A DNA stretch of 64,000 nucleotides from Bacillus sp. ISL-45 (GTDB lineage Bacteria > Bacillota > Bacilli > Bacillales > Cytobacillaceae), in contig NZ_JAGGQQ010000002.1 in assembly GCF_018613195.1 (NCBI RefSeq), positions 30,449 through 94,448 on the forward strand. Direction: 5' to 3'. How positions within the stretch are numbered: the first letter of the stretch is position 1; each line of letters opens with the position of its first letter. This document shows positions 1 to 64,000 of the stretch, in pieces. The notes beneath the pieces are model-generated. The model was not told the origin of the DNA. It made no database searches and was given only the letters and a program-made list of their open reading frames with translations. The translations under genes were made by a program, and so were the position numbers.

Positions 1-1
1 T

Positions 2-127
2 GACCTGCCGTCACAGCATTCCCAAAACGGCACAACCATAGCCGATCTGCCGTCGCAGCATTCTCAAAACGGCACAACTATCGCGGATCTGCAGCCACAG
101 CTTGATCATAATGAAGTATTAGTTTAA
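2..127 (+). CDS. C-terminal end of a protein with 14-residue tandem repeats (partial, starts before the window)
   Basis: The frame starting at base 2 is open from the window edge to a TAA at 125-127. It encodes two nearly identical 14-residue units (DLPSQHSQNGTTIA, 42 bp each, 2-43 and 44-85) and then a diverged third unit ending in HNEVLV. The third-base changes between units (ccgtca/ccgtcg, acc/act) keep the protein sequence, which argues for real coding. A strong terminator follows 15 bp later. Low-complexity, Ser/Gln/Asn/Thr-rich repeats like this are usual in surface or linker regions, but the family cannot be told from the tail alone. Confidence 0.6.
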   Translation, partial: DLPSQHSQNGTTIADLPSQHSQNGTTIADLQPQLDHNEVLV

Positions 128-142
128 GGAACTTTTTTGAGG

Positions 143-174
143 CAGCCTGGACCGTTTTGGTCAGGTTGTTTTTT
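143..174 (+). terminator. Rho-independent terminator of the upstream repeat protein
   Basis: An 10-11 bp stem (cagcctggacc / ggtcaggttg, one bulge) with a gtttt loop is followed by six T. Confidence 0.8.
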
Positions 175-255
175 AATACGACTAAAAATTTATGTCATTT
201 TTCTTTCTTTCATGTTTTCTGCAAATTCTTAAGTTAAAATAGATCAAGTACATAG

Positions 256-283
256 GAAAAGGCTCTGGCTTTTAGCCAGAACC
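256..283 (-). terminator. Terminator of the small exported protein gene
   Basis: Read on the minus strand, GGTTCTGGC-TAAAA-GCCAGAGCC is followed by TTTTCC. It lies about 27 bp downstream of the stop codon at 310. Confidence 0.7.
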
Positions 284-309
284 TCATTATGTGACAGAGG
301 ATATCCAAT

Positions 310-567
310 TCAGTCGATGATATCCATATGGCTGCCATCCATCATATTAAAGTTTTTGCTCGGCATAGCACCGTTTGTACCGTGGCAATCATTGTACATT
401 TGCTTGACCTCTTCATTGGACAGCCCTGGGTGCATCTGTTCAATTAACGGCTTCATTTGGCCGAAATTAAAAGCACCTTTGCCTTCTGTCCCTTCCTCTG
501 CGAAAGCAGCAGTACTTGCTCCGAATATCAATGCAGCGCCTAAAAAACTTAACGTTAGTTTTTTCAT
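310..567 (-). CDS. Small exported protein of unknown function
   Basis: 85 residues. The start at 567 is chosen because GGAGC sits about 10 bp upstream and the protein then begins with a classic signal peptide (MKK, hydrophobic LSFLGAALIFGAS, cleavage after AFA at about residue 22). The mature part of about 60 residues is polar and has a single cysteine in the stretch YNDCHGTNGAMPS. CHGTNG resembles the start of a cytochrome c-like segment, but there is no CxxCH, so heme binding is not supported. It is divergent from the VTT-family gene starting at 672. I do not recognise the family; a role at the cell surface is only inferred from the signal peptide. Confidence 0.7.
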   Translation of the reverse strand: MKKLTLSFLGAALIFGASTAAFAEEGTEGKGAFNFGQMKPLIEQMHPGLSNEEVKQMYNDCHGTNGAMPSKNFNMMDGSHMDIID

Positions 568-671
568 GCCTTTGTCAGCTCCTTTCAGGTATACATAAAT
601 CTTACCGGGACAGTTTGCAAAAACTAAGCAGAAGCAGTGACAAAGTTTTGAAATTTGACTGGAGGCTGAAA

Positions 672-1223
672 ATGTCATTATTAGAAACTTTATCTGGCCA
701 GCCGGTATGGCTTGCTGTTGTCATTAGCCTTACAGTCAGCATACTGATTGCCTTGGCGGGAATTATTCCAAGTGCTTTTGTGACAGCTGCCAACATCGTT
801 TACTTCGGATTTTCCTTGGGACTCTTTCTCTCCATTCTCGGAGAAGCCTTAGGAGCGATTATAAGTTTTATTCTATATCGGAAAGGGCTTAAAAAACTGA
901 GTGGCAAAATCGATTCTGTAAAAGCAATTAAATTATTGGAAAAGCTTAAGCAAACAAAAGGCATGGAGGCTTTCATGCTGGTCCTTGTATTAAGGCTTTT
1001 TCCGTTCGCGCCATCCGGACTCGTCACCCTTGCCGCTTCATACAGCACGATGGGCACATGGACTTTTGCTGTTTCAAGTACAATAGGCAAAATTCCGGCC
1101 CTGTTGATCGAGGCATACTCAGTTTATACTGTTCTTGGCTGGGAAACTGAATACCAGCTTGCTGCAGCCATTTTTGCGGTGGCGGCCGGGATTTGCTACT
1201 ATTATTGGACAACAATGAGATAA
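672..1223 (+). CDS. VTT-domain (TVP38/TMEM64, DedA-like) membrane protein
   Basis: 183 residues with about five hydrophobic segments. The centre has the family pattern of a loop with a charged helix (YRKGLKKLSGKID) between membrane segments, then LRLFPFAPSGLVTLAASYS, a typical VTT core with FPF and a small-residue re-entrant loop, and GKIPALL near the end. The start at 672 has GGAGG 7 bp upstream; longer in-frame starts lack a binding site. VTT proteins are membrane proteins, some of which scramble or transport lipids; the substrate here is unknown. The gene ends 17 bp before a lipoprotein gene, so the two are probably cotranscribed. Confidence 0.85.
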   Translation: MSLLETLSGQPVWLAVVISLTVSILIALAGIIPSAFVTAANIVYFGFSLGLFLSILGEALGAIISFILYRKGLKKLSGKIDSVKAIKLLEKLKQTKGMEAFMLVLVLRLFPFAPSGLVTLAASYSTMGTWTFAVSSTIGKIPALLIEAYSVYTVLGWETEYQLAAAIFAVAAGICYYYWTTMR

Positions 1224-1240
1224 AAACGGAGGAAGTAAAA

Positions 1241-2245
1241 ATGTTTAAATTGAGATTATTTTTGATCGCGATCTTTGCAGCAGTCATGCTCGTGTTTACC
1301 GGATGTTCAGGTGAAGCAGATCAGGAACAGGGAAATCCTGCTTCTGATGAAAATAAAACAAAAAAAGAGGAGCAAAAGGAACTACAGGCGGAATCAGATA
1401 CTGATTTTTTGATTAAGGCAGAGCCACAGAAAATTGAGCATATTCATGGGATTGGTTACCCGGGAAATGATAAGGGATTATTTGTTGCCTCCCACTATGG
1501 TTTGAAGATATTCAAAAATGGGGAATGGCTGGAAACGACGGATGAGAACCATGACTACATGGGATTTCAGGCTGTTGAAGATGGATTTTTTGCAAGCGGC
1601 CATCCAGCAGAGGGGTCAGATTTGAAAAATCCGCTTGGCCTTGTAAAAAGTACGGACAGTGGAAAAACACTTGATAAAATAGCTTTTTACGGAGAAAGCG
1701 ATTTTCACTTTCTCTCTGCAAGCTATCAGGATAACGTCCTTTACTTGATTAACGAAGAACCCAATTCCGAACTGGAACGAGGCGTATATGTCTCCAAAGA
1801 TAGAGGTGCAGCATGGGAACCTGTAGAACTTAATGGAATGGAGGCCCAATCCCTGGGTATGATGGCTGTTCACCCTGAAAACGGTGGAACTTTGGCGATG
1901 GCAACAAGGGAAGGGGTGTTTGTCTCGGATGATTATGGGACGACGATGACAAAGGCAGGAGATTTTCAAATGGTAACGGCTGCGGCCTATTCCCGGGAGT
2001 CTTTGTATATCGCGCCAGTAGAGGATGAAGAGATTAAGCTAATCAGACTTACAAAAGAGCAGCCAAATGCAGGGGAGGAGCTTCCGATTCCCAAACTGAA
2101 GTATGATAATCCGATTACTTATATAGCGGCTGACCCAAAGCAGGAAGGCCGGATTGCATTCATCACCATCCTTAATGATCTATATGAATCCGAGGATGGC
2201 GGTAAGACATGGAATCAGCTTTTAGTTAACGGAAGCGTTGAATAG
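1241..2245 (+). CDS. Lipoprotein with BNR/Asp-box beta-propeller (F510_1955-type)
   Basis: 334 residues. The start at 1241 has GGAGG at good spacing and gives a lipoprotein signal peptide with lipobox VFTGC (lipidated Cys22). A charged linker rich in E, K and Q (about 26-60) leads to a repeat domain holding at least four Asp-box-like motifs: STDSGKTL, VSKDRGAAW, VSDDYGTTM and ESEDGGKTW. These mark sialidase/VPS10-type propellers. The IEHIHGIGYPG segment at the domain start is common to bacterial proteins annotated as F510_1955 family glycosylhydrolases. No sialidase catalytic residues are evident, so an enzymatic activity is doubtful; an extracellular binding role is as likely. It sits in a probable operon with the VTT protein. 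Confidence 0.8.
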   Translation: MFKLRLFLIAIFAAVMLVFTGCSGEADQEQGNPASDENKTKKEEQKELQAESDTDFLIKAEPQKIEHIHGIGYPGNDKGLFVASHYGLKIFKNGEWLETTDENHDYMGFQAVEDGFFASGHPAEGSDLKNPLGLVKSTDSGKTLDKIAFYGESDFHFLSASYQDNVLYLINEEPNSELERGVYVSKDRGAAWEPVELNGMEAQSLGMMAVHPENGGTLAMATREGVFVSDDYGTTMTKAGDFQMVTAAAYSRESLYIAPVEDEEIKLIRLTKEQPNAGEELPIPKLKYDNPITYIAADPKQEGRIAFITILNDLYESEDGGKTWNQLLVNGSVE

Positions 2246-2367
2246 GAAGAACCACAAGTTCGGTTGCAGTGATTTTGGGCTCTATCCGCTATTGCAAATA
2301 ACATTCCCAATTAGCCAGACACCATCCTCCCAGGGGTACATATCCTGACTAATGGGTGGTGATGCGG

Positions 2368-2736
2368 TTGGCAACAAGCAGAGCTATCGTGTATGTGGGT
2401 CAAATGGGTGCTGATACATTCACACAAGCATTAGAAGGAGTTTTATATACAGAAGATCAAATTGGCTTCATGGCGGACAGGATTTTATGGACAGAAGGGC
2501 AAATTGGAGTTATGGCAGACCGAATCGTATATGTAGTTGAGCTTTCACAGTTTAACACAATCAAGGCCATGTATATGGTGATGAACATGAGCTTTATGGG
2601 GATGGACAGCATGATGAACAATATGTTCAGGTATGCAATCAGTGTGAACCCAGTGAGGTATATTCCATGGCTAAGCAGGGGCGGATATGCCGATCCATAC
2701 CAGTCTTATCCAAATATCTATTTAGGCAAAGAATAA
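2368..2736 (+). CDS. Orphan protein with internal 15-residue repeat
   Basis: About 122 residues with no family I recognise. The N-terminal half repeats a motif: TEDQIGFMADRILW, TEGQIGVMADRIVY, and a diverged copy before it around VGQMGADTF. The middle is very methionine-rich (YMVMNMSFMGMDSMMNNMF) and the tail is Pro/Tyr-rich. A TTG start at 2368 is preferred because GGTGGTGAT, one mismatch from the full anti-16S sequence, lies 8 bp upstream. GTG 2356 and ATG 2362 are alternatives but overlap that site. A strong terminator follows immediately, so it is a monocistronic unit. There is no signal peptide. Confidence 0.65.
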   Translation: MATSRAIVYVGQMGADTFTQALEGVLYTEDQIGFMADRILWTEGQIGVMADRIVYVVELSQFNTIKAMYMVMNMSFMGMDSMMNNMFRYAISVNPVRYIPWLSRGGYADPYQSYPNIYLGKE

Positions 2737-2741
2737 GCAGG

Positions 2742-2780
2742 AAACAGCAGCCAAGGCAAAATGGTTGCTGTTTTTTTTTA
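2742..2780 (+). terminator. Terminator of the orphan repeat protein
   Basis: Stem aacagcagcca / tggttgctgtt with a short loop, followed by a run of nine T. Confidence 0.85.
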
Positions 2781-2806
2781 TTTTTTTTACAATATACGCA
2801 TAGTTT

Positions 2807-2822
2807 TTACCGTAGGAGGTAT
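2807..2822. promoter_or_regulatory. Putative CsoR/CstR-type operator before sulfur module 1
   Basis: TTACC-GTAGGA-GGTAT is a 16-bp pseudo-palindrome whose right half runs into TATAAA, a possible -10. The same (A/T)ACC-N6-GGTAT layout occurs before the second sulfur module and ccdA. CsoR-family repressors bind short palindromes with TACC/GGTA-like arms, and CstR of that family controls TusA-rhodanese and persulfide dioxygenase genes in Staphylococcus. The assignment is inference. Confidence 0.5.
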
Positions 2823-2897
2823 ATAAACTAGAGGGGATTTTTGCAGTATGGATTCCACGAATTCATAAATACTAAAGTGTAGGAAGGGGGATTAACT

Positions 2898-3476
2898 ATG
2901 TCAATTTCTGCGGATAAAGTACTTGATGCAAAAGGTCTTGCATGCCCGATGCCGATTGTCAAGACGAAGAAGACCATGAATGAGCTGGAGCCAGGCCAGG
3001 TTATTGAAGTACAGGCCACGGATAAAGGTTCAACAACCGATTTAAAAGCCTGGGCTGAAAGTACTGGCAATCAATACCTCGGTACGATCACTGAAGGGGA
3101 TGTGCTCAAACATTATCTCCGCAAAGCCAGTGAAGATGAACTGAACAATGAATCGCCACACCCGCATACAGCAACACTTGAAGAGGTGCTAGCAAAGCTG
3201 GAAGGCAATGAAAAAATAACCGTTCTTGATGTAAGGGAATCAGCTGAATACGCTTTTGGGCATATTCCGAATGCAAAATCAATCCCACTTGGAGAGCTGG
3301 AGCAGCGTTTCAATGAATTGGATGCTGAAGAGGATGTCTATATCATTTGCCGCTCTGGATCAAGAAGTGATATGGCGGCAAAGAAGCTTGTCGAAAAAGG
3401 ATTCAAGAAACCAATTAATGTTGTTTCCGGGATGAAGGACTGGACAGGCCCTACCGAAACATCAGTTGAAAAATAA
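2898..3476 (+). CDS. TusA-rhodanese fusion sulfurtransferase (CstA-like), module 1
   Basis: 192 residues in two domains. Residues 5-78 are a TusA/SirA-type sulfur carrier with the CPMP motif (Cys16), and residues 92-188 are a rhodanese domain with an active-site loop of CRSGSRS (Cys151). Such fusions pass sulfane sulfur between persulfide carriers; the staphylococcal CstA is the closest characterised design. It is the first gene of a tight three-gene unit (14 bp and 26 bp gaps) with a DsrE-like carrier and a persulfide dioxygenase-like enzyme, which suggests cytoplasmic detoxification or assimilation of hydrogen sulfide-derived persulfides. GGAAGGGGG precedes the ATG. A paralogue with the same domain order lies at 19420. 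Confidence 0.9.
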   Translation: MSISADKVLDAKGLACPMPIVKTKKTMNELEPGQVIEVQATDKGSTTDLKAWAESTGNQYLGTITEGDVLKHYLRKASEDELNNESPHPHTATLEEVLAKLEGNEKITVLDVRESAEYAFGHIPNAKSIPLGELEQRFNELDAEEDVYIICRSGSRSDMAAKKLVEKGFKKPINVVSGMKDWTGPTETSVEK

Positions 3477-3490
3477 GGAGGAATCAACAA

Positions 3491-3880
3491 ATGAAAGTAG
3501 CCATCATCGCCTCTAACGGCGGAATGTTCGACGCATATAAAGTATTCAATATAGCGACTGCGGCAGCAGCAACAGACGCAGAAGTAGGAATTTTCTTCAC
3601 ATTTGAAGGGCTTAACCTGATCCATAAGGAAGCGCACAAGCAGCTGCCTATGCCAGCAGGAACAGAGCACTTCCAGGAAGGCTTCGCAAGAGAAAACGTT
3701 CCTCCTGTAGAACAGCTAGTTGAAATGGCAGCAGAAATGGGCGTCAAGATGATTGCCTGCCAGATGACAATGGACGTTATGTCTCTTGAAAAAGACCAGT
3801 TTGTTGAAGGGATCGATGTGGGCGGAGCAGCTTCATTCCTTCACTTCGCAAGCGATGCAAACATTACATTGACATTCTAA
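3491..3880 (+). CDS. DsrE/DsrF-like sulfur carrier, module 1
   Basis: 129 residues, Rossmann-like DsrE fold: [10 protein letters not shown] at the start, FFTFEGLNL in the middle and [12 protein letters not shown] near the end. Cys90 in that last motif is the conserved persulfide-carrying position of DsrE2-type proteins. It lies 14 bp after the TusA-rhodanese stop with its own AGGAGG. It probably exchanges sulfane sulfur with the TusA domain next door. It is shorter than the paralogue at 18913, which has an insertion of about 30 residues after the second strand. Confidence 0.9.
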
Positions 3881-3906
3881 AATCAAAGCATGACAGGAGG
3901 AATGAA

Positions 3907-5028
3907 ATGGTACAGACAATCACAGCAAAAGAATTAGCTCGAAAAGTCATTAACCATGAAGACCTGTTTATCCTTGATACAAGAAATACAGATGACTTCG
4001 ATGATTGGAAAATCGAAGGCCGCAATGTAAAAGTCCATAATACGCCGTATTTTGACCTGCTTGAAGGTGTGGATCCCGTAAAGGATGTTTTGCCGAAGGA
4101 TCAGGAAATTTACGTCGTATGTGCAAAAGGTGGTTCGTCAGAATTCGTTGCCGAACAAATCGAAGAGGCCGGCTATACGAATGTTTACTCTATCGAGGGC
4201 GGCATGAAGGCCTGGAGTGAACATTTAGAGCCTATCAAGATTGGCGATCTGAAAAATGGCGGATCGCTTTATCAATTCGTCCGTATCGGCAAAGGCTGTC
4301 TTTCCTATCTTGTTGAATCAAATGGCGAGGCTGCGATCATCGATACAAACCGGATGATTGAACAGTATGAGGAATTCATGTCAGGCAAGGACTTCAAGCT
4401 TGTAGCCCTGCTTGATACCCACCTCCATGCTGACCATATTTCCGGCGGTAAGAAGCTTGCTGATAAAGTGGGAGCTAAATATTACCTTCCGCCTAAAGAT
4501 GCAGAAGAAGTGACATTCCAATATGAACCTCTTCAGGATGGCGATGAAATCAAGGTTGGAAACACCGCGATCCACGCTTTGTACTCTCCTGGTCATACGA
4601 TCGGAAGTACTTCGTTCATCATTGATGACCAATATCTGCTGACAGGTGACATTCTGTTCATCGACTCCATCGGACGCCCTGACTTAGCCGGTCTGGCTCA
4701 GGACTGGGTAGGCGACTTGAGGAATACTTTATACCAGCGCTATAAAGAACTTGCGGATGAATTACTTGTCCTGCCCGCCCACTATATGGGAATCAATGAG
4801 ATGAATGATGACGGCAGTATTTCCGAAAAACTTGGCGTTCTTTACGCCGAAAATCACGGATTGCAAATCGACAGTGAAGATACGTTCAGAAAGACCGTAA
4901 CCGAAAACCTACCGCCACAGCCTAACTCCTACCAGGAAATAAGGCAGATGAATATGGGGAAAATCAACCCGGACATCGAAGAACAGCGGGAAATGGAAAT
5001 CGGTCCAAACCGTTGTGCTGTTAGATAA
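3907..5028 (+). CDS. Rhodanese-MBL fold enzyme, persulfide dioxygenase-like, module 1
   Basis: 373 residues. Residues 5-108 form a rhodanese domain with an active-site loop VCAKGGSSE (Cys72). Residues 118-330 form a metallo-beta-lactamase fold of the ETHE1/persulfide dioxygenase type with HLHADH (His172, His174, Asp176, His177), SPGHT (His230), TGDILF (Asp248) and LPAHYMG (His292). In this family one Fe(II) held by two His and one Asp oxidises a glutathione- or low-thiol persulfide to sulfite. The C-terminus keeps a conserved GPNRCAVR with Cys370, also present in the 20044 paralogue; its role is unknown. The domain order is reversed compared with CstB. Third gene of the module; a terminator follows. 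Confidence 0.88.
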
Positions 5029-5070
5029 CTCGATAACCGGAAGCGCTAGAGTGGGAAATGTTAAGAAAGA

Positions 5071-5100
5071 GGGTACCTTATGTGTAAGGTACCCCTTTTA
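5071..5100 (+). terminator. Terminator of sulfur module 1
   Basis: A perfect 10-bp stem (gggtacctta / taaggtaccc) with a tgtg loop is followed by cttttaat. Confidence 0.75.
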
Positions 5101-5180
5101 ATAAGGCTTTTTCCATAAGCATCGTGCTGATCAGGACGTTTATGGAAAAAGCTTTAACGAACAATGGAGGAGAGGATACT

Positions 5181-6611
5181 ATGACTAAGTTGACGATTAT
5201 CCAGCAAAACGACACACATGGGAGCCTGGAACTCCATCATGAACTATTCTGGAAGGAGAACCAGCCTGAACTCCGTAAAATAGGTGGTTTCCCGAGGATC
5301 GCAAAATATGTCAAGAATCTTAAATCGCAAAATGAAAATGTACTATTCCTTGATGGTGGGGATCTTTTTCATGGCACGCTTCCTTTGGTCGCTTCAAAAG
5401 GACAAGCCATTTTGCCAGCATTGAAGAAAATGGGGCTGGATGGATGGGTCCCCGGCAACTGGGATTTTGCCTATGGTAAGGAGCAATTTTCTTCACTGGC
5501 AAAAGACTTGCCTTTCCCGACAATTGCATGCAACGTAAAAGAGGAGAATGACAATCAGTCATTTTTAAAGCCATATATCATTAAAAATCTTAAGGGCATC
5601 AAGGTAGGTGTCATTGGACTTACCTATCCTTATGTTGACGAAACCATGCCTGCAAGCTTTTCAAAAGGCCTGGTATTTTCAAAAGGAGTGGAAGAGACCC
5701 GTCAATGTGTTGATGAATTAAAAGGCAGCGTGGATCTGATCGTGCTGCTGAGTCATATGGGTCTCCCGCTTGATGTTGAACTGGCTGCGCTCATTGATGG
5801 AATTGATATCATCTTATCGGGCCACAGCCATGACAGGGTCGAAAAGCCAATCACTGTAAACGGATCTCTAGTCGTCCAGGCAGGATCCAGTGCTTCCTTC
5901 ATTGGAAAGCTGGTAATCAACCTGGAAGGCGGAAAGCTGGAAAGCTATCAGTACGAGCTGGCAGCCATAGATGAAAGCTTCCCTGCAGATGAGGAGATGG
6001 AGGAAATCATTGCGGATATCCTTAAGCCATACAGCAGGGAGCGGAATCATGTAGTGGGCAGGACAGAGTCGATTTTACACAGGATGACCTTGAATGAAGC
6101 CCCGATGGATCAATTGATTACCGATGCCTATCTAAATGCGTACGATAGTGATTTGGCGTTTTCACATGGCTGGAGGTACGGTACCCCGCTCCCTGCAGGG
6201 GATGTGACCAAGTATGACCTGCATACGATCATTCCCACGAACCCTGAGATGTTTACGCTGGAGATGACAGGAGAGCATCTGATGAATACTCTTGAGAAGA
6301 ATCTTGAAATGGTTTTTTCGAGAGACCCATTCAAGCAAAAAGGCGGATATATACTCAGGTCCTCAGGATTATTTATGTCCTTCAAGCCTTATAATCCGGA
6401 AGGAAACAGAATTCAGAAGCTTCTTGTTGGCGGGCAGGGGATTGACTTGAGAAAGAACTACAAAATTGCGGGGGCAGGCAAGCAGCTTTTTAAAGGCGCT
6501 GAAGCTGATAAAACCTATCATGGTGTCCATGCAGTTGATATTATTAAGCAATTTTTAAAAGAAAAAGGTACATTCAAAGCAGATGCAGAACCAAAAATCC
6601 TGAGCACCTAA
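5181..6611 (+). CDS. Cytoplasmic 5'-nucleotidase/UDP-sugar hydrolase family metallophosphatase (YunD-like)
   Basis: 476 residues. The start at 5181 has GGAGGAGAGG upstream. The N-terminal metallophosphoesterase domain shows the metal ligands in order: QQNDTHG (residues 8-14), DGGDLFHG (58-65), PGNWDF, LSHMG and GHSHDRVEKP. The C-terminal half (about 290-476) is the 5'-nucleotidase substrate-binding domain, with FSHGWRYG and the GGYILRSSG region. No signal peptide is present, unlike the exported YfkN type, and the length matches YunD of Bacillus subtilis (about 460). Probable role is nucleotide or UDP-sugar hydrolysis inside the cell. It stands alone; a tandem repeat array follows. Confidence 0.85.
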   Translation: MTKLTIIQQNDTHGSLELHHELFWKENQPELRKIGGFPRIAKYVKNLKSQNENVLFLDGGDLFHGTLPLVASKGQAILPALKKMGLDGWVPGNWDFAYGKEQFSSLAKDLPFPTIACNVKEENDNQSFLKPYIIKNLKGIKVGVIGLTYPYVDETMPASFSKGLVFSKGVEETRQCVDELKGSVDLIVLLSHMGLPLDVELAALIDGIDIILSGHSHDRVEKPITVNGSLVVQAGSSASFIGKLVINLEGGKLESYQYELAAIDESFPADEEMEEIIADILKPYSRERNHVVGRTESILHRMTLNEAPMDQLITDAYLNAYDSDLAFSHGWRYGTPLPAGDVTKYDLHTIIPTNPEMFTLEMTGEHLMNTLEKNLEMVFSRDPFKQKGGYILRSSGLFMSFKPYNPEGNRIQKLLVGGQGIDLRKNYKIAGAGKQLFKGAEADKTYHGVHAVDIIKQFLKEKGTFKADAEPKILST

Positions 6612-6625
6612 AATCCCTTGGTTTA

Positions 6626-6766
6626 TGGACATTTCGGAGGCGGAGCAGAGCCAAAATGTCTAAGAAAGAGGGTTTAATGGACATTTCGGAGGCGGAGCAG
6701 AGCCAAAATGTCTAAGAAAGAGGGTTTAATGGACATTTCGACCACGAAACAGAGCCAAAATGTCAA
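6626..6766. repeat. 52-bp tandem repeat array, about 2.7 units
   Basis: Units begin at 6626, 6678 and 6730. The first two are identical over 52 bp and the third diverges in the middle. Each unit carries inverted arms GACATTT and AAATGTC about 19 bp apart, so each can fold into a hairpin. It fills the space between the convergent nucleotidase and resA-like genes. Three other arrays in the window have the same period with unrelated sequence. Confidence 0.9.
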
Positions 6767-6772
6767 ATAAAC

Positions 6773-6806
6773 AAAAAAAGTCGCGGGCAAATAACCGCGA
6801 CTTTTC
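6773..6806. terminator. Bidirectional terminator between the nucleotidase and resA-like genes
   Basis: A perfect 11-bp stem (aaaagtcgcgg / ccgcgactttt) with A-tract and T-tract on both sides; it directly abuts the stop of the minus-strand gene. Confidence 0.85.
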
Positions 6807-7394
6807 TTATTTAACCCCAGTAAGGTCCTTCATCATTTTCTCATCCATCGGGCCAACTATTTTCTTGATAATCACTCCGTTTTCATCGAGGATATAGCTA
6901 GTTGGGATGGTAAATGCCTGGTAGGTAGTTCCTGCATCACCCTCTTCATCAAGAGGGATTGGGAAGGTCAGTCCATACTCATCGACGAATTTCTGAACTT
7001 CATCCACACCTTTATCCATGCTAGTCAGGTTAACCGCAAGAATTTCCACTCCGTCATCTTTATGTTCTTCATAAAAATTTTGCATATGCGGCATTTCTGC
7101 TTTACAAGGAGGGCACCAGGTCGCCCAGAAATTCAAGATCACCTTTTGGCCGCGGTAATCTGAAAGCTTTACAGGCTGGCCGTCAAGTGTAGTTAACTCA
7201 AAATCAGGTGCCTCAGCCCCTTCACGCAACGAAGACAGCTTCGCGCCTGGAATATCTTCAGTTGTTTCTGCAGATTTGCCTGCTGGAGCTGTTGTGTTTT
7301 TTTCACTTTCTGTTGATCCTGGTTTCCAGATATTCACGACCAAAATGACAACAGCCAGTGCTAAAATCGCAAATGATAAAAGATTTTTATTCAA
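6807..7394 (-). CDS. ResA-like membrane-anchored thiol-disulfide oxidoreductase
   Basis: 195 residues. One N-terminal membrane anchor (about 6-24), a polar linker to about 58, then a TlpA/ResA-type thioredoxin domain with active site WCPPC (Cys94, Cys97), the preceding NFWATW, and the cis-proline segment FTIPTSY. Such proteins reduce apocytochrome c haem-binding cysteines or other exported thiols with electrons from CcdA. It is the last gene of a minus-strand set with ccdA, and cytochrome c genes lie at 13-17 kb, which fits a role in cytochrome c maturation. The start overlaps the stop of the membrane protein gene upstream by 4 bp. Confidence 0.85.
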   Translation of the reverse strand: MNKNLLSFAILALAVVILVVNIWKPGSTESEKNTTAPAGKSAETTEDIPGAKLSSLREGAEAPDFELTTLDGQPVKLSDYRGQKVILNFWATWCPPCKAEMPHMQNFYEEHKDDGVEILAVNLTSMDKGVDEVQKFVDEYGLTFPIPLDEEGDAGTTYQAFTIPTSYILDENGVIIKKIVGPMDEKMMKDLTGVK

Positions 7395-8002
7395 TGCTGA
7401 AATTCCTCCTTATTAAAACGCTGAAAAATGATTAAGTAAATTCCGAGTGCGAAAATCAACAGATTCTCCACAGCCAGTAAATTGGAATAAAGGCTAATTA
7501 TCAGTGCTTCGAGCATCAAGAACAATATAGCGTACTCAGCGGTAAGCTTTATGTTTTTTAAGTAAAACAAAATGAACAACACCAATAGGATGGCCTGGAA
7601 TGCAGCCGCGAGGAAATCCTGTGAAAAGGCAAATAATCCTGTCCAATATAGTAAAAAGAATATAAAGTACCCAGGGAGATATTCCTCAGCTTTGATGGTA
7701 TTTCCCTTTTTCTTTGTTAACCAAAATAAATATATTGCGATTCCTAGAAATGCTAAAATCTGGCCTTCAGTACCGCCGTTAAAGTAAAGAAGGGAGAATG
7801 GGGTGTCGATGAACAGTTTAAAATTGAAGACTGCATAACTGAGTTTATAAATCGCAATGTAAATGAAGAAGCTATTCCAAAACCAATCATCGATACTCTT
7901 TTTTTCCTTGACACGGTAAATCAAGGCTCCGATAAAAATGGCGGCAAACGCTGCAAGCAAATCTGCAGGCAGCGTGAATCTGCCCAATGTTATATAGTTC
8001 AA
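7391..8002 (-). CDS. Multi-pass membrane protein of unknown function in the CcdA/ResA group
   Basis: 203 residues, about six or seven transmembrane helices and almost no long loops. The segment TPFSLLYFNGGTEG after the third helix is reminiscent of prolipoprotein diacylglyceryl transferase-like membrane proteins but the catalytic residues of Lgt are not evident. Its start overlaps the OsmC gene stop by 4 bp and its stop overlaps the resA-like start by 4 bp, so translation of all three is coupled. Position suggests a part in extracytoplasmic thiol redox; that is inference. Confidence 0.75.
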   Translation of the reverse strand: MNYITLGRFTLPADLLAAFAAIFIGALIYRVKEKKSIDDWFWNSFFIYIAIYKLSYAVFNFKLFIDTPFSLLYFNGGTEGQILAFLGIAIYLFWLTKKKGNTIKAEEYLPGYFIFFLLYWTGLFAFSQDFLAAAFQAILLVLFILFYLKNIKLTAEYAILFLMLEALIISLYSNLLAVENLLIFALGIYLIIFQRFNKEEFQH

Positions 8003-8412
8003 GCAACATCACCTTTTTTTGGCTGGTCTGGCGTGAAAGCAACCTGATATTGGATATTAATACTTCCAATGACAGATTGAATCATGCCGCAATTTTTCAG
8101 GACAAGTCCGGCAAGCTTTTCAGCCTGAACAGCATTATCCGCGGTATCAGTCTGGACTCTCACATGGAATGTCATTTGTTCGATCCGGTTTGCCTCTTCC
8201 GGGTTCCTGGCTGCTGACACATGCACGTCAATCCTTTTATAGTCTATTCTCTTTTTGACAAGAATATTTGCGAGCACTGATGTGCTGCACCCTGTTAAAG
8301 AGGATACGAACAATTCCATAGGCCGGTATCCCATTTCGGTGTTCGGAGATATTGGCAGGAATCCATATTCCATTTGTCCAATAAGCTTTCCGTTATAGTA
8401 GGTAAATTCCAT
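7999..8412 (-). CDS. OsmC/Ohr family thiol peroxidase-like protein
   Basis: 137 residues when started at the ATG at 8412, which has GGAG 8 bp upstream; the GTG one codon earlier is worse spaced. Family signs are PMELFVSSLTGCSTS with Cys42 and KNCGMIQSV with Cys108, the two redox cysteines of OsmC/Ohr proteins that reduce organic hydroperoxides and, in some members, persulfides. The gene is translationally coupled to the membrane protein and resA-like genes, placing it in a thiol-stress group, and lies 65 bp downstream of a histidine kinase gene. Confidence 0.85.
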   Translation of the reverse strand: MEFTYYNGKLIGQMEYGFLPISPNTEMGYRPMELFVSSLTGCSTSVLANILVKKRIDYKRIDVHVSAARNPEEANRIEQMTFHVRVQTDTADNAVQAEKLAGLVLKNCGMIQSVIGSINIQYQVAFTPDQPKKGDVA

Positions 8413-8477
8413 CACAATCGCTCCTTTTTACGAAACTGCTTTATAAACCAGTATGTGACCTGATTGTTAAGGAATGA

Positions 8478-9545
8478 TTAAGATTTGCGATAGATTGGAA
8501 TCGTTACCCAAAATGTGTGATGATGCCCATCTGTATCAACGCCGATTTCTCCTTGATGGGCGTCAATAATGCTTTTTGCGATGGCAAGCCCGAGTCCTGC
8601 ACCATCAGCTTTTGTGCTGCGGGACTCTTCAAGTCTGTAAAAACGTTCGAAAATGAGTTCTTTCGTCTCGGGATCAATGCATGTTCCTTTGTGGGAAAAA
8701 GTGATCCTGTACACCTTGCCATCTGGTTTGGCTTTGATTGATAGATCCCCGCCCATATCATAATCTATGATATTTTGAATCAGATTGGACATGACTTGTT
8801 TTAATCCGTCTTCATGGCCAAAAATGGGGGCATGTTCTATATGCTGGCTGGCTGTCTCGAATTTGTTCAATAATTTCAGCTGAAAGGCTGCAAGTGATTC
8901 TGCCATGACTTGTTTAATATCAATCTCTTCAAACTGCTTCTCAAGAAAGTAAACCTCTTTATTCCACGCGTCCAGCTCGGCGATCAGGTCGACAATCCGC
9001 GTAATCCGCCTGGACTCTTCCAATAGAGAACCGAACAGCTCACGGTCTCCGGTCAATACACCATTATGAAGGGCTTCAAGGTAGCCGTTGATATTCGTTA
9101 ATGGGGTCCTCAACTCATGGGCGATATCCCTGAGCATTTCCTCACGCCGTGTTTGCACCGCAGAGAGCGTTTCGGTCATGGCGTTGAAATTTGAAACGAG
9201 CTCACCCAATTCCCCGCTGGCGTGAACATCGATCTTAGAGGGAATTTTTCCTTCCTTTATTTGATTGGCAGCAACAGCCATAGTCTTGACGGGCATCACG
9301 ATGCGCTTTACTGAAAAATAATGCAAAAGCCCGGCAATGACAAAGGCAACGACACTCACTTTTACCAGGAAGGAATTTAATGTGTCAACCAGCTGTGTCC
9401 CTGTCACCTGTTCGCTATTGACAAGAAAGCAGGCATAATCTTTTACTGATATCCCTGCAAGCATAATAACCAGCAGGATGACGACACTATTGACTGCGAC
9501 AAGCTTGGATAACAATAAATTCGCCATGCTTTTAATTCGCCGCAA
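8478..9545 (-). CDS. Sensor histidine kinase (HAMP type)
   Basis: 355 residues from a TTG at 9545 with GGGG 7 bp upstream; an ATG six codons later (9527) is the alternative. Two membrane helices (about 14-32 and 58-77) flank an extracellular loop of only about 25 residues, so the stimulus is likely sensed in or near the membrane. Then HAMP (about 78-130), HisKA with DIAHELRTPLTN (phospho-acceptor His143), and an ATPase domain with the N box QNIIDY and G boxes near GAGLGLAIAKSI. The start overlaps the stop of the response regulator gene, as usual for a cognate pair. Confidence 0.88.
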   Translation of the reverse strand: MRRIKSMANLLLSKLVAVNSVVILLVIMLAGISVKDYACFLVNSEQVTGTQLVDTLNSFLVKVSVVAFVIAGLLHYFSVKRIVMPVKTMAVAANQIKEGKIPSKIDVHASGELGELVSNFNAMTETLSAVQTRREEMLRDIAHELRTPLTNINGYLEALHNGVLTGDRELFGSLLEESRRITRIVDLIAELDAWNKEVYFLEKQFEEIDIKQVMAESLAAFQLKLLNKFETASQHIEHAPIFGHEDGLKQVMSNLIQNIIDYDMGGDLSIKAKPDGKVYRITFSHKGTCIDPETKELIFERFYRLEESRSTKADGAGLGLAIAKSIIDAHQGEIGVDTDGHHHTFWVTIPIYRKS

Positions 9546-10227
9546 ATTTATACCCCATTCCTCTTACAGTCTGAATATAATCCTTCGGCGTTTTTTCTTT
9601 TATTTTTTCACGGAGATTTTTTATATGGACGTCAATGGTCCGCTCAGTAACGGCTTTTTCGTTGTTTTCATAAATGGTATCGAGTATTTGCGTCCTAGAA
9701 AGGATTTGACCAGGATGCTGCATGAACATATGAAGAAGCCTGAATTCAAAATTGGTCAAATCGAGCTGTTCGCCATCGATCATTGCCAGCCCTTTAGCCG
9801 GTTTAATGGTCAGGCCAGTAAAAGTCAGCTTCCCGCATCGGCTTGCCGTCCTTCTAAGCACCGCTTCAATCCTGACCATCAACTCCGCTGGACTGAATGG
9901 TTTTACGACATAATCATCGGCGCCAAGCTTGAAGCCTTCGATCCTGCTCTTTTCAGAAGCTTTTGCGGTCAGCATGATGACAGGCATCATGCTTTCGAGG
10001 TCATTGCGGAGCCAGCGGCAAATTTCCTCACCGCTTTTGCCGGGGAGCATAAGGTCAAGGATGAGGATGCATGGATCATATTTTTCAATCATTTCCTGTG
10101 CAGCAATCCCATTGTCCGCTTCAAGGACCTCGTAGCCTTCATTTGTTAAATAAATCTTTACAAGCGTACGGATTTTAGGATCATCTTCGACAACCAGTAC
10201 ACTTTTGCCAACCAGTTCTTTCTTCAC
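9532..10227 (-). CDS. OmpR/PhoB-family response regulator
   Basis: 231 residues when started at the GTG at 10227; an upstream GTG at 10239 overlaps the AAGGAG ribosome binding site and is therefore unlikely. Receiver domain with VVEDD, phospho-acceptor aspartate in ILDLMLPG (Asp58), MLTAKA and the VVKPFSP lysine, then a winged-helix DNA-binding domain with LTNFEFRLL and RTIDVHIKNLREKI. It is cotranscribed with the kinase just downstream. Targets may include the neighbouring thiol-redox genes (inference). Confidence 0.92.
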   Translation of the reverse strand: MKKELVGKSVLVVEDDPKIRTLVKIYLTNEGYEVLEADNGIAAQEMIEKYDPCILILDLMLPGKSGEEICRWLRNDLESMMPVIMLTAKASEKSRIEGFKLGADDYVVKPFSPAELMVRIEAVLRRTASRCGKLTFTGLTIKPAKGLAMIDGEQLDLTNFEFRLLHMFMQHPGQILSRTQILDTIYENNEKAVTERTIDVHIKNLREKIKEKTPKDYIQTVRGMGYKFAAN

Positions 10228-10263
10228 TGTATAGGTCACTCCTTAATACTGCCTTATATCAAC

Positions 10264-10533
10264 TATATAAGTTGAACTAGAAAGTTTAACTTTTCATTTC
10301 GCTCCAGGTGCTTCGCTTTCCGCGGGAAGAATTAAGTGCAAATTCTTCCTTGGCGGTCTGGGAGTCTCCTCGGCGCAAGCGCCTGTGGGGTCTCCACTGA
10401 CCTTTCATCCCGCAGGACATTGGTTGAGCTTCCACGAACCCGCCCACGCACGATGGAAATGTTCCAGCATTTTCGAGGAGTCTACGCACCTTCCGCTCCA
10501 TTTAATCGATAATGGTTAAGTTCAACTTATATA
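10264..10533. mobile_element. MITE-like element with 15-bp terminal inverted repeats carrying a GC-rich Bacillaceae repeat
   Basis: TATATAAGTTGAACT at 10264-10278 returns as its exact reverse complement at 10519-10533, bounding 270 bp. The interior (about 10296-10503) is GC-rich and typical of a recurrent Bacillaceae extragenic repeat (gctccaggtgcttcgctttccgc at the left end, gcaccttccgctccattt at the right end). A minus-strand reading frame spans it (10286-10501) but its product is just the repeat translated. It sits between ccdA and the response regulator gene. No transposase is inside, so it would have to be moved in trans. Confidence 0.7.
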
Positions 10534-10555
10534 ATAAAAAGCATTACAGCAGGAA

Positions 10556-11269
10556 TTAAACTCCGAATAAGCTGTAAGCAGACAGCCAGGCACTGATTTT
10601 CTGCATTTGCCCGGAAAGGACAAGGAAGCCCATACCTACCATAATCATACCATTCACAAGTGCAAGCTTAGAAAGATATTTGTTGATTTTCTTGATTGCT
10701 TTTAATGAATAAGAAATGACAAAAGATATGATTAGAAAAGGAACTGCCATTCCAAGAGAATAAGAAGTCAGCAGATACATTCCCTGATATAAAGTATCGG
10801 AAGAACTCGCCAAAAGCAGGATGGATGAGAGTGCGAGGCCGACACAAGGTGACCATCCGCTAGCAAACGCCATACCAAGGAACACGGAACCAAATGCACC
10901 TTTCGATTTGGTTTCGGATTGAACCTTCTTTTCCATCATCAGAAACTTAATGTTCAGCAAGCCGGCCATCTGCAAACCGAAAATGATGATCAGCAATCCT
11001 GCGATTTGCATGACGATTGTCCGGTAATTTGCGAAAACCTGTCCAAGGAAAGATGCCGAGGCACCCATGACGATAAAAATCAAACTAAAACCGACGATAA
11101 AACCAAATGAACGGGTAAATAGTGTTGTGCGATCGACTGCAACTTTCGATCCCTCAATCTTTCCGCCAGTCAAATGTGTTATGTAAGCAGGGAGAAGAGG
11201 GAAAACACAAGGTGAGAAGAATGATAAAATTCCAGCAGTAAAAGCAAAAAATAAACCGATTTCTGTCAT
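10556..11269 (-). CDS. ccdA: CcdA-type cytochrome c biogenesis / thiol electron transfer protein
   Basis: 237 residues from the ATG at 11269 (AAGGAG 11 bp upstream); a GTG at 11281 overlaps the binding site. Six transmembrane helices with the two conserved cysteines in FFSPCVFPLLPAY (Cys21) and SGWSPCVGLALS (Cys142). CcdA carries electrons from cytoplasmic thioredoxin across the membrane to extracytoplasmic thioredoxin-like proteins such as ResA. It heads the minus-strand group that ends with the resA-like gene, and a possible CsoR/CstR-type operator lies 74-89 bp upstream. Confidence 0.92.
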   Translation of the reverse strand: MTEIGLFFAFTAGILSFFSPCVFPLLPAYITHLTGGKIEGSKVAVDRTTLFTRSFGFIVGFSLIFIVMGASASFLGQVFANYRTIVMQIAGLLIIIFGLQMAGLLNIKFLMMEKKVQSETKSKGAFGSVFLGMAFASGWSPCVGLALSSILLLASSSDTLYQGMYLLTSYSLGMAVPFLIISFVISYSLKAIKKINKYLSKLALVNGMIMVGMGFLVLSGQMQKISAWLSAYSLFGV

Positions 11270-11342
11270 AAAAATAGTCACTCCTTTTCTTTTATCTATA
11301 TTGTGATGTATTTGTTAAGGATTAATTAAGAATACTAAAAAT

Positions 11343-11358
11343 ATACCCCTGTTGGTAT
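11343..11358. promoter_or_regulatory. Putative CsoR/CstR-type operator upstream of ccdA
   Basis: ATACC-CCTGTT-GGTAT, the same 16-bp layout as the sites before both sulfur modules. A plus-strand TATAAT at 11374-11379 lies just to the right, and a minus-strand TATATT overlaps the left arm. Confidence 0.45.
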
Positions 11359-11469
11359 AGTGTGTTTTTATTGTATAATGACTGAAGATAAGTTTCAAAT
11401 TTATTCACTTATTTTTGCCGGCACGGTTTTTCGTGCTTTTGATTGCTAGTATACTGCTTCAAGGAACAT

Positions 11470-11830
11470 AAGAAAAGCGCAAGCGCCTTGGCAGCCCCGA
11501 CAAGCGTTGCCCGCCTATAACGCCACTTCGTGTGGCTGGCGGGTCTGGCACTTCCTGTGCTTCAGAGGGCCGACCGGTGAAGTCGCTCTATGACTTCATA
11601 GGGCGGACCGAAAACGAAATGCGTAGGCGACTGCCCAACTCCGACAAGCGTTGGAGGGCCTGACAGTGAAGTCGTTCTTTGACTTCATTGGCAGGACCGA
11701 AACGACTCGAGGAGTTAGGAGCCGCAGCTAGACAGACGTCTCGAGCTGCTCAAAGCTGACGCTTCTCGCAAGATACTCGAGGAAGAATCTCGGAGATGAA
11801 AACTGGCTAGGCGCTGGAGCTGGACAATTC
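11470..11830. repeat. Long GC-rich Bacillaceae extragenic repeat
   Basis: Begins with agaaaagcgcaagcgccttgg and ends with ggcgctggagctggacaattctc. Inside, the segment with gaagtcgctctatgacttc and its neighbours occurs twice (about 11578 and 11670), so the element contains internal duplications and several hairpins. The same ends with most of the middle deleted occur at 50928-50998. GC content is far above the AT-rich flanks. No reading frame is convincing. Confidence 0.75.
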
Positions 11831-11861
11831 TCTAAGTTGAAATGATATACATTCTGATACT

Positions 11862-11890
11862 AAAAAAACCTAGGAGTTCTCCTAGGTTTT
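11862..11890 (-). terminator. Terminator of the small membrane protein gene
   Basis: Perfect 12-bp stem (AAAACCTAGGAG / CTCCTAGGTTTT) with a two-base loop; on the minus strand it runs into seven T. Confidence 0.8.
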
Positions 11891-11917
11891 ACTCAACAAT
11901 ATTTCCTCTCACAACTT

Positions 11918-11933
11918 AAACCCTGTGTGGTAT
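11918..11933. promoter_or_regulatory. Degenerate (A/T)ACC-N6-GGTAT palindrome
   Basis: AAACC-CTGTGT-GGTAT, close to the 18809 site, immediately followed by TATAAT (11931-11936) on the plus strand. It lies between the stop and terminator of the 11942 gene, so its target is unclear. Confidence 0.3.
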
Positions 11934-11941
11934 AATGCCAA

Positions 11942-12127
11942 TTAATGATTTAAATTTCTTCTGATACCGAAATAGGTAAACAGGGAAACAGTGGATAATA
12001 TGGACAATGAGGCAATTTCGAATTTAACGTCGCGATATGTGACGGAATCATCTTTGGTAAAGTACATCAAGCCGAAGATAAAAACAGATAATACAATAAC
12101 GGTAATGACAATATCTACTTTTTTCAT
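11942..12127 (-). CDS. Small two-helix membrane protein
   Basis: 61 residues from the ATG at 12127, which has GGAGGG at good spacing; the longer frame upstream lacks one. Two hydrophobic helices (about 4-22 and 38-55) separated by a polar loop with TKDDSVTYRD, ending in RRNLNH. No family is recognised. It is divergent from the LysR gene with only 42 bp between the start codons, so the LysR protein may regulate it, as is common for LysR neighbours. Confidence 0.65.
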   Translation of the reverse strand: MKKVDIVITVIVLSVFIFGLMYFTKDDSVTYRDVKFEIASLSILSTVSLFTYFGIRRNLNH

Positions 12128-12169
12128 TTTATTCCCTCCAATTCTATAGTATAAAGGGGTGCGATCATA

Positions 12170-13072
12170 TTGAATCTGGAACATTTAAAGACTTTTATTG
12201 CTGCTGCAAAATATGAGAGCTTTTCCCAGGCAGGGAAGATGCTCAATCTTTCCCAACCAGCCGTCAGCCATCAAATCATTCAGTTAGAGACTTATTACAA
12301 TAAACAGTTATTCATAAGGGCCAATCGTAAAATCAAATTATCAGAGGCTGGCAAAACATTGTATGAACATGGCCAGCAGTTGATTGCGTTGAATGAGAAA
12401 CTGGAAAAAATCCTTGCGGAAGGAGACTCAAGTCAAACAATCAAGATTGGATGCAGCAATACGATCGGCGAATGCCTTATTTCGAAAATGGTTCAGGATT
12501 TCATCAAGCTGAATCCTGATATTAAAAGCAACCAAATCCAGATCACTATCGGAACATCTGTCCACATTACTGATTTGCTGTATGCTTCTGATATTGATCT
12601 TGCGCTTGTCGAGGGACAGGCCGGCCGATATGACTTCATTTCTCATGAGTTCTATGATGACCTGCTCGTTCTGGGTGTTTCTCCACAGCTTAGGGTAGAC
12701 CCGGAAATCCAGGACCCTGCCAAGCTCGAAGAAATGACCTGGCTGATCAGAGAGCCAGGATGTGCAATGAGGCAGGCAACACTGGATCTATGGAATGGGT
12801 TAAACATCAAACCGAAATCCGTCCTCGTGTATAATAGCAACACGCTCATCAAAGAAGGCGTGAAAAATGGACTTGGTGTAGCTGTCTTTTCCAAGCTGGC
12901 GATCTGCCCCGAGGTAAAAACAAGACAGCTTATGGTCAGTTCTTTCAAGGACAGGGACCGTTTCCGCCCATTTTACCTGTTAAGGAAGGATAAACAGTTT
13001 AAGTCCAATCTTCATGAGAGATTATGGGACTATATAAAAGAATTAGATGAAAATCCTAATGCTCCCTGTTAA
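12170..13072 (+). CDS. LysR-family transcriptional regulator
   Basis: 300 residues from a TTG start with AAAGGGGTG 9 bp upstream. N-terminal winged helix-turn-helix (residues 1-60: LEHLKTFIAAAKY, AGKMLNLSQPAVSHQI), linker helix, then a LysR substrate-binding domain (about 90-295) with IKIGCSNTIGE and a second subdomain. The overall pattern resembles CysL/YeiE-type regulators, some of which control sulfite or redox genes. Divergent partner is the small membrane protein gene; convergent neighbour is the oxidase cluster. Effector unknown. Confidence 0.88.
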   Translation: MNLEHLKTFIAAAKYESFSQAGKMLNLSQPAVSHQIIQLETYYNKQLFIRANRKIKLSEAGKTLYEHGQQLIALNEKLEKILAEGDSSQTIKIGCSNTIGECLISKMVQDFIKLNPDIKSNQIQITIGTSVHITDLLYASDIDLALVEGQAGRYDFISHEFYDDLLVLGVSPQLRVDPEIQDPAKLEEMTWLIREPGCAMRQATLDLWNGLNIKPKSVLVYNSNTLIKEGVKNGLGVAVFSKLAICPEVKTRQLMVSSFKDRDRFRPFYLLRKDKQFKSNLHERLWDYIKELDENPNAPC

Positions 13073-13094
13073 GAAGCATTAGGGTTTTTCTTTT
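13055..13094 (+). terminator. Terminator of the LysR gene
   Basis: Stem cctaatgct / agcattagg overlapping the last codons, followed by gtttttctttt. Confidence 0.8.
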
Positions 13095-13151
13095 GTGCAG
13101 CAACAGCGTATATAGGATGGTTCTAGCCAAATGCGATCGAGCTAGTTGTTC

Positions 13152-14744
13152 TTATTCTTTATCTTTATCTTTGTTTTGTTCAGCCAATTCCATTTCGAGT
13201 TCCGTTTGGATTGAAAGGGACTTATGCTCGTCAGAAGCCAGGTAATCGATGATTTGCTGTCTCTCTTCATCGGTCATTTTCGCTCCGTTTCCTTTCATAC
13301 GGTCAACAACTGATGTCCACGCCTCAGCACCTTTACTGTTGTTCCTCATAATACGGCCGATATCATGGCAAGTCAGGCAAGTGCCCAGGAATGCTTCTTC
13401 ATTAATATTCCTTGCATCCGGGAATACGAGAGTGGAAGCTTTTTTGATCTTGTTTGCTTCTTCCTCATTGCCTTTTTGGTTTGCAAGGAGCTGCTCTTTG
13501 GGAACATTAGTCTTAATGGCGATTCCGTTCGGGTTCAAACCTACAGGAATGGTCTGCCTGAAATCTTTTTTCTTTGTCAGATCAATCTTCGTAAGGGTTT
13601 TGTCACCCCAGTTCGATCCGAACATCATGCTGCCATCCGGGCTCCAGTAGAGCCAATGGATATTTTGTACGCCCCAGATTTTCCTCACGATCTTATAGTT
13701 ATCTTCCGGATCCATTACAGTCAGATACCCTGCACCATTTTGGGAAGTATACCAGTATCCATCTGGACCAAGATAAGGGATATTTGTTCCCGGACCTGTT
13801 TTAATGGTTTTAATGAACTTTAGTTTATCTGCATCAATGATGGAAATGGATCCATCATTACGGTTCCCTGTAACCAAATCATAAGTATCGCCCATGAAGC
13901 TTACGTTGACCGGCTTAGGGATATCTCCGATTTTCTTTAAAAGCTTCTCGGATTCAGCGTCATAGATTGCCACTTCATTGTCGGCAGTATTGGATACTGC
14001 CACAAGTTTTCCATCGTTTGACATATCCAGACCGGAACCTGTTCCCTTTCCGTAGTCTGTCTCCGTTCTTTCGAGGTATCTCATGTCACCTGTTTCGATG
14101 TCGATGACTGTAATGAAAGATTCAGCCTGCAAGCTGACAAACAGCTTTTTGCCGTCAGGAGTGACATTCAGATCCCTTGGCTTTTTACCTACATCCTTGA
14201 AGACTTTTACAAGTTCAGCTTTTTCAGCATCGATCATTCCAACCGCTCCAACACCATTCAAGGAGGTAAAAGCGTATTTGCCATCTCTCGAGAATGTCAT
14301 ATGCTGTGGTGCAGGATCACTGTCAAAGCCGGGGAAGTCGATGTCATGTGCCTCTAGTGTCTCCATGTTGATGGCTAATACGCTTGTTCCGTAACGCTGT
14401 GTCGCAAAAGCCCATGTCTGGTCTTTGTTCAGGTGGACATGGTGAGGTGTACCAGAGCTTTGAAAGTATTTTACTGGATTGCCAGTTTTAATATCAGCGA
14501 TGGCAATACCGTTACTAACTTCGTTTGCTGACAAGATCCAGCCTTCGCCGTCCCAGTCCTTATTGGTATCCGCGTTTCCGTTCGGCTGGTCTTTCCACCA
14601 GTTCGAAGAATAGTCCTCATGGATTGGAGGAAGTTCTTTGCTGTTTTTATCATCAAGTGATGTATCTTTCACTGCTGCTTCAGAGCAGGCAGTAAGAGAA
14701 ATTGAAAGTAGTGCGAATGCTGAAAGTTTCAAGATTTTATTCAT
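13152..14744 (-). CDS. Lipoprotein with cytochrome d1-like beta-propeller and C-terminal cytochrome c domain
   Basis: 530 residues. Lipoprotein signal with lipobox SLTAC (Cys20). Residues about 65-420 are repeated beta-propeller blades with YVTN-like units (TPDGKKLFVSL, SNDGKLVAVSN, SPDGSMMFGSN), the fold of cytochrome cd1 and related proteins. A c-type heme site CLTCH (Cys456-Cys459-His460) follows in a compact C-terminal domain with KMTDEERQQIIDYLAS. The domain order is opposite to NirS, where the cytochrome c domain comes first, and I cannot identify the NirS active-site histidines. It ends the cbb3 oxidase gene group and probably works as an extracytoplasmic electron carrier or oxidoreductase facing that oxidase. 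Substrate unknown. Confidence 0.82.
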   Translation of the reverse strand: MNKILKLSAFALLSISLTACSEAAVKDTSLDDKNSKELPPIHEDYSSNWWKDQPNGNADTNKDWDGEGWILSANEVSNGIAIADIKTGNPVKYFQSSGTPHHVHLNKDQTWAFATQRYGTSVLAINMETLEAHDIDFPGFDSDPAPQHMTFSRDGKYAFTSLNGVGAVGMIDAEKAELVKVFKDVGKKPRDLNVTPDGKKLFVSLQAESFITVIDIETGDMRYLERTETDYGKGTGSGLDMSNDGKLVAVSNTADNEVAIYDAESEKLLKKIGDIPKPVNVSFMGDTYDLVTGNRNDGSISIIDADKLKFIKTIKTGPGTNIPYLGPDGYWYTSQNGAGYLTVMDPEDNYKIVRKIWGVQNIHWLYWSPDGSMMFGSNWGDKTLTKIDLTKKKDFRQTIPVGLNPNGIAIKTNVPKEQLLANQKGNEEEANKIKKASTLVFPDARNINEEAFLGTCLTCHDIGRIMRNNSKGAEAWTSVVDRMKGNGAKMTDEERQQIIDYLASDEHKSLSIQTELEMELAEQNKDKDKE

Positions 14745-14773
14745 TTATGTTTTCACCTCGCTTTTGGTTTTTC

Positions 14774-15385
14774 TTAGAACCACCCAACAAGCAGGACTAG
14801 TACAAGGGCAGTCGTAGTACCCCATGTAATCCATACTCCTGGATGTGTAAGCCATTGAGTTTTATCATCCACACGTGAAATGCCCTGGGCAAGTCCGTAT
14901 GGGCAAACCTTACAGAATGAGTTCCTGGCCTTGTAAGATAAAGTTGTAAATAGAACAGCAGTTGAAGTTACAAGGAAGAAATATTTATTCATTTTAAAGT
15001 TAACGAGTGATTCCCAAATCGTGATGGGATTGTAAAAATAACTTACTGTCGCATAAGCCATGAAGATGCTTACAACGAAAGCCAGCAGGAAGGTTACCGC
15101 TTTTCCTTTCTCACCTAATTTTGCTTCAATCTTGTTCAAAAGCATGCTGAAGGTATTGTGCGGGCATGCATACTGGCAAAACGCCCTGTACACGATCAGC
15201 GATAGTGCAAGGAAAGCCATCAGGAACAAGAATAAGAAAACGAAAAATAGATAGCCAGCTTCATAGGATAATTCGAAGCCGAATAAGAACAATTTTTCAT
15301 TGTCGATATCCATCCTGAAGCCGTTCCAGAATGGAAGAGTGAAAATAATGATAAAAAATGCCCATCTTGTTATAGTTTTACCCAC
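14774..15385 (-). CDS. Short CcoG/NapH-like membrane protein with two Cys motifs
   Basis: 203 residues with four or five membrane helices (about 8-22, 42-66, 98-118, 134-150 and 182-200). Two cytoplasmic-side cysteine pairs follow helices: FCQYACPHNTF (Cys70, Cys74) and FCKVCPYGLAQG (Cys158, Cys161). This is the polyferredoxin-like membrane core of CcoG, NapH and NosR proteins, but the additional soluble 4Fe-4S ferredoxin domain of CcoG is missing, so it is shorter than the family. In cbb3 clusters CcoG helps copper insertion. Placed between the CcoP-like and d1-like genes. Confidence 0.78.
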   Translation of the reverse strand: MGKTITRWAFFIIIFTLPFWNGFRMDIDNEKLFLFGFELSYEAGYLFFVFLFLFLMAFLALSLIVYRAFCQYACPHNTFSMLLNKIEAKLGEKGKAVTFLLAFVVSIFMAYATVSYFYNPITIWESLVNFKMNKYFFLVTSTAVLFTTLSYKARNSFCKVCPYGLAQGISRVDDKTQWLTHPGVWITWGTTTALVLVLLVGWF

Positions 15386-15401
15386 GAGAATCCTCCTTTC
15401 C

Positions 15402-15797
15402 TTATCTGTAGTCCTCTAAGTATTCATAAACTTTGTCGATTTCTTTCTCTGTATAAAGGTGTCCGATCGCAGGCATCGTGTTACGGCCTTTTTTGATGAC
15501 ATTCTTGATGTCCTCTTCAGGCATCCTGTCGGTCACACCTCTCAAGTCAGGTGCTGCACCCGTAGCATGGCAGCTCAGGCAAGTGCCTTCAAAAATAAGC
15601 TCTCCTTTATTATCCTGGGGAGCTGCAGCAGGTTCGACCGCAAGCTTTCCGGGCATGAAGATCGCATACCCAATCGCCCAGATGGCTACAACATAAAATA
15701 CAGCTACCAGGAGTTTAGGCACTTTATTGTGTTCAATTTTAATACCAGAGACGATATCCGCCTCTTTGCTATCATGTTGCTGATATTCTTTTTTCAT
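15402..15797 (-). CDS. Membrane-anchored monoheme cytochrome c, CcoP-like
   Basis: 131 residues from the ATG at 15797; a GTG three codons earlier is part of the likely binding site. A cytoplasmic N-terminus, one membrane helix (about 29-47), then a cytochrome c domain with CLSCH (Cys73, Cys76, His77) and a methionine ligand candidate in RNTMPAIGHLY. Classic CcoP has two hemes and about 300 residues; this one has one heme, as in short Gram-positive versions. It follows ccoO and precedes the CcoG-like gene on the same strand, so it most likely feeds electrons to CcoNO. Confidence 0.83.
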   Translation of the reverse strand: MKKEYQQHDSKEADIVSGIKIEHNKVPKLLVAVFYVVAIWAIGYAIFMPGKLAVEPAAAPQDNKGELIFEGTCLSCHATGAAPDLRGVTDRMPEEDIKNVIKKGRNTMPAIGHLYTEKEIDKVYEYLEDYR

Positions 15798-15883
15798 TTT
15801 TTGCACCTGCCTTTAAAATGCTGTGATAGAAAATCATTACCTTAAATTGCCGGGGCTTAAGGTAATGGCTATTAAAACGAGGC

Positions 15884-16426
15884 TTAGTTATGGTCCTTTG
15901 ATTTTGCTTCTTCCCGTTCTTTCTTGTACTCTTCCAATCGCTCTTCTGTTGGCTTGAGGCTCATCAAGTAAGCGACAAGGTCATCAAGTTCCTGATTCGA
16001 TAGATAATCGAAAGATGGCATGATTGTTCCCGGGCTTGTTGATTGGGGATCAATCAAATGCTGGCGCTGCCAGTCTTCGTTATATTTCAAGCCAACCCAC
16101 ATTAAATCCGGACCTGTACGGTTAGATCCCAAGAGATGGGGTAAATCATATTTGTAGTCGCCGCCTTTAGTTACGGGACCAAGGTTTTGATTCGTGTCAG
16201 CAGGCAATGCTCTTACAAATTGTGTATGGCAAGTCTGGCAGCCATTTTGTACATATATTTCTCTTCCTCTTGCTTCAGCAGAATCCTCTGGATAGTTGCG
16301 GAGCTCACCGCTCGCAGTCGCAGAGTTGATTTCCTGGTCGAAGAGGGGAAGGATGACCGTTCCGGCTACACCGAAAGTCCATAGGATTAAAGCAACGATT
16401 AATACAGCTGATGGTTTACGTTCCAA
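15884..16426 (-). CDS. ccoO: cbb3-type cytochrome c oxidase subunit II (CcoO/FixO)
   Basis: 180 residues from a TTG start with GGAGGG upstream. One N-terminal helix (about 7-28), then a monoheme cytochrome c domain with CQTCH (Cys63, Cys66, His67), the family signature HTQFVRALP right after it, and a methionine ligand in IMPSFDYL. A charged tail follows. It lies 15 bp after the ccoN stop and is certainly cotranscribed with it. Confidence 0.92.
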   Translation of the reverse strand: MERKPSAVLIVALILWTFGVAGTVILPLFDQEINSATASGELRNYPEDSAEARGREIYVQNGCQTCHTQFVRALPADTNQNLGPVTKGGDYKYDLPHLLGSNRTGPDLMWVGLKYNEDWQRQHLIDPQSTSPGTIMPSFDYLSNQELDDLVAYLMSLKPTEERLEEYKKEREEAKSKDHN

Positions 16427-16441
16427 CGTGTTCCCTCCTCA

Positions 16442-17815
16442 TTAAGCAGAAGCAGCTTGCTGCTGTGCTTGCTGTTTTTTCTCAAGTTTTGCTAGTTTGA
16501 TAGTTTTATACATATTCCATGCCAGGAAGAATTGAGCTACATACATCATTGTTCCACCGATTGCGCGGCCTTGTACGTAAGGCTCCATCATCAATACAGT
16601 CTGCAGGAATGGAACACCTTCGATCCATGCGAATCCTTGGACAACTCCTGCGATCCACAATGAGAATGCGAATACTAGGAAACCAACAGTAGAGAACCAG
16701 AAGTGAGCTTCCATTGCTCTCTTGCTGAACATCTCGCGTCCAACGATTTTAGGCAAGATGTAATAGATTGCTGCGAAAGATGTGAAAGAGAACGCACCGA
16801 ATGGTCCCATATGTGCGTGCCCGACAGTCCAGTGAGTGAATTTAATGACTGAACTTACAGATGGAAGGGCTTGCAAAGGTCCCTGAAGACATGCGAACAG
16901 GTAAAAAATCGTTCCCGCAACCGTGAAACGGAGCGGCACGCTTGTTCTTGTCTGGGACCAGGAACCTTTCATCGTTCCCCAGAAGTTGGCTAGAACTGCC
17001 CATACCGGAATCAATAGAACGATTGAAGGAATAACTCCAGCTTTTGAAATCCAGCCTGGAATCGGTCCATTCATCAAGTGGTGAGGGCCATTCCAAACAT
17101 AGAATGTAGCGATTGCCCAGAAACCAATCATGGATAACTGGTGGCTGTATAACGGACGTCCAGTCAATTTAGGCAGCAGGTAATAAATCTGTCCAACACC
17201 GACTGTTGTCATCCAAAGGCCGATTGCGTTATGGCCTAAGAACCAGCCCATCAGACCTTGCTGCACCCCGCTTGGAATCCATTGTGCCGGGAAGTTGCCG
17301 ACAATCCAGGTCAAAGGCAGCCATAGCAATGAACCTAGAAAATACCAGAGGCTGACATAAAGCATTTTTTCCTGGCGGCGTCCAACTGTCTTGAAAAGGT
17401 TATAAGCTACAAGTCCAATTGCGACAAGAAGCTGAACGTCTACCCATAATGGAAATTCGCCGTATTCGATGACCTCGGTTTGGCCCAAAAGCAATGCGAA
17501 GAAACCTTCCAAAATGACAATGTTATAAAATACTAGAGCGAAATTCCCCATCTTCTCGCTATAAACCTTCGTTTTAGCAAGCTTTGGAATCATGTAGAAC
17601 ATAGAGCCTACATATGCCATCGATAACCATGCATAGATGACAAGCATAACGTGGGCAGAACGCACGTGCCCGTAAGTAAACCAGCGATTGTTCAACAATT
17701 CTGGCCAAATTTGTTTTGTTGCAGTAAGAAGTCCCATGCTCATGCCGATGATGATCCAGAAGACAGCAGCGATGAACCAGTTCTTGGAAGAACTCCATTT
17801 TTCGTCTGTAAACAT
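16442..17815 (-). CDS. ccoN: cbb3-type cytochrome c oxidase subunit I (CcoN/FixN)
   Basis: 457 residues with about 12 transmembrane helices. The start at 17815 has GGGGAG upstream; the longer open frame is upstream DNA. Heme and copper ligands are visible: YGHVRSAHVM (His50, His55), LGHNAIGLW, GPHHLMNGP and HWTVGHAHMGPFG near the end. This is the catalytic subunit, reducing O2 to water at high affinity. cbb3 oxidases are uncommon in Bacillaceae. It heads the minus-strand unit ccoN-ccoO-ccoP-like-ccoG-like-d1-like. Three CACAA half-sites 11 bp apart lie 28-57 bp upstream. Confidence 0.94.
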   Translation of the reverse strand: MFTDEKWSSSKNWFIAAVFWIIIGMSMGLLTATKQIWPELLNNRWFTYGHVRSAHVMLVIYAWLSMAYVGSMFYMIPKLAKTKVYSEKMGNFALVFYNIVILEGFFALLLGQTEVIEYGEFPLWVDVQLLVAIGLVAYNLFKTVGRRQEKMLYVSLWYFLGSLLWLPLTWIVGNFPAQWIPSGVQQGLMGWFLGHNAIGLWMTTVGVGQIYYLLPKLTGRPLYSHQLSMIGFWAIATFYVWNGPHHLMNGPIPGWISKAGVIPSIVLLIPVWAVLANFWGTMKGSWSQTRTSVPLRFTVAGTIFYLFACLQGPLQALPSVSSVIKFTHWTVGHAHMGPFGAFSFTSFAAIYYILPKIVGREMFSKRAMEAHFWFSTVGFLVFAFSLWIAGVVQGFAWIEGVPFLQTVLMMEPYVQGRAIGGTMMYVAQFFLAWNMYKTIKLAKLEKKQQAQQQAASA

Positions 17816-17843
17816 TTTGACACTCCCCTGTTCATAAAATAAA

Positions 17844-17871
17844 CACAAATATTTCACAATTTCTTCACAAT
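17844..17871 (-). promoter_or_regulatory. Three ResD-like half-sites at 11-bp spacing upstream of ccoN
   Basis: On the minus strand the motifs ATTGTGAAG, ATTGTGAAA and TTTGTGTTT follow each other; on the plus strand CACAA begins at 17844, 17855 and 17866, exactly one helical turn apart. TTTGTGAAT-like direct repeats are the reported binding sequence of the oxygen/redox response regulator ResD. A TATTTT-like -10 lies just downstream. Inference from pattern only. Confidence 0.45.
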
Positions 17872-17992
17872 CTGCTATGTTACATGATACATCCCATACA
17901 GAAATAAAGTTATTCAAGTTTTTTATAGTGTTATCCAAATGTTTTATACAAGCTATATAACTGGAAAAAACACGCGTTAATTTACAATTTTG

Positions 17993-18027
17993 TAAAAAAA
18001 AAACAGAGCGAAAGGATTTCGCTCTGT
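17993..18027 (-). terminator. Terminator of the 40-residue membrane protein gene
   Basis: Perfect 11-bp stem (ACAGAGCGAAA / TTTCGCTCTGT) with a gga loop; on the minus strand a run of ten T follows. Confidence 0.85.
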
Positions 18028-18037
18028 CAGGGGATTA

Positions 18038-18160
18038 TTAATTTTGTTCTTCTTTTTTATTATACTTTCTGCGCAGTGTATCAAGGACGAAGATAATCAG
18101 GATAGGGACTCCGATATAATAAAGAAAATCGAAGTAAAAACCCAGGGATTGATGTTCCAT
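18038..18160 (-). CDS. 40-residue single-helix membrane protein next to the cbb3 genes
   Basis: ATG at 18158-18160 with GGGAGG 8 bp upstream, TAA at 18038-18040, and a strong dedicated terminator. The peptide is MEHQSLGF, one hydrophobic helix (about 9-29, with YYIGVPILIIFVL), then a basic tail LRRKYNKKEEQN. Size and layout are like small cbb3 accessory subunits (CcoQ type), and it lies between ccoN and ccoS, but sequence alone does not prove that role. It could also be an unrelated small membrane protein. Confidence 0.6.
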   Translation of the reverse strand: MEHQSLGFYFDFLYYIGVPILIIFVLDTLRRKYNKKEEQN

Positions 18161-18305
18161 TTGCTTACCTCCCAAATTAATTTGAACACATTGTAATCCC
18201 AAAGATTTTATTTTACAACCCCTAAAATATACTCTGGACGGTTTCCGATATTTCTGTTAGAGTAATTCGATAGTATAGGACAATTTTCAAAAAGGAGGTG
18301 CAATT

Positions 18306-18440
18306 ATGGTACCTGGAGCTTGGCTCTTACTGATGGTGATGTTCGCATTCACTGCTTCAGCAGGGATTGTCTGGGCCTGGAGCAAGAAAAACGGCCTTTA
18401 CGATGAAAGTGTAAAATATAGAATGCTTGATGAAGACTAA
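18306..18440 (+). CDS. ccoS: cbb3-type oxidase assembly protein CcoS-like
   Basis: 44 residues, ATG at 18306 with AAAGGAGGTG 7 bp upstream, TAA at 18438. An N-terminal helix (WLLLMVMFAFTASAGIVWAW) is followed by a short cytoplasmic part with KKNGLYDE and an acidic end RMLDED. CcoS/FixS proteins have the same plan: one helix, a G-x-[FY]-D-D/E motif and a short tail with acidic end. CcoS is needed to put heme b and copper into CcoN. It is divergent from the oxidase structural genes. Confidence 0.75.
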   Translation: MVPGAWLLLMVMFAFTASAGIVWAWSKKNGLYDESVKYRMLDED

Positions 18441-18779
18441 TCAAGCCTGGATCAAAATCTTTACAATCTGCTAATTATAAAGGTTCATTTCTCCAGGCTT
18501 CTATTTCTTTTTACTATCCCACTATTACTTCTTCTAACTCAATTCACTTTACTATCTCTTATCTGACTAGGTGCTTTTTCATAGCTTTCTTTATTCCAGA
18601 AAACTATTTCCTTCTATATAAATATGTTATCAGCTGCATGTCTTTTTCATTTCTTAACTCAAATTCCATTCAACAATCCAAAATTGAAACATATGATGAT
18701 AATATCCGTGTCATAAAGCTGTTTTCTAAGGTTATGATTAATTATGATAAAAAAAGTCATAAAAAATTCATAATTACGG
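18441..18779. other. AT-rich intergenic stretch without a gene
   Basis: About 340 bp between ccoS and the promoter of sulfur module 2. An 8-bp inverted repeat (agcctgga near 18447, tccaggct near 18492) with a long loop before ttctatttcttttt may serve as a weak terminator for ccoS. Nothing else is recognisable. Confidence 0.4.
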
Positions 18780-18808
18780 TTGACAAAGGTATTGATTTTA
18801 TATAATAT
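18780..18808 (+). promoter_or_regulatory. Sigma-A promoter of sulfur module 2
   Basis: TTGACA at 18780-18785, 17-bp spacer, TAATAT at 18803-18808. The operator-like palindrome at 18809-18824 abuts the -10, where a bound repressor would block transcription. Confidence 0.65.
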
Positions 18809-18824
18809 ATACCCTGTGAGGTAT
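18809..18824. promoter_or_regulatory. Putative CsoR/CstR-type operator before sulfur module 2
   Basis: ATACC-CTGTGA-GGTAT directly after the -10 of a good promoter. The position at the transcription start and the match to the 2807 site before the paralogous module support shared repression by a sulfur-sensing CsoR-family protein. Confidence 0.55.
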
Positions 18825-18912
18825 TTAATAACGTAATCACGTTAGAAAAGATATTATATTTTTTTGTAGTCATAAATACCCGTTACCGTAATTAAAGAGG
18901 GGAAGAGAGATA

Positions 18913-19392
18913 ATGGGAGAACAGAAAAAAACCACAATTATTTTATTCAGTGGGGATTATGATAAAGTCATGGCTGCTTACATCATTGCTAATGGTGCCG
19001 CTGCCTATGATCATGAAGTGACGATTTTCCACACATTTTGGGGATTGAACGCTCTAAGGAAAGATGAGCCAATCCAGGCTGACAAAGGCTTCATCGAAAA
19101 GATGTTTGCCAAGATGATGCCAAGAGGCGCGAACAAATTAGGAATGTCAAAAATGAACTATGCAGGCTTCGGACCTAAAATGATCAAGGATGTAATGAAA
19201 AAGCACAATGTAATGCCGCTTCCAGACTTGATTGACATGGCAAAAGAGCAGGATGTCAAGCTTGTTGCCTGCCAAATGACAGTAGACTTATTTGGCCTTA
19301 AGCAAGAAGAAATCATGGAAGGCGTTGAGTTTGCTGGTGTAGCAGCTTACCTTGCTGATGCGGAAGACGGAAACGTCAACCTGTTCATCTAA
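18913..19392 (+). CDS. DsrE2-type sulfur carrier, module 2
   Basis: 159 residues. DsrE-like fold with TTIILFSGDYDKVMAAYI at the start, IFHTFWGLNAL, and the conserved KLVACQMTVDLFG with Cys120 as the likely persulfide carrier. Between strands there is an insertion of about 30 residues (KMMPRGANKLGMSKMNYAG), typical of the longer DsrE2 proteins and absent from the 3491 paralogue. It is the first gene of a five-gene unit with TusA-rhodanese, rhodanese-MBL, TusA and a TauE exporter. Confidence 0.9.
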   Translation: MGEQKKTTIILFSGDYDKVMAAYIIANGAAAYDHEVTIFHTFWGLNALRKDEPIQADKGFIEKMFAKMMPRGANKLGMSKMNYAGFGPKMIKDVMKKHNVMPLPDLIDMAKEQDVKLVACQMTVDLFGLKQEEIMEGVEFAGVAAYLADAEDGNVNLFI

Positions 19393-19419
19393 TAGATACT
19401 ATTAATTGGAGGTCGACAA

Positions 19420-19995
19420 ATGGAAACTGTTAAAACAAATGCTACAGTCGACGCAAAAGGGCTTGCATGCCCAATGCCGATTGTCAGAACGAAGAAAGCA
19501 ATCAACAATTTAATACCTGGCGAGGTTTTAGAGGTGCTCGCAACGGATAAAGGTTCTAGGGCGGATATCCAGGCTTGGTCTAAAAGCTCTGGCAATCAGT
19601 ATCTTGGAACCATCGAAGAAGGCGATGTTCTTAAGCACTATATCCGCAAGGGCGGTTCAGGTGAAGAACAAGAAGAAACAAAATATCCAAACATTGTTTC
19701 AAATGATGATGTTGTCAAGAAGCTTGAAGCAAATGAGGATGTTGTTGTCCTTGATGTAAGAGAGCCGGCTGAATATGCATTTGGACACATTCCAAATGCA
19801 GTATCTATTCCATTTGGTGAACTTGAAAGCAGACTCGATGAACTTGATAAGTCCAAAACAATCCTTGTTGTTTGCCGCACAGGCAACAGAAGTGACATGG
19901 CATCCCAGACACTTTCAGGCAAAGGCTTTGAGAAGGTTTGGAATGTAGTGCCAGGCATGTCTGAATGGAATGGCCCAACTGAAACAAAAGTATAA
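19420..19995 (+). CDS. TusA-rhodanese fusion sulfurtransferase (CstA-like), module 2
   Basis: 191 residues, same plan as the 2898 protein: TusA domain with CPMP (Cys17) at about 6-78 and a rhodanese domain with loop CRTGNRS (Cys152) at about 95-190. The two fusions share motifs such as YAFGHIPNA and NGPTET/TGPTET, so they are clear paralogues. It lies 27 bp after the DsrE2 gene with GGAGG upstream. Likely accepts sulfur from cysteine or low-thiol persulfides and hands it to the neighbouring dioxygenase. Confidence 0.9.
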   Translation: METVKTNATVDAKGLACPMPIVRTKKAINNLIPGEVLEVLATDKGSRADIQAWSKSSGNQYLGTIEEGDVLKHYIRKGGSGEEQEETKYPNIVSNDDVVKKLEANEDVVVLDVREPAEYAFGHIPNAVSIPFGELESRLDELDKSKTILVVCRTGNRSDMASQTLSGKGFEKVWNVVPGMSEWNGPTETKV

Positions 19996-20043
19996 TAATT
20001 TATTTTTTTGTAAAAAACCATACCCAGGGAGGTAAGATAGTTT

Positions 20044-21165
20044 ATGAAAGCAATGACGTCTAAAGAAATAACTAAAAAAGTATTCAATAAAGAACCATTT
20101 TTCATTCTTGATGTCCGTAACGAGAGCGACTTCAACGACTGGAAAATTGAAGGCGAAAACTTCGAATACCTTAACATCCCATACTTCGATCTTCTTGACG
20201 GAGTAGAAGAAATCCTTGATAAAGTACCTACTGATAAAGAAGTTCTAGTTGTATGTGCAAAAGAAGGTTCTTCAGTAATGGTCGCTGAAATGCTTGATGA
20301 AGCTGGCCGTGAAGTATCTTATCTTCAAGGCGGTATGAAAGCATGGAGTGAACACCTTGAGCCAGTAAAGGTTGGAGATCTTAAAGATGGCGGAGCAATG
20401 TACCAGTTCGTCCGCATCGGAAAAGGCTGCCTTTCATATGCAGTAGTTTCTAACGGTGAAGCAGCATTGATCGACGCAACAAGAATGACAGATGTTTACC
20501 TGGACTTCGCAAAAGAGTTTGGCGTTGAAATCAAGCACGTTTTCGATACACACCTGCACGCCGACCATATTTCCGGCGGAAGAAAAATTGCGGAAGCAAC
20601 AGGTGCAGCATACTGGCTGCCTCCAAAAGACGCTGATGAAGTCACATTCAATTACCAGCCTCTTGAAGATGGCAACAATGTAAAAATCGGTGAAACAAAC
20701 ATCGACATCAACGCACTTTATACACCGGGCCACACAATCGGTTCTACATCTTTTGTTGTAGATGAAAAATATCTTCTATCCGGGGATATACTATTCATTG
20801 ATTCAATTGGACGTCCAGACCTTGCTGGTAAAGCAGAAGACTGGGTAGCAGACTTGAGAAACTCACTATACACTCGCTACAAGCAGCTTTCTGATGAGCT
20901 TGTCGTTCTTCCTGCACACTTCATGATTATTGAAGAGTTGAATGAAGATGGCAGCGTATCTGAAAAATTAGGTACACTTTTCGCCAAGAACCATGGCTTG
21001 AACATCGAAGACGAGGCTGAGTTCAGAAGACTTGTGACTGAGAACCTGCCGCCACAGCCAAATGCATACCAGGAAATCCGTGAAACAAACATGGGCAAAA
21101 TCAACCCAGACGATGAGAAGCAAAGAGAAATGGAAATCGGACCAAACCGCTGTGCGGTAAGATAA
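20044..21165 (+). CDS. Rhodanese-MBL fold enzyme, persulfide dioxygenase-like, module 2
   Basis: 373 residues, a full-length paralogue of the 3907 enzyme. N-terminal rhodanese domain with VCAKEGSSV, then an MBL fold with [34 protein letters not shown] and LPAHFM, and the same GPNRCAVR C-terminus. It differs from module 1 in the rhodanese loop (KEGSS versus KGGSS). Codon choice is noticeably more optimal (gca, gaa, aaa, ctt) than in module 1, suggesting higher expression. Product sulfite could leave through the TauE-like exporter encoded two genes downstream. Confidence 0.9.
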
Positions 21166-21240
21166 ATCTGAATAGGGGGCTTTGCTCCCTGATCGTTATT
21201 AAAAAATACAATTTTTTATACAACCAAGGAGGATTTTAAC

Positions 21241-21468
21241 ATGAACGTAGCAAAAGTATTAGACGCAAAGGGACTAGCTTGTCCAATGCCAATCGTAAAA
21301 ACAAAGAAGGCCATCACTGACCTTCAATCTGGAGATGTACTAGAAATCCATACAACTGATAAAGGCGCTGTAAAAGATTTAGCAGCTTGGGCACAATCCA
21401 CTGGAAACGAACTTCTTAAGCATGAAGAAGAAAACGGTGTGTTCAAGTTCTGGATGAAGAAGGCGTAA
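21241..21468 (+). CDS. Stand-alone TusA-type sulfur carrier
   Basis: 75 residues, a single TusA/SirA domain with LDAKGLACPMPIVKTKKA (Cys14) and a C-terminus of KFWMKKA. It closely matches the TusA halves of the two fusion proteins. The ATG has AAGGAGG upstream. It probably shuttles persulfide sulfur within the module. A small hairpin in the 75-bp gap before it may adjust its expression. Confidence 0.92.
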   Translation: MNVAKVLDAKGLACPMPIVKTKKAITDLQSGDVLEIHTTDKGAVKDLAAWAQSTGNELLKHEEENGVFKFWMKKA

Positions 21469-21475
21469 TTGAACG

Positions 21476-21503
21476 AAAGGGGGAGCTCGTCTCCCTTTTC
21501 TTA
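21476..21503 (+). terminator. Weak internal terminator or attenuator after tusA
   Basis: Stem aaagggggag / ctcccttttc with T-rich end; a second hairpin (ggaatgc / gcattcc, about 21520-21540) follows before the TauE gene. Confidence 0.5.
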
Positions 21504-21575
21504 TGCGTTTTTTGAATAGGGAATGCTTCGAGGCATTCCTGTGGAAGTAGTTATCTACAAAAAGGAGGAAGCCCG

Positions 21576-22352
21576 ATGGATTTCACATATCTTATTGTCA
21601 TCTTTCTAATTGGTTTTATCGGTTCTTATATTTCCGGGATGGTTGGAATCGGCGGTTCAATCATTAAATACCCAATGCTATTATACATTCCGCCATTGTT
21701 CGGCATTGCTGCATTCAGCGCGCACGAAGTTTCAGGGATCAGTGCGGTCCAGGTTTTCTTCGCGACAATCGGCGGTGTCTGGGCCTACCGTAAGGGCGGA
21801 TACCTGAACAAGACCTTGATTATTTATATGGGTTCCGCGATCCTGGTCGGTTCCTTGATCGGAAGCTACGGTTCCCGCTTCATGTCTGAAGGCGGCATCA
21901 ACCTTGTCTACGGTATTCTTGCCTTGATTGCTGCTGTTATGATGTTTGTTCCAAAGAAGGGTGTAGATGAGATCCCGCTGGACCAGGTTACTTTCAATAA
22001 ATGGCTGGCAGCAATCTTTGCATTCATCGTTGGGATTGGAGCGGGTATTGTTGGCGCTGCCGGAGCATTCTTGCTGGTGCCAATCATGCTTGTTGTGTTG
22101 AAGATTCCTACTCGAATGACAATTGCAACATCACTTGCCATTACCTTCATTTCTTCAATTGGATCGACAGTGGGTAAGCTAGCCACTGGCCAGGTGGAAT
22201 TTTGGCCGGCATTGATCATGGTAGTTGCCAGTCTAATCGCATCGCCAATGGGTGCAAATGCTGGTAAGAAAGTGAATACTAAGATTCTTCAATATATCCT
22301 CGCATTCTTGATCTTAGGTACTGCAATCAAGATTTGGATGGATATCCTGTAA
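21576..22352 (+). CDS. TauE/SafE-family sulfite/anion exporter
   Basis: 258 residues with eight hydrophobic segments in two pseudo-repeats. Each half carries the family's glycine-rich entry loop: [13 protein letters not shown] near the start and [13 protein letters not shown] in the middle. AGGAGG precedes the ATG. TauE/SafE proteins export sulfite, sulfonates or related anions. As the last gene of the persulfide oxidation unit it is well placed to remove sulfite made by the dioxygenase; staphylococcal cst operons have a TauE as well. A strong terminator closes the unit. Confidence 0.9.
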
Positions 22353-22364
22353 GATTTATTTAAA

Positions 22365-22399
22365 CAAGACTCCGCTTCTGCGGAGTCTTGTTTTTTTTT
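22365..22399 (+). terminator. Terminator of sulfur module 2
   Basis: Perfect 11-bp stem (caagactccgc / gcggagtcttg), ttct loop, nine T. Confidence 0.92.
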
Positions 22400-22424
22400 G
22401 AGATAAACTTACATTGGTTATTTA

Positions 22425-22790
22425 GACAGTTTTTAAGGTGGATAGCCCAAAGCTGTCAAAAAAGCGAGGTTATTATGACAGGTTTAAAGCAGTGAGCCCC
22501 AAAGCTGTCAAGAAAGCGAAGTTATTTTGACAGGTTTCAAGGATAAGAGTGAAAAGTTGTCAGAACATGATCTTACTTCAGACAGGTTTGAAGGGAAAAC
22601 GTGAAAAGTTGTCCGAACTTGATGCAACTTCAGACAGGTTTGAAGGGAAAACGTGAAAAGTTGTCAGAACATGATCCAACTTCACACAGGTTTGAAGGAA
22701 AAGCAAAAAAGCTGTCCGAACATGGTCCAACTTCAGACAGGTTTGAAGGAAAATCGTGAAAAGCTGTCCGAACATGGTGCAATCTTGGCC
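22425..22790. repeat. 52-bp tandem repeat array, seven units
   Basis: The GACAG(G) landmark recurs at 22425, 22477, 22529, 22581, 22633, 22685 and 22736, that is every 51-52 bp. Inner units are most alike (gacaggtttgaaggga...gaaaagttgtc). Arms GACAGGTTT and AAAGTTGTC can pair within a unit. The reading frames found across it change with the repeat and are not genes. It fills the space between a terminator and the M6 protease promoter. Confidence 0.92.
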
Positions 22791-22952
22791 AAGATTAAGA
22801 GCGGAACAGCAAAAAGTCGGAGCAACTCCCTCCTATCGAGCTAGTATAAAGGTATTATTTAGGTAATTATGGAAATATAGTTAATTTTTATAGAGCAATA
22901 TTGATAGTTAAGCCTTTCGACTCACGAAAAAAACTATCAAACGATACTTTAT

Positions 22953-23014
22953 CCCTATTTAGAATATACTGAATCTTTTATATTATTTAGGAAATAGAAA
23001 CATTCTAAATAGGG
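22953..23014 (+). promoter_or_regulatory. 13-bp inverted repeat overlapping the ribosome binding site of the M6 protease gene
   Basis: CCCTATTTAGAAT at 22953-22965 and ATTCTAAATAGGG at 23002-23014 are perfect reverse complements 36 bp apart. The right arm contains most of the AGGGAG ribosome binding site. Either an operator pair or an mRNA stem that hides the site. Confidence 0.6.
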
Positions 23015-23024
23015 AGTGAATGAA

Positions 23025-24851
23025 TTGTTAAAAGTCCTTTCAACATCAGCGTTATCACTTGCCCTAGCTGGAAGTGCAGTTTTTGCAGGAATCAATGGAA
23101 CTGACACAACGGCTAAGCAAGAAAGTAAATATCACATCGGGCTGGCCGACCATGTTGGCGCTTCTCCTGAGCTAACCGAAAAAGCAAAGAAATTGGGTAT
23201 CGATCTATCGAAGGTAGACCCTGCAGAGAAAGCCGCGCAGAATGGCACAAAGTTCCAGGAGCCTGGAGACAATCATGTTGCTTATAAGGAAGCAACAGGT
23301 GATATTCCGGTACTCGTTCTTTTGGCAAAATATCCTGATGGGGATGAGCCAGTTGGAGATATGCCAGGACAGGTGCCTGCAAAGTATTATGAAGATCTAA
23401 TCTTCGGTACTGAATACAATCCGTATGAGTTAGAGCAATTCAAGAAATACGATGGACCAGATGTACCAAAGAATCGTACAATGCAAAATGCCTATAAGGA
23501 ATCAAGCTACGGAAAAACCAACCTTGTCCGCAAAGAAGATACTGAATTTGTATGGGTAGAAATGCCGAAGGGCGCTTCCTATTATTTAGATCAGGAAGGT
23601 AAATACGCAGAAAGCGGTAAATACGTACTTGGAAACGAAAACGGCGATGCACATACTGGTGAGTTCATTCGTGACCTTTTAAAGGCAGCGGACGACCAGG
23701 TTGATTTCTCACAGTATGCAGAAAATGGTGAAGTACCAAATATCTTCGTCGTACACGAAGGAACTGGAGCGGAATTCAGCCGTGACCCTGCTCAATTTTG
23801 GTCTCACAAGTGGAGCCTGTTAAGTGCATTATTCTATGGAAAATACTATGAAACTGGAAAGCCTGCTCCACAGCATGAGGGGATCAGCCAGTCAGCATGG
23901 ATCGACCGAACGATTAAAGAAGACATGACTTACGATGGCGTACTCGTAAACAACTACAACATCCAGCCAGGAATCGGCGGCAACGTAGCAGGTTTTGACG
24001 CTGCAACGAAGACATATAAAGAAGAAGCGAAAACGGGTCCATTCCCTGCTCAAACTGGGGTATATGCACACGAATTCGGACATGCTTTAGGCCTTCCTGA
24101 TTTTTATGACACTGTTTATACTTCAGAGGGTGTTGGCAACTATTCAATGATGGCAGGCGGATCATGGATGCGCTATCCAGATGCAGCTGTTTATGGCGGA
24201 AACTCGCCTACACACTTTGATCCGTTCTCAAAGATTTTCCTTGGATGGGTAAATCCTGTCGAAGTTAAGCCAGAGGATGGAGTACAAACAATCACATTGC
24301 CTCCGGTTAACAAAGCATCCGCAGACAACGCGATTGTGAAGATGGAAGTTCCAGGCTCAAATGGAACAGAATACTTCTTGTTCGAAAACGTCCAGCAGGA
24401 TGGATTTAACCAGGGATTAATCCGCCAGGGCAAAGACTCTAAAGGGTTGCTTGCATGGCATGTAGATGAAAATGTCATCAATCTTTACCAGACTGCCGGA
24501 TTCCGTCCGAACAACGTAGAAAACTGGATGAACAAGCGCTTCCAGTTCAACCAGTCACAGACTGCCAGCAATGGTGATGTAGTCACTCACTACGGATTGT
24601 CAGTCCTTCAGGCAGATGGCCTGTATGAGCTTGAGAAGAACCTTAACCGCGGTAATGCAGGTGACTTCTTCAAGACTGGCAGCAAAATCACTCCAGTAAG
24701 CGGAAATGTACACACTGGTTCTTACTACTTCTGGAAGGGCTTTAGTGATACACCTGCTGACTCTGGAATCCATGTGACTGGCATTACAGAAAATGCAGAT
24801 GGCTCAATTACAGCTAAATTCTTCTACAACTTTAATTCAAGCGTAAAATAA
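23025..24851 (+). CDS. Secreted M6-family metalloprotease (immune inhibitor A-like)
   Basis: 608 residues from the TTG at 23025, 8 bp after AGGGAG; the GTG at 23016 overlaps that site. Signal peptide MLKVLSTSALSLALAG...FAG of about 22 residues, a propeptide region, and the catalytic zinc motif HEFGHALGLPD (His349, Glu350, His353) followed by GNYSMMAGGSW, whose Met is the met-turn of this metzincin-like family. The C-terminal part has HVDENVINLY and WKGFSDTPADSGIHV, as in Bacillus InhA-type proteins, but it is shorter than InhA (about 800), lacking the distal domains. It degrades extracellular proteins. Monocistronic. Confidence 0.9.
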   Translation: MLKVLSTSALSLALAGSAVFAGINGTDTTAKQESKYHIGLADHVGASPELTEKAKKLGIDLSKVDPAEKAAQNGTKFQEPGDNHVAYKEATGDIPVLVLLAKYPDGDEPVGDMPGQVPAKYYEDLIFGTEYNPYELEQFKKYDGPDVPKNRTMQNAYKESSYGKTNLVRKEDTEFVWVEMPKGASYYLDQEGKYAESGKYVLGNENGDAHTGEFIRDLLKAADDQVDFSQYAENGEVPNIFVVHEGTGAEFSRDPAQFWSHKWSLLSALFYGKYYETGKPAPQHEGISQSAWIDRTIKEDMTYDGVLVNNYNIQPGIGGNVAGFDAATKTYKEEAKTGPFPAQTGVYAHEFGHALGLPDFYDTVYTSEGVGNYSMMAGGSWMRYPDAAVYGGNSPTHFDPFSKIFLGWVNPVEVKPEDGVQTITLPPVNKASADNAIVKMEVPGSNGTEYFLFENVQQDGFNQGLIRQGKDSKGLLAWHVDENVINLYQTAGFRPNNVENWMNKRFQFNQSQTASNGDVVTHYGLSVLQADGLYELEKNLNRGNAGDFFKTGSKITPVSGNVHTGSYYFWKGFSDTPADSGIHVTGITENADGSITAKFFYNFNSSVK

Positions 24852-24853
24852 AC

Positions 24854-24896
24854 CAAAAAAAACCTGAGCAGGGAATTCCTTTGCTCAGGTTTTTTA
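24854..24896. terminator. Bidirectional terminator between protease and lipid kinase genes
   Basis: Stem aaaaaacctgagca / tgctcaggtttttt with a GGGAATTCCTT loop, A and T tracts at either side. Confidence 0.9.
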
Positions 24897-24897
24897 T

Positions 24898-25788
24898 TTA
24901 TTCATTTATTATCGGTACAAACACTTCCAAATGGCTCTGTAGCACTTTCGCCTTAAATGGCAATGGCTCTCCTTCTTCACCGTCGATATTCACCACATGG
25001 TGTTTGCCGGAAGTTACATTAAGGAAGGAGCTTCGTATATATTCTACTTCTTCACTTTCCTGCAATTCTCCCTTCATAAGGGATGGGATCAGTGCAGCAA
25101 TTTTCGGGACAGACATCTTTTTAATAATGAATGCATGAAACTTTCCATCATTCACGCTGGCTTTAGGGGCAAGGGCCTCAAACCCGCCAACAGAATTCGT
25201 TAGTGCAGCAATCAGCAGGAAAGTTTGGCCTTCCCATTTCCCGCTATCATGTTCAACGCATAATTCGATTGTCTCACCACTTAGGAACGATTTCGCCCCT
25301 TCCATAAAATAAGCAAGTGGACCAAGTCTTGTTTTCAATTCAGGACTCACACTATAAGAGGCTTCTGCAATCGCACCGACTGCTATGACATTGGCGAAGT
25401 AATGTTCATTGATTTTGCCTATATCTACTGGCCGGAGGTTTTGCCCATCCAGAATAGAAATAGCTTCATAGGGGTCCAGCGGAATGTTGAGAGCCCTGGC
25501 AAAATCATTGACCGTACCAAGTGGGATGATGCCGAGAGCAGGCCTGTGGGCTTGTTCAGCCAGTCCATTTATCGCCTCGTTGATTGTCCCGTCCCCGCCC
25601 ATGGCAATGACAGCATCGTATAAAGCAACGCAGGCTTCGGTAGCAAATGCAGCAGCATCGCCTTCTTTTTCGGTTCTTCGAATATCTATATCATTGTACT
25701 GATTTCTTAAGGTTTCCTCTATTTTTTCAGCGTAGTCAGCCGCTTTTTCTTTTCCTGAAGATGGATTCAAAATAATCATGGCTTTCAT
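24898..25788 (-). CDS. Diacylglycerol/lipid kinase (DagK_cat family)
   Basis: 296 residues. The catalytic domain has NPSSGKEKA near the start, the nucleotide motif AMGGDGTINEAINGL (64-78), GIIPLGTVNDFARALNIP, and the C-terminal beta-sandwich with FEALAPKASVNDGKFHAFI and VNIDGEEGEPLP. These are the markers of the YegS/DgkB/YtlR lipid kinase group. It phosphorylates diacylglycerol or a related lipid using ATP in membrane lipid turnover. GGGGAGG lies upstream of the ATG. It is a single gene; whether it is DgkB or the YtlR paralogue cannot be decided from sequence by eye. Confidence 0.88.
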   Translation of the reverse strand: MKAMIILNPSSGKEKAADYAEKIEETLRNQYNDIDIRRTEKEGDAAAFATEACVALYDAVIAMGGDGTINEAINGLAEQAHRPALGIIPLGTVNDFARALNIPLDPYEAISILDGQNLRPVDIGKINEHYFANVIAVGAIAEASYSVSPELKTRLGPLAYFMEGAKSFLSGETIELCVEHDSGKWEGQTFLLIAALTNSVGGFEALAPKASVNDGKFHAFIIKKMSVPKIAALIPSLMKGELQESEEVEYIRSSFLNVTSGKHHVVNIDGEEGEPLPFKAKVLQSHLEVFVPIINE

Positions 25789-26085
25789 CCAGGATTAACC
25801 TCCCCAAAATCTATTCACAGAAATAAGTATTTTATCAACCCTATTATTTACCTTAAAATGAATCACTATAAACCGCTTAGTCCGGGAGTAGGAATGGCAC
25901 GCATTATTACAGAAGTAAAAAATGAAGCAAAACGATGATTTAGTGAGAAAGGCTGTGATTTGGTATAAATAATGCTTTAAATTGAATAAAAAGAGTCATT
26001 TTTGGCGTTCTGTTCTTGTTTACAAGTAGAATATGGGAGGAGTATGATTACAACAGTTTCAGATTTCTATACAAAATTAAATGAG
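25789..26085. other. Intergenic stretch without a supported gene
   Basis: About 300 bp upstream of the riboswitch. A 14-codon frame (ATG at 25893) after a GGGAG is too short to support. It presumably contains the promoter of the ktr transcript. Confidence 0.4.
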
Positions 26086-26309
26086 TTTCATATTTCTAAA
26101 TCGCTGAATCCAATTGGAGCGGGGGAACCAACTTTGTGGATGCAATCCACTTGGGGTGAGGCCTGAATGATAGGCGGGGCTATTCTGAGCCCTAATCCGA
26201 CAGCTAACTCCGTAAGCGTTGCAGATGAGGAAGATGAAGCTTGTGTGACAGGTTTGTTCAAAGTCCACAAGGCTGCTATCTTTTAGCCTCTGTGGGCTTT
26301 TTTGTTTTG
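26086..26309 (+). ncRNA. c-di-AMP riboswitch (ydaO/yuaA leader) with terminator
   Basis: Conserved blocks in order: atcgctgaatcc, ggagcgggggaacca, cttggggtgaggcctgaatg, gggctattctgagccc, ccgacagctaactccgtaagcg. These match the ydaO-yuaA RNA, which binds cyclic di-AMP. A terminator follows (aaagtccaca ... tgtgggctttttt, 26260-26304). In this class ligand binding favours termination, so high c-di-AMP would switch off the potassium transporter genes just downstream. Confidence 0.95.
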
Positions 26310-26416
26310 CTGTATTTTAGATATGCCGGCTATTTGAAAATTCCAGTTTGAACAAAGTCCCTGCAAAGAAATATTAGACGCATGGTTTCCTCATACTAAG
26401 GAAAGAAGGAAGGATC

Positions 26417-27757
26417 ATGAGGAGTAATTTGTTTTTCAGGATGGATCCGCCGAAAGTACTTGTTTTTGGATTTGGAGCCATTATTTTGTTTGGGACAGTG
26501 TTGCTGTCATTGCCATCTTCAACAGTCGATGGCAAAGGACTTCCTCTTTTAGATGCGTTATTTACGGCAACTTCAGCAACCTGTGTAACAGGCCTTGTCG
26601 TCGTGGACACAGGCGATACCTTTACGCGGTTTGGGGAAATGGTCATCCTGTCGATGATCCAGGTCGGCGGACTGGGGTTCATGAGTTTCGCCACTTTGCT
26701 TGCATTTATTTTAGGGAAAAGAATTTCCTTTAAAGAAAGACTGATCATCCAGGAGTCATTGAATAACGCGACGGTAGAAGGGATTGTCAGGCTTGTCAAA
26801 CGAATCTTCCTTTTTACAGCGGCAGTCGAAATCGCTGGCGGAATCATCCTTTCTCTGAGGTTTTCACAGGAGATGGCTGCGGGCAAAGCGATTTATTTCG
26901 GTTTTTTTCATGCCGTATCGAACTTTAATAATGCTGGATTTGATTTGATGGGTGGATTCAGTGGGCTCACTGCATATGCTGAAGACCCGGTCGTCAATCT
27001 TACCATGGTCACTCTTATCAGTTTGGGTGGGATTGGATTCATTGTCATGAATGAGCTTTTTGACTATCGCAGGACTAAAAGGCTTTCCCTGCATTCAAAA
27101 GTCGTTTTGGCATTATCAGCTGTTTTGGTGTTTGGAGGAGCTGTCCTGATTTTTATCCTGGAATTTAACAATCCTTCCACCTTGAAGCCGATGACGATGA
27201 CTGGTAAAATATTCGGAGCGCTTTACCAGGCTGTCACACCGAGGACAGCTGGATCCAATACAATAAATATCCCTGACTTGAAACAGTCGACCTTATTTTT
27301 GATCATCTTCCTGATGTTCATTGGCGCTTCGCCGGGTTCTACGGGCGGAGGAATCAAGACCACCACCTTTGCAGTCCTGATTGGTGCAGTCAGATCACAA
27401 ATTCGCGGCAGGGAGGATATCACATTCTTTGGCAGAAGAATGGACCTAAGCATTGTCTCCAAGTCGTTGACGATTACAATGATTTCACTTTTTTTAATAG
27501 GATTGGTTACAATGGTGTTGACTGTCACTGAACCAGGTAAAGATTTTTTGATGATATTCTTTGAGGCAGTTTCAGCCTTTTCAACAGTAGGGCTTTCAAT
27601 GGGCCTGACCCCTGAGCTGTCACCATACGGAAAAATATTAATAACGATTACGATGTTCGCTGGCCGGGTTGGTCCGCTGACACTGGCTTTTGCAGTTACG
27701 AAAAAAAGAAAAGAGGATCATTATCGATATCCAGCTGGAAAAGTGATGATTGGGTAG
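26417..27757 (+). CDS. ktrB: Ktr-type potassium uptake channel subunit (KtrB/KtrD)
   Basis: 446 residues. Four membrane-pore-membrane repeats with selectivity-filter segments SATCVTGLVV, NFNNAGFDL, VTPRTAGSN and FSTVGLSMG, each with the single conserved glycine of Trk/Ktr/HKT proteins. The third-repeat gating loop GASPGSTGGGIKTTT is also present. It forms the K+/Na+-coupled translocating dimer. It is directly under the c-di-AMP riboswitch and 12 bp before the gating subunit gene. The order channel-then-RCK differs from B. subtilis ktrAB. Confidence 0.93.
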   Translation: MRSNLFFRMDPPKVLVFGFGAIILFGTVLLSLPSSTVDGKGLPLLDALFTATSATCVTGLVVVDTGDTFTRFGEMVILSMIQVGGLGFMSFATLLAFILGKRISFKERLIIQESLNNATVEGIVRLVKRIFLFTAAVEIAGGIILSLRFSQEMAAGKAIYFGFFHAVSNFNNAGFDLMGGFSGLTAYAEDPVVNLTMVTLISLGGIGFIVMNELFDYRRTKRLSLHSKVVLALSAVLVFGGAVLIFILEFNNPSTLKPMTMTGKIFGALYQAVTPRTAGSNTINIPDLKQSTLFLIIFLMFIGASPGSTGGGIKTTTFAVLIGAVRSQIRGREDITFFGRRMDLSIVSKSLTITMISLFLIGLVTMVLTVTEPGKDFLMIFFEAVSAFSTVGLSMGLTPELSPYGKILITITMFAGRVGPLTLAFAVTKKRKEDHYRYPAGKVMIG

Positions 27758-27769
27758 GAGGAAGTTATT

Positions 27770-28426
27770 ATGGCAAAGCAGTTCGCAGTAATTGGTATGG
27801 GACGTTTCGGCTCCAGTGTAGCGACCACTTTTTATCATGAAGGGCACGAAGTTCTTGCGATTGATAAAAGTGAACAGCATATCGAGGACTATAAGGAGTT
27901 TGTTACCCATGCGGTAATCGGTGACTCAACGGATGAGCAAACGTTAAAGGCTGTAGGAATCAGGAACTTTGATACCGTCATCGTGGCGATCGGGGACGAC
28001 ATCCAGGCAAGTATCCTTACTGTACTTATTTTAAAAGAAATGGGTGTTGCCAACGTTGTTGCCAAAGCCCTTAACAAACACCATGCACAAGTACTGTTCA
28101 AGGTTGGCGCCGACAAAGTCATCTTCCCGGAACGGGATATGGGGGAGAGAGTCGCCCACCAGCTGATGGCATCACCCAATGTACTGAACTTTATCGAGCT
28201 ATCGGATGACTATAGTATCGAGGAAATCAAACTTCCGATGAGCATGGCAGGGAAGAACCTGATTGAAATTAATTTGCGTGCCAAATATAATATCACGGTT
28301 ATCGGCGTGAAGACCGCTAACAAGGTCGACATCTCTCCAGATCCAGAGAAAACGCTTAGAGCAGAGGATATCCTGATTGTATTAGGCGAGAATGGCGATT
28401 TGAACAGGTTTACAAAAATTAAATAA
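27770..28426 (+). CDS. ktrA: Ktr gating subunit, RCK/TrkA-N protein (KtrA/KtrC)
   Basis: 218 residues. Rossmann nucleotide-binding RCK_N domain with VIGMGRFGSSVA at the start and the acidic AIDKSE after strand 2, then an RCK_C domain (about 140-218). The ring of these subunits binds ATP/ADP and often c-di-AMP in RCK_C and gates KtrB. Good AGGAGG upstream. So the same second messenger may act on this system at RNA and protein level. Confidence 0.93.
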   Translation: MAKQFAVIGMGRFGSSVATTFYHEGHEVLAIDKSEQHIEDYKEFVTHAVIGDSTDEQTLKAVGIRNFDTVIVAIGDDIQASILTVLILKEMGVANVVAKALNKHHAQVLFKVGADKVIFPERDMGERVAHQLMASPNVLNFIELSDDYSIEEIKLPMSMAGKNLIEINLRAKYNITVIGVKTANKVDISPDPEKTLRAEDILIVLGENGDLNRFTKIK

Positions 28427-28436
28427 TGTAATCGAA

Positions 28437-28470
28437 GCAGGCTGGGTAATCACAGCCTGTTTTTATATTT
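28437..28470 (+). terminator. Terminator of the ktr unit
   Basis: Stem caggctg / cagcctg followed by tttttatatttttt. Confidence 0.8.
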
Positions 28471-28577
28471 TTTAGAAAATTGATAAAAGATAGACTTTAT
28501 TTTTTGGCATAAACAATAATTAGCAATGGTCGATGAATAAGATATAAATTTAACTGAAAAGGGAGCAGGACACCAAG

Positions 28578-29558
28578 ATGAAACGAATCATGTTTGTGCT
28601 TATAATCGTGACACTACTCGCAGGAGGGCTTGCTGGATGCACCACTACCGAGTTGAACGCAAAAGAAAGGGTAAAAATTGGCATTATGTTGTCTGACGTC
28701 GGACTAGGTGACCAATCTTTTAGTGATGCGGCGTTTGCCGGCCTGACAAAGGCACGGGACGAACTTGATATTCTTTTTGATTATCGGGAGTTGCAGGAAG
28801 CAGGAAGCTATGAGAAAGGATTCACGGAGTTGGTGGAAGAGGGAAATGACCTTGTCATCGGTCTTGGCTTCATGGTTCTTGAAGACCTTGAAAAGGTGGC
28901 GAAAAAATATCCTGAACAACAATTTGTTCTTGTCGATTCGGTATCAGAGATGGACAATATCACATCGATTACTTTTAAAGAAGAACAGGGAAGTTTCCTG
29001 GCCGGTGCCGTAGCAGGAATGGTCTCAAAATCAAATATCATTGGATTTGTTGGCGGAGCTGATGTCCCACTGATCCACAAGTTTAAGGTGGGATTTGAGC
29101 AGGGAGTAAAATCTGTGAATCCAGAAGCCGAGGTTAAGGTTGAATACGCAAATGACTTTGGCAATGCAGAGCTTGGAGGGAAGATTGCTTCCGGAATGAT
29201 TGATGAGGGTGCGGATGTCCTCTATGCTGCGGCTGGTTTCACCGGAGTAGGTGTGCTGAAGGAAGCGCAAGCGAGGATAAAATTCGCGATTGGTGTGGAT
29301 AGCGATCAATACTTTTTTGCCGAAAAAGCAATCATTACCTCCATGCTGAAAAATGTGGATATCGCTCTATACGAAGTAGTAAAGGAATTCCAGTCCGAAA
29401 AGAAACTCGAATCCAGGCAAATCGAGCTGGGCATAAATGAGAAAGGAATCGGGCTAGCACCAATTCGTGTGATCAAACTGACACCAGAACAGGACAAGAA
29501 ATTAAAAGACCTGGAAGAACAATTATCAACAAATGAAGTTTCAATCCAGCTAGATTAA
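28578..29558 (+). CDS. BMP/PnrA-family substrate-binding lipoprotein
   Basis: 326 residues. Lipoprotein signal with lipobox GLAGC (Cys21). The mature part is a periplasmic-binding-type fold of the BMP family: [24 protein letters not shown] at the start of the first lobe, [27 protein letters not shown], and GVDSDQYFF in the second lobe. BMP proteins bind purine nucleosides or similar ligands. No ABC transporter genes follow; instead a chemoreceptor gene starts 23 bp downstream, so this protein may present its ligand to the chemoreceptor. Confidence 0.85.
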
Positions 29559-29581
29559 CAGCTGCAACTGGGGGAACCAAG

Positions 29582-31237
29582 ATGACAATCAAGAAGAAAT
29601 TACTATTGAACTTATTGCTCGCCATTGGCTTATCGATTGTGATGATTTCTTTCATCATTTACAGGATGCTGATGGTCCAGGCATCTAATCAGGACTATGT
29701 CCAGGTACTGCTGACTGTCCAGAATCTGCAGGCTGAAACATCGGCCGTAAAGCAATCGCTAAGCAATTTTTCCTTCAATCCAACAGAAGGCAACAAGCAG
29801 GATGCTTTGGTGAAAATGGAGAAGACCTCGCAGACTTTTGCTCAGGCAAAAGAAGTGATACAGCAGGAGAACAGCAAAATCGTGCTGGAAAAGGCACTTG
29901 GAAAGTTCAGCACCCTGGAGTCTGAAGCTAAACAAGCTCTTGAGGACAAGGTAAGTGCTGAAGTTAAGCGTCAGTCACTGCGCAGTGAAGGAATCCTGAA
30001 CGATTTGCACCTATTGAATATCCAGGTCAATGAATACTATGATTTTCTGCAGGAGGATTTGAAGAACCAGATCCAATTCATCATCTTGGCGGCTGTCATC
30101 GGCAGCATCTTGCTTGTGATTGTTGCTGGTGGTATTGGAATCAGGCTTACCAGCTCAATCACCAGGCCGCTGAAGCAGATTGCCTTCAATGCCCAGGAAA
30201 TCGCCAGAGGAAACTTGATGATCGAAAAAGTTCCTTACAAACACAGGGATGAGCTTGGAACTTTGAACGAGTCTTTTGAAATGATGGCAGCCCAATTGAC
30301 ATCCCTGCTGCAAAAAGTGAACATGGCAAGCAAGGAAGTGGAAGATTTCGCAGGAGAAATCGAGCAGGAAAATATCGCGCTGACGGAAATCTCCAACCAA
30401 GTGGCTATATCAACGGATGAGCTTTCTGCAGGTGCCCAGACTGTCTCGGAAGATCTTCAGCAATCAGTCGAGCTGATTGATGAAATGGATAAGGAAATCA
30501 TGCTGAACCTCGATTACACCCAGGAATCTTCCTCGTATAGCCAGGAAGCGGTGGAAGCAATCAGCGCAGGCAGAAAAGCGATCGAGGGGCAAAAAGTCTT
30601 AATTACCGAAAACAAAGAAGCCTCTGCTTCAATCCAGGCAGCGACTGATCAGTTTGCAGGCTATGCGGCAAAAATCCAGGATATGGCCCAAACTGTTTCA
30701 GCCATCGCGGATCAGACCAATCTGCTGGCATTGAATGCGGCGATTGAAGCAGCAAGGGCAGGAGAAGCCGGAAAAGGATTTGCAGTCGTTGCCTCAGAGG
30801 TCAGGAAGCTGGCTGAAGAATCCAACAGAGCCACAACACAAATCTTTGATATGGTCAATCTCCTAAAGACTGGACTTGAAGGAATCGGAGAAGCGGTAAA
30901 CAAAGGCGGAGCAATTGCAGAAGAGCAGATGGAATCAATGAGCCTGACAATGTCTGCTTTTGTGAATATTGAATCGAAGGTAAGCGGCATCTCAGAGAAA
31001 GTTACTAAGCTTGTCAAAGGTATGGAAGCTTCGAAGGAATTGGGAGCCAGGGTTCTGCATAATGTTGAATCGATCAGTGCGGTCGTAGAGGAAACAGCCG
31101 CTGGAAGCGAAGAAATCTCCGCATCCACAACGGAACAATTATCTGCATTCGGCAACCTTTCGAAAAAGGTGACAGACCTGAGGAAGCTGACAAATGAATT
31201 GAATGTATCCGTTTCAGTTTTTAAGTTTAATAGATAA
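29582..31237 (+). CDS. Methyl-accepting chemotaxis protein
   Basis: 551 residues. Membrane helix (about 8-28), an extracellular helical domain of about 130 residues without Cache features (probably 4-helix-bundle type), second helix (about 162-185), HAMP (about 187-240), and the cytoplasmic signalling domain with the hairpin tip [34 protein letters not shown] split over two well-known motifs ([19 protein letters not shown] and [15 protein letters not shown]). It signals through CheW/CheA to the flagellum. Gene order suggests that it senses the BMP lipoprotein. Confidence 0.93.
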
Positions 31238-31245
31238 TAAGATGA

Positions 31246-31277
31246 GTATCATAGCCTTAGGGCTGTGGTACTTTTTT
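31246..31277 (+). terminator. Terminator of the BMP-chemoreceptor unit
   Basis: Stem gtatcatagcc / ggctgtggtac (G-U pairs), ttag loop, six T. Its T tract forms part of the MITE target duplication. Confidence 0.8.
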
Positions 31278-31283
31278 ATATGA

Positions 31284-31455
31284 GGCTGTTTTCGTAAAGG
31301 TTGTTGTTAAAATCCTAAAGCCGATTTTAACGTAATATAAGGATCGGTAATAAGTTTGCGTGCTCTTTTCTCACAAAAGAGTCTACTTTGCGAGGAAAAA
31401 TAGGTCATTTAATCATATTTGGTAGTCAATAGCAACAAAGTATGAGAAAAGAGCC
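31284..31455 (+). mobile_element. ISL3-like MITE, copy 1, with 8-bp target site duplication
   Basis: 172 bp. Left end ggctgttttcgtaaaggttg, right end caacaaagtatgagaaaagagcc; read inward the ends form an imperfect 23-bp inverted repeat (GGCT-TTTTC core). The octamer TTATATGA stands immediately on both sides (31276-31283 and 31456-31463), a clear target duplication. GGCTCTTTT-type ends and 8-bp duplications are typical for the ISL3 family. An inverted second copy is at 37440-37622. Confidence 0.85.
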
Positions 31456-31463
31456 TTATATGA

Positions 31464-31813
31464 AGAGCTATATGCAGCCGAAACTGCAGAAATGCTGCTT
31501 GGTCCAAATATTCGTGGAGTTTGCCGAATTGATCAAAAATTGGCAGGGATAATTAATAATTCGTCAATACCTTGCGTGGCGGGGAGAATATGAAGCATCT
31601 GAATGGCGAAAATTACGATGAAATAGGCCCACACGGTAAAAAACTTGAATTTGACATGCAGTATTGATTATATGAGTCTATAATTAAAAACAAGATATAA
31701 GTATAGATTGAATAGATTGCTGTTCCTGGAACGGTACACTTTTGAGGCTGGATTTGATTTGATTTCATAAGGATACGATTAGTTGCATCAATAATAGATT
31801 AGAAGGTGAAGTT
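31464..31813. other. Intergenic stretch with decayed coding traces
   Basis: The frame from about 31463 reads EELYAAETAEMLLGPNIRG and runs to a stop near 31589, after which a second frame continues. No intact gene is supported. It may be a gene remnant into which the neighbouring MITE inserted. Confidence 0.35.
31590..31667 (+). pseudogene. Possible gene remnant or 25-residue peptide
   Basis: ATG at 31590 after GGGGAG, 25 codons to TGA at 31665. The peptide contains ENYDEIGPHGKKLEFDMQY, which looks like protein sequence rather than random DNA. The preceding frame ends just before it, so both may be pieces of one decayed gene joined by a frameshift. Family unknown. Confidence 0.3.
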
Positions 31814-32389
31814 TTGAAGCAAAGAGATTTATTCTTAGCATTTTTTCGCGTGGGAATCCTTGGATATGGCGGCGGCCCGTCTTCGATTCCGCTTGTACAT
31901 AAGGAAGTGGTTGAAAAATATAAATGGATGGATTCTGATGAATTCGGTGATGTTCTTGCTTTGGGAAATGCGCTGCCAGGTCCAATTGCCACAAAAATGG
32001 CGGGCTACATTGGCTATCGAGTAGGCGGATACCTTGGTATGATCAATGCCCTTGCAGCAACGATGATTCCAGCAATTATCCTGATGATCCTGCTGCTGAC
32101 CGGTCTGAACTCATACAAAGATGAGCCTTGGGTGAAAGGAATGGCAGAGGCTGTTGTTCCAGTTGTTGCCGTCATGCTTGCTGTCCTGACATGGGATTTT
32201 ATCAAGAAGTCAGGTAAATCAAACCTTGGTTGGGCGTGGACAGCTGTGGCGCTTATTGGCAGCCTGGTTCTTCTTCAATTCTTGAATCTGCATCCCGCTA
32301 TTTTAATTTTTGTCTTGCTGCTCGGTGCCTTGCTGAAAAAAGACCCTGCAACATCTGAAAATAAACAAACAGGAGGGGAGCAGCAGTGA
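31814..32389 (+). CDS. Chromate transporter half, first subunit (ChrA family)
   Basis: 191 residues from a TTG start with AAGGTG upstream. One ChrA domain with five or six helices; signatures are FFRVGILGYGGGPSSIPL at the N-terminus and DVLALGNALPGPIATKMAGYIGY. Bacillus species often carry ChrA as two half-length proteins that act together to export chromate. It overlaps the second half gene by 4 bp (GTGA), so the two are translationally coupled. A charged tail (about 175-191) distinguishes it from its partner. Confidence 0.9.
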   Translation: MKQRDLFLAFFRVGILGYGGGPSSIPLVHKEVVEKYKWMDSDEFGDVLALGNALPGPIATKMAGYIGYRVGGYLGMINALAATMIPAIILMILLLTGLNSYKDEPWVKGMAEAVVPVVAVMLAVLTWDFIKKSGKSNLGWAWTAVALIGSLVLLQFLNLHPAILIFVLLLGALLKKDPATSENKQTGGEQQ

Positions 32390-32916
32390 TTTATTTCCAT
32401 ATATTTTTGGCCTTTTTTATTCCAGGGATTTTAGGATACGGCGGCGGCCCTGCCTCCATTCCATTAATCGAAAATGAAGTCGTTGACCGATATGGTTGGA
32501 TGTCAGTCAATGAATTCAGTGAGGTGCTGGCGATGGGGAACGCCCTGCCTGGCCCGATTGCTACCAAGATGGCTGGGTATATCGGATATGCAGAAGGAGG
32601 AATCCTCGGAGCTATAGTTGGGGTATTTGCCACGGTAGCACCATCCCTAATCCTGATGATCAGCTTGCTCGGTTTGTTAATGAAGTTCAAAGATTCACCC
32701 CGTGTCAAAAGGCTGACAATCGTCGTCCGCCCTGTCATTGCCGTCCTTTTAGGAGTCATGACCTATGATTTCTTTTTCTCTTCCTATGAGGGGGTCGGGC
32801 TGATGCAGACCATTCTGATTGGCGGAATCAGCTTCATCCTGATGGAAAAATTCAAAGTCCACCCTGCCTATGTCATCGCAGGATCCCTTGTTTACGGTGC
32901 CCTTGTTTTATCGTAA
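32386..32916 (+). CDS. Chromate transporter half, second subunit (ChrA family)
   Basis: 176 residues from a GTG start with AGGAGGGG upstream. Same domain as the preceding gene: FFIPGILGYGGGPASIPL and EVLAMGNALPGPIATKMAGYIGY. The two halves are clear paralogues and probably insert in opposite topology to make one transporter. The C-terminal codons form the left arm of the terminator. Confidence 0.9.
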   Translation: MIYFHIFLAFFIPGILGYGGGPASIPLIENEVVDRYGWMSVNEFSEVLAMGNALPGPIATKMAGYIGYAEGGILGAIVGVFATVAPSLILMISLLGLLMKFKDSPRVKRLTIVVRPVIAVLLGVMTYDFFFSSYEGVGLMQTILIGGISFILMEKFKVHPAYVIAGSLVYGALVLS

Positions 32917-32936
32917 ACAAGGGGTTTTCTTTTTCA
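32886..32936 (+). terminator. Terminator of the chromate transporter pair
   Basis: Stem cccttgtttacg / cgtaaacaaggg, left arm inside the coding sequence, followed by gttttctttttc. Confidence 0.8.
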
Positions 32937-33060
32937 AAAAATAATTCCCTTACTCCTGCAGCCATGTAAGCGGTAACATGAGAAAAACCTCAAAAAACTT
33001 TGTTGACAAATAAATCAGATAGACTTAATATTTCAATTATCGAAATTAATTAAATAAGTT

Positions 33061-33215
33061 ACTTATCAAGAGAGACTGAGGGATTAGGCCCTATGACGTC
33101 CGGCAACCTCCTTTTGGGAAAGGTGCCACTTCCTGCAGAATGTTTTCATTCTGAAAGATAAGTCGTATAGATGTTTACGATGCCTCTTTCTTTGAATGAA
33201 AGAGGCTTTTTTATT
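33061..33215 (+). ncRNA. SAM-I riboswitch (S box) with terminator
   Basis: cttatcaagagagactgagg, gattaggccctatgacgtcc, ggcaacc and the closing gataagt match the S-box aptamer (33062-33163). A terminator (gcctctttctttgaatgaaagaggctttttta, described here as an 11-bp stem, 33182-33213) follows. S-adenosylmethionine binding causes termination, so the methionine transporter genes are expressed when methionine is short. Confidence 0.96.
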
Positions 33216-33238
33216 TTTAAAAAACGGGGGTGCAAATC

Positions 33239-34252
33239 ATGATTGAAGTGAAAAACCTGGTCAAGATTTATGAAACAAAAAAAGGGGCGGTTACTGGTGT
33301 TGACCAAGTTTCATTAAAAGTAGAAAAGGGAGAGATTTACGGAATTGTCGGATACAGCGGAGCAGGTAAAAGTTCTTTAATCCGATGCCTGAATCTTCTT
33401 GAAAAACCAACATCCGGAGAGATACATATTGACGGTCTGGAGCTTACTTCTTTGAACAAGAGTGATCTGAGGAAAGCGCGCCTGAAAATCGGGATGATCT
33501 TTCAGCACTTCCATCTTGTCAGCGCAAAGACAGTTAGTGAAAACATAGCCTTTGCACTGAAAGCGGCCGGCATTCCGAAACTGAAAATCAATGAAAGAGT
33601 GACGGAGCTTCTTGATATGGTCGGGCTTACTGATAAAAGAGAAGTCTATCCGGCACAATTGTCAGGCGGACAGAAACAGAGGGTTGGTATCGCCAGGGCG
33701 CTGGCGAACAATCCATCTGTGCTCTTATGTGATGAAGCTACTTCTGCTCTGGATCCAAGCACAACGAAATCAATTCTATCCCTGCTTAAAAAGATTAATA
33801 GTGAATTGGGCATCACGATTGTCCTGATCACCCACGAGATGGAAGTCGTCAAGACCATCTGCGACAGGATGGCTGTCATGCAAGACGGGAAAATCATTGA
33901 AGAAGGAGAGGTGTATGAAGTCTTCGCGAATCCGAAACAAGCACTCACAAAGGACTTCGTCAACTCCATCCTTCAATTCGACCTGCCGGAAAGATTGCTG
34001 GAGGAGCGTCGAGGGAAAATGATCAAAATCTATTTCCAGGGTGAGATTGCCGAACAGGGAGTCATTTCTGATGTGTTCCAGACCTATAAGGTTCGCGGAA
34101 ATATCCTGCATGGAAAGATTGAATATATTCAGGATATTCCATTGGGAGTTTTCATTATGGAGGTTTCGGGCGACCAGCTGGAGATTGACCGGGCGATTGC
34201 CTATATAGCGGCAAGGACTAAAAATCTGGAGGTGATTGATGATGCTGCTTGA
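33239..34252 (+). CDS. metN: Methionine ABC transporter ATPase MetN
   Basis: 337 residues from the ATG at 33239 (a GTG three codons earlier is part of the binding site). ABC ATPase with Walker A GYSGAGKSS (38-46), Q loop IFQHFHLVSAKTV, signature LSGGQKQR, Walker B VLLCDEATSALD and H loop ITHEM, followed by the C-terminal NIL regulatory domain (about 265-337) that binds methionine in MetN proteins. It energises uptake of D- and L-methionine. First gene under the SAM riboswitch. Confidence 0.96.
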   Translation: MIEVKNLVKIYETKKGAVTGVDQVSLKVEKGEIYGIVGYSGAGKSSLIRCLNLLEKPTSGEIHIDGLELTSLNKSDLRKARLKIGMIFQHFHLVSAKTVSENIAFALKAAGIPKLKINERVTELLDMVGLTDKREVYPAQLSGGQKQRVGIARALANNPSVLLCDEATSALDPSTTKSILSLLKKINSELGITIVLITHEMEVVKTICDRMAVMQDGKIIEEGEVYEVFANPKQALTKDFVNSILQFDLPERLLEERRGKMIKIYFQGEIAEQGVISDVFQTYKVRGNILHGKIEYIQDIPLGVFIMEVSGDQLEIDRAIAYIAARTKNLEVIDDAA

Positions 34253-34907
34253 TAACCTGATTACATTGCTGCCTGAATTGAATAAAGCATTTTTTGAAAC
34301 GATCTATATGGTCGGCATCTCCATCCTTGTCGCCATCATCGTTGGATTGCCAACAGGAGTCCTTCTTTTTGTCACTGACAAAGGACTGTTCCTGGAAAAC
34401 CAGCTTTTTAAAAATATTGCCGGCTTCATCGTCAATATGATCCGTTCGGTTCCGTTCATTATCTTGCTGATCGCCCTGCTCCCGCTTGCGAATTTGATTG
34501 CTGGCACGACAATTGGTCCGACTGCGGCATCTGTTTCATTGTCGGTTGCGGCCATTCCATTTTTTGCCAGAATCGTTGAGCAAAGCTTTCGGGAAATTGA
34601 TAAAGGAGTCATAGAAGCTGCGGTTGCGACTGGCGCGACTCCATGGATGATCATTAACGATGTACTGATTCCTGAAGCAAAGCCTGGCATTGTCCAGGGT
34701 GTAACCATCACAATTATTAGCCTTGTTGCCTATTCGGCAATGGCCGGCATTGTCGGCGGAGGTGGAGTCGGTGACCTGGCGATCCGCTTTGGCTATTACC
34801 GATACGACAATACCATCATGATCACAACAGTCATTATCCTCATCTGCCTCGTCCAGCTGATCCAATTTGGTGGAGACAGGATTGCAAGATTAGTAGACAA
34901 AAGATAA
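34239..34907 (+). CDS. metI: Methionine ABC transporter permease MetI
   Basis: About 222 residues; ATG 34239 or the adjacent ATG 34242, both after GGAGGTGATTG. Five membrane helices and the coupling EAA-like loop REIDKGVIEAAVATGATPWMI, where the GA and TP residues are family features. It overlaps metN by 14 bp. Forms the transmembrane channel of the MetNIQ importer. Confidence 0.95.
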   Translation: MMLLDNLITLLPELNKAFFETIYMVGISILVAIIVGLPTGVLLFVTDKGLFLENQLFKNIAGFIVNMIRSVPFIILLIALLPLANLIAGTTIGPTAASVSLSVAAIPFFARIVEQSFREIDKGVIEAAVATGATPWMIINDVLIPEAKPGIVQGVTITIISLVAYSAMAGIVGGGGVGDLAIRFGYYRYDNTIMITTVIILICLVQLIQFGGDRIARLVDKR

Positions 34908-34928
34908 ATATTAGGGGGTTCTTTTAAA

Positions 34929-35756
34929 ATGAGGAAATTATTATTGTTTGTACTGTTATTTTTATCAATCGGGCTGCTTGCCGCATGCGGCAGCGACTCA
35001 GCATCCAACGGCGCTGCGGAAGCAGACGCCAAACAAGTGACATTCGGTGCGACATCCGGTCCATACAGCGATATGGTCACAAAAGGGATCAAGCCGCTCC
35101 TTGAGAAAAAAGGCTATGAAGTGAAAGTAATCGAGTTCAGCGATTACATCCAGCCGAACCTGGCTTTGTCAAAAGGTGATCTAGATGCTAACCTGTTCCA
35201 GCACAAGGTTTATATGGAAAACTTCGCGAAAGAACATAAACTTGAGCTATCGGAAGTCATTGTCGTGCCAACCGCGCCAATGGGGATTTACTCAAATAAA
35301 TTCAATTCACTGGATGAAGTCGCAGACGGTTCTGCCATCGCAATTCCAAATGACCCAACAAATGCAGCGCGTGCCTTCCTGATCCTTGAGGACGCTGGAT
35401 TAATCAAGCTTGATCCTGATGCTGACCCACTGACAGTTTCTGAGAAAGATGTAAAAGACAATGTCAAGAACTTGCAGTTCAAGCCGATTGAAGCAGCACA
35501 GCTTCCAAGAGCAGTAGAAAGCGTCGACCTATCAGCAGTACCAGGAAACTTTGCCCTTGCAGCAAAAATGAACCTGCTGGACGCGCTTCAGCTTGAAAAC
35601 ATGCCAGACCAATACCGTAACCGCGTGGTTATCAACACAAAGGATCAGGATGCCCAGTTTGCAAAGGACATCAAAGAAGTTGTAGAATCCGCTGAGTTTG
35701 AAGAAATCATCGATGAAGAATTCAAAGGTTTCGGAAAGCCAGAGTGGATGAAGTAG
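34929..35756 (+). CDS. metQ: Methionine-binding lipoprotein MetQ
   Basis: 275 residues. Lipobox GLLAAC (Cys20), a short Ser/Ala-rich linker, then a NlpA-family binding fold with VTFGATSGPYSDMV, LDANLFQHKVYMENF and PNDPTNAARAFLILEDAGLI. The last is the typical ligand-binding segment of MetQ. It delivers methionine to MetI. Third gene of the operon; a terminator follows. Confidence 0.95.
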   Translation: MRKLLLFVLLFLSIGLLAACGSDSASNGAAEADAKQVTFGATSGPYSDMVTKGIKPLLEKKGYEVKVIEFSDYIQPNLALSKGDLDANLFQHKVYMENFAKEHKLELSEVIVVPTAPMGIYSNKFNSLDEVADGSAIAIPNDPTNAARAFLILEDAGLIKLDPDADPLTVSEKDVKDNVKNLQFKPIEAAQLPRAVESVDLSAVPGNFALAAKMNLLDALQLENMPDQYRNRVVINTKDQDAQFAKDIKEVVESAEFEEIIDEEFKGFGKPEWMK

Positions 35757-35771
35757 GAAAGTCATAATAAT

Positions 35772-35810
35772 GAAGTCCCGGCAGCCAAACTCCCGGGACT
35801 TTTCCTTTTT
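35772..35810 (+). terminator. Terminator of metNIQ
   Basis: Stem agtcccgg / ccgggact with a ten-base loop, followed by tttccttttt. Confidence 0.85.
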
Positions 35811-35995
35811 TATAGCTTTCTCCCCTATAAATTGGTTAAAATATTGAAGAGACTCTTTTTAGGAATTACTATTTTTTTCTTTTAATAGTAGAAATTTTTG
35901 GCATGAGGCAGAAAGGTACCTTTATGAGCTCAAATGAGGTTTCTCATTCTGAGAGGATTCAATCTATGGCCCGGCTGCAGCCTTTACGCCAGAGA

Positions 35996-36115
35996 GGTCA
36001 CATAGAAAAAATCTATAAGCCCGAAATGAAGTCCCAAGGGATGAAAAGGTCACATAGAAAAATTCTATAACCCCAAATGAGGCCCCGGGGCATGAAATGG
36101 TCACAGAGAACAATT
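35996..36115. repeat. 52-bp tandem repeat array, about 2.3 units
   Basis: GGTCACA landmarks at 35996, 36048 and 36099 (52 and 51 bp). Each unit contains the small palindrome ATAGA-N5-TCTAT. A looser related unit may precede at about 35945. The array ends only about 20 bp before the start of the DUF445 gene, so it lies in that gene's leader. Confidence 0.85.
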
Positions 36116-36136
36116 AACAGTAACAGAGGGAGATAT

Positions 36137-37396
36137 ATGGAAAAACGTGATAAGAGATCTAGACATTTAGCGGCTATTTCGCTGGCGATTATGGGAGCGG
36201 GGTTCCTTGCTGCGATTCCGTTTCAGGATTCATTGATCGGGAAATTGCTGATGGGCGGCTTTGAAGCTGGTCTTGTCGGGGGACTTGCTGACTGGTTTGC
36301 CGTTACAGCGCTATTCAGGCACCCGATGGGAATCCCGATTCCGCACACGGCACTACTGCCGAAGAATCGTGATAAAGTAACGCACGCGTTAATCAACATG
36401 CTTGAGAATGACTGGCTCACGAAAGAGAGCATCATGGAAAAGTTCAAGCAGATTCATATTCTTGATAAAATTTTCGAAACGGTTGAGAAGGAACTGCATT
36501 CTGAGTCTGTTAAGAAAAGCATCCAATCATTCAGTCTGGATGTTGCGGGGAAAATAGACATAGAAAGATTTGCACCGACGATCGAACAAGAAGTCAAAGG
36601 CTTCCTGCTATCAGCAGACTCTTCCGATTTTTTTCAAAAAGCCTCAAGCCATATACTGGCAAAGAAATATGACTCGGCCGCTTTTGACTATGTATTGCAG
36701 GAGACGGAAAAATGGGCGTCGCAGGATGAAGCGAAACTGGTTCTTGGCAAACTGGGCAAGCAGGCGATCGATACAACGGAAGCTGACGGACTTTTGAAAT
36801 TCGCGATCCAGTCGTTCAGCAATATGATTACTGAAGAAAAGGTCGGCAATATTTTGCAATCATTCATTTTAAAAAGAATGAAAAACCTGCAGCAGGAAGA
36901 TAATCGCTACCGCCATATGATTCTTGATAAAATCCGCCAAGAGCTTGGAAGCATCAGTGAGCGTGAAGCTCTCATGTCGGAAATCCAGGCCTGGAAAAAC
37001 AAGATGGTCGAAGAGATGGACTTAACCGGACAAATCAAAGGTGTATTGGCAAAGGCAAAGGAGCGCACAATTGCTTTTATCGAAAAAGACAGCTTTGTAG
37101 ATGATACGGTTACACCAGTGGTGAAAAAGTTCATTGAAGAAATCAAAGCTGACGATAAAAAGGTAACAGCGATCGAAACCTGGCTCCATGCAAAGATTGC
37201 AGGGTTGATTGAAAGAAACCATTCTAAAATCGGCAAGCTTGTCAGAGAAAATCTTGATAAGCTCGATACAGAAACACTGATTGACATGATGGAAAACAAC
37301 GTGGGAAAAGACCTGCAATGGATCAGGGTGAACGGAGCCGTCTGCGGCTTCCTGATCGGGATTGGCTTGACGATCTTCAAGCTTATGGTGATGTAA
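36137..37396 (+). CDS. DUF445 family membrane protein
   Basis: 419 residues from the ATG at 36137 after GAGGGAG. Two hydrophobic helices at the N-terminus (about 10-27 and 35-57) carry the DUF445 hallmark GLVGGLADWFAVTALFRHPMG and IPIPHTALLPKNRDKV. A long, mostly helical charged region follows, and a single membrane helix closes the protein (about 397-415, NGAVCGFLIGIGLTIFKLMV). The function of DUF445 is not established; YjiN- and YheB-type proteins belong here. Confidence 0.88.
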   Translation: MEKRDKRSRHLAAISLAIMGAGFLAAIPFQDSLIGKLLMGGFEAGLVGGLADWFAVTALFRHPMGIPIPHTALLPKNRDKVTHALINMLENDWLTKESIMEKFKQIHILDKIFETVEKELHSESVKKSIQSFSLDVAGKIDIERFAPTIEQEVKGFLLSADSSDFFQKASSHILAKKYDSAAFDYVLQETEKWASQDEAKLVLGKLGKQAIDTTEADGLLKFAIQSFSNMITEEKVGNILQSFILKRMKNLQQEDNRYRHMILDKIRQELGSISEREALMSEIQAWKNKMVEEMDLTGQIKGVLAKAKERTIAFIEKDSFVDDTVTPVVKKFIEEIKADDKKVTAIETWLHAKIAGLIERNHSKIGKLVRENLDKLDTETLIDMMENNVGKDLQWIRVNGAVCGFLIGIGLTIFKLMVM

Positions 37397-37407
37397 AATA
37401 GTAATAT

Positions 37408-37436
37408 GAGGCCAATCCAATGGGTTGGTCTTTTTT
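37408..37436 (+). terminator. Terminator of the DUF445 gene
   Basis: Stem ggccaatcc / gggttggtc, short aat loop, six T; the MITE copy 2 begins three bases later. Confidence 0.8.
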
Positions 37437-37439
37437 AAT

Positions 37440-37622
37440 GGCTCTTTTCTCAAACTTTGTCGCTATTGACTACAAAAAAGGATTGTAATGACCTATTTTC
37501 TCTAAAAAATTGACTCTTTTGGAAGAAAAGAGCATGCAAACTTAATACCGACCAGCAAAATGGCCTTATTTTACGTTAAAATCTGCTTTAGGATTTTAAC
37601 AACAATCTTTACGAAAACAGCG
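37440..37622 (-). mobile_element. ISL3-like MITE, copy 2 (inverted relative to copy 1)
   Basis: 183 bp. Its reverse complement aligns along the whole length with 31284-31455, with shared blocks such as ttgttgttaaaatcctaaag, attttaacgtaa, aagtttgc and gtagtcaatagc. Ends ggctcttttctcaaactttg and ctttacgaaaacagc. Flanking octamers TTTTTAAT and TTCTTAGT agree in six of eight positions, so the target duplication has decayed. Both copies sit right behind a terminator. Confidence 0.85.
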
Positions 37623-37666
37623 TTCTTAGTGAAGTAAATGGTAAAATGATAGGGGGAGGGATCGGC

Positions 37667-38035
37667 ATGGCTAAAAGGAAAACGCTTGTAACTGTCATTT
37701 TAGTTCTGGTGAGTGTCATCCTTTTGACAGGATATTGGGCTTATCATCACAAAATCCTGTCAGGTAATTATGATAAATTGGCAGTCAGCGGCATGGATGG
37801 CACAACAATTCAGGTTATAAAAGACCCGGACGAGATTGCCAAAATCATAGCAGACATAAATGGAAGCCCAAGGACCTTCAAGTATAATGACGGACTTACA
37901 TACGATTATCTGCCGCACGGTGTCTTGACTTTTGAAAATGAAACTGAAAAAGTGCAGATAGGGTTTATTTTACAAACTGGAAATACGATAACAAAGTATT
38001 GGGAAATCCATACAGAGTTTTCTTTTGGACAATAG
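37667..38035 (+). CDS. Membrane-anchored protein of unknown function
   Basis: 122 residues from the ATG at 37667, which has GGGGGAGGG upstream. A basic start (MAKRKTL), one membrane helix (about 6-25) and a small extracytoplasmic domain with DGTTIQVIKDPDEIAKIIADIN and a beta-rich second half. No cysteine or catalytic motif is evident. It runs up to the cupin gene 16 bp downstream and may be cotranscribed with it. Confidence 0.7.
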   Translation: MAKRKTLVTVILVLVSVILLTGYWAYHHKILSGNYDKLAVSGMDGTTIQVIKDPDEIAKIIADINGSPRTFKYNDGLTYDYLPHGVLTFENETEKVQIGFILQTGNTITKYWEIHTEFSFGQ

Positions 38036-38051
38036 GGGGGGATTGGCAAAA

Positions 38052-38411
38052 ATGGAGAAGGTAAATATCAACGAAAAGTTTTCGCTTTTCAGTGATTATT
38101 GGAGTCCAAAAATTGCGGGGGAAATAAATGATATGCATGTAAAGTTCGCCAAGCTGAAAGGTGAGTTTATCTGGCATATGCATGAACATGAGGATGAGAT
38201 GTTTCTTGTTGTAAAAGGTGAGCTTTTGCTTAAATTCAGAGATCGGGATGTACACCTGAAAGAAGGGGAATTCATCATTGTCCCTAAAGGTGTTGAGCAC
38301 CTTCCTATAGCAGAAGAAGAAGCACATGTTATCTTTTTCGAACCGAAATCAACCGTGAATACAGGCGAAGAATTGAATGAAAGAACGGTTTCCGATCTTC
38401 CAACAATATAA
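38052..38411 (+). CDS. Single-domain cupin protein
   Basis: 119 residues from the ATG at 38052, about 10 bp after a G-rich site. The cupin metal motif is seen as WHMHEHEDEMF (His42, His44, His46, Glu49) with the second-motif histidine in GVEHLPIA. Small cupins of this kind are of mostly unknown enzymatic role. A terminator follows. Confidence 0.85.
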   Translation: MEKVNINEKFSLFSDYWSPKIAGEINDMHVKFAKLKGEFIWHMHEHEDEMFLVVKGELLLKFRDRDVHLKEGEFIIVPKGVEHLPIAEEEAHVIFFEPKSTVNTGEELNERTVSDLPTI

Positions 38412-38418
38412 ATAGATG

Positions 38419-38453
38419 AAAAGGCTCGGTCAGTGACCAAGCCTTCTTTTTAT
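38419..38453. terminator. Terminator between the cupin and PAS-STAS genes
   Basis: Stem aaggct(c)ggtca / tgacc-aagcctt, T-rich to the right and A-rich to the left. Confidence 0.75.
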
Positions 38454-38455
38454 GG

Positions 38456-39232
38456 TTAATCTTCAATTTTTACAAGTTCAAAACCCGTTTCTTTCCACAC
38501 ATAACGGATTCCATGGACAAATGTGTTGAAAGTCGGAACATTAACGTGCAAACCATTTAGCACGATTGATTTGGCCATTTCAGGACGGATCCCTACATAG
38601 ATGGATTGAACACCCATAAGCTTCAAGGCATTGATGACCTGCTGCAGTCGGAACGCGATGGATGCATCAAGTTCATCCGAAACTCCGGTAAAATCAAAAA
38701 TGACAAATTGATTTCCCTGCCTGGCGCTGTGGGAGAGGATTTTGTCACCAAGAAGCACCAGTCGGTCTTCAGTCAATTTTCCCATGACCGGAACCAGGAC
38801 AGCTGAGTCGACGGATAGCGGGATGACAGGCATATCAAGAACTTGCAGCTGTTTCCTGTTTTCCTCCAGTGCCTCTTCGAATTCAGTGATATCTTTCCAT
38901 GTAAGGATAAATCCGCTTTCCTTGCCATCATGATTAGTAAGTCGATCTACCATAATTTCGGCTGAAAATTTATTGAACAAAGTGATGCTGGCGGAATGAG
39001 GAAAATTCCCTTCGACCAGGATTTTCTGTTGACGGCTGCCATGGAACTCTCCTAAATTCCTGCCAATGAATTCTTCTGGATCAGCAATCCCTACATAAGG
39101 GCCAATTTGCGCTAATAATTTCAGGGCAGAATCATTGATGAAGACAATTTTGTATTCTTCATCAGCAATGAAAATATTTTCATTGATTTTATTTAAAAGC
39201 TGGTGAGTTTCTAGTGCACCGAGGTTGAACAA
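38456..39232 (-). CDS. PAS-STAS protein (RsbR/stressosome-like sensor)
   Basis: 258 residues from a TTG at 39232, 8 bp after GGAG. The N-terminal PAS domain (about 8-120) has NIFIADEEYKIVFINDSALK and ends with FILTWKDITEFEEA; a short coiled linker leads to a C-terminal STAS domain (about 140-245) with SVDSAVLVPVMGKLTEDR and FDFTGVSDELDASIAFRL. This is the design of stressosome RsbR paralogues and blue-light protein YtvA, but PAS lacks the YtvA photoactive NCRFLQ motif. The RsbR phospho-acceptor Thr position is replaced in DFTGVSDELD by Ser/Asp neighbours. No rsbS or rsbT gene is nearby. Confidence 0.8.
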   Translation of the reverse strand: MFNLGALETHQLLNKINENIFIADEEYKIVFINDSALKLLAQIGPYVGIADPEEFIGRNLGEFHGSRQQKILVEGNFPHSASITLFNKFSAEIMVDRLTNHDGKESGFILTWKDITEFEEALEENRKQLQVLDMPVIPLSVDSAVLVPVMGKLTEDRLVLLGDKILSHSARQGNQFVIFDFTGVSDELDASIAFRLQQVINALKLMGVQSIYVGIRPEMAKSIVLNGLHVNVPTFNTFVHGIRYVWKETGFELVKIED

Positions 39233-39304
39233 AATAATCGCTCCTATTCTAATAGGCGTTCTATGTAAAATTATAGCTAAGTTTTCCAGTTGGGACAAGG
39301 TATA

Positions 39305-39335
39305 CAAAAGCCCCCTGCTATTAGCTCAGGAGGCC
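39305..39335 (-). terminator. Terminator of doxX paralogue 1
   Basis: On the minus strand GCCTCCTGAGC ... CAGGGGGC followed by TTTTG. Confidence 0.65.
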
Positions 39336-39341
39336 GAAAAT

Positions 39342-39845
39342 TTATTTAGTGGCTGCTTTCTGTTTGAAAATGGTTTTCCGGATATACGGGATCACCCAGT
39401 AGTCCAATCCATACTTCCCTGCGTTAAAACCAGCGAAGAGAATGATGAAACCGAAGAATATATCAGTTGGATTATGGGATACGGTTCCGGCTAGAAAGAA
39501 GCTGAAATTCATTACTAAGCCGAAGAACATTGAGGCAGTGGTCAGGCAGCCAAGGATGAGGCCCAGGCCGACGAGGAATTCACCGACCGGCACTATAAAG
39601 TTGAATAGCTCAATGTTTGGCAGCGCGAAGTTTTCCAGAAAAGAGACATACCAGCCATAAACCATGTTCCCATCAGGACGTTTTACCGGATTGGCGACGG
39701 CATTCTTCAGGTATCCAGTTGCGTCAAATCCTTCCCCGGTCATTTTATGCCATCCAGCAACCATCCAGTTATATCCGAGCCAAAATCTTAAAACAGTCAA
39801 CAGGCCAGCGGCAATCTTGTTTTCCCTTAACCAATCAGCAATCAT
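39342..39845 (-). CDS. DoxX-family membrane protein, paralogue 1
   Basis: 167 residues, four to five helices. DoxX features include LGYNWMVAGWHKMTG near helix 1 and GEFLVGLGLILG and FFFLAGTVSHNPTDIFFG later. DoxX proteins are small membrane subunits linked to sulfur oxidation or to redox and oxidative stress. It is the most divergent of three closely related copies (others 40110 and 51641). All three share the leader segment aaatcgcttcccttcaa. Confidence 0.88.
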   Translation of the reverse strand: MIADWLRENKIAAGLLTVLRFWLGYNWMVAGWHKMTGEGFDATGYLKNAVANPVKRPDGNMVYGWYVSFLENFALPNIELFNFIVPVGEFLVGLGLILGCLTTASMFFGLVMNFSFFLAGTVSHNPTDIFFGFIILFAGFNAGKYGLDYWVIPYIRKTIFKQKAATK

Positions 39846-40060
39846 ATCAATCGCTTCCCTTCAAGGATGAAGTATTATTTGATTACACTACAATATATTA
39901 ATCTTCTATTTTAAAATGCGGGCAGGAAGTCTTTGTTCACATATTAGAAAAAACATATTGTCAGGATTTTGAACACTTTGTGGAGAAGATGACAGTGGCA
40001 ATGCTTGGCGGGGGCTAGGGAAATCATGGTGGAAGCAAAAACTAGTATAGGCAGATCCGT
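39846..40060. other. Promoter region of doxX paralogue 1, no gene seen
   Basis: Contains ttgttcaca and ttttgaaca segments that also occur, in altered spacing, upstream of the other two doxX copies, so this leader was probably duplicated with the gene. Confidence 0.4.
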
Positions 40061-40093
40061 AAAAGAAAAAGAGCCAGGCAAATGCCGGGCTCT
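40061..40093 (-). terminator. Terminator of doxX paralogue 2
   Basis: Near-perfect stem gagccaggca / tgccgggctc with an aa loop; minus-strand T tract. Confidence 0.85.
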
Positions 40094-40109
40094 CTGATTA
40101 TGATTTCAG

Positions 40110-40625
40110 TTAAACTGCTTTATATGCAGCTTCAGTTTCGCGTTTGAATACAGTTTTACGGATGAAAGGAACGACCCAGCGGTCTAAACCGTATTTGCCA
40201 GCGTTATAGCCAGCGAACAGGATGATGAAGCCGAAGAAGATGTCAGTTGGATTGTGAGATACTGTTCCGGCAAGGAAGAAGCTGAAGTTCATCACCAGGC
40301 CGAAGAACATGGCTGCAGTTGTCAGAGTTCCGAGAATCAAACCAAGACCAACAAGGAATTCTCCCAGAGGGACAATAAAGTTGAAAAGTTCGATATTCGG
40401 GAGCGCAAAACTTTCAAGGAAGTTTACATACCAACCATATACTGCGTTTCCGTCTGGACCTTTTACTGGATTGGCAACTGCATTTTTTAAATATCCAGTT
40501 GCGTCAAATCCTTCACCCGTCAATTTTCCCCATCCCGCAGTCATCCAGTTATATCCGAGCCATACCCTAATGACAGTCAACAGGCCAGCAGCAATATTGT
40601 TTTCTCTTAACCATTTAGCGAACAT
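40110..40625 (-). CDS. DoxX-family membrane protein, paralogue 2
   Basis: 171 residues, four to five helices. It is identical to the 51641 protein over residues 1-161 (to KTVFK) and then differs in the last ten. Nucleotide differences between the two genes are few and mostly synonymous. This means a recent duplication or gene conversion across 11.5 kb. The gene lies between doxX paralogue 1 and a divergent MFS gene, with a Rex/Fnr-like palindrome 80 bp upstream. The CstB-like gene nearby supports a sulfur link, by context only. Confidence 0.9.
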   Translation of the reverse strand: MFAKWLRENNIAAGLLTVIRVWLGYNWMTAGWGKLTGEGFDATGYLKNAVANPVKGPDGNAVYGWYVNFLESFALPNIELFNFIVPLGEFLVGLGLILGTLTTAAMFFGLVMNFSFFLAGTVSHNPTDIFFGFIILFAGYNAGKYGLDRWVVPFIRKTVFKRETEAAYKAV

Positions 40626-40704
40626 CTAAATCGCTTCCCTTCAAAAATAAGTAATTATTGATTACACTTACAATATATCAGAATCCGAAATAAAAATGAG
40701 TTGA

Positions 40705-40722
40705 TTGTGAAGTTGTTCACAC
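40705..40722. promoter_or_regulatory. Rex-like operator between doxX paralogue 2 and the MFS gene
   Basis: TTGTGAA-GTTG-TTCACA(C)AA. The Rex repressor, which senses NADH/NAD+, binds TTGTGAA-N4-TTCACAA; only one base interrupts the match here. Divergent genes flank it. Confidence 0.45.
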
Positions 40723-40826
40723 AAATGCAACAACAAATTGACGGAATATTGAACAAGAAAATTTTTAAAAGGATGGATTGGCAACAGTGCCTAAACAAAG
40801 CATGGAATTTAGAAAGGATGAATCAT

Positions 40827-42014
40827 ATGGATCAATCATCAGGAGCAGCTCAGCAGCCACAGGGCACTGAAAAAATTTGGAGCAAGGACTTTATGTTTAT
40901 ATTCCTGGCGAATTTCTTTATCTTCCTGGGTTTTCAAATGACCTTGCCTACCATTCCGTTGTTTGTGGAGCATCTGGGCGGAAATGACCAGTTGATCGGG
41001 TTTGTCGTTGGGATTTTCACATTTTCGGCATTGCTTGTACGCCCATTTGCAGGATGGATGCTGGAAACGAGAGGCAGGGGGGTTATTTACCTGACAGGCC
41101 TGGCCATTTTCGTGGTTTCTGTAGGCACATTTGGATTTGCTTCAGGAATCGCCTTCTTGTTTTTAATGCGGATTGTCCAGGGGGTTGGCTGGGGATTTTC
41201 CACGACAGCATCTGGTACAATCGCAACCGACTTAATACCACCGCGGCGCAGGGGAGAAGGAATGGGATATTTCGGTCTCTCTGGGAACGTTGCGCTCGCG
41301 ATGGGACCGACGCTTGGTCTGGCGCTGGCTGCGGCAATCACATTCAAGCAGTTATTTTTAATCAGTGCCATCCTGGGTCTTGCTGCCTTCCTGCTGGCAT
41401 CAAGGATCACCTATAAAAAGGTGGAAAAAACGGAAGAGAATAAGGTCAGGCGCAGATGGGATGTATACGAAAAGTCCGCCCTGCAGCCGTCATTGCTATT
41501 ATTGTTCATTACAACCACATTTGGAGGAATCGCTTCATTTCTGCCCCTTTACTCAGCACAGAAGGGAATTGAAGGGATAGAATGGTACTTTTTTATTTTT
41601 GCGATTACCCTAATGCTTTCCCGGTCCTTTGCGGGCAAACTCTATGACAAAAAAGGACATGGCGCCGTCTTCCTGCCCGGGACAGTTTTAATTATGATCG
41701 CCATGATCCTTTTAGCCTGGCTGCCAAACAGCCTGGTGATGTTCATCGCAGCCGGCCTGTACGGATTCGGTTTCGGCTCAGTCCAGCCGGCACTTCAGGC
41801 ATGGGCAGTACAGGATGCACCGATGAATCGAAAAGGCATGGCTAACGCAACCTTCTTCTCCTTTTTCGATTTGGGCGTTGGTGTCGGAGCGATGACTTTT
41901 GGCCAGATCGGTCACTGGCTTGGCTATGGCAGCATCTACATCGCTTCCGCCATTTCCGTTTCCGTTTCGATTCTCCTCTATATTTTGATGATGAAACGTC
42001 CTGCTGGAAAATAG
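40827..42014 (+). CDS. MFS transporter
   Basis: 395 residues from the ATG at 40827 (AGAAAGGA 8 bp upstream); the open frame extends upstream without a binding site. Twelve hydrophobic segments, the MFS loop 2-3 motif in RPFAGWMLETRGRG, and a duplicate RSFAGKLYDKKGHG in the second half. GMGYFGLSGNVALAMGP in helix 5 resembles drug and metabolite exporters of the DHA1 type. Substrate unknown. Divergent from the doxX pair. Confidence 0.88.
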   Translation: MDQSSGAAQQPQGTEKIWSKDFMFIFLANFFIFLGFQMTLPTIPLFVEHLGGNDQLIGFVVGIFTFSALLVRPFAGWMLETRGRGVIYLTGLAIFVVSVGTFGFASGIAFLFLMRIVQGVGWGFSTTASGTIATDLIPPRRRGEGMGYFGLSGNVALAMGPTLGLALAAAITFKQLFLISAILGLAAFLLASRITYKKVEKTEENKVRRRWDVYEKSALQPSLLLLFITTTFGGIASFLPLYSAQKGIEGIEWYFFIFAITLMLSRSFAGKLYDKKGHGAVFLPGTVLIMIAMILLAWLPNSLVMFIAAGLYGFGFGSVQPALQAWAVQDAPMNRKGMANATFFSFFDLGVGVGAMTFGQIGHWLGYGSIYIASAISVSVSILLYILMMKRPAGK

Positions 42015-42046
42015 ACCTGTTCCAATTTTGGAGCAGGTTCTTTTTA
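42015..42046 (+). terminator. Terminator of the MFS gene
   Basis: Stem acctgttcc / ggagcaggt, then tctttttattt. Confidence 0.75.
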
Positions 42047-42205
42047 TTTGAAGGAGATTTCTTAACAGAGTAAAATACAGATATAGGTATATATTGGAAT
42101 TAAGGCAGCCCCCTGCACTGATGTTTTTTGACTTTTAAAATATATGGTGTGGGGTATAAGAGAATATAGTCTTCATAAACCTATTAAAATGAAGGAGGAG
42201 TTCAT

Positions 42206-43591
42206 ATGTATTTCAAGTCATTTTTTGATGACCAGCTTGCACATATGTCTTACTTGATCGGCTGCCAGAGAACGGGCGAAGCGATTGTCATCGACCCGGC
42301 AAGGAATATCCAGCCTTATCTGGACATCGCCAAAAAAGAGGGCCTCAAAATCTCAGCTGCAACAGAAACCCATATTCATGCAGATTATCTGTCAGGAGCA
42401 AGGGAGCTTGCCCATCACCATGGCGCGAAGCTGTATGTATCCGATGAAGGGGATAAGGACTGGAAGTATCAATATGTCGACCAGTATGAGCATGAATTGC
42501 TGACAGAAGGCTCGACGTTCAATATTGGAAATATTTATTTTGAAGTCATCCACACGCCGGGCCATACACCGGAAAGCATCTCATTCCTGTTGACGGATAA
42601 GGGCGGCGGCGCCAATGAGCCGATGGGAATTTTCACGGGAGACTTCCTGTTCGTGGGCGATGTAGGCCGACCGGATCTTCTTGAAAAGGCGGCAGGCATC
42701 AAGGATACATCCGAAGCGGGTGCACGCCAGATGTTCGAATCGCTCCGAAAAGTGGAAGAGCTGTCTGACTTCCTGCAGGTATGGCCAGCACACGGAGCAG
42801 GAAGCGCATGCGGAAAATCCCTTGGAGCTGTGCCAATGTCCACTTTAGGCTATGAAAAAAAATTCAACTGGGCTTTCCAAATCAAAGAAGAGGATAAGTT
42901 TGTTGAGGAGCTGCTTGCCGGACAGCCGGAGCCTCCGAAGTACTTTGCCCAGATGAAAAAGCTGAATAAAGTAGGCCCTGAACTGCTCAGACATGAGGAA
43001 ACGCCTAAAGTGTCATTATCTGACGCAGGGGATGCAGTGGTTGTCGACACCCGTCCGGCAGATGAGTTCGCCGAGGGACATGCTGAAGGAACGATCAATA
43101 TCCCCTATAATAACTCCTTCACGAACTGGGCAGGTTGGCTGTTAAACTATGACCAGGACATCGTATTGATTGGTGATCCGGAAAAACTGACTGATGCAGG
43201 AAAATCCCTGCAGTCAATCGGACTTGACCAGGTCACAGGGTATATTGACCCGAAAGAGCTCAGCGGCAGCCTGGAAGGTTACAAGACCATCACCGCCAGC
43301 GAGGCAAAAGAAATGATGGAAGACGATAACTACTTTGTCATCGACGTCCGCAATCAGAGCGAGTGGGACAGCGGCCATATCCCCGGTGCCCATCACATGA
43401 TGCTCGGAAACCTGACCGACAAGCTTGACGAGGTGCCAAACGACAAGAAAATCATCGCCCACTGCCAGTCAGGCGCACGTTCCGCGATCGGAACAAGCCT
43501 GCTCTTGAAAAACGGCTACAAGGATGTAGTCAACCTCGAAGGCGGCTACTCCGCCTGGGAAGAAGAAGGACTCCCTGTTAAAAAGGATTAA
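42206..43591 (+). CDS. cstB: CstB-like persulfide dioxygenase-sulfurtransferase (MBL plus two rhodanese domains)
   Basis: 461 residues. N-terminal MBL dioxygenase domain (1-240) with THIHADY (His56, His58, Asp60), TPGHTPES (His120), TGDFLFVGD (Asp146) and WPAHGAGSACGKSLG (His196, Cys202). Mononuclear persulfide dioxygenases use His-His-Asp, so Tyr61 in place of the last His of HxHxDH is tolerable. A first rhodanese-like domain (about 268-350) lacks the active cysteine (IGDPEK in its place). The C-terminal rhodanese (about 362-458) has loop CQSGARS (Cys420). The arrangement and length match staphylococcal CstB, which turns low-thiol persulfides into thiosulfate. It has AGGAGG upstream and a weak half-matching TACC/GGTA site at 42142-42157. 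Confidence 0.88.
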   Translation: MYFKSFFDDQLAHMSYLIGCQRTGEAIVIDPARNIQPYLDIAKKEGLKISAATETHIHADYLSGARELAHHHGAKLYVSDEGDKDWKYQYVDQYEHELLTEGSTFNIGNIYFEVIHTPGHTPESISFLLTDKGGGANEPMGIFTGDFLFVGDVGRPDLLEKAAGIKDTSEAGARQMFESLRKVEELSDFLQVWPAHGAGSACGKSLGAVPMSTLGYEKKFNWAFQIKEEDKFVEELLAGQPEPPKYFAQMKKLNKVGPELLRHEETPKVSLSDAGDAVVVDTRPADEFAEGHAEGTINIPYNNSFTNWAGWLLNYDQDIVLIGDPEKLTDAGKSLQSIGLDQVTGYIDPKELSGSLEGYKTITASEAKEMMEDDNYFVIDVRNQSEWDSGHIPGAHHMMLGNLTDKLDEVPNDKKIIAHCQSGARSAIGTSLLLKNGYKDVVNLEGGYSAWEEEGLPVKKD

Positions 43592-43598
43592 TACAATT

Positions 43599-43632
43599 AG
43601 CCAGCTTAGTTTTTAAGCTGGCTTTATTTATT
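43599..43632 (+). terminator. Terminator of the CstB-like gene
   Basis: Perfect stem agccagctta / taagctggct, followed by ttatttattt. Confidence 0.85.
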
Positions 43633-43750
43633 TGGGTATTGGAGCGTGTTGCGGGTGGAATTGTAATAATATGGTAAAAATAGCCGCCGATGGAGTGGAT
43701 CGGCTTCGTGGATTGCAAGGTAGAGGGAAGAGGTCACTAGATCCATCTCT

Positions 43751-44160
43751 ATAAGGGCATCGTCCAAGCCGAAAGGTACCCTTATGCAAGCAGTTCTGCA
43801 TTTATAAGGGTACGATTCAAGCGGAAAGATACCCTTATGCAAGCCATTCTTCCTCTATAAGGGTACGATTCAAGCGGAAAGATACCCTTATGCAAGCAGT
43901 TCTGCATTTATAAGGGTACGATTCAAGCGGAAAGATGACCTTATGCAAGCAGTTCTGCATTTATAAGGGTACGATTCAAGCGGAAAGATGACCTTATGCA
44001 AGCAGTTCTCCCTCTATAAGGGTACCATTCAATCGGAAAGATACCCTTATGCAAGCAAAACACCCTCTATAAGGGTACCATTCAAGCGGAAAGATACCCT
44101 TATGCAAGCAAAACACCCTCTATAAGGGTACCATTCAAGCGGAAAGGTAACCCCATTAAG
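43751..44160. repeat. 53-bp tandem repeat array, eight units
   Basis: ATAAGGG recurs at 43751, 43804, 43857, 43910, 43963, 44016, 44069 and 44122, exactly every 53 bp. Each unit has nested symmetric arms: AAGGGTA and TACCCTT outside, TTC and GAA inside. Two central units have a compensable change (gataccctt to gatgacctt) and the last three share a different spacer (gcaaaacaccctc), so the array shows internal block duplication. It fills the 745-bp gap between the CstB-like gene and the second two-component system. Confidence 0.95.
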
Positions 44161-44294
44161 CAATCCTTTCAACCCAATAGAGTGTATTGCCGCCTGAATT
44201 TAACTAACCCCCCTATAATCATGAACAAACTATGACCAACATGTTAAATAATCTGTAACAGCAGGTGAAACAGTTGATTCTCTCGCCATTGCGC

Positions 44295-44300
44295 TATAAT
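44295..44300 (+). promoter_or_regulatory. -10 box of the second two-component system
   Basis: A perfect TATAAT, 37 bp before the GTG start. The TTGATT 15 bp upstream is a short-spaced -35, so an activator may be needed. Confidence 0.4.
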
Positions 44301-44336
44301 TTATATATAACAGATGTCGGAACAGAGGGGATTGCC

Positions 44337-45035
44337 GTGAAAATATTAGTGATTGAGGATAATGAAAGTGTCTGTGCGATGATTGAGATGTTCTTTTTAA
44401 AAGAGGGCATAGAAGGCAGGTTTGTGAATGATGGCCTCCAGGGCTATGAGGCTTACAAAAGCGCAGAGTGGGATTTGCTGATTGTCGACTGGATGCTTCC
44501 GGGTATGGATGGTGTAACACTTTGCAGGAAGATCAGGCAGGATGGCAGTGATGTGCCGATCATCATGCTGACGGCCAAGGACAGTGAATCTGATCAGGTT
44601 CTTGGACTAGAGATGGGAGCGGATGATTATGTGACGAAGCCGTTCAGTCCGCTGGCTTTGATGGCGAGGATCAAGGCTGTGGCCCGGCGATATCAAAAAC
44701 AGAAACCCGGTGAGCACAGCGAGGTTGGGACGAGCCGTCTGAAAATCAACAAAGAAACTCGTGAAGTAAGCCTGGACGGCAGCCCAGTGACAAATTTGAC
44801 GCCAAAAGAATTCGACCTGCTTCTATTGTTCGCCCAGCATCCGCGCCAGGTATTCACGAGGGAGCAGCTTCTTGAGCGTGTCTGGGGATACCAATTTTAC
44901 GGTGATGAACGTACGGTGGATGTCCATATCAAGAGACTAAGGAAGAAGATTGGCAGTGCTGAACAGCCATTCTTCCATACGGTTTGGGGCGTAGGCTATA
45001 AATTCGATGAACTGGTTGATGGGCATGAAGGTTAA
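44337..45035 (+). CDS. OmpR/PhoB-family response regulator 2
   Basis: 232 residues from a GTG at 44337 with GAGGGG upstream. Receiver domain with VIEDN, phospho-acceptor LIVDWMLPGMDG (Asp51), MLTAKDS and YVTKPFSP, then a winged helix with LTPKEFDLLLLFAQHP and RTVDVHIKRLRKKI. It is followed by its kinase with an overlap. Target genes are not evident. Confidence 0.93.
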   Translation: MKILVIEDNESVCAMIEMFFLKEGIEGRFVNDGLQGYEAYKSAEWDLLIVDWMLPGMDGVTLCRKIRQDGSDVPIIMLTAKDSESDQVLGLEMGADDYVTKPFSPLALMARIKAVARRYQKQKPGEHSEVGTSRLKINKETREVSLDGSPVTNLTPKEFDLLLLFAQHPRQVFTREQLLERVWGYQFYGDERTVDVHIKRLRKKIGSAEQPFFHTVWGVGYKFDELVDGHEG

Positions 45036-46431
45036 ATATATATACCAGCAATTTCTGAGCCATATCAGCATTATCATCGTTGCCTTCCTCATCCTGAGCC
45101 TCGTATTCACACAGTATGTGGAAACGTTGGTTTATAAAAATAAAACGGAGGAGCTGATTTCCTACGGGGAAAATATCCTCCGAGATCTTGATCGAGGCAG
45201 TGAACGTCCTGATCAGGTGATCAATCAGTATGCCCGGGTTCTTTTTGGCCGGGATATCCAGTTCAGTGTATTTGATGAGAATATCCAGCTGCTGAATCCA
45301 ATCAGATGGAGAGGGCCGGCGATCGAGTTATCGGAAGAAGAGTGGAGCCAGCTCACAAACGGAAATCCGATTGTGAAAAATTTTGATCTAGAACGGTATG
45401 ACCGTGCTGTGACCCTGGTTGTTTTGCCATATGTGGATCGTGGAAATTTCATCGGCGGCATTCTCCTGACCTCGCCAATCAGCGGGACACGGGAAATGAT
45501 TACAGAAATCAATAAATATTTATTTTATACCGTGCTGATTGCGCTTGCTGTTTCGTTCCTGCTGAGCTGGGTGCTGTCACGCATCCATGTGAACAGGATC
45601 AAAAAGCTGCAGGAAGCCACATCGCTGGTGTCTGCAGGGGATTATACCGTAAAAGTTCCATCCTCTGACTTCGATGAAATCGGTGAATTGGCGAATGATT
45701 TTAACAGCATGGTAAGCAAACTGAACGATTCGAAATCAGAAATCGAAAGCCTGGAAAACCGGCGCCGCCAGTTCATGTCAGATGTTTCCCATGAATTGAG
45801 GACGCCGCTTACGACCATTAGCGGAATTATTGAGGGGCTCAGGAATAATATGATTCCCGAGGCGGAGAAAGAGCGGGGCATCAACCTGGTCAGCCAGGAA
45901 ACGAAGCGGCTGATCAGGCTGGTTAATGAGAACCTGGATTATGATAAAATCCGCTCGAATCAAGTACTGCTTTTAAAAGAAGATATTGAACTGATTGAGG
46001 TATTCGAAATCATCCAGGACCAACTAGGGCTGCAGGCGGAGGAACGAAATAACTCAATTGAGATCCAAACGGAAGAATCAGCCATGGTCCATGCTGATTA
46101 TGACCGTCTTGTCCAGATTTTGATCAATATTACGAAAAACAGCATCCAGTTCACTGAAAATGGAACCATCTTGCTTCGCGGCAGGATGGCTGGGGCGAAG
46201 ACGGTGATTGAGATCGAGGACACAGGCATTGGCATCGAACCGGCTGAAATCGAAAAAATCTGGCATCGCTTTTACAAAGCCGATATCTCGAGAACGAGCA
46301 ACCCGTTTGGAGAGTTCGGCCTCGGGTTGTCAATAGTCAAACAGCTGGTACAGATGCATGATGGAAAAATTTCAGTGGAAAGCGAGCATGGAAAAGGGAC
46401 AAAGTTTGTGATCGAACTCCCTTTTCGATAA
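45025..46431 (+). CDS. Sensor histidine kinase 2
   Basis: 468 residues if started at ATG 45025; ATG 45007 and 45019 are also in frame and none has a strong binding site, in keeping with translation coupled to the overlapping regulator gene. First helix (about 10-30), an extracellular sensor domain of about 130 residues, second helix (about 165-185), HAMP, HisKA with DVSHELRTPLTT (His256), and an ATPase domain with ITKNSIQFTENG, DTGIGIEP and FGLGLSIVKQL. The stimulus is unknown. A terminator lies 12 bp after the stop. Confidence 0.9.
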   Translation: MKVKYIYQQFLSHISIIIVAFLILSLVFTQYVETLVYKNKTEELISYGENILRDLDRGSERPDQVINQYARVLFGRDIQFSVFDENIQLLNPIRWRGPAIELSEEEWSQLTNGNPIVKNFDLERYDRAVTLVVLPYVDRGNFIGGILLTSPISGTREMITEINKYLFYTVLIALAVSFLLSWVLSRIHVNRIKKLQEATSLVSAGDYTVKVPSSDFDEIGELANDFNSMVSKLNDSKSEIESLENRRRQFMSDVSHELRTPLTTISGIIEGLRNNMIPEAEKERGINLVSQETKRLIRLVNENLDYDKIRSNQVLLLKEDIELIEVFEIIQDQLGLQAEERNNSIEIQTEESAMVHADYDRLVQILINITKNSIQFTENGTILLRGRMAGAKTVIEIEDTGIGIEPAEIEKIWHRFYKADISRTSNPFGEFGLGLSIVKQLVQMHDGKISVESEHGKGTKFVIELPFR

Positions 46432-46442
46432 GATGAAAAAAG

Positions 46443-46473
46443 AAGCTGCGGGCATGGTCCCCGGCTTTTCCTA
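46443..46473 (+). terminator. Terminator of the second two-component system
   Basis: Stem aagctgcggg / ccccggctt with one bulge, followed by ttcctattt. Confidence 0.6.
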
Positions 46474-46492
46474 TTTGAAAGGGTGAAACAAC

Positions 46493-47476
46493 ATGGTGCG
46501 TTTCGGAGTAGTAGGTACAAATTGGATTACAGAAGCATTTATCAAGGGGGCAAGCCACCATCAGGATTTTCAGCTTAATGCCGTTTATTCGCGTACTGAG
46601 GACCGTGCCGCGGAGTTTGCCGGCAAATTCGGAGTGGATACTATTTTTACAGACCTGGAAGAGATGGCAAAAAGCAATTTAATTGATGCCGTCTATATTG
46701 CAAGTCCCAATTCTCTGCATGCCAGCCAGGCGAAGACTCTCATGGAAAATGGCAAGCATGTTCTCTGCGAAAAAGCAATTGCGTCTAACAGCGGCGAGCT
46801 GGACGATATGATCAGGACGGCAAAGGATCATCAGGTTGTTTTGATGGAGGCGCTAAAATCGACCCTGATGCCGAACTTCAAGGCCGTCCAGGAGAATCTG
46901 GATAAAATCGGCACGATCAGAAGGTACTTCGCCAGCTATTGCCAGTATTCGTCCCGCTATGACAAGTATAAAGAAGGTACCGTATTGAACGCCTTCAACC
47001 CGAAATTTTCGGCAGGTTCACTGATGGACATCGGCATCTATTGCCTCTATCCTTTCGTTGTCCTGTTTGGAGAGCCAAAGTCTATTCAGGCAACCGGCTA
47101 TTTGCTTGAATCAGGTGTGGATGGGGAAGGCAGCCTGATTATGAAATATGAGGAAATGGATGCGGTCATCATGTTTTCGAAAATCACTGATTCATCTCTT
47201 CCTTCTGAGATACACGGCGAGAATGGGAACATCAAGATTGATAAAATCAGTACGCCGGAAAAAGTGGAAATTCTCTATCGTGATGGGAGATATGAAGATA
47301 TTTCGAGAGAACAACTGGATGATAATATGTTTTATGAAGCGGAGGAATTCATTAACTTGATTCAGCAAGGGAAACTGGAATCAAGGAACAACTCGCTTGA
47401 AAACTCGAGGATCACGATGAGGATTCTTGATGAGGCAAGGTCGCAAATGGGTGTCAGATTCCCGAGCGACAAATAG
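46493..47476 (+). CDS. Gfo/Idh/MocA-family oxidoreductase
   Basis: 327 residues. NAD(P)-binding Rossmann domain with FGVVGTNWITEAFI, the AVYSRTEDRA segment and the catalytic-loop CEKAIASN (normally EKP in this family; here Ala replaces Pro). The C-terminal alpha/beta domain has GSLMDIGIYCLYP, the conserved D-x-G-x-Y/H signature. These enzymes oxidise or reduce sugars, inositols or related compounds. Substrate unknown. Single gene with GAAAGGGTG upstream. Confidence 0.88.
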   Translation: MVRFGVVGTNWITEAFIKGASHHQDFQLNAVYSRTEDRAAEFAGKFGVDTIFTDLEEMAKSNLIDAVYIASPNSLHASQAKTLMENGKHVLCEKAIASNSGELDDMIRTAKDHQVVLMEALKSTLMPNFKAVQENLDKIGTIRRYFASYCQYSSRYDKYKEGTVLNAFNPKFSAGSLMDIGIYCLYPFVVLFGEPKSIQATGYLLESGVDGEGSLIMKYEEMDAVIMFSKITDSSLPSEIHGENGNIKIDKISTPEKVEILYRDGRYEDISREQLDDNMFYEAEEFINLIQQGKLESRNNSLENSRITMRILDEARSQMGVRFPSDK

Positions 47477-47520
47477 AAAAAGGGCAGGTGCCTTTTGTGC
47501 ACCTGCCTTTTAGCATTTTT
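47477..47520. terminator. Terminator between the oxidoreductase and lactonase genes
   Basis: Stem ggcaggtgc / gcacctgcc with cttttgt loop, T tract on the right and A tract on the left. Confidence 0.9.
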
Positions 47521-47535
47521 CAGAATGCCCGAGGA

Positions 47536-48591
47536 TCAATAATTCAAAAATTTCACGCATACTGGATCCGGCACCTTCACATCTGACTGCAGCAATGTCA
47601 ATCTGCCTGTATCTGTATCACGGGAATACAGCGCGACATTGCTGGAATTCTGGTTGGCGGCAATCAGGAATTTCTCACTGGGGTCTAGCACAAAATCCCT
47701 TGGCCAATTCCCCTCCGTAGACGTAAGCTCGACAAAATCAAGCTGGAAGCTTTCTGGGTCCACCTTAAAAATCGCGATACTGTCATGGCCGCGGTTGGCA
47801 GCGTAGACGTACTTCCCATCAGATGAAATATGGATGGCGCTTCCTTGGTTGTTGTCGGTAAAATCTGCAGGCAGGGTGGAGATGGCCTGCAGCTGTTCAA
47901 AGCTGCCTTCCTGTGAATTGTATTTTAAAACAAGTACTTCAGAGCTGAATTCTGTCATCAAATAGGCGATGGTATTGTTTGGATGGAAAACAAGATGCCT
48001 TGGACCGCTGCCTGGTGCAATATGGAGCACACTCTTCTCGATCAGCTGGCCGTTATCCAGAGTATAGGTAATCAATTGGTCGATGCCAAGGTCGATTACT
48101 GCTGAATGGTTTCCGTCCGGTGTAAATCCCGCATAATGGGTGTGTGCTTTTTCCTGGCGCTCATCCGGTCCTGAGCCATCATGGACCGCGCTTGATAAGA
48201 CCGACTCAATATTGCCTGTTTCAGGGTTCAGCAGATAGGAATCAGCAGACCCTTTATGGTAATTGGCGGATAAAAGCAGGTTATTTTCCTCGTTCACGCT
48301 CACATGGCATGGTGACGCTCCTTGTGCAAGCTCGGAATTGATGAATGATAGCTTTCCGGAATCGAGAATGCGGAAACCTGCCACTCCTCCTGTACCACCT
48401 TCCTTTGCGACAGCATAGAGAAAGCGGTTGTCGTCACTGATTGTCAGGTATGTAGGATTTTCCAGGGCTGCCGCTGGTTCCACGTCGAGGATTTTTCCAT
48501 TCACTGGATCAAGGGTGAAAGAGTAGATGCCCTCGCTGTCTTCTTTTGTATATGTACCGAAATAGCCTTTGAACTTTTCATGGGTTGCCAT
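47536..48591 (-). CDS. Lactonase family seven-bladed propeller (6-phosphogluconolactonase-like)
   Basis: 351 residues from the ATG at 48591, 8 bp after GGAGG. Beta-propeller repeats of the Pgl/YkgB family: YFGTYTKEDSEGIYSF, YAVAKEGG, SPCHVSVNEENNLLLSANYH, GPRHLVFHPNNTIAYLMTE, and near the end VYAANRGHDSIAIF and WPRDFVLDPSEKFLIAANQN. No signal peptide. Members hydrolyse 6-phosphogluconolactone in the pentose phosphate pathway, though the YkgB-type in Bacillus is less well characterised. Confidence 0.88.
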   Translation of the reverse strand: MATHEKFKGYFGTYTKEDSEGIYSFTLDPVNGKILDVEPAAALENPTYLTISDDNRFLYAVAKEGGTGGVAGFRILDSGKLSFINSELAQGASPCHVSVNEENNLLLSANYHKGSADSYLLNPETGNIESVLSSAVHDGSGPDERQEKAHTHYAGFTPDGNHSAVIDLGIDQLITYTLDNGQLIEKSVLHIAPGSGPRHLVFHPNNTIAYLMTEFSSEVLVLKYNSQEGSFEQLQAISTLPADFTDNNQGSAIHISSDGKYVYAANRGHDSIAIFKVDPESFQLDFVELTSTEGNWPRDFVLDPSEKFLIAANQNSSNVALYSRDTDTGRLTLLQSDVKVPDPVCVKFLNY

Positions 48592-48859
48592 TATGAATGC
48601 CTCCAATTTGATTAAGCATTAATTGTCTAAGATATAGTCTAGCAAAAAAATCCTGGGTGACAAAATGTTACGAACAACAGGTGAATGGGTAAAATAGTAC
48701 AGGAGATCTTCAGTTTGTAAAATGAATGTTAGATAACCTGACCAAAATCTGGACTTTAAGCTTTTTAAGGGATATGCTCTTTTATAATGAGATTCTAGCA
48801 AAGTTTTCTCAATAGACGAAAGAGCCTGATATCAGTTTAAAGTGTTTAGGAGGTTTATT

Positions 48860-49687
48860 ATGAGCTTGCAAAAACAGATAATTGACGCATTGAATGTGAA
48901 GCCGCAAATCGATCCCCAGCAGGAAATCAGGAAGAGAATCGATTTTTTAAAGGAATATTTACTTGTCTCAAGGGCAAAAGGGTTCTTGCTTGGAATCAGC
49001 GGCGGCCAGGATTCCACCCTCGCTGGAAGGCTGGCGCAGATGGCAGCGGAGGAATTGCGGTCAGAAGGCAAGGAGGCCAAATTCGTAGCAGTCAGACTTC
49101 CATATGCTGTGCAAAAAGACGAGGAAGATGCACAGAAAGCATTGGACTTCATCAAGGCTGACCAGACGATCACCTTCAATATCCAGCCTGCTGTCGATAC
49201 GTTCAATACACAGTTCGAGGAAGCGATTGGCGATAATATGACGGATTTTAATAAAGGAAACGCAAAGGCAAGGATGAGAATGATCACACAGTATGCCATC
49301 GCAGGACAGGAAGGCTTGCTGGTGATCGGGACAGACCATGCTGCCGAGGCTGTGACCGGATTCTTTACAAAATACGGGGACGGCGGTGCCGATTTGCTGC
49401 CTCTATCCGGACTGAACAAGCGTCAGGGCAGGGAACTGCTGAAGGCATTGAACGCAGAACCGAGACTGTACCTGAAAGAGCCTACTGCCGACCTTCTTGA
49501 CAACAAGCCGCTTCAGTCCGATGAAACCGAGCTTGGAGTCAGCTATGAAGCAATCGATGACTATCTGGAAGGAAAGCAGATTGACGAAGCGGACGCTGGC
49601 AAAATTGAAGGCAGATACCTTGCTTCCGAGCATAAACGGCATATGCCTGCATCCATGTTTGATTCTTGGTGGAAGAGATATGCATAA
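48860..49687 (+). CDS. nadE: Ammonia-dependent NAD+ synthetase
   Basis: 275 residues from the ATG at 48860 after AGGAGG. ATP-pyrophosphatase loop [14 protein letters not shown] (SGGQDST, 47-53), then [13 protein letters not shown]-like segment ([13 protein letters not shown]), [26 protein letters not shown], and the C-terminal [18 protein letters not shown]. It makes NAD+ from deamido-NAD+ and ammonia; there is no glutaminase domain. The length and motifs are standard for Bacillus NadE. Confidence 0.96.
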
Positions 49688-49730
49688 AAAAGCCTGGCTG
49701 AGATCTTCGATCAATCAGCCAGGCTTTTCA
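49685..49730. terminator. Bidirectional terminator after nadE
   Basis: Stem aaaaaagcctggctga / tcagccaggctttt with a long inner hairpin gatcttcgatc. Confidence 0.9.
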
Positions 49731-49731
49731 T

Positions 49732-50076
49732 TTATTCAGTTTGCGCCACTGCGAAATGCGGCGTATCTTCTTTTTCCGTCACTTTGTCGATTTTATCGGT
49801 GAACATTTGGAAGACTCGCTTTTTCTCTTCCAATTCCTTGATATATTCCTTCAAATCATTGAATTTCTCCTCAAATGGCTGATGATACAGTTCACGGATT
49901 TTCCTGTTCAAGTCTGGATTCACTGTCGACTGGACGACTTGCTTTGTGATGTTGAATTTATATGTATACACTTTTAACTCGTTTTTAACTTCTTCATACT
50001 CCGAATCAATCTCTTGAAGAATCTCTTCAATTTCTGTTTTCCATTCATCTAGCGACTTCTTAACATGCTGTTCCAT
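49732..50076 (-). CDS. Coiled-coil protein of unknown function
   Basis: 114 residues, almost all charged helix with heptad-like spacing (WKTEIEEILQEIDSEYEEVKN and FEEKFNDLKEYIKELEEKKR, each quoted in part). AGGAGG lies upstream of the ATG. No cysteine, signal peptide or membrane helix. It is probably cytoplasmic; I do not recognise the family. Convergent with nadE. Confidence 0.75.
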   Translation of the reverse strand: MEQHVKKSLDEWKTEIEEILQEIDSEYEEVKNELKVYTYKFNITKQVVQSTVNPDLNRKIRELYHQPFEEKFNDLKEYIKELEEKKRVFQMFTDKIDKVTEKEDTPHFAVAQTE

Positions 50077-50356
50077 AAGGATCCTCCTGCCATTCGCCTG
50101 TAATAAAGCTTCTTCCCTTTATTCTAGCAAGCGAATTTTACATAGAGATTGCTGGGATATTACATTGTTAAAACAATCCTAGTCCGAATTTGTACAGTGC
50201 TTCCCAAAAGCTGTTTCTATCAATCTGCAGGTATTAAACTATCTCATAAAAGATTTCTCTATAAATGGTTCTAGGAAAAAAGACTCATCCTTGTAAGAAA
50301 ATGGCGAAAATTGTTGAAATAACGGTACTATAGTTTTATATTTTAATTAGAACTGA

Positions 50357-50435
50357 AAAAGGCAAACTCATCGAAAGGTGAGGACGCAAAGCCACGAGTC
50401 TAAGGCATCACTGCTATGATCGTCGGGCTGCCAAA
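50357..50435 (+). ncRNA. c-di-GMP-I riboswitch (GEMM)
   Basis: aaaaggcaaactcatc, GAAA tetraloop, ggtgaggacgcaaagccacg and the closing cgtcgggctgcc match the GEMM-I aptamer, including the GGCAAAC and GACGCAAAGCC core. A terminator follows at 50494-50527, giving a transcription-control platform. The next gene in the same direction is the orphan 50699 protein, so that protein is presumably under cyclic di-GMP control. Confidence 0.93.
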
Positions 50436-50493
50436 AAAGAACGGATGAGAACACCAGGTACAGGTGGATGGTTTTAAAGACTGTTTGCCACAT

Positions 50494-50527
50494 TAAAATC
50501 CGCCGTCCTTTTGGGGGATTTTTTATT
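50494..50527 (+). terminator. Expression-platform terminator of the c-di-GMP riboswitch
   Basis: Stem aaaatcc / ggatttt with a G/C-rich inner part, followed by a T tract. Confidence 0.7.
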
Positions 50528-50698
50528 TGGAATGTCTCTTTCTGCACCATATTGCAAAAAGAAACGAATTTCACGTTTGTATATTGCGATATAGGATAAA
50601 TAATACCTAAGATACTTGACAGGACAAAATAAAATGATCCTTTTGGCAGATTTGGTTTTAGCCAATGTTCAATTTTTTTATGAAAGGTGGAGGAAACG

Positions 50699-50923
50699 TT
50701 GACGGTTTTATTTGGGACGGTAGAGTACTTTGAACGGGAGATAGAGTTTCATTTATCTGAAGTTGAAAAAAGAGAGAGGTTCCGGGAAGAAATCAATCAA
50801 ATTCAATTGAAGCTTGAAGAAGAGCTGCTTAATGACTTTATCTGCGACGAAAAGCTAAGGATGGAATGCTTGCAGAATCTATCGAATGCCTGCAGTAAGT
50901 TAACTGAAGATTATGTAGTTTGA
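50699..50923 (+). CDS. Small acidic helical protein under a c-di-GMP riboswitch
   Basis: 74 residues from a TTG at 50699, 5 bp after AAGGTGGAGG; the GTG at 50687 overlaps that site. The sequence is mostly charged amphipathic helix (FEREIEFHLSEVEKRERF, LKLEEELLNDFICDEKLR) with two cysteines (about 51 and 59 in CDEKLRMECLQNL). No signal peptide, membrane helix or known motif. The upstream riboswitch ties it to the motile/sessile switch. Family unknown. Confidence 0.7.
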   Translation: MTVLFGTVEYFEREIEFHLSEVEKRERFREEINQIQLKLEEELLNDFICDEKLRMECLQNLSNACSKLTEDYVV

Positions 50924-50927
50924 CAAG

Positions 50928-50998
50928 AAAAGCGGAAGCGCCTTGGTCAGCCCCGACAAGCGTCTTGAGGGGCTAGGCGGTGCAGCTGGACAATTCTC
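50928..50998. repeat. Short copy of the GC-rich Bacillaceae extragenic repeat
   Basis: agaaaagcggaagcgccttgg ... ggggctaggcggtgcagctggacaattctc, quoted in part. The two ends match the ends of the 11470-11830 element, with about 290 bp of the interior missing. Confidence 0.8.
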
Positions 50999-51023
50999 AA
51001 GTTATATCTTTCTTATTTCATAC

Positions 51024-51056
51024 GAAAAGCCTGTGGACCGATCCACAGGCTTTTTC
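51024..51056. terminator. Strong terminator after the 50699 gene
   Basis: Perfect stem aaaagcctgtgga / tccacaggctttt, ccga loop. Confidence 0.9.
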
Positions 51057-51132
51057 TATTGCTCTATTTAACTAGGCAGAGGGATAATACCTGGTTGGTA
51101 TGTATTCTGCTTTGTAAAAGAAGAATGTCCTT

Positions 51133-51222
51133 TTGAGTATTTTTGATGAGGCTGGAACGGAAATCAACAACCACTATGGACAAGAGCATTATTTCAAAAA
51201 AGTGTTTGAACATCTCGTTTAA
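51133..51222 (+). pseudogene. Possible C-terminal gene remnant
   Basis: A 29-codon frame (from TTG 51133, open back to about 51121) encodes IFDEAGTEINNHYGQEHYFKK and ends in FEHLV at TAA 51220. The composition looks like genuine protein, yet there is no room for an N-terminus because a stop lies at 51113-51115. An ATACC-N5-GGTAT motif stands just upstream at 51087-51101. Probably a leftover of a deleted gene; a real small protein is less likely. Confidence 0.3.
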
Positions 51223-51262
51223 AGGATATGTTTATCAATAGGACAGCAAAAGGGGAATCGAC

Positions 51263-51595
51263 ATGGAGAAAAAGGAATATAACAAACTCGTAAGAGACCT
51301 GTTTCCTGATTTGATGAAGGAAAAGGGAAAGAAAGTAGAATTTGAAATTTTGGAAGCCAGTCAATATAGTGAAAAACTTATGGAGAAGTTCAATGAGGAA
51401 GTTGAGAAATTCCGTAATGCTGGAACAGACAGGCTGCTGAGTGAAATGGTTGATTTGCTTGAGGTGGTCTATGCGATTGCCGAGCACAGGGGAATCACTG
51501 AATCGGAAGTAGAGTTTATGCGCCAGCTGAAGAAGAATCGCAGCGGCGGCTTCAGGAAAAAAATCATGCTTAAAACAATTGAGGAAGAATCCTGA
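51263..51595 (+). CDS. MazG-like nucleotide pyrophosphohydrolase (phosphoribosyl-ATP pyrophosphohydrolase-like)
   Basis: 110 residues. All-alpha NTP-PPase fold with the family start YNKLVRDLFPDLM and the metal-binding acidic pairs in FNEEVEKF and EMVDLLEVVYAIAE. Proteins of this size with NKLVRD are house-cleaning nucleotide pyrophosphatases of unproven substrate. AGGGGAAT precedes the ATG. Confidence 0.85.
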   Translation: MEKKEYNKLVRDLFPDLMKEKGKKVEFEILEASQYSEKLMEKFNEEVEKFRNAGTDRLLSEMVDLLEVVYAIAEHRGITESEVEFMRQLKKNRSGGFRKKIMLKTIEEES

Positions 51596-51596
51596 T

Positions 51597-51633
51597 AAAA
51601 AAGCCCTCTGCCTTATCGGCGGAGGGCTTTTGC
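51597..51633. terminator. Bidirectional terminator between the NTP-PPase-like gene and doxX paralogue 3
   Basis: Stem aaaaaagccctctgcc / ggcggagggctttt with a ttatc loop. Confidence 0.88.
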
Positions 51634-51640
51634 TATATCG

Positions 51641-52156
51641 TTAAGCAGATTTATGTGCAGCTTCTGGTGTTTGTTTGAAAACAGTTTTGCGGATGAAAGG
51701 AACCACCCAGCGGTCCAAGCCGTATTTACCAGCGTTGTAGCCAGCGAACAGGATGATGAAGCCGAAGAAGATGTCTGTTGGGTTGTGAGACACTGTTCCG
51801 GCAAGGAAGAAGCTGAAGTTCATCACAAGGCCGAAGAACATGGCTGCAGTTGTCAGTGTTCCTAGAATCAAGCCAAGACCAACCAGGAATTCTCCCAGCG
51901 GGACAATAAAGTTGAAAAGTTCGATATTCGGGAGTGCAAAACTTTCAAGGAAGTTTACATACCAACCATATACTGCGTTTCCGTCTGGACCTTTTACTGG
52001 ATTGGCAACTGCATTTTTTAAATATCCAGTTGCGTCGAATCCTTCACCAGTTAATTTTCCCCATCCAGCAGTCATCCAATTGTAACCCAGCCAAACACGA
52101 ATCACAGTCAACAGGCCAGCAGCAATATTGTTTTCTCTTAACCATTTAGCGAACAT
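51641..52156 (-). CDS. DoxX-family membrane protein, paralogue 3
   Basis: 171 residues, identical to paralogue 2 (40110) for residues 1-161, with a different tail (QTPEAAHKSA). Four to five helices with the same signatures (WMTAGWGKLTGEG, SHNPTDIFFG). The leader aaatcgcttcccttcaaaaat is conserved in both copies. Further upstream, at 52306-52321, lies one of the CsoR/CstR-like palindromes. Confidence 0.9.
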   Translation of the reverse strand: MFAKWLRENNIAAGLLTVIRVWLGYNWMTAGWGKLTGEGFDATGYLKNAVANPVKGPDGNAVYGWYVNFLESFALPNIELFNFIVPLGEFLVGLGLILGTLTTAAMFFGLVMNFSFFLAGTVSHNPTDIFFGFIILFAGYNAGKYGLDRWVVPFIRKTVFKQTPEAAHKSA

Positions 52157-52305
52157 CTAAATCGCTTCCCTTCAAAAATTAATAATTATTACACTTATAA
52201 GATATCAAAGCAATTTATGGAAATCTGTGAAAAAAGTGTGAAGACACATATCAGCCATAATGTTTTGAACAAATTTTGTCAAATAAATTCCTTTAATGCA
52301 ACATA

Positions 52306-52321
52306 ATACCTACACAGGTAT
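52306..52321. promoter_or_regulatory. Putative CsoR/CstR-type operator between doxX paralogue 3 and dinB
   Basis: ATACC-TACACA-GGTAT, the most symmetric of the five sites. It is 150 bp upstream of doxX paralogue 3 and 90 bp upstream of the DinB gene, so it could serve either. Confidence 0.4.
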
Positions 52322-52410
52322 TTTTTTATTTTCCTTTTTCTTGTCGCATATGATGGAAATATATAGAATAAATATAGTGAGAAGTACAAGCTGGAAAGGG
52401 GAAGGTAAGG

Positions 52411-52863
52411 ATGAGCGAGCTTTTATTCAAGCAGTTTGAATTAACAAGAGGTTCTTTTTTGAAAACAACTGAGGGCATCACTACGGAACAGGCAAGTGTC
52501 CAGCCAGAGGGCTTCAATAATAACATTCACTGGCACATCGGGCATGTGCTGACAGTTACAGAACAATTCATGATGGGATTCCCGAAAAAATCAAGTCATC
52601 TCCCTGTAAACTATATAGAGTTATTCGGAAATGGTACCCGTCCATCCGACTGGACTGGAGATGTTCCTTCCGTTGAAGTTTTGCGGGACCAATTGAAAGC
52701 GCAGCTGGGAAGGATCAAGGAAATACCGCCTTCAATGCTGGATGAAAAGCTCAAAAAGCCTTTCCTTGGGATGGAGACTTTCGGAGAGCTTGCGAACATG
52801 TCACTATTTCATGAAGCCTATCATCTTGGGCAAATTCACGTGATGAGAAAATTAGTAAAGTGA
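52411..52863 (+). CDS. DinB-family four-helix bundle protein
   Basis: 150 residues. DinB/YfiT-like fold with metal-binding histidines in NNIHWHIGHVLTV and FHEAYHLGQIHVMRK. These proteins form four-helix bundles that bind divalent metal; many in Bacillus act as thiol-S-transferases with bacillithiol, which would fit the sulfur context but is not shown by the sequence. Confidence 0.88.
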   Translation: MSELLFKQFELTRGSFLKTTEGITTEQASVQPEGFNNNIHWHIGHVLTVTEQFMMGFPKKSSHLPVNYIELFGNGTRPSDWTGDVPSVEVLRDQLKAQLGRIKEIPPSMLDEKLKKPFLGMETFGELANMSLFHEAYHLGQIHVMRKLVK

Positions 52864-53033
52864 TAGAGTAGCAAAAGCTATAAATGGGCTCTGTTTTATT
52901 AACCTGAAAACCCTTAATACGTAATAGTAAATAAGGGAAGCGGATGGTGTCTATAACACAACAATCAATGGAGGAACAGGCACAATAAAAAATGAGAAAA
53001 AGTAAGGGTTGGCAGGAATGGAGGCACTAGAAA

Positions 53034-53429
53034 ATGTACCAGGAGAATTGCCCATATTGTAATGTGCACGCAGATGAAGAGCAGGAAATTGTACTGGAAA
53101 GTGAAACCTGTTATTTTATCCAGAAGGAGTCTGAGCAGCAAGTCCTGCAGGGAAGCGGGCTGATCATCCCGAAGCTCCATAAGCAAAATGTTTTTGAGTT
53201 ATCAGATCAGGAATGGAAGGATTCCAGGGAGTTACTGCTTGAGACGAAGAAGATTCTTGACGAAAAGTATGCTCCAGACGGTTACAGTGTAGGGTGGAAT
53301 ACGGGACACGCTGGAGGGCAATCGATTTTCCATGCCCATTTGCATGTGATTCCGCGATTCAAGGATGAACCTCTCGCAGGCAAGGGGATCAGGTATTGGA
53401 TTAAACAAAAGGAGAATAAGAGGAATTGA
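53034..53429 (+). CDS. HIT-family nucleotide hydrolase
   Basis: 131 residues. The histidine triad reads HAHLHVIPR (H-x-H-x-H) in SIFHAHLHVIPRF, and the N-terminus has a Cys pair CPYC typical of zinc-binding HIT proteins. HIT enzymes cleave nucleotide-phosphoryl bonds such as in AMP conjugates. GGAGG precedes the ATG. Confidence 0.9.
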   Translation: MYQENCPYCNVHADEEQEIVLESETCYFIQKESEQQVLQGSGLIIPKLHKQNVFELSDQEWKDSRELLLETKKILDEKYAPDGYSVGWNTGHAGGQSIFHAHLHVIPRFKDEPLAGKGIRYWIKQKENKRN

Positions 53430-53493
53430 ACCACGAAGTTTAGGTTGGGAAAATTTCCGTGAAGATATTAGAATATTTTTACAAAAATGATTC

Positions 53494-53530
53494 CAAAATC
53501 CCGGGAGAGCAGTCCCGGGATTTTTCTATT
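53494..53530 (+). terminator. Terminator of the HIT gene
   Basis: Perfect stem aaaatcccggga / tcccgggatttt, gagcag loop, T tract. Confidence 0.9.
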
Positions 53531-53660
53531 TTAGAGGAGGGTTGGGTCTATAGTGGTATAGACATCTATACTGTTATTTAGATAGTCTAAGGTTACAGCA
53601 TGAAAGCCTTTTCAAAGTTTAATAGATTAAATGGAGCAATCGCTCGGAAAAGGAGGAAAC

Positions 53661-55355
53661 ATGAAGAACAAAACACTAACTATTGCACTGTCAGCAGTTC
53701 TCGGTACAGGGGTGATGATTCCAGTCTCATTCGCGGACGGGAATCAAGTGCCGGGCCCATCGATTGAAAAGCGGGAGGGAAAAGCAGGCTTCCAGGAAGT
53801 CCATCCTGTGTTTTCGTGGGATAAGCCAGGTCCTTTATCGCCTGTACTTCATAAAGGATCGGTTCGGGGAGCGGGCATGGTCCAGCAGCCGCTGGATGAG
53901 ATTGACGGGCATATGGAAAAAATGATAGCCGACCGTGTAATGCCAGGTGCTGTCGCTTTCGTCGCCCGGCGCGGCCATGTTGTGAAGCATGAGGCGTATG
54001 GATTTGCTTACAGATATGAAGATGACCAATTCACTGAATCCAGGAATCCGATCATGATGGAAGAAGATACGATATTTGACCTTGCCTCTATCAGTAAAAT
54101 TTTCACCACTACAGCAGCTATGATTCTTTATGACCAGGGAAGGTTCAAGCTGGATGATAAAGTTTCAAAGCATATTCCTGAATTCGCCGCTAATGGAAAA
54201 GAAGACGTCACCATAAGGCAGCTCCTTACCCACACATCCGGTTTCACGGCATGGGTTCCCCTTTATACAAAAGGAGGCAGCCGTGAAGACAGAATGAATA
54301 TTGTATTGGAACATCCATTGAAAAATGAGCCGGGCAGTACTTATACATACAGCGATCTCAACATGATCACGCTCGGTATGTTGATTGAAAGGCTTTCAGG
54401 CCAGCGTCAGGATGAGTTTGTCAAAGAATTTATAACAGAGCCTCTTGGAATGGCGGATACAATGTACAATCCTCCGTTATCACTGAAAAAGCGGATCGCT
54501 GCGACAGAATATCAGCCATGGACGAACCGCGGAGTTGTCTGGGGTGAAGTACATGACGAAAATGCGTGGTCACTGGATGGTGTCGCAGGACATGCTGGAG
54601 TGTTCTCAACAGCCGAGGACCTGGCAAAGCTTGCTCATATGTATTTGAATGATGGCAAATATGGAAGCGTTCAGATCCTTAAGCAAAAAACAGTGGATAT
54701 GATTGTTGAAAACCAAATCCCTCAGTTCTCTGGTGATGACCACGGATTAGGCTGGGAGCTTGCCCAGGGATGGTTCATGGATGCGTTATCTGAGGGGACA
54801 TCACTTGGCCATACCGGTTATACAGGGACTTCGATTGTCGTAAACAGGAATAATGGCACACTCGCAATCCTGTTGACCAACAGGGTCCATCCAAGCCGAA
54901 GCACGGTTTCTACGAATGTAGCGCGAAGACAGCTTGCAAGACAGGTTGCCGATTCCATCCCGGTAAATATTCCAGATGGATCTGCCTGGTTTTCAGGATA
55001 TGGAGACAAACTCCAACGCACGATGACAGCAGAAGTAAAACTCGAAAATCCTGCTAAACTATCATTCGACACCTGGCATCGGATTGAAGCGGATGCTGAT
55101 CATGTTTATCTGGAAATCTCGGGGGACGGTGAAAACTGGGAACGAGTGGCTAGTTTTACAGGAAGCAGCGTGGATTGGGATGCAGAGGAGGTTGAAATAC
55201 CTGCAGCGACTAAGCACATCCGTTTCCAATACGAAACGGACAGTTATACGAATGGCCGAGGCTGGTATGTCGACAATATCAGTCTAGTAACCTCCGATGG
55301 AAAAAAGGTTGAACCTGAATTTTCAGGAGAAGGCTGGGAGCAAAGAAATTACTAA
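53661..55355 (+). CDS. amiE: Secreted AmiE-like N-acetylmuramoyl-alanine amidase (beta-lactamase fold) with C-terminal sandwich domain
   Basis: 564 residues from the ATG at 53661 after AAGGAGG. Signal peptide to about residue 26. Beta-lactamase-type serine hydrolase domain (about 75-430) with SISK (Ser143, Lys146), YSDLN as the YxN-like motif and GHTGYTG as the KTG equivalent. A C-terminal beta-sandwich (about 440-560, WYVDNISL at its end) resembles the extra domain of InhA-type secreted proteins. Position directly before nagZ and namZ is as in the B. subtilis ybbE-ybbD-ybbC order, where AmiE removes stem peptides from MurNAc peptides. B. subtilis AmiE is shorter and lacks this C-terminal domain. 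Confidence 0.82.
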   Translation: MKNKTLTIALSAVLGTGVMIPVSFADGNQVPGPSIEKREGKAGFQEVHPVFSWDKPGPLSPVLHKGSVRGAGMVQQPLDEIDGHMEKMIADRVMPGAVAFVARRGHVVKHEAYGFAYRYEDDQFTESRNPIMMEEDTIFDLASISKIFTTTAAMILYDQGRFKLDDKVSKHIPEFAANGKEDVTIRQLLTHTSGFTAWVPLYTKGGSREDRMNIVLEHPLKNEPGSTYTYSDLNMITLGMLIERLSGQRQDEFVKEFITEPLGMADTMYNPPLSLKKRIAATEYQPWTNRGVVWGEVHDENAWSLDGVAGHAGVFSTAEDLAKLAHMYLNDGKYGSVQILKQKTVDMIVENQIPQFSGDDHGLGWELAQGWFMDALSEGTSLGHTGYTGTSIVVNRNNGTLAILLTNRVHPSRSTVSTNVARRQLARQVADSIPVNIPDGSAWFSGYGDKLQRTMTAEVKLENPAKLSFDTWHRIEADADHVYLEISGDGENWERVASFTGSSVDWDAEEVEIPAATKHIRFQYETDSYTNGRGWYVDNISLVTSDGKKVEPEFSGEGWEQRNY

Positions 55356-55407
55356 CTTTAGTAATTCTTAATAAATTGGATAAAATATGCAAAACGGAGG
55401 AGATTAG

Positions 55408-57531
55408 ATGAGGAAACTCAGTAAGCTAATGCTTTATTCTCTAGTGTTCATGCTGGCATTTTCACAAATGCTGCCTGGCCTTTCTATGAAGAAGGCTGGT
55501 GCCGAGGAAAAGAACACAGCGGAGGATCTGGTGATTTACGAAAATGTTCCAGAAGCCGAAACAGCAGTTAAAGACGGAACCATACAATTGAAAGCACTCC
55601 ATGTGTATTCCGAAGGACATTTTATGCTGGCATCTGAAAACCTTGTATGGGAGTCGGCCAATAAAAATGTGGCAACAGTTGACAAGGATGGAAATGTGGA
55701 GTTCACAGGGCAGAATGGACGGACATTCATTACAGTGACAGACGGTACTTTCAAGGACCGTATCGCACTCGATTATAAAGTGAATCCATCCTCCAAGGCT
55801 GAAGGGGAAAAAGGAAAGCCTGAATCGGAAGGTGTTGTCATTAAGCAGGAAAGTCAGCGATATGACTTGATTGGCAATGCAATCAGCAAAATGACCCTGG
55901 AGGAAAAAACAGGGCAAATGCTTATGCCTGATTTCAGGACTTGGAAAGGTGAAAATGTAACCGAAATGCTGCCGGAAATTGAGCAGCTCGTAAAGAAATA
56001 CCATTTGGGCGGAGTTATCCTCTTCCGTGAGAATGTGGTTACAACAGAACAGACGGCACGCTTAGTATCCGATTACCAGGAGGCGGCCGAAAAATTCGGC
56101 CTGCTGCTGACAATTGACCAGGAAGGCGGAATTGTCACCAGGCTTCAATCTGGGACGGATATGCCAGGCAACATGGCATTAGGCGCAACACGCTCACCAG
56201 AAATCGCTTATAACGTGGGCAGCGCCATCGGCGAGGAACTCGCATCTTTGGGAATCAACATGAACTTTGCACCGGTTATGGACGTTAATAACAATCCGGA
56301 CAATCCGGTAATCGGCGTCCGTTCATTTGGTGAAGATCCAGAGCTTGTTGCTGACATGGGTGTAGCTTATACAAAAGGGCTACAGGCTGCTGGTGTCGCG
56401 GCTACAGCGAAACATTTCCCTGGCCATGGGGACACGGCGGTCGATTCCCACCTTGGATTGCCTGAAGTTCCACATGGTAAAGAACGATTAAAGGAAGTTG
56501 AATTGTATCCTTTTCAAAAAGGAATGGAAGCGGGGATTGACGCGATCATGACAGCACATGTGACTTTCCCTAAAATAGATTCAACAAAAGCAGTTTCTCA
56601 GAAAACAGGAGAAGAAATCGCCATTCCGGCAACACTTTCATACAAGGTCCTGACAGAACTAATGCGTGAAGAAATGGGCTATCAAGGCGTCATCACAACA
56701 GACGCGATGAATATGAAAGCCATTGCTGACCATTTCGGCCCTGTTGATGCAGCTATCCGTGCGGTAAAGGCTGGTACGGACATCATTTTAATGCCGGTCG
56801 GTCTTGAAGAAGTCGCATCAGGACTGCTGGAAGCTGTGAAGGCTGGAGAAATTTCCGAAGACCGAGTGGAAGCATCCGTTAGACGTATTTTAACCTTGAA
56901 GGTAAAAAGAGGTGTGATCAAGGAAGAAGCGCCTGTTTCAATCGAAGACAAGATTGCGAATGCAGTGAAGGTGGTCGGATCTGCTGAGCATAAGCAAATT
57001 GAAAAAGAAGCGGCTGAGAAATCAATCACTTTAGTTAAAAATGATGCAGGATTGCCTCTGAACCTGGAAAGCGGTGGGGAAATCGTCGTTGTGGGCAATA
57101 CTTTCATCAGCAGCCTGGGTGAAGCGGTTAAACAGCGCCATGGAAATACAACTGTCATCTCATCTTCAACTTACAAGCTGACTCAGGAACAGCTGGAACT
57201 GATTAAAAATGCCAGCGCGGTAATAGTCGGCACCTACACTTACAATGTGTCAGGACGTATGCCATCGAGCGCACAAATGGCAATGGTCAACCAGATCATA
57301 GAGGTTGCAAACGGTCCTGTTGTCGGTGTCGGCATCCGAAATCCATATGACATTATGGCTTACCCGAAAATCGATGCGTACCTCACCCAATACGGTTTCC
57401 GTCCAGCAAGCTTTGAAGCAGCGGCCGGAGCGATCTTTGGTGAATTCGCTCCAACAGGAAAGCTGCCTATCACGATTCCTGATTATAATGGCGGGGTTCT
57501 TTATGAATTCGGTCACGGATTAACCTACTAA
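55408..57531 (+). CDS. nagZ: Secreted exo-beta-N-acetylglucosaminidase NagZ (GH3)
   Basis: 707 residues. Signal peptide ending near AGA (residue 32), an N-terminal Ig-like segment (about 45-130, WESANKNVATVDKDGNVEF), then the GH3 TIM-barrel (about 150-500) with LLTIDQEGG, AKHFPGHGDTAVDSHLGLP (the Asp-His catalytic pair region of bacterial NagZ) and VITTDAMNM, where the Asp is the nucleophile. A GH3 C-terminal domain (about 520-700) follows, as in B. subtilis NagZ. It releases GlcNAc from muropeptides outside the cell. It is 52 bp after amiE. Confidence 0.92.
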   Translation: MRKLSKLMLYSLVFMLAFSQMLPGLSMKKAGAEEKNTAEDLVIYENVPEAETAVKDGTIQLKALHVYSEGHFMLASENLVWESANKNVATVDKDGNVEFTGQNGRTFITVTDGTFKDRIALDYKVNPSSKAEGEKGKPESEGVVIKQESQRYDLIGNAISKMTLEEKTGQMLMPDFRTWKGENVTEMLPEIEQLVKKYHLGGVILFRENVVTTEQTARLVSDYQEAAEKFGLLLTIDQEGGIVTRLQSGTDMPGNMALGATRSPEIAYNVGSAIGEELASLGINMNFAPVMDVNNNPDNPVIGVRSFGEDPELVADMGVAYTKGLQAAGVAATAKHFPGHGDTAVDSHLGLPEVPHGKERLKEVELYPFQKGMEAGIDAIMTAHVTFPKIDSTKAVSQKTGEEIAIPATLSYKVLTELMREEMGYQGVITTDAMNMKAIADHFGPVDAAIRAVKAGTDIILMPVGLEEVASGLLEAVKAGEISEDRVEASVRRILTLKVKRGVIKEEAPVSIEDKIANAVKVVGSAEHKQIEKEAAEKSITLVKNDAGLPLNLESGGEIVVVGNTFISSLGEAVKQRHGNTTVISSSTYKLTQEQLELIKNASAVIVGTYTYNVSGRMPSSAQMAMVNQIIEVANGPVVGVGIRNPYDIMAYPKIDAYLTQYGFRPASFEAAAGAIFGEFAPTGKLPITIPDYNGGVLYEFGHGLTY

Positions 57532-57645
57532 AAGTTTATAGGCGGGCTTCAGGAATGCGGCCTGCCTTTGATTTTGGAAGATGAAAAAAATGTGAGAACT
57601 GCATAACTAATAGTTTTTAAATCTATTAAAACAGGAGTGATCATG

Positions 57646-58908
57646 ATGAAAAAATGGCTGGCAGCAGTATTGACGACTGTGTTGATTCTGTCTTCATTGA
57701 CCATTGCGTTGGCAAACCATGATAGCGGACAGGGCAAGAGCCAGGATCTGAAGAAATTTAAGGTTGGTGCTGAAGCACTGCTCGAGGAGCACAAGGATCT
57801 AATCAAAGGTAAGCGAGTCGGTCTGATCACGAACCCTACTGGGGTAGATCAAAACCTAACCAGTGTTGTCGACCTGCTGTTCAACGATCCTGATGTCGAG
57901 CTGACAGCTCTTTACGGACCCGAGCATGGCGTTCGGGGAAGCGCCCAGGCTGGAGCTTATGTCGAGTACTATATCGATGAAGGAACACAGCTCCCTGTAT
58001 ACAGCCTTTATGGAAAAACAAAAAAGCCAACACCAGATATGCTTGAAAACATCGATGTCCTGCTGTTTGATATTCAGGATGTAGGAACAAGATTCTATAC
58101 CTATATTTACACGATGGCTTATGCGATGGAAGCAGCCAAGGAAAATAACATCCCATTTATCGTATTAGACCGTCCCAATCCGCTTGGCGGACATAAGGTG
58201 GAGGGACCTGTCCTTGAAACTAAATATAAATCCTTTGTAGGAAACTATGAAATTCCATTGCGCCACGGCATGACGGTTGGGGAGCTGGCAAGGCTCTTCA
58301 ATGAGGAATTCAATATAGGCGCAGACTTGACTGTCGTTGAGATGGACCGCTGGAAACGCACGATGCATTATGATGAAACGCCGCTCGAGTTCGTTATGCC
58401 TTCACCAAATATGCCTACACTCGACACGGCCTTCGTATATCCGGGAGCCGCATTGATTGAAGGCACGAATGTATCGGAAGGAAGAGGGACAACAAAGCCG
58501 TTTGAACTGATCGGTGCCCCGTTCATCAATTCAGATGACTTGTCCGCAAAATTGAACTCTTTAAATCTTCCAGGAGTAAAGTTCAGGGCAGCATCGTTCA
58601 CACCGACATTCTCAAAGCATGCAGGCAAACTGTCCCATGGCGTCCAGATCCATATTACCAACCGTGAGTCGTTCAAACCAGTTGAAACAGGGCTTCATAT
58701 TGTAAAAGCAATTCACGATATGTATCCTGAGGATTTCCAATTCCGCGCTGAAGACAGCAGGGGAATTTCCTTCTTCGACCTTCTGACAGGAAATGGCTGG
58801 ATCAGGGAAGAAATTGAAGCCGGAACATCCGTGGAAGACATCCAGGCTATGTGGGAAGAGGAATTGAAGGAGTTCAAGCAGGTGAGGGAAAAGTACCTTC
58901 TCTATTAA
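57646..58908 (+). CDS. namZ: Exo-beta-N-acetylmuramidase NamZ (DUF1343, GH171)
   Basis: 420 residues from ATG 57646 (8 bp after CAGGAG; ATG 57643 is the alternative). Signal peptide to about residue 25. DUF1343 signatures are GLITNPTGVD, LYGPEHGVRGSAQAG, LFDIQDVGTRFYTYIYTM, DRPNPLGG, PSPNMPT and YPGAALIEGTNVSEGRGTT. NamZ of B. subtilis (YbbC) releases terminal MurNAc from peptidoglycan fragments, working with NagZ and AmiE. The MurNAc uptake and MurQ genes usually next to it are not in this window. Confidence 0.93.
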   Translation: MKKWLAAVLTTVLILSSLTIALANHDSGQGKSQDLKKFKVGAEALLEEHKDLIKGKRVGLITNPTGVDQNLTSVVDLLFNDPDVELTALYGPEHGVRGSAQAGAYVEYYIDEGTQLPVYSLYGKTKKPTPDMLENIDVLLFDIQDVGTRFYTYIYTMAYAMEAAKENNIPFIVLDRPNPLGGHKVEGPVLETKYKSFVGNYEIPLRHGMTVGELARLFNEEFNIGADLTVVEMDRWKRTMHYDETPLEFVMPSPNMPTLDTAFVYPGAALIEGTNVSEGRGTTKPFELIGAPFINSDDLSAKLNSLNLPGVKFRAASFTPTFSKHAGKLSHGVQIHITNRESFKPVETGLHIVKAIHDMYPEDFQFRAEDSRGISFFDLLTGNGWIREEIEAGTSVEDIQAMWEEELKEFKQVREKYLLY

Positions 58909-58921
58909 GTGATTGATAAAG

Positions 58922-58956
58922 AAAATGGCCTCTGCAAATGCAGCGGCCATTTTTAT
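58922..58956. terminator. Bidirectional terminator after namZ
   Basis: Stem aaaatggcc / ggccatttt enclosing a second hairpin tctgca/tgcag. Confidence 0.85.
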
Positions 58957-59165
58957 GTTGTACTGTTGCTCCAATCTGTATATAATCCACTGCCGCTGCA
59001 GCCAGGACATTCGTATGGTGCTGCATAATAGACAAACTCATTCGCGGAAAAAGCGTAATATCCTCTGCCATGGCAGTCTGGGCATTTATTCTGGTCCTTC
59101 ATATTCGAAAGATGGTTTTCGTATCTGGTATTTCTCCATTGGGTGAGCGCATTAAATAAACCCAT
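58953..59165 (-). CDS. Small zinc-ribbon-like protein with DnaJ-type CxxC motifs
   Basis: 70 residues, ATG at 59165 with GGAGG 9 bp upstream. Two zinc-knuckle motifs, CPDCHGRGYY and CPGCSGSGLY, spaced about 24 residues apart, match the CxxCxGxG pattern of the DnaJ zinc finger. No J domain. It may bind zinc or act as a small redox or chaperone factor; the family is otherwise unknown to me. Confidence 0.8.
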   Translation of the reverse strand: MGLFNALTQWRNTRYENHLSNMKDQNKCPDCHGRGYYAFSANEFVYYAAPYECPGCSGSGLYTDWSNSTT

Positions 59166-59371
59166 TCATGAACACCTCCAGTTCTATGCATAGTTTGGAG
59201 AAATAAATGCTTTATTATGTATAGTTTATGGAGAATTTTGGTTTTTGACCCGGTATTAGCACATAACTTGTCTAAAAAGTTGACATTCCTGTGAACAATT
59301 CACGCTCAAACTCTTTGTTGGATAATCTTGGACTATAATGAATCCGTACAATAAAACAGGAGGGATTCAGG

Positions 59372-59812
59372 ATGAAAAATGAATTGACACAAACAGTCAA
59401 CAAGCAAATCGCAAACTGGACTGTACTCTACCTTAAGCTTCATAACTATCACTGGTATGTGACAGGTCCGGAATTTTTCACTCTTCACGCGAAATTCGAA
59501 GAGCTTTACAACGAAGCTGCCTTACATATCGATGAACTTGCAGAAAGACTGCTGGCAATGGGTGACAAACCAGTCGCAACCATGTCCGGTGCGCTAGAAC
59601 TCGCATCTGTAAAAGAAGCATCAGGAAATGAAAGCGCAACTGATATGGTCGCAAGCATAGTAGAAGACTATTCAAGAATGATCCAAGAGCTCAAGAAGGG
59701 CATGGAACTGGCAGAGGAAGTCAATGATGAAACAACAAGCGACCTGCTGCTGACCATTCACGCAGGCTTAGAAAAACATGTGTGGATGCTGAACTCCTTC
59801 CTTGGGAGATAA
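59372..59812 (+). CDS. dps: Dps/MrgA-type ferritin-like DNA-binding protein
   Basis: 146 residues. Ferritin-like four-helix protein with the Dps inter-subunit ferroxidase motif: [21 protein letters not shown] and [14 protein letters not shown] (quoted in part), giving His, His, Asp and Glu ligands. It oxidises Fe(II) with H2O2 and protects DNA. CAGGAGGG precedes the ATG. The GTGAA-CAA-TTCAC palindrome about 70 bp upstream may be a regulatory site. Confidence 0.92.
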
Positions 59813-59968
59813 AAGTGAGTGAAATGAGACGTATGTAATTGCATGCGTCTCTTTTGTATTTATACATAATCTACTGAAATAAGCTTGGTAAAAAACTTTC
59901 TATATAAAAATCAAAAAGCACCCATGCAACGGGTGCTTTAAATGAAAAATTCCATCTTCGATCTATTA

Positions 59969-60277
59969 TTATGCCTCCAGCCAGCTCTGTGACCATTTTT
60001 CAATTTCTTTCATAAGAGGTTCCAGTGCTTTGCCTTTTTCGGTCAAAGAATATTCGATCCGGACTGGAGTTTCAGGATGAACTTCGCGTCTCACAATCCC
60101 TTCGCTTTCCAAATCCTTCAATCGCTCTGAAAGCACTCTTCCACTAACGCCTATAGAGGATTCAATCGTACAAAAACGCTGCGGTCCAGCCAGCAGCTGA
60201 TATATGATCATTCCAGTCCAGCGCTGGCTTAGGATTGTCATGGCTTTTTCAAATCTGGGACAAATCGACTTATCCAT
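59969..60277 (-). CDS. catR: HxlR-family redox regulator, CatR/YodB-like
   Basis: 102 residues from the ATG at 60277, 8 bp after AAGGAG. Winged helix of the HxlR/DUF24 type: RFEKAMTILSQRWTGMIIYQLL, GRVLSERLKDLESEGIV and RIEYSLTEKGKALEPL (quoted in part). The N-terminal cysteine in MDKSICPRF (Cys6) is the conserved redox-sensing thiol of YodB and CatR, which release DNA on exposure to diamide or quinones. It is divergent from a doxX-catE-azoR cluster, the genes that CatR and YodB control in B. subtilis. Confidence 0.82.
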   Translation of the reverse strand: MDKSICPRFEKAMTILSQRWTGMIIYQLLAGPQRFCTIESSIGVSGRVLSERLKDLESEGIVRREVHPETPVRIEYSLTEKGKALEPLMKEIEKWSQSWLEA

Positions 60278-60347
60278 ATCAATCACTCCTTACTAACATT
60301 ATAAACATTACATCTGAAAAATAAATTACTTTTTATAAAAAAGATAC

Positions 60348-60376
60348 TTGACGTAACTTAATTACAGTAATATAGT
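60348..60376 (+). promoter_or_regulatory. Promoter of the catD-catE cluster
   Basis: TTGACG at 60348-60353, exactly 17 bp, TATAGT at 60371-60376. The CatR-like operator overlaps the end of the -10. Confidence 0.65.
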
Positions 60377-60393
60377 TACTTACATAAAGTAAC
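60375..60393. promoter_or_regulatory. CatR/YodB-like operator
   Basis: GTTACTT-ACATA-AAGTAAC, a perfect 7-bp inverted repeat at the presumed transcription start. YodB/CatR boxes are TACT...AGTA palindromes. Binding here would repress catDE and possibly feed back on the divergent regulator gene. Confidence 0.65.
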
Positions 60394-60438
60394 CTGCTTA
60401 CTGCAGTTAAGTTCAAAAAAATTTTTATAAGGAGAGTA

Positions 60439-60853
60439 ATGGATATGATAAAAAAGCATGAAGCAGCATCCACTATTTTAAGGTTAGTTTTAGGAGCTAC
60501 ATTTTCAATCCATGGAGCTGCAAAGTTCCAGGGGGGGGATTGGAAATACAGTCGCCTTTTTTGAAAGCCTTGGTTTCCCTGGAATTTCGGCATACATTGT
60601 TGCCCTAGTAGAGCTTGTTGGCGGGTTGGCAATGCTGCTTGGTGTAGGAACGAGGGTAATTTCAATTTTATTTGCGGTCGTTTTAGCAGTAGCTATTGTA
60701 AAGGTAAAGGTTGCCGGAGGATTCATGGGAAATGGCCAAATGGCAGGCTTTGAGCTTGATTTGGCCCTTCTGGCGATTTCAATTTTTCTAGCAATTACAA
60801 ACAAATCGCTTTTTGCCCTGGATAATGTTATTTTTCAATCAAAGAATGCTTAA
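60439..60853 (+). pseudogene. catD: DoxX-family CatD, frameshifted at a G8 tract
   Basis: The N-terminal frame starts at ATG 60439 (or 60445) after AAGGAG and reads KKHEAASTILRLVLGATFSI and HGAAKFQG up to a run of eight G at 60531-60538. In that frame it then stops at once (TGA). The rest of the protein (IGNTVAFFESLGFPGISAYI...FQSKNA) is in the next frame and continues to TAA 60851. Seven G would restore one DoxX protein of about 137 residues with four helices. So the gene is off in this sequence, through phase variation, a recent mutation or a sequencing slip. CatD is the membrane partner of CatE. Confidence 0.85.
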
Positions 60854-60867
60854 AGGAGGAAGAATAT

Positions 60868-61725
60868 ATGAGTTTTCATCAACCGCCGGTTACTTTTGTA
60901 GGCCGAGTTAATTTAAAGGTACAAAGTTTAGAACGCTCCCTTGCCTTTTATCAGGAGGTAATTGGTTTCAAGGTCTTTGAAAAAACGGATAAATCCGCCA
61001 AGTTAACTGCCGATGGAAAAACTGTGCTTCTAAGTATTGAGCAGCCATCCGATGTAATCCCAAAGAAGGGAAGAACTACTGGATTGTATCATTTTGCGCT
61101 CTTGCTGCCTGACAGGGCTGACCTGGCAAAAATACTGAAGCACTTCCTGCAGAATGGATATCCATTGCAAGGGGCATCTGACCATCTTGTAAGTGAAGCA
61201 CTGTATTTAGCAGACCCGGATGGAAATGGAATTGAGATCTATACAGACAGACCATCGTCAAAATGGGAATGGAATGAGCAACATGTGGTGATGGCCACTC
61301 AGGCACTGGATGCGGAAAATCTACTTGCAGAGGGAAAGGAGCAAACATGGAACGACCTTCCTGCAGGAACAGTGATGGGACATATCCATTTACACGTCGC
61401 AGAACTAGCAAAAACAGAAGAGTTTTACACAAAAGGACTTGGTTTTGAAGTAGTCAGCCGTTATGGACCTCAGGCTCTCTTCATTTCTTCAGGAAAGTAC
61501 CATCACCACATCGGTCTGAATACATGGAACGGCGCGGGGGCTCCTAAACCGCCTGCTAATAGCGCAGGACTTGAATCATACACTCTCGTACTGCCCGACG
61601 AAGCGAGCTTGGAAGACACAATAGTCCGCCTGAAAGAAATCGGGGCGCCTGTCAGAGAAGAAAAAGGCATTTTCATTACGGAAGATCCTTCCGGAAACCG
61701 CATTAAGATGGAAACAGCTAAGTAA
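60868..61725 (+). CDS. catE: Catechol 2,3-dioxygenase CatE (VOC family)
   Basis: 285 residues with AAGGAGG upstream. Two VOC domains: the first with VNLKVQSLERSLAFYQEVIG and ALYLADPDGNGIEIY, the second (from about 168) with GHIHLHVAELAKTEEFYTKG, HHIGLNTW and FITEDPSGNRIKM. Metal ligands of extradiol dioxygenases are His in the HIHLHV strand, His in HHIGLN and Glu near the end of the domains. B. subtilis CatE opens catechol rings and protects against catecholic quinones. It lies 14 bp after the frameshifted catD. Confidence 0.9.
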   Translation: MSFHQPPVTFVGRVNLKVQSLERSLAFYQEVIGFKVFEKTDKSAKLTADGKTVLLSIEQPSDVIPKKGRTTGLYHFALLLPDRADLAKILKHFLQNGYPLQGASDHLVSEALYLADPDGNGIEIYTDRPSSKWEWNEQHVVMATQALDAENLLAEGKEQTWNDLPAGTVMGHIHLHVAELAKTEEFYTKGLGFEVVSRYGPQALFISSGKYHHHIGLNTWNGAGAPKPPANSAGLESYTLVLPDEASLEDTIVRLKEIGAPVREEKGIFITEDPSGNRIKMETAK

Positions 61726-61802
61726 AATCAAGGGAATTGAAGGTGAAAACGATGAGTTTTTTAAGAAAGCTTTTTGGCAGTAATAAAAAGGAGGAAACAA
61801 AG

Positions 61803-62351
61803 ATGACAACAGAAAAAATGAATATCGGAATTATTTTAGGAAGCACTAGACAGGGACGAGTGAGCCCTCAGGTTGGTGAATGGGTAAAGGGAATTGCTGA
61901 CCAACGAGGTAATGTAAATTATGAGATTGTGGATATTGCTGATTTTGAATTGCCTTTCCTGGGCACAACTGACGGTTCCGAGCCTGGGATTGCTGCCTGG
62001 AATGAAAAGCTGGCAAGTCTTGATGGATTCGTATTTATTGTTCAGGAGTACAATCACAGCATTACAGGGGCCTTGAAAAATGCACTTGATTTTGCACGCG
62101 AAGCATGGAATAACAAAGCTGCTGGAATCGTAAGTTATGGTTCAACAGGTGGAGCCAGGGCAGCTGAGCATTTAAGAGGAATCTGTGGAGAATTGAAAAT
62201 TGCCGACGTCCGTACACATCCAACATTATCCCTATTTACTGACTTTGAAAACGGTACAGAGTTCAAGCCCCAGGCCCTGCACCTCGACAATGTCAATGCA
62301 ATGCTGGATGAAGTAGAGGCATGGAGCGGCGCACTGAAAACATTGAGATAA
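61803..62351 (+). CDS. NADPH-dependent FMN reductase
   Basis: 182 residues from ATG 61803, 8 bp after AAGGAGG. Flavodoxin-like fold with IGIILGSTRQGRVSPQVGEWV, the FMN loop QEYNHSITGALKNALDFA and SYGSTGGARAAEHLRG (quoted in part). Reduces flavins, quinones or azo dyes. An in-frame ATG at 61752 with GAAGGTG upstream would add MSFLRKLFGSNKKEE and also looks like genuine protein sequence, so two starts may be used. It follows catE and suits two-electron quinone reduction. Confidence 0.88.
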   Translation: MTTEKMNIGIILGSTRQGRVSPQVGEWVKGIADQRGNVNYEIVDIADFELPFLGTTDGSEPGIAAWNEKLASLDGFVFIVQEYNHSITGALKNALDFAREAWNNKAAGIVSYGSTGGARAAEHLRGICGELKIADVRTHPTLSLFTDFENGTEFKPQALHLDNVNAMLDEVEAWSGALKTLR

Positions 62352-62462
62352 GCATTTCTTTTGACCTTTGATGATAAACGGCTTAATATCTCGAAGTAAG
62401 CTATTTTTAATTCGAGATTTATAGAATAGTTTTAAATAAAAAGAATAGGTGGGAATTACAAC

Positions 62463-63098
62463 ATGGCTAAGGTTTTATACATCACAGCACATCCGCTGAA
62501 TGAAGAACAATCTTTCAGTCTTGCAGCAGGAAAAGCATTCATTGATACGTACAAAGAACAGAACCAGAATGATGAAGTCATTCATCTGGATCTATTTAAA
62601 GAAAACATACCCCATATCGATGCCGACGTATTAGGAGGCTGGGGCAAGCTGCAAAAAGGTACTGAGTTCTCTGCTCTATCCGCAGACGAACAGGCAAAAG
62701 TAGGCCGTCTAGCTGAACTGGTTGACCAGTTCACAGCAGCAGACAAATTTGTTTTCGTGACACCGCTCTGGAACTTCTCATTCCCGCCAGTCATGAAGGC
62801 ATATCTCGACGCAGTAGCAGTAGCAGGCAAAACATTCAGATATACACAGGAAGGCCCTGTCGGCTTAATGACAGACAAAAAGGCCCTTCATATCCAGGCT
62901 CGCGGCGGTTACTACTCAGAAGGGCCGGCAGCAAACATGGAAATGGGAAATCGTTACATCGAAACAATCATGAACTTCTTCGGTGTACCTTCAATGGAAT
63001 GCCTATACCTGGAAGGCCACAATGCGAACCCAGAAAAAGCACAGGAAATCAAAGAAAACGGAATTGCGCGTGCCAAGGATTTGGCGCACACATTCTAA
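62463..63098 (+). CDS. azoR: FMN-dependent NADH-azoreductase
   Basis: 211 residues. Flavodoxin-like fold with [40 protein letters not shown] (the FMN-binding PxxN segment of AzoR), and [21 protein letters not shown]. subtilis AzoR1/AzoR2 reduce azo compounds and quinones with NADH and are induced by catechol through YodB. It stands 110 bp after the FMN reductase gene, with its own AGGTGGG, and ends the quinone-stress cluster. Confidence 0.94.
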
Positions 63099-63112
63099 TA
63101 AGCACAAACGAA

Positions 63113-63145
63113 GACAGGCCGGGTTTTCCACCGGCCTGCTTTTAT
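63113..63145. terminator. Bidirectional terminator after azoR
   Basis: Perfect stem caggccgg / ccggcctg, then cttttatg. Confidence 0.8.
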
Positions 63146-63146
63146 G

Positions 63147-63824
63147 CTATTTCAATGTAATGGTAAGGTCTTCTCCCACTTCAAGCACACAATTGTCACG
63201 ATTCTTGACTGGCGCGAAGGTCATGATATATTCATCTTTTCCGCCTTTGACTTCGCCTTTGCTGAAGATTGGGTCAGCTTTTCCGCCACCAGAGGTGAGG
63301 AAAACACCAGGCTTCGAGTAATCCACATAGTAGCCGCGCTCCTTATCTACCTTCCTGGCATTGAGGTACTGATGTTCCAATTTGCTCATCACCCTATATG
63401 TCATCCCATTTTCGGTAATCAGTTTTGTGTCCGAACCTGTGACGACCACTCTTGTTTCCATTTCGGAGAATTCTACTTGTTTGATGACATAAGCCTTATT
63501 ATTAAAAGTGAACTCTTTATTTAGCACAACAACTTCACGATTAGAAACAGCTGATTGGTCCAGTGTGAATTCAAGCGGCCAGATTGTTGCTATACTATCT
63601 GTTTTTGTTTCAGTATAGATGGTTAAGTTATCGATTTCCAACCGAATATCCTCGCAATCGAAGTTCTTAATAGATCCAAATGACAAAGCTTCGGCAACCT
63701 TATTTTCTTTTTGATCATAATACCTGCTGCCCCAGCCGACATTATCCAATTTCACCTTTTGACCATGCAGTAAGGCTGATAGTACTTTTTGCTTCAAAAA
63801 TAATTTGGCCTTTTGAGAGAACAT
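63147..63824 (-). CDS. C-terminal part of a DUF4179/DUF5643-like protein, probably truncated
   Basis: 225 residues, beta-rich: YYDQKENKVAEALSFGSI, EFSEMETRVVVTGSDTKLI and GEDLTITLK at the end. The pattern, with paired immunoglobulin-like beta sandwiches and a WPLEFTLDQSAVSNRE stretch, resembles the extracytoplasmic end of DUF4179/DUF5643 proteins associated with anti-sigma-type systems in Bacillus. Those have an N-terminal cytoplasmic part and a membrane helix, missing here. There is no good ribosome binding site before the ATG at 63824, and only 70 bp separate it from the divergent gene. An inactive fragment is likely. Confidence 0.55.
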   Translation of the reverse strand: MFSQKAKLFLKQKVLSALLHGQKVKLDNVGWGSRYYDQKENKVAEALSFGSIKNFDCEDIRLEIDNLTIYTETKTDSIATIWPLEFTLDQSAVSNREVVVLNKEFTFNNKAYVIKQVEFSEMETRVVVTGSDTKLITENGMTYRVMSKLEHQYLNARKVDKERGYYVDYSKPGVFLTSGGGKADPIFSKGEVKGGKDEYIMTFAPVKNRDNCVLEVGEDLTITLK

Positions 63825-63893
63825 ACCTAACAGGAAAAAAACGGATTGTATTTCTTTCTTCTTGAAATTAAACTAAAAGAAGGAGGGGAATAT

Positions 63894-64000
63894 ATGGAAG
63901 CAAATGAATTGTTACAGCCGTCTCTTGATCAAGAGTGGAAGAAAACAAAAACGTATGATATAAATCGTCTATTTTTGGTTGCATTTTTTGGTGGAACTAT
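63894..64000 (+). CDS. N-terminal start of a probable membrane protein (partial, runs off the window)
   Basis: ATG at 63894 with AAGGAGGGG 5 bp upstream. The first 35 residues are MEANELLQPSLDQEWKKTK then TYDINRLFLVAFFGGT. A hydrophobic segment begins around residue 27. The family cannot be named from this. Confidence 0.65.
   Translation, partial: MEANELLQPSLDQEWKKTKTYDINRLFLVAFFGGT

What the first reader, a model, noticed from the sequence alone, without database searches (positions are those of the whole stretch)
2807..52321. A predicted sulfur/thiol regulon defined by five 16-bp (A/T)ACC-N6-GGTAT palindromes
Sites at 2807-2822, 11343-11358, 11918-11933, 18809-18824 and 52306-52321 share the arms and a fixed 6-bp centre. 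Two are directly before the two persulfide modules and one is upstream of ccdA. The 18809 site abuts the -10 of a TTGACA-17-TAATAT promoter. CsoR-family repressors, including the persulfide sensor CstR, bind palindromes of this kind. The core TACC-N6-GGTA has eight fixed bases, so about one is expected by chance in 64 kb at even base composition; four exact ones in intergenic DNA is more than expected. No CsoR-type gene is encoded in the window, so the regulator must lie elsewhere. A weaker form (42142-42157) precedes the CstB-like gene.
Basis: partly seen in the sequence, partly recalled or inferred. Interest (0 to 1): 0.75.

Follow-up and report, generated by a model that had tools for sequence, protein, structure and literature searches.

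The report
Persulfide-repressor operators in a Mesobacillus genome
A bacillus genome carries about a dozen copies of one short mirror-image DNA sign in front of its sulfur-handling genes and of a likely sulfur-sensing repressor, so one known type of sensor probably switches many scattered genes together.

Summary
The palindromes are real. TACC-N6-GGTA occurs 6 times in the window (shuffles 0.20) and 36 times in the 4.6 Mb genome. Of 13 stringent ATACC-N6-GGTAT sites, 12 are judged intergenic. In six congeners the arms of 2808, 11344, 18810 and 52307 are mostly kept, while the centres of 2808, 11344 and 52307 drift. Upstream of 80 named TusA-rhodanese loci, spacer 6 gives 68 sites in 54 loci; each other spacer from 0 to 12 gives at most 1. 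The genome encodes five CsoR-family proteins, three copper-type and two CstR-type. One CstR gene lies between two such sites in 7 of 7 congeneric genomes. The CstR interpretation is well supported; binding and sensing are untested. Corrections: 11919 reads better as an extended -10 promoter, 11965 is not conserved, 42142 lacks the left arm, and a conserved site at 20021 was missed. The predicted regulon is dispersed: rhodanese-MBL enzymes, CoA-disulfide reductase-rhodanese, glutaredoxin, DsrE, an MFS transporter, CcdA, DinB/DoxX and a genus-restricted secreted protein. It is a known kind of regulator with a wide predicted regulon.

The parts
2808..2821 (.). Operator-like palindrome TACCGTAGGAGGTA before the first persulfide module
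   Evidence: exact in 5 of 6 congeners with a variable centre, one mismatch in the sixth; 76 bp before the TusA-Rhd start
2898..3476 (+). TusA-rhodanese fusion
   Evidence: Pfam PF01206 and PF00581
3491..3880 (+). DsrE-family sulfur carrier
   Evidence: PF13686 / PF02635
3907..5028 (+). Rhodanese-metallo-beta-lactamase protein, persulfide-dioxygenase-like
   Evidence: PF00581 + PF00753; activity inferred from domains
11344..11357 (.). Operator-like palindrome TACCCCTGTTGGTA upstream of ccdA
   Evidence: exact in 5 of 6 congeners; lies just downstream of a minus-strand promoter-like TTGAAA-17-TACAAT at 11398-11370; a plus-strand match, TTGGTA-16-TATAAT at 11352-11379, overlaps it too
10556..11281 (-). 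CcdA/DsbD-type transmembrane thiol protein
   Evidence: PF02683
18780..18808 (+). Promoter-like TTGACA-17-TAATAT
   Evidence: TTGACA is conserved in the alignment
18810..18823 (.). Operator-like palindrome TACCCTGTGAGGTA directly after the -10
   Evidence: exact in 6 of 6 congeners
18913..19392 (+). DsrE2-type sulfur carrier
   Evidence: PF13686 E=2e-67
19420..19995 (+). TusA-rhodanese fusion, second module
   Evidence: PF01206 + PF00581
20021..20034 (.).
   Evidence: exact in 6 of 6 congeners; the right arm alone could be kept as GGAGG, the left TACC arm is not explained by that
20044..21165 (+). Rhodanese-metallo-beta-lactamase protein, second module
   Evidence: PF00581 + PF00753
21576..22352 (+). 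TauE/SafE permease
   Evidence: PF01925
42075..42090 (.). One-mismatch site ATACAGATATAGGTAT before the CstB-like gene, tentative
   Evidence: TACA...GGTA kept in 5 of 6 congeners
42206..43591 (+). MBL plus two rhodanese stretches, CstB-like
   Evidence: PF00753 and two PF00581 stretches
52307..52320 (.). Operator-like palindrome TACCTACACAGGTA between divergent doxX- and dinB-like genes
   Evidence: exact in 3 congeners, one mismatch in a fourth; the other two stretches were not alignable here
51641..52156 (-). DoxX-family membrane protein
   Evidence: PF07681
52411..52863 (+). DinB-superfamily protein, possibly a bacillithiol S-transferase
   Evidence: PF12867; the function is recalled family knowledge, not tested
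11919..11933 (+).
42142..42157 (+).

Best explanation
The palindromes are operators of a CstR-type (persulfide-sensing, CsoR-family) repressor. In the window they control two sulfur-carrier/persulfide-dioxygenase-like modules, ccdA and the divergent doxX/dinB pair. The most likely regulator is the CstR-type protein at contig C3:179587-179847 (locus L020), whose own gene lies between two copies of the site. Reduced CstR would sit on TACC-N6-GGTA next to the -10/start region and block transcription. Persulfides or polysulfides would link its two cysteines and release it, inducing rhodaneses, MBL-type persulfide dioxygenases, CoA-disulfide reductase-rhodanese, glutaredoxin and a transporter at about eleven separate places. 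Shown here: the sites, their conservation, the fixed spacing, the intergenic placement, the CstR-type genes and their linkage to the sites. Inferred: binding, which paralogue acts, sulfur sensing, and repression.
For: 6 sites in the window against 0.20 in shuffles; 36 in the genome. 12 of 13 stringent sites are judged intergenic, P about 4e-8 if 20% of the genome were intergenic (the 20% is an assumption). Footprints in six congeners with mostly fixed arms and, at 2808, 11344 and 52307, variable centres. 80 named TusA-Rhd loci: spacer 6 gives 68 upstream sites in 54 loci, each other spacer from 0 to 12 gives 0 or 1, and 550 bp of the coding part has 1 site with spacer 6. CstR L020 has C..N..C in place of C..H..C, best PDB match 7mq1/7mq2, named CstR in a review, and is flanked by exact sites in 7 of 7 congeneric genomes. 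Stringent sites precede orthologous genes in three genomes of the genus (own, G028, G078): CoADR-Rhd, MFS, Rhd-MBL, the CstR operon, DsrE2, CcdA and DinB/DoxX. In another genus of the family, 7 of 16 loci examined have sites at DsrE, CoADR, rhodanese, Rhd-MBL or glutaredoxin genes. A copper-type CsoR gene has an N7 palindrome. Literature: the CstR-like YrkD of B. licheniformis represses a sulfur-oxidation cluster and loses DNA binding after sulfur treatment (PMC9918477, passages).
Against: No binding or expression data. In the own genome the loose core (36) is fewer than its reversed control (150); only the stringent form exceeds it (13 against 5). 16 of 36 loose sites lie in long ORFs. 15 of 80 TusA-Rhd loci have no site with 0 or 1 mismatch within 400 bp upstream, and the 11 loci with one-mismatch sites only are near the 8.1 expected from shuffles. 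Across 81 family genomes the stringent total (521) is only modestly above the reversed control (350), exceeding it in 47 genomes, equal in 14 and below in 20. In the other genus 9 of 16 loci showed no relative of the reference regulon proteins. G073 has 34 sites but only a weak CsoR-family match in a 570-contig assembly. The second CstR paralogue (L019) has no exact N6 site upstream, so a division of labour is unresolved. No plus-strand sigma-A-type promoter was recognised at 2808; at 52307 only one weak match, downstream of the site.
Confidence: 0.82

Rival explanations
1. The sites belong to the copper-type CsoR paralogues, and sulfur genes are co-regulated with copper efflux.
For: CsoR and CstR are one family; three copper-type CsoR genes are present.
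Against: No exact N6 site lies in the 3.2 kb loci of the three copper-type genes, while two flank CstR L020; the copper-type gene L018 has an N7 palindrome. The targets are sulfur genes.
Confidence: 0.06
2. The other CstR paralogue (L019, C4:105457) or both paralogues bind the sites.
For: L019 is also CstR-type, with best PDB match 7mq1; proteins matching the CstR query occur in 73 of 81 family genomes. Its promoter carries a one-mismatch N6 match, TACAATACGGGGTA, identical in 7 of 7 congeneric genomes.
Against: No exact site at L019. Its conserved promoter block also reads as a TACGG-N4-CCGTA palindrome, which suggests another specificity (own reading).
Confidence: 0.25
3. Several of the sites are chance matches or parts of ordinary promoters and ribosome-binding sites.
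For: 11919 contains an extended -10, 20021 contains a Shine-Dalgarno-like sequence, 42142 resembles a sigma-B promoter, and 11965 is not conserved.
Against: It does not explain 2808, 11344, 18810 and 52307, whose two arms are kept around mostly drifting centres, nor the strict 6-base spacing in the 80 loci.
Confidence: 0.08

Closest known systems
YrkD (CstR-like) of Bacillus licheniformis
   Same: CstR-like repressor of dsrE/tusA/rhodanese/pdo-type genes with two promoter regions bound and loss of binding after elemental sulfur (PMC9918477, passages)
   Different: There the bound promoters lie in one 11-gene cluster headed by yrkD. Here the sites lie at about eleven separate places, and the likely regulator is in a small rhodanese operon on another contig.
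CstR of Staphylococcus aureus
   Same: Two-cysteine CsoR-family persulfide sensor of the cst operon (PMC5480029 and PMC9774590, passages)
   Different: Reported as likely controlling directly a single operon, cst (PMC5480029, passage). Its operator sequence could not be read here: the paper is not held.
TTHA1953 of Thermus thermophilus
   Same: CsoR-family, CstR-like repressor of sulfur-oxidation genes that lie far from its own gene (PMC10318464, passages)
   Different: Its motif is TACNNTACNNNNGTANNGTA, a different spacing from TACC-N6-GGTA; NaHS did not reduce its binding
Copper CsoR
   Same: Same protein family, related TACC/GGTA half sites
   Different: C..H..C pattern and a 7-base spacer at the one copper-type gene with an exact site

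Membership tests
CstR (persulfide-sensing CsoR family) for protein L020 | CsoR-family domain PF02583 | tested here: met
   75.7 bits, cut-off 22.8
CstR (persulfide-sensing CsoR family) for protein L020 | Two conserved cysteines with the copper-ligand histidine replaced | tested here: met
   EECKS...KNLEQC against DTYCDD...EGHMKSC in the copper-type paralogue; the role of the histidine is recalled, the cysteine pair is in PMC9774590 (passage)
CstR (persulfide-sensing CsoR family) for protein L020 | Closer to solved CstR than to solved copper CsoR | tested here: met
   7mq1 59.0 bits against 4m1p 41.2; the copper-type L016 ranks them the other way, 42.8 and 66.6. L020's margin over 6ahx (54.4) is small.
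CstR (persulfide-sensing CsoR family) for protein L020 | Gene linked to rhodanese genes and operator sites | tested here: met
   Site-Rhd-CstR-site-Rhd-Rhd; both sites exact in 7 of 7 congeneric genomes. The first rhodanese is just under the Pfam cut-off (20.7 against 22.2).
CstR (persulfide-sensing CsoR family) for protein L020 | Curated NCBIfam model for CstR | tested here: inconclusive
   No CstR model appeared in the listing; best match RicR, 51.2 bits, cut-off 175
CstR (persulfide-sensing CsoR family) for protein L020 | Binds operator DNA; released by persulfide or polysulfide | not testable with these tools
   needs EMSA or fluorescence polarisation
Regulon (one regulator, many sites) | Sites enriched, intergenic and conserved upstream of orthologues | tested here: met
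   true of the stringent form, the loose core is mixed
Regulon (one regulator, many sites) | Co-expression on sulfide or polysulfide | not testable with these tools
   no expression data

The most novel reading that the evidence does not exclude
In Mesobacillus and some relatives CstR is a global, dispersed regulator rather than a single-operon one. It joins cytoplasmic persulfide removal to membrane thiol transfer (CcdA), a DinB-type (possibly bacillithiol) transferase, DoxX, an MFS transporter and a genus-restricted secreted protein of unknown function that carries two tandem operators.
Probability: 0.5. Interest if true: 0.6.

Novelty: new member of a known kind. Interest (0 to 1): 0.45.

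Why it matters
It turns a guess from raw sequence into a sharp, testable regulon: a simple sign (TACC-N6-GGTA) that may separate CstR from copper CsoR targets (one N7 example seen) and names new candidate persulfide genes, including proteins of unknown role. The papers seen here describe CstR at one operon (S. aureus) or one cluster (B. licheniformis); a genus with about eleven CstR target places would show how far persulfide signalling reaches in bacilli.

Tried and rejected
Rejected readings. 11965: right arm not conserved. 42142: lacks the left arm. 11919: downgraded to an extended -10 promoter. The loose site C22:30815 is by my own reading inside a thiamine-riboswitch-like stretch; this was not tested with Rfam. 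The first footprint script read minus-strand loci in the wrong orientation and gave 12 of 30; the corrected script gave 19 of 30 exact. The one-mismatch counts are no better than its (single-base) shuffles and are not used as evidence. The family-wide comparison is confounded by kinship: the 8 of 81 genomes without a match to the CstR query have a mean of 1.9 sites, the other 73 a mean of 6.9. It is used only as weak support. All five CsoR-family proteins fall below every NCBIfam cut-off listed. The S. aureus and E. faecalis operator sequences could not be read: one paper is not held, and the word 'operator' is absent from the other.

Counts dropped or limited. The 30 loci are the best matches of a longer list over 59 of 81 genomes. 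The loci are the best 80 of 166 and overlap in species. Of the stringent sites in G028 (12) and G078 (10), one each (G028 4386266, G078 4737996) was not examined, and G078 389368 had no clear target gene. C23:36589 is counted as intergenic although it overlaps an 83-aa ORF that I judge spurious. For 52307, two of the six congeners had no alignable stretch (in G057 it lies beyond the part fetched). Of 50 stringent sites in G073 and G052, the loci of 16 were looked at, 9 without a match to the reference regulon proteins.
Full report
Observation. TACC-N6-GGTA is found six times in the 64 kb window (2808, 11344, 11965, 18810, 20021, 52307) against a mean of 0.20 in 100 dinucleotide shuffles. The looser reader pattern also includes 11919 and others. 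The genome (4,596,485 bases, 27 contigs; the window is C21:30449-94448) has 36 such sites, so 6 of 36 lie in 1.4% of the genome (binomial P 1e-5, with the caution that the window was chosen because of them). The reversed control pattern has 150 in the genome, so the loose core as such is not in excess; the stringent form ATACC-N6-GGTAT has 13 against a control of 5.

Intergenic or coding. I read the ORF context of the exact sites outside the window and of those inside it. Of the 13 stringent sites, twelve are judged intergenic: C3:179178, 179892, 231761, 348290 and 348324; C17:45494; C22:136816; C23:36589 (overlapping an 83-aa ORF that I judge spurious) and 115277; and window 11344, 18810 and 52307. 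One, C12:104390, lies in a 199-aa ORF. Of the other 23 loose sites, 15 lie in ORFs of 140 aa or more, so the loose form mixes real and chance sites.

What the intergenic sites precede. Rhodanese-MBL protein (C3:231761), rhodanese-CstR and further rhodaneses (C3:179178 and 179892), tandem DsrE proteins (C17:45494), CoA-disulfide reductase-rhodanese (C22:136816), glutaredoxin (C23:115277), an MFS transporter (C23:36589), and a 131-aa protein with a signal-peptide-like start and two tandem sites (C3:348290 and 348324). In the window they precede the two modules (TusA-Rhd, DsrE, Rhd-MBL), ccdA and the divergent doxX/dinB pair. That makes about eleven separate places.

Conservation. In six congeners the orthologous regions were fetched and aligned. 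2808 is exact in 5 of 6 with a freely varying centre; 11344 in 5 of 6; 18810 in 6 of 6 with a nearly fixed centre; 20021 in 6 of 6; 52307 in 3 of 4 alignable, the fourth one base off. In two complete congeners (G028, G078) stringent sites again precede CoADR-Rhd, MFS, Rhd-MBL, the CstR operon, DsrE2, CcdA and DinB/DoxX; glutaredoxin has one in G028. In a different genus of the family (G052, G073), 7 of 16 loci examined have sites at DsrE, CoADR, rhodanese, Rhd-MBL or glutaredoxin genes, and 9 show no relative of the reference proteins. In 80 named TusA-Rhd loci from Bacillales, spacer 6 gives 68 sites in 54 loci, and each other spacer from 0 to 12 gives 0 or 1. The names place the window in or next to Mesobacillus.

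The regulator. PF02583 has five hits in the genome, none in the window. Three have the copper pattern C..H..C. Two, L019 and L020, have C..N..C as in CstR. L020 and L019 both match the PDB chain 7mq1/7mq2 best, which a review names as CstR (PMC9774590, passage); the copper-type L016 matches the chain 4m1p, labelled CsoR, best. L020 lies between two exact sites in 7 of 7 congeneric genomes. L019 has a fully conserved promoter block without an exact N6 site. A copper-type gene, L018, has instead an N7 palindrome nearby; the stringent N7 form has 3 sites in the genome against a control of 7. I therefore favour L020 as the regulator of the window sites.

How it likely works. At 18810 the palindrome directly follows the -10 of TTGACA-17-TAATAT, and at 11344 it lies just past the -10 of a minus-strand TTGAAA-17-TACAAT that reads into ccdA (a plus-strand match overlaps it too). 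A repressor there would block start-site melting or escape. Release by persulfide is inferred from CstR and YrkD work (PMC9774590 and PMC9918477, passages). In B. subtilis the related yrkEFHIJ operon is strongly induced by allicin and diallyl tetrasulfane (PMC6943732, passage).

Corrections to the finding. 11919 has AACC on its left, and its conserved right half is an extended -10. 42142 has no TACC arm; its conserved (C/T)TTTAA...GGGTAT resembles a sigma-B promoter (consensus recalled). The one-mismatch 42075 is the better candidate before the CstB-like gene. 20021 should be added, with the caveat that its right arm is also a likely ribosome-binding site.

Limits. There are no binding or expression data. 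Family-wide counts are only modestly above the reversed control (521 against 350; above in 47 genomes, equal in 14, below in 20) and confounded by kinship. G073 (34 sites, weak CsoR match, 570 contigs) is unexplained. In the listings of the literature searches I saw no report of a dispersed CstR regulon in bacilli; the library holds open papers only, and of six papers I read passages, not whole texts.

Noticed in passing
window 2356-2736; L026 4873-5268: A protein family with the signature VGQMGAD...QIGFMADRI, without Pfam or NCBIfam match, found in 7 of 81 family genomes, all of this genus; the L026 copy has a signal-peptide-like start; 5 of 6 loci of that type have two tandem TACC-N6-GGTA sites. 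The window copy, just upstream of site 2808, lacks such a start.
   Followed up: partly
window 11470-11850 and L025 (several places): An interspersed repeat lies between ccdA and the LysR gene; pieces of it occur at several places around the second CstR gene at 73-92% identity.
   Followed up: partly
window 13152-14744: Beta-propeller protein with a C-terminal cytochrome-c-like part; weak match to lactonase-type nitrous-oxide reductase, far below its cut-off (81.7 against 700 bits), next to cbb3-type oxidase genes.
   Followed up: no
window 42130-42160: A block (C/T)TTTAA...ATATGGTG...GGGTATA is nearly identical in seven congeneric genomes and looks like a sigma-B promoter of the CstB-like gene (consensus recalled).
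   Followed up: partly
L019 upstream of 1489: The promoter of the second CstR-type gene is identical in seven congeneric genomes over TATAATAGATACAATACGGGGTACCGTA, suggesting a different operator.
   Followed up: partly
G073 (L235-L249, odd numbers): A fragmented genome of another genus has 34 stringent sites, the most of 81, some of them at TusA-Rhd, rhodanese and Rhd-MBL genes, but only a weak CsoR-family match.
   Followed up: partly
window 5124-6611: SoxB-like protein of the 5'-nucleotidase family after the first module; 331 bits to the SoxB model, below its cut-off of 550.
   Followed up: no
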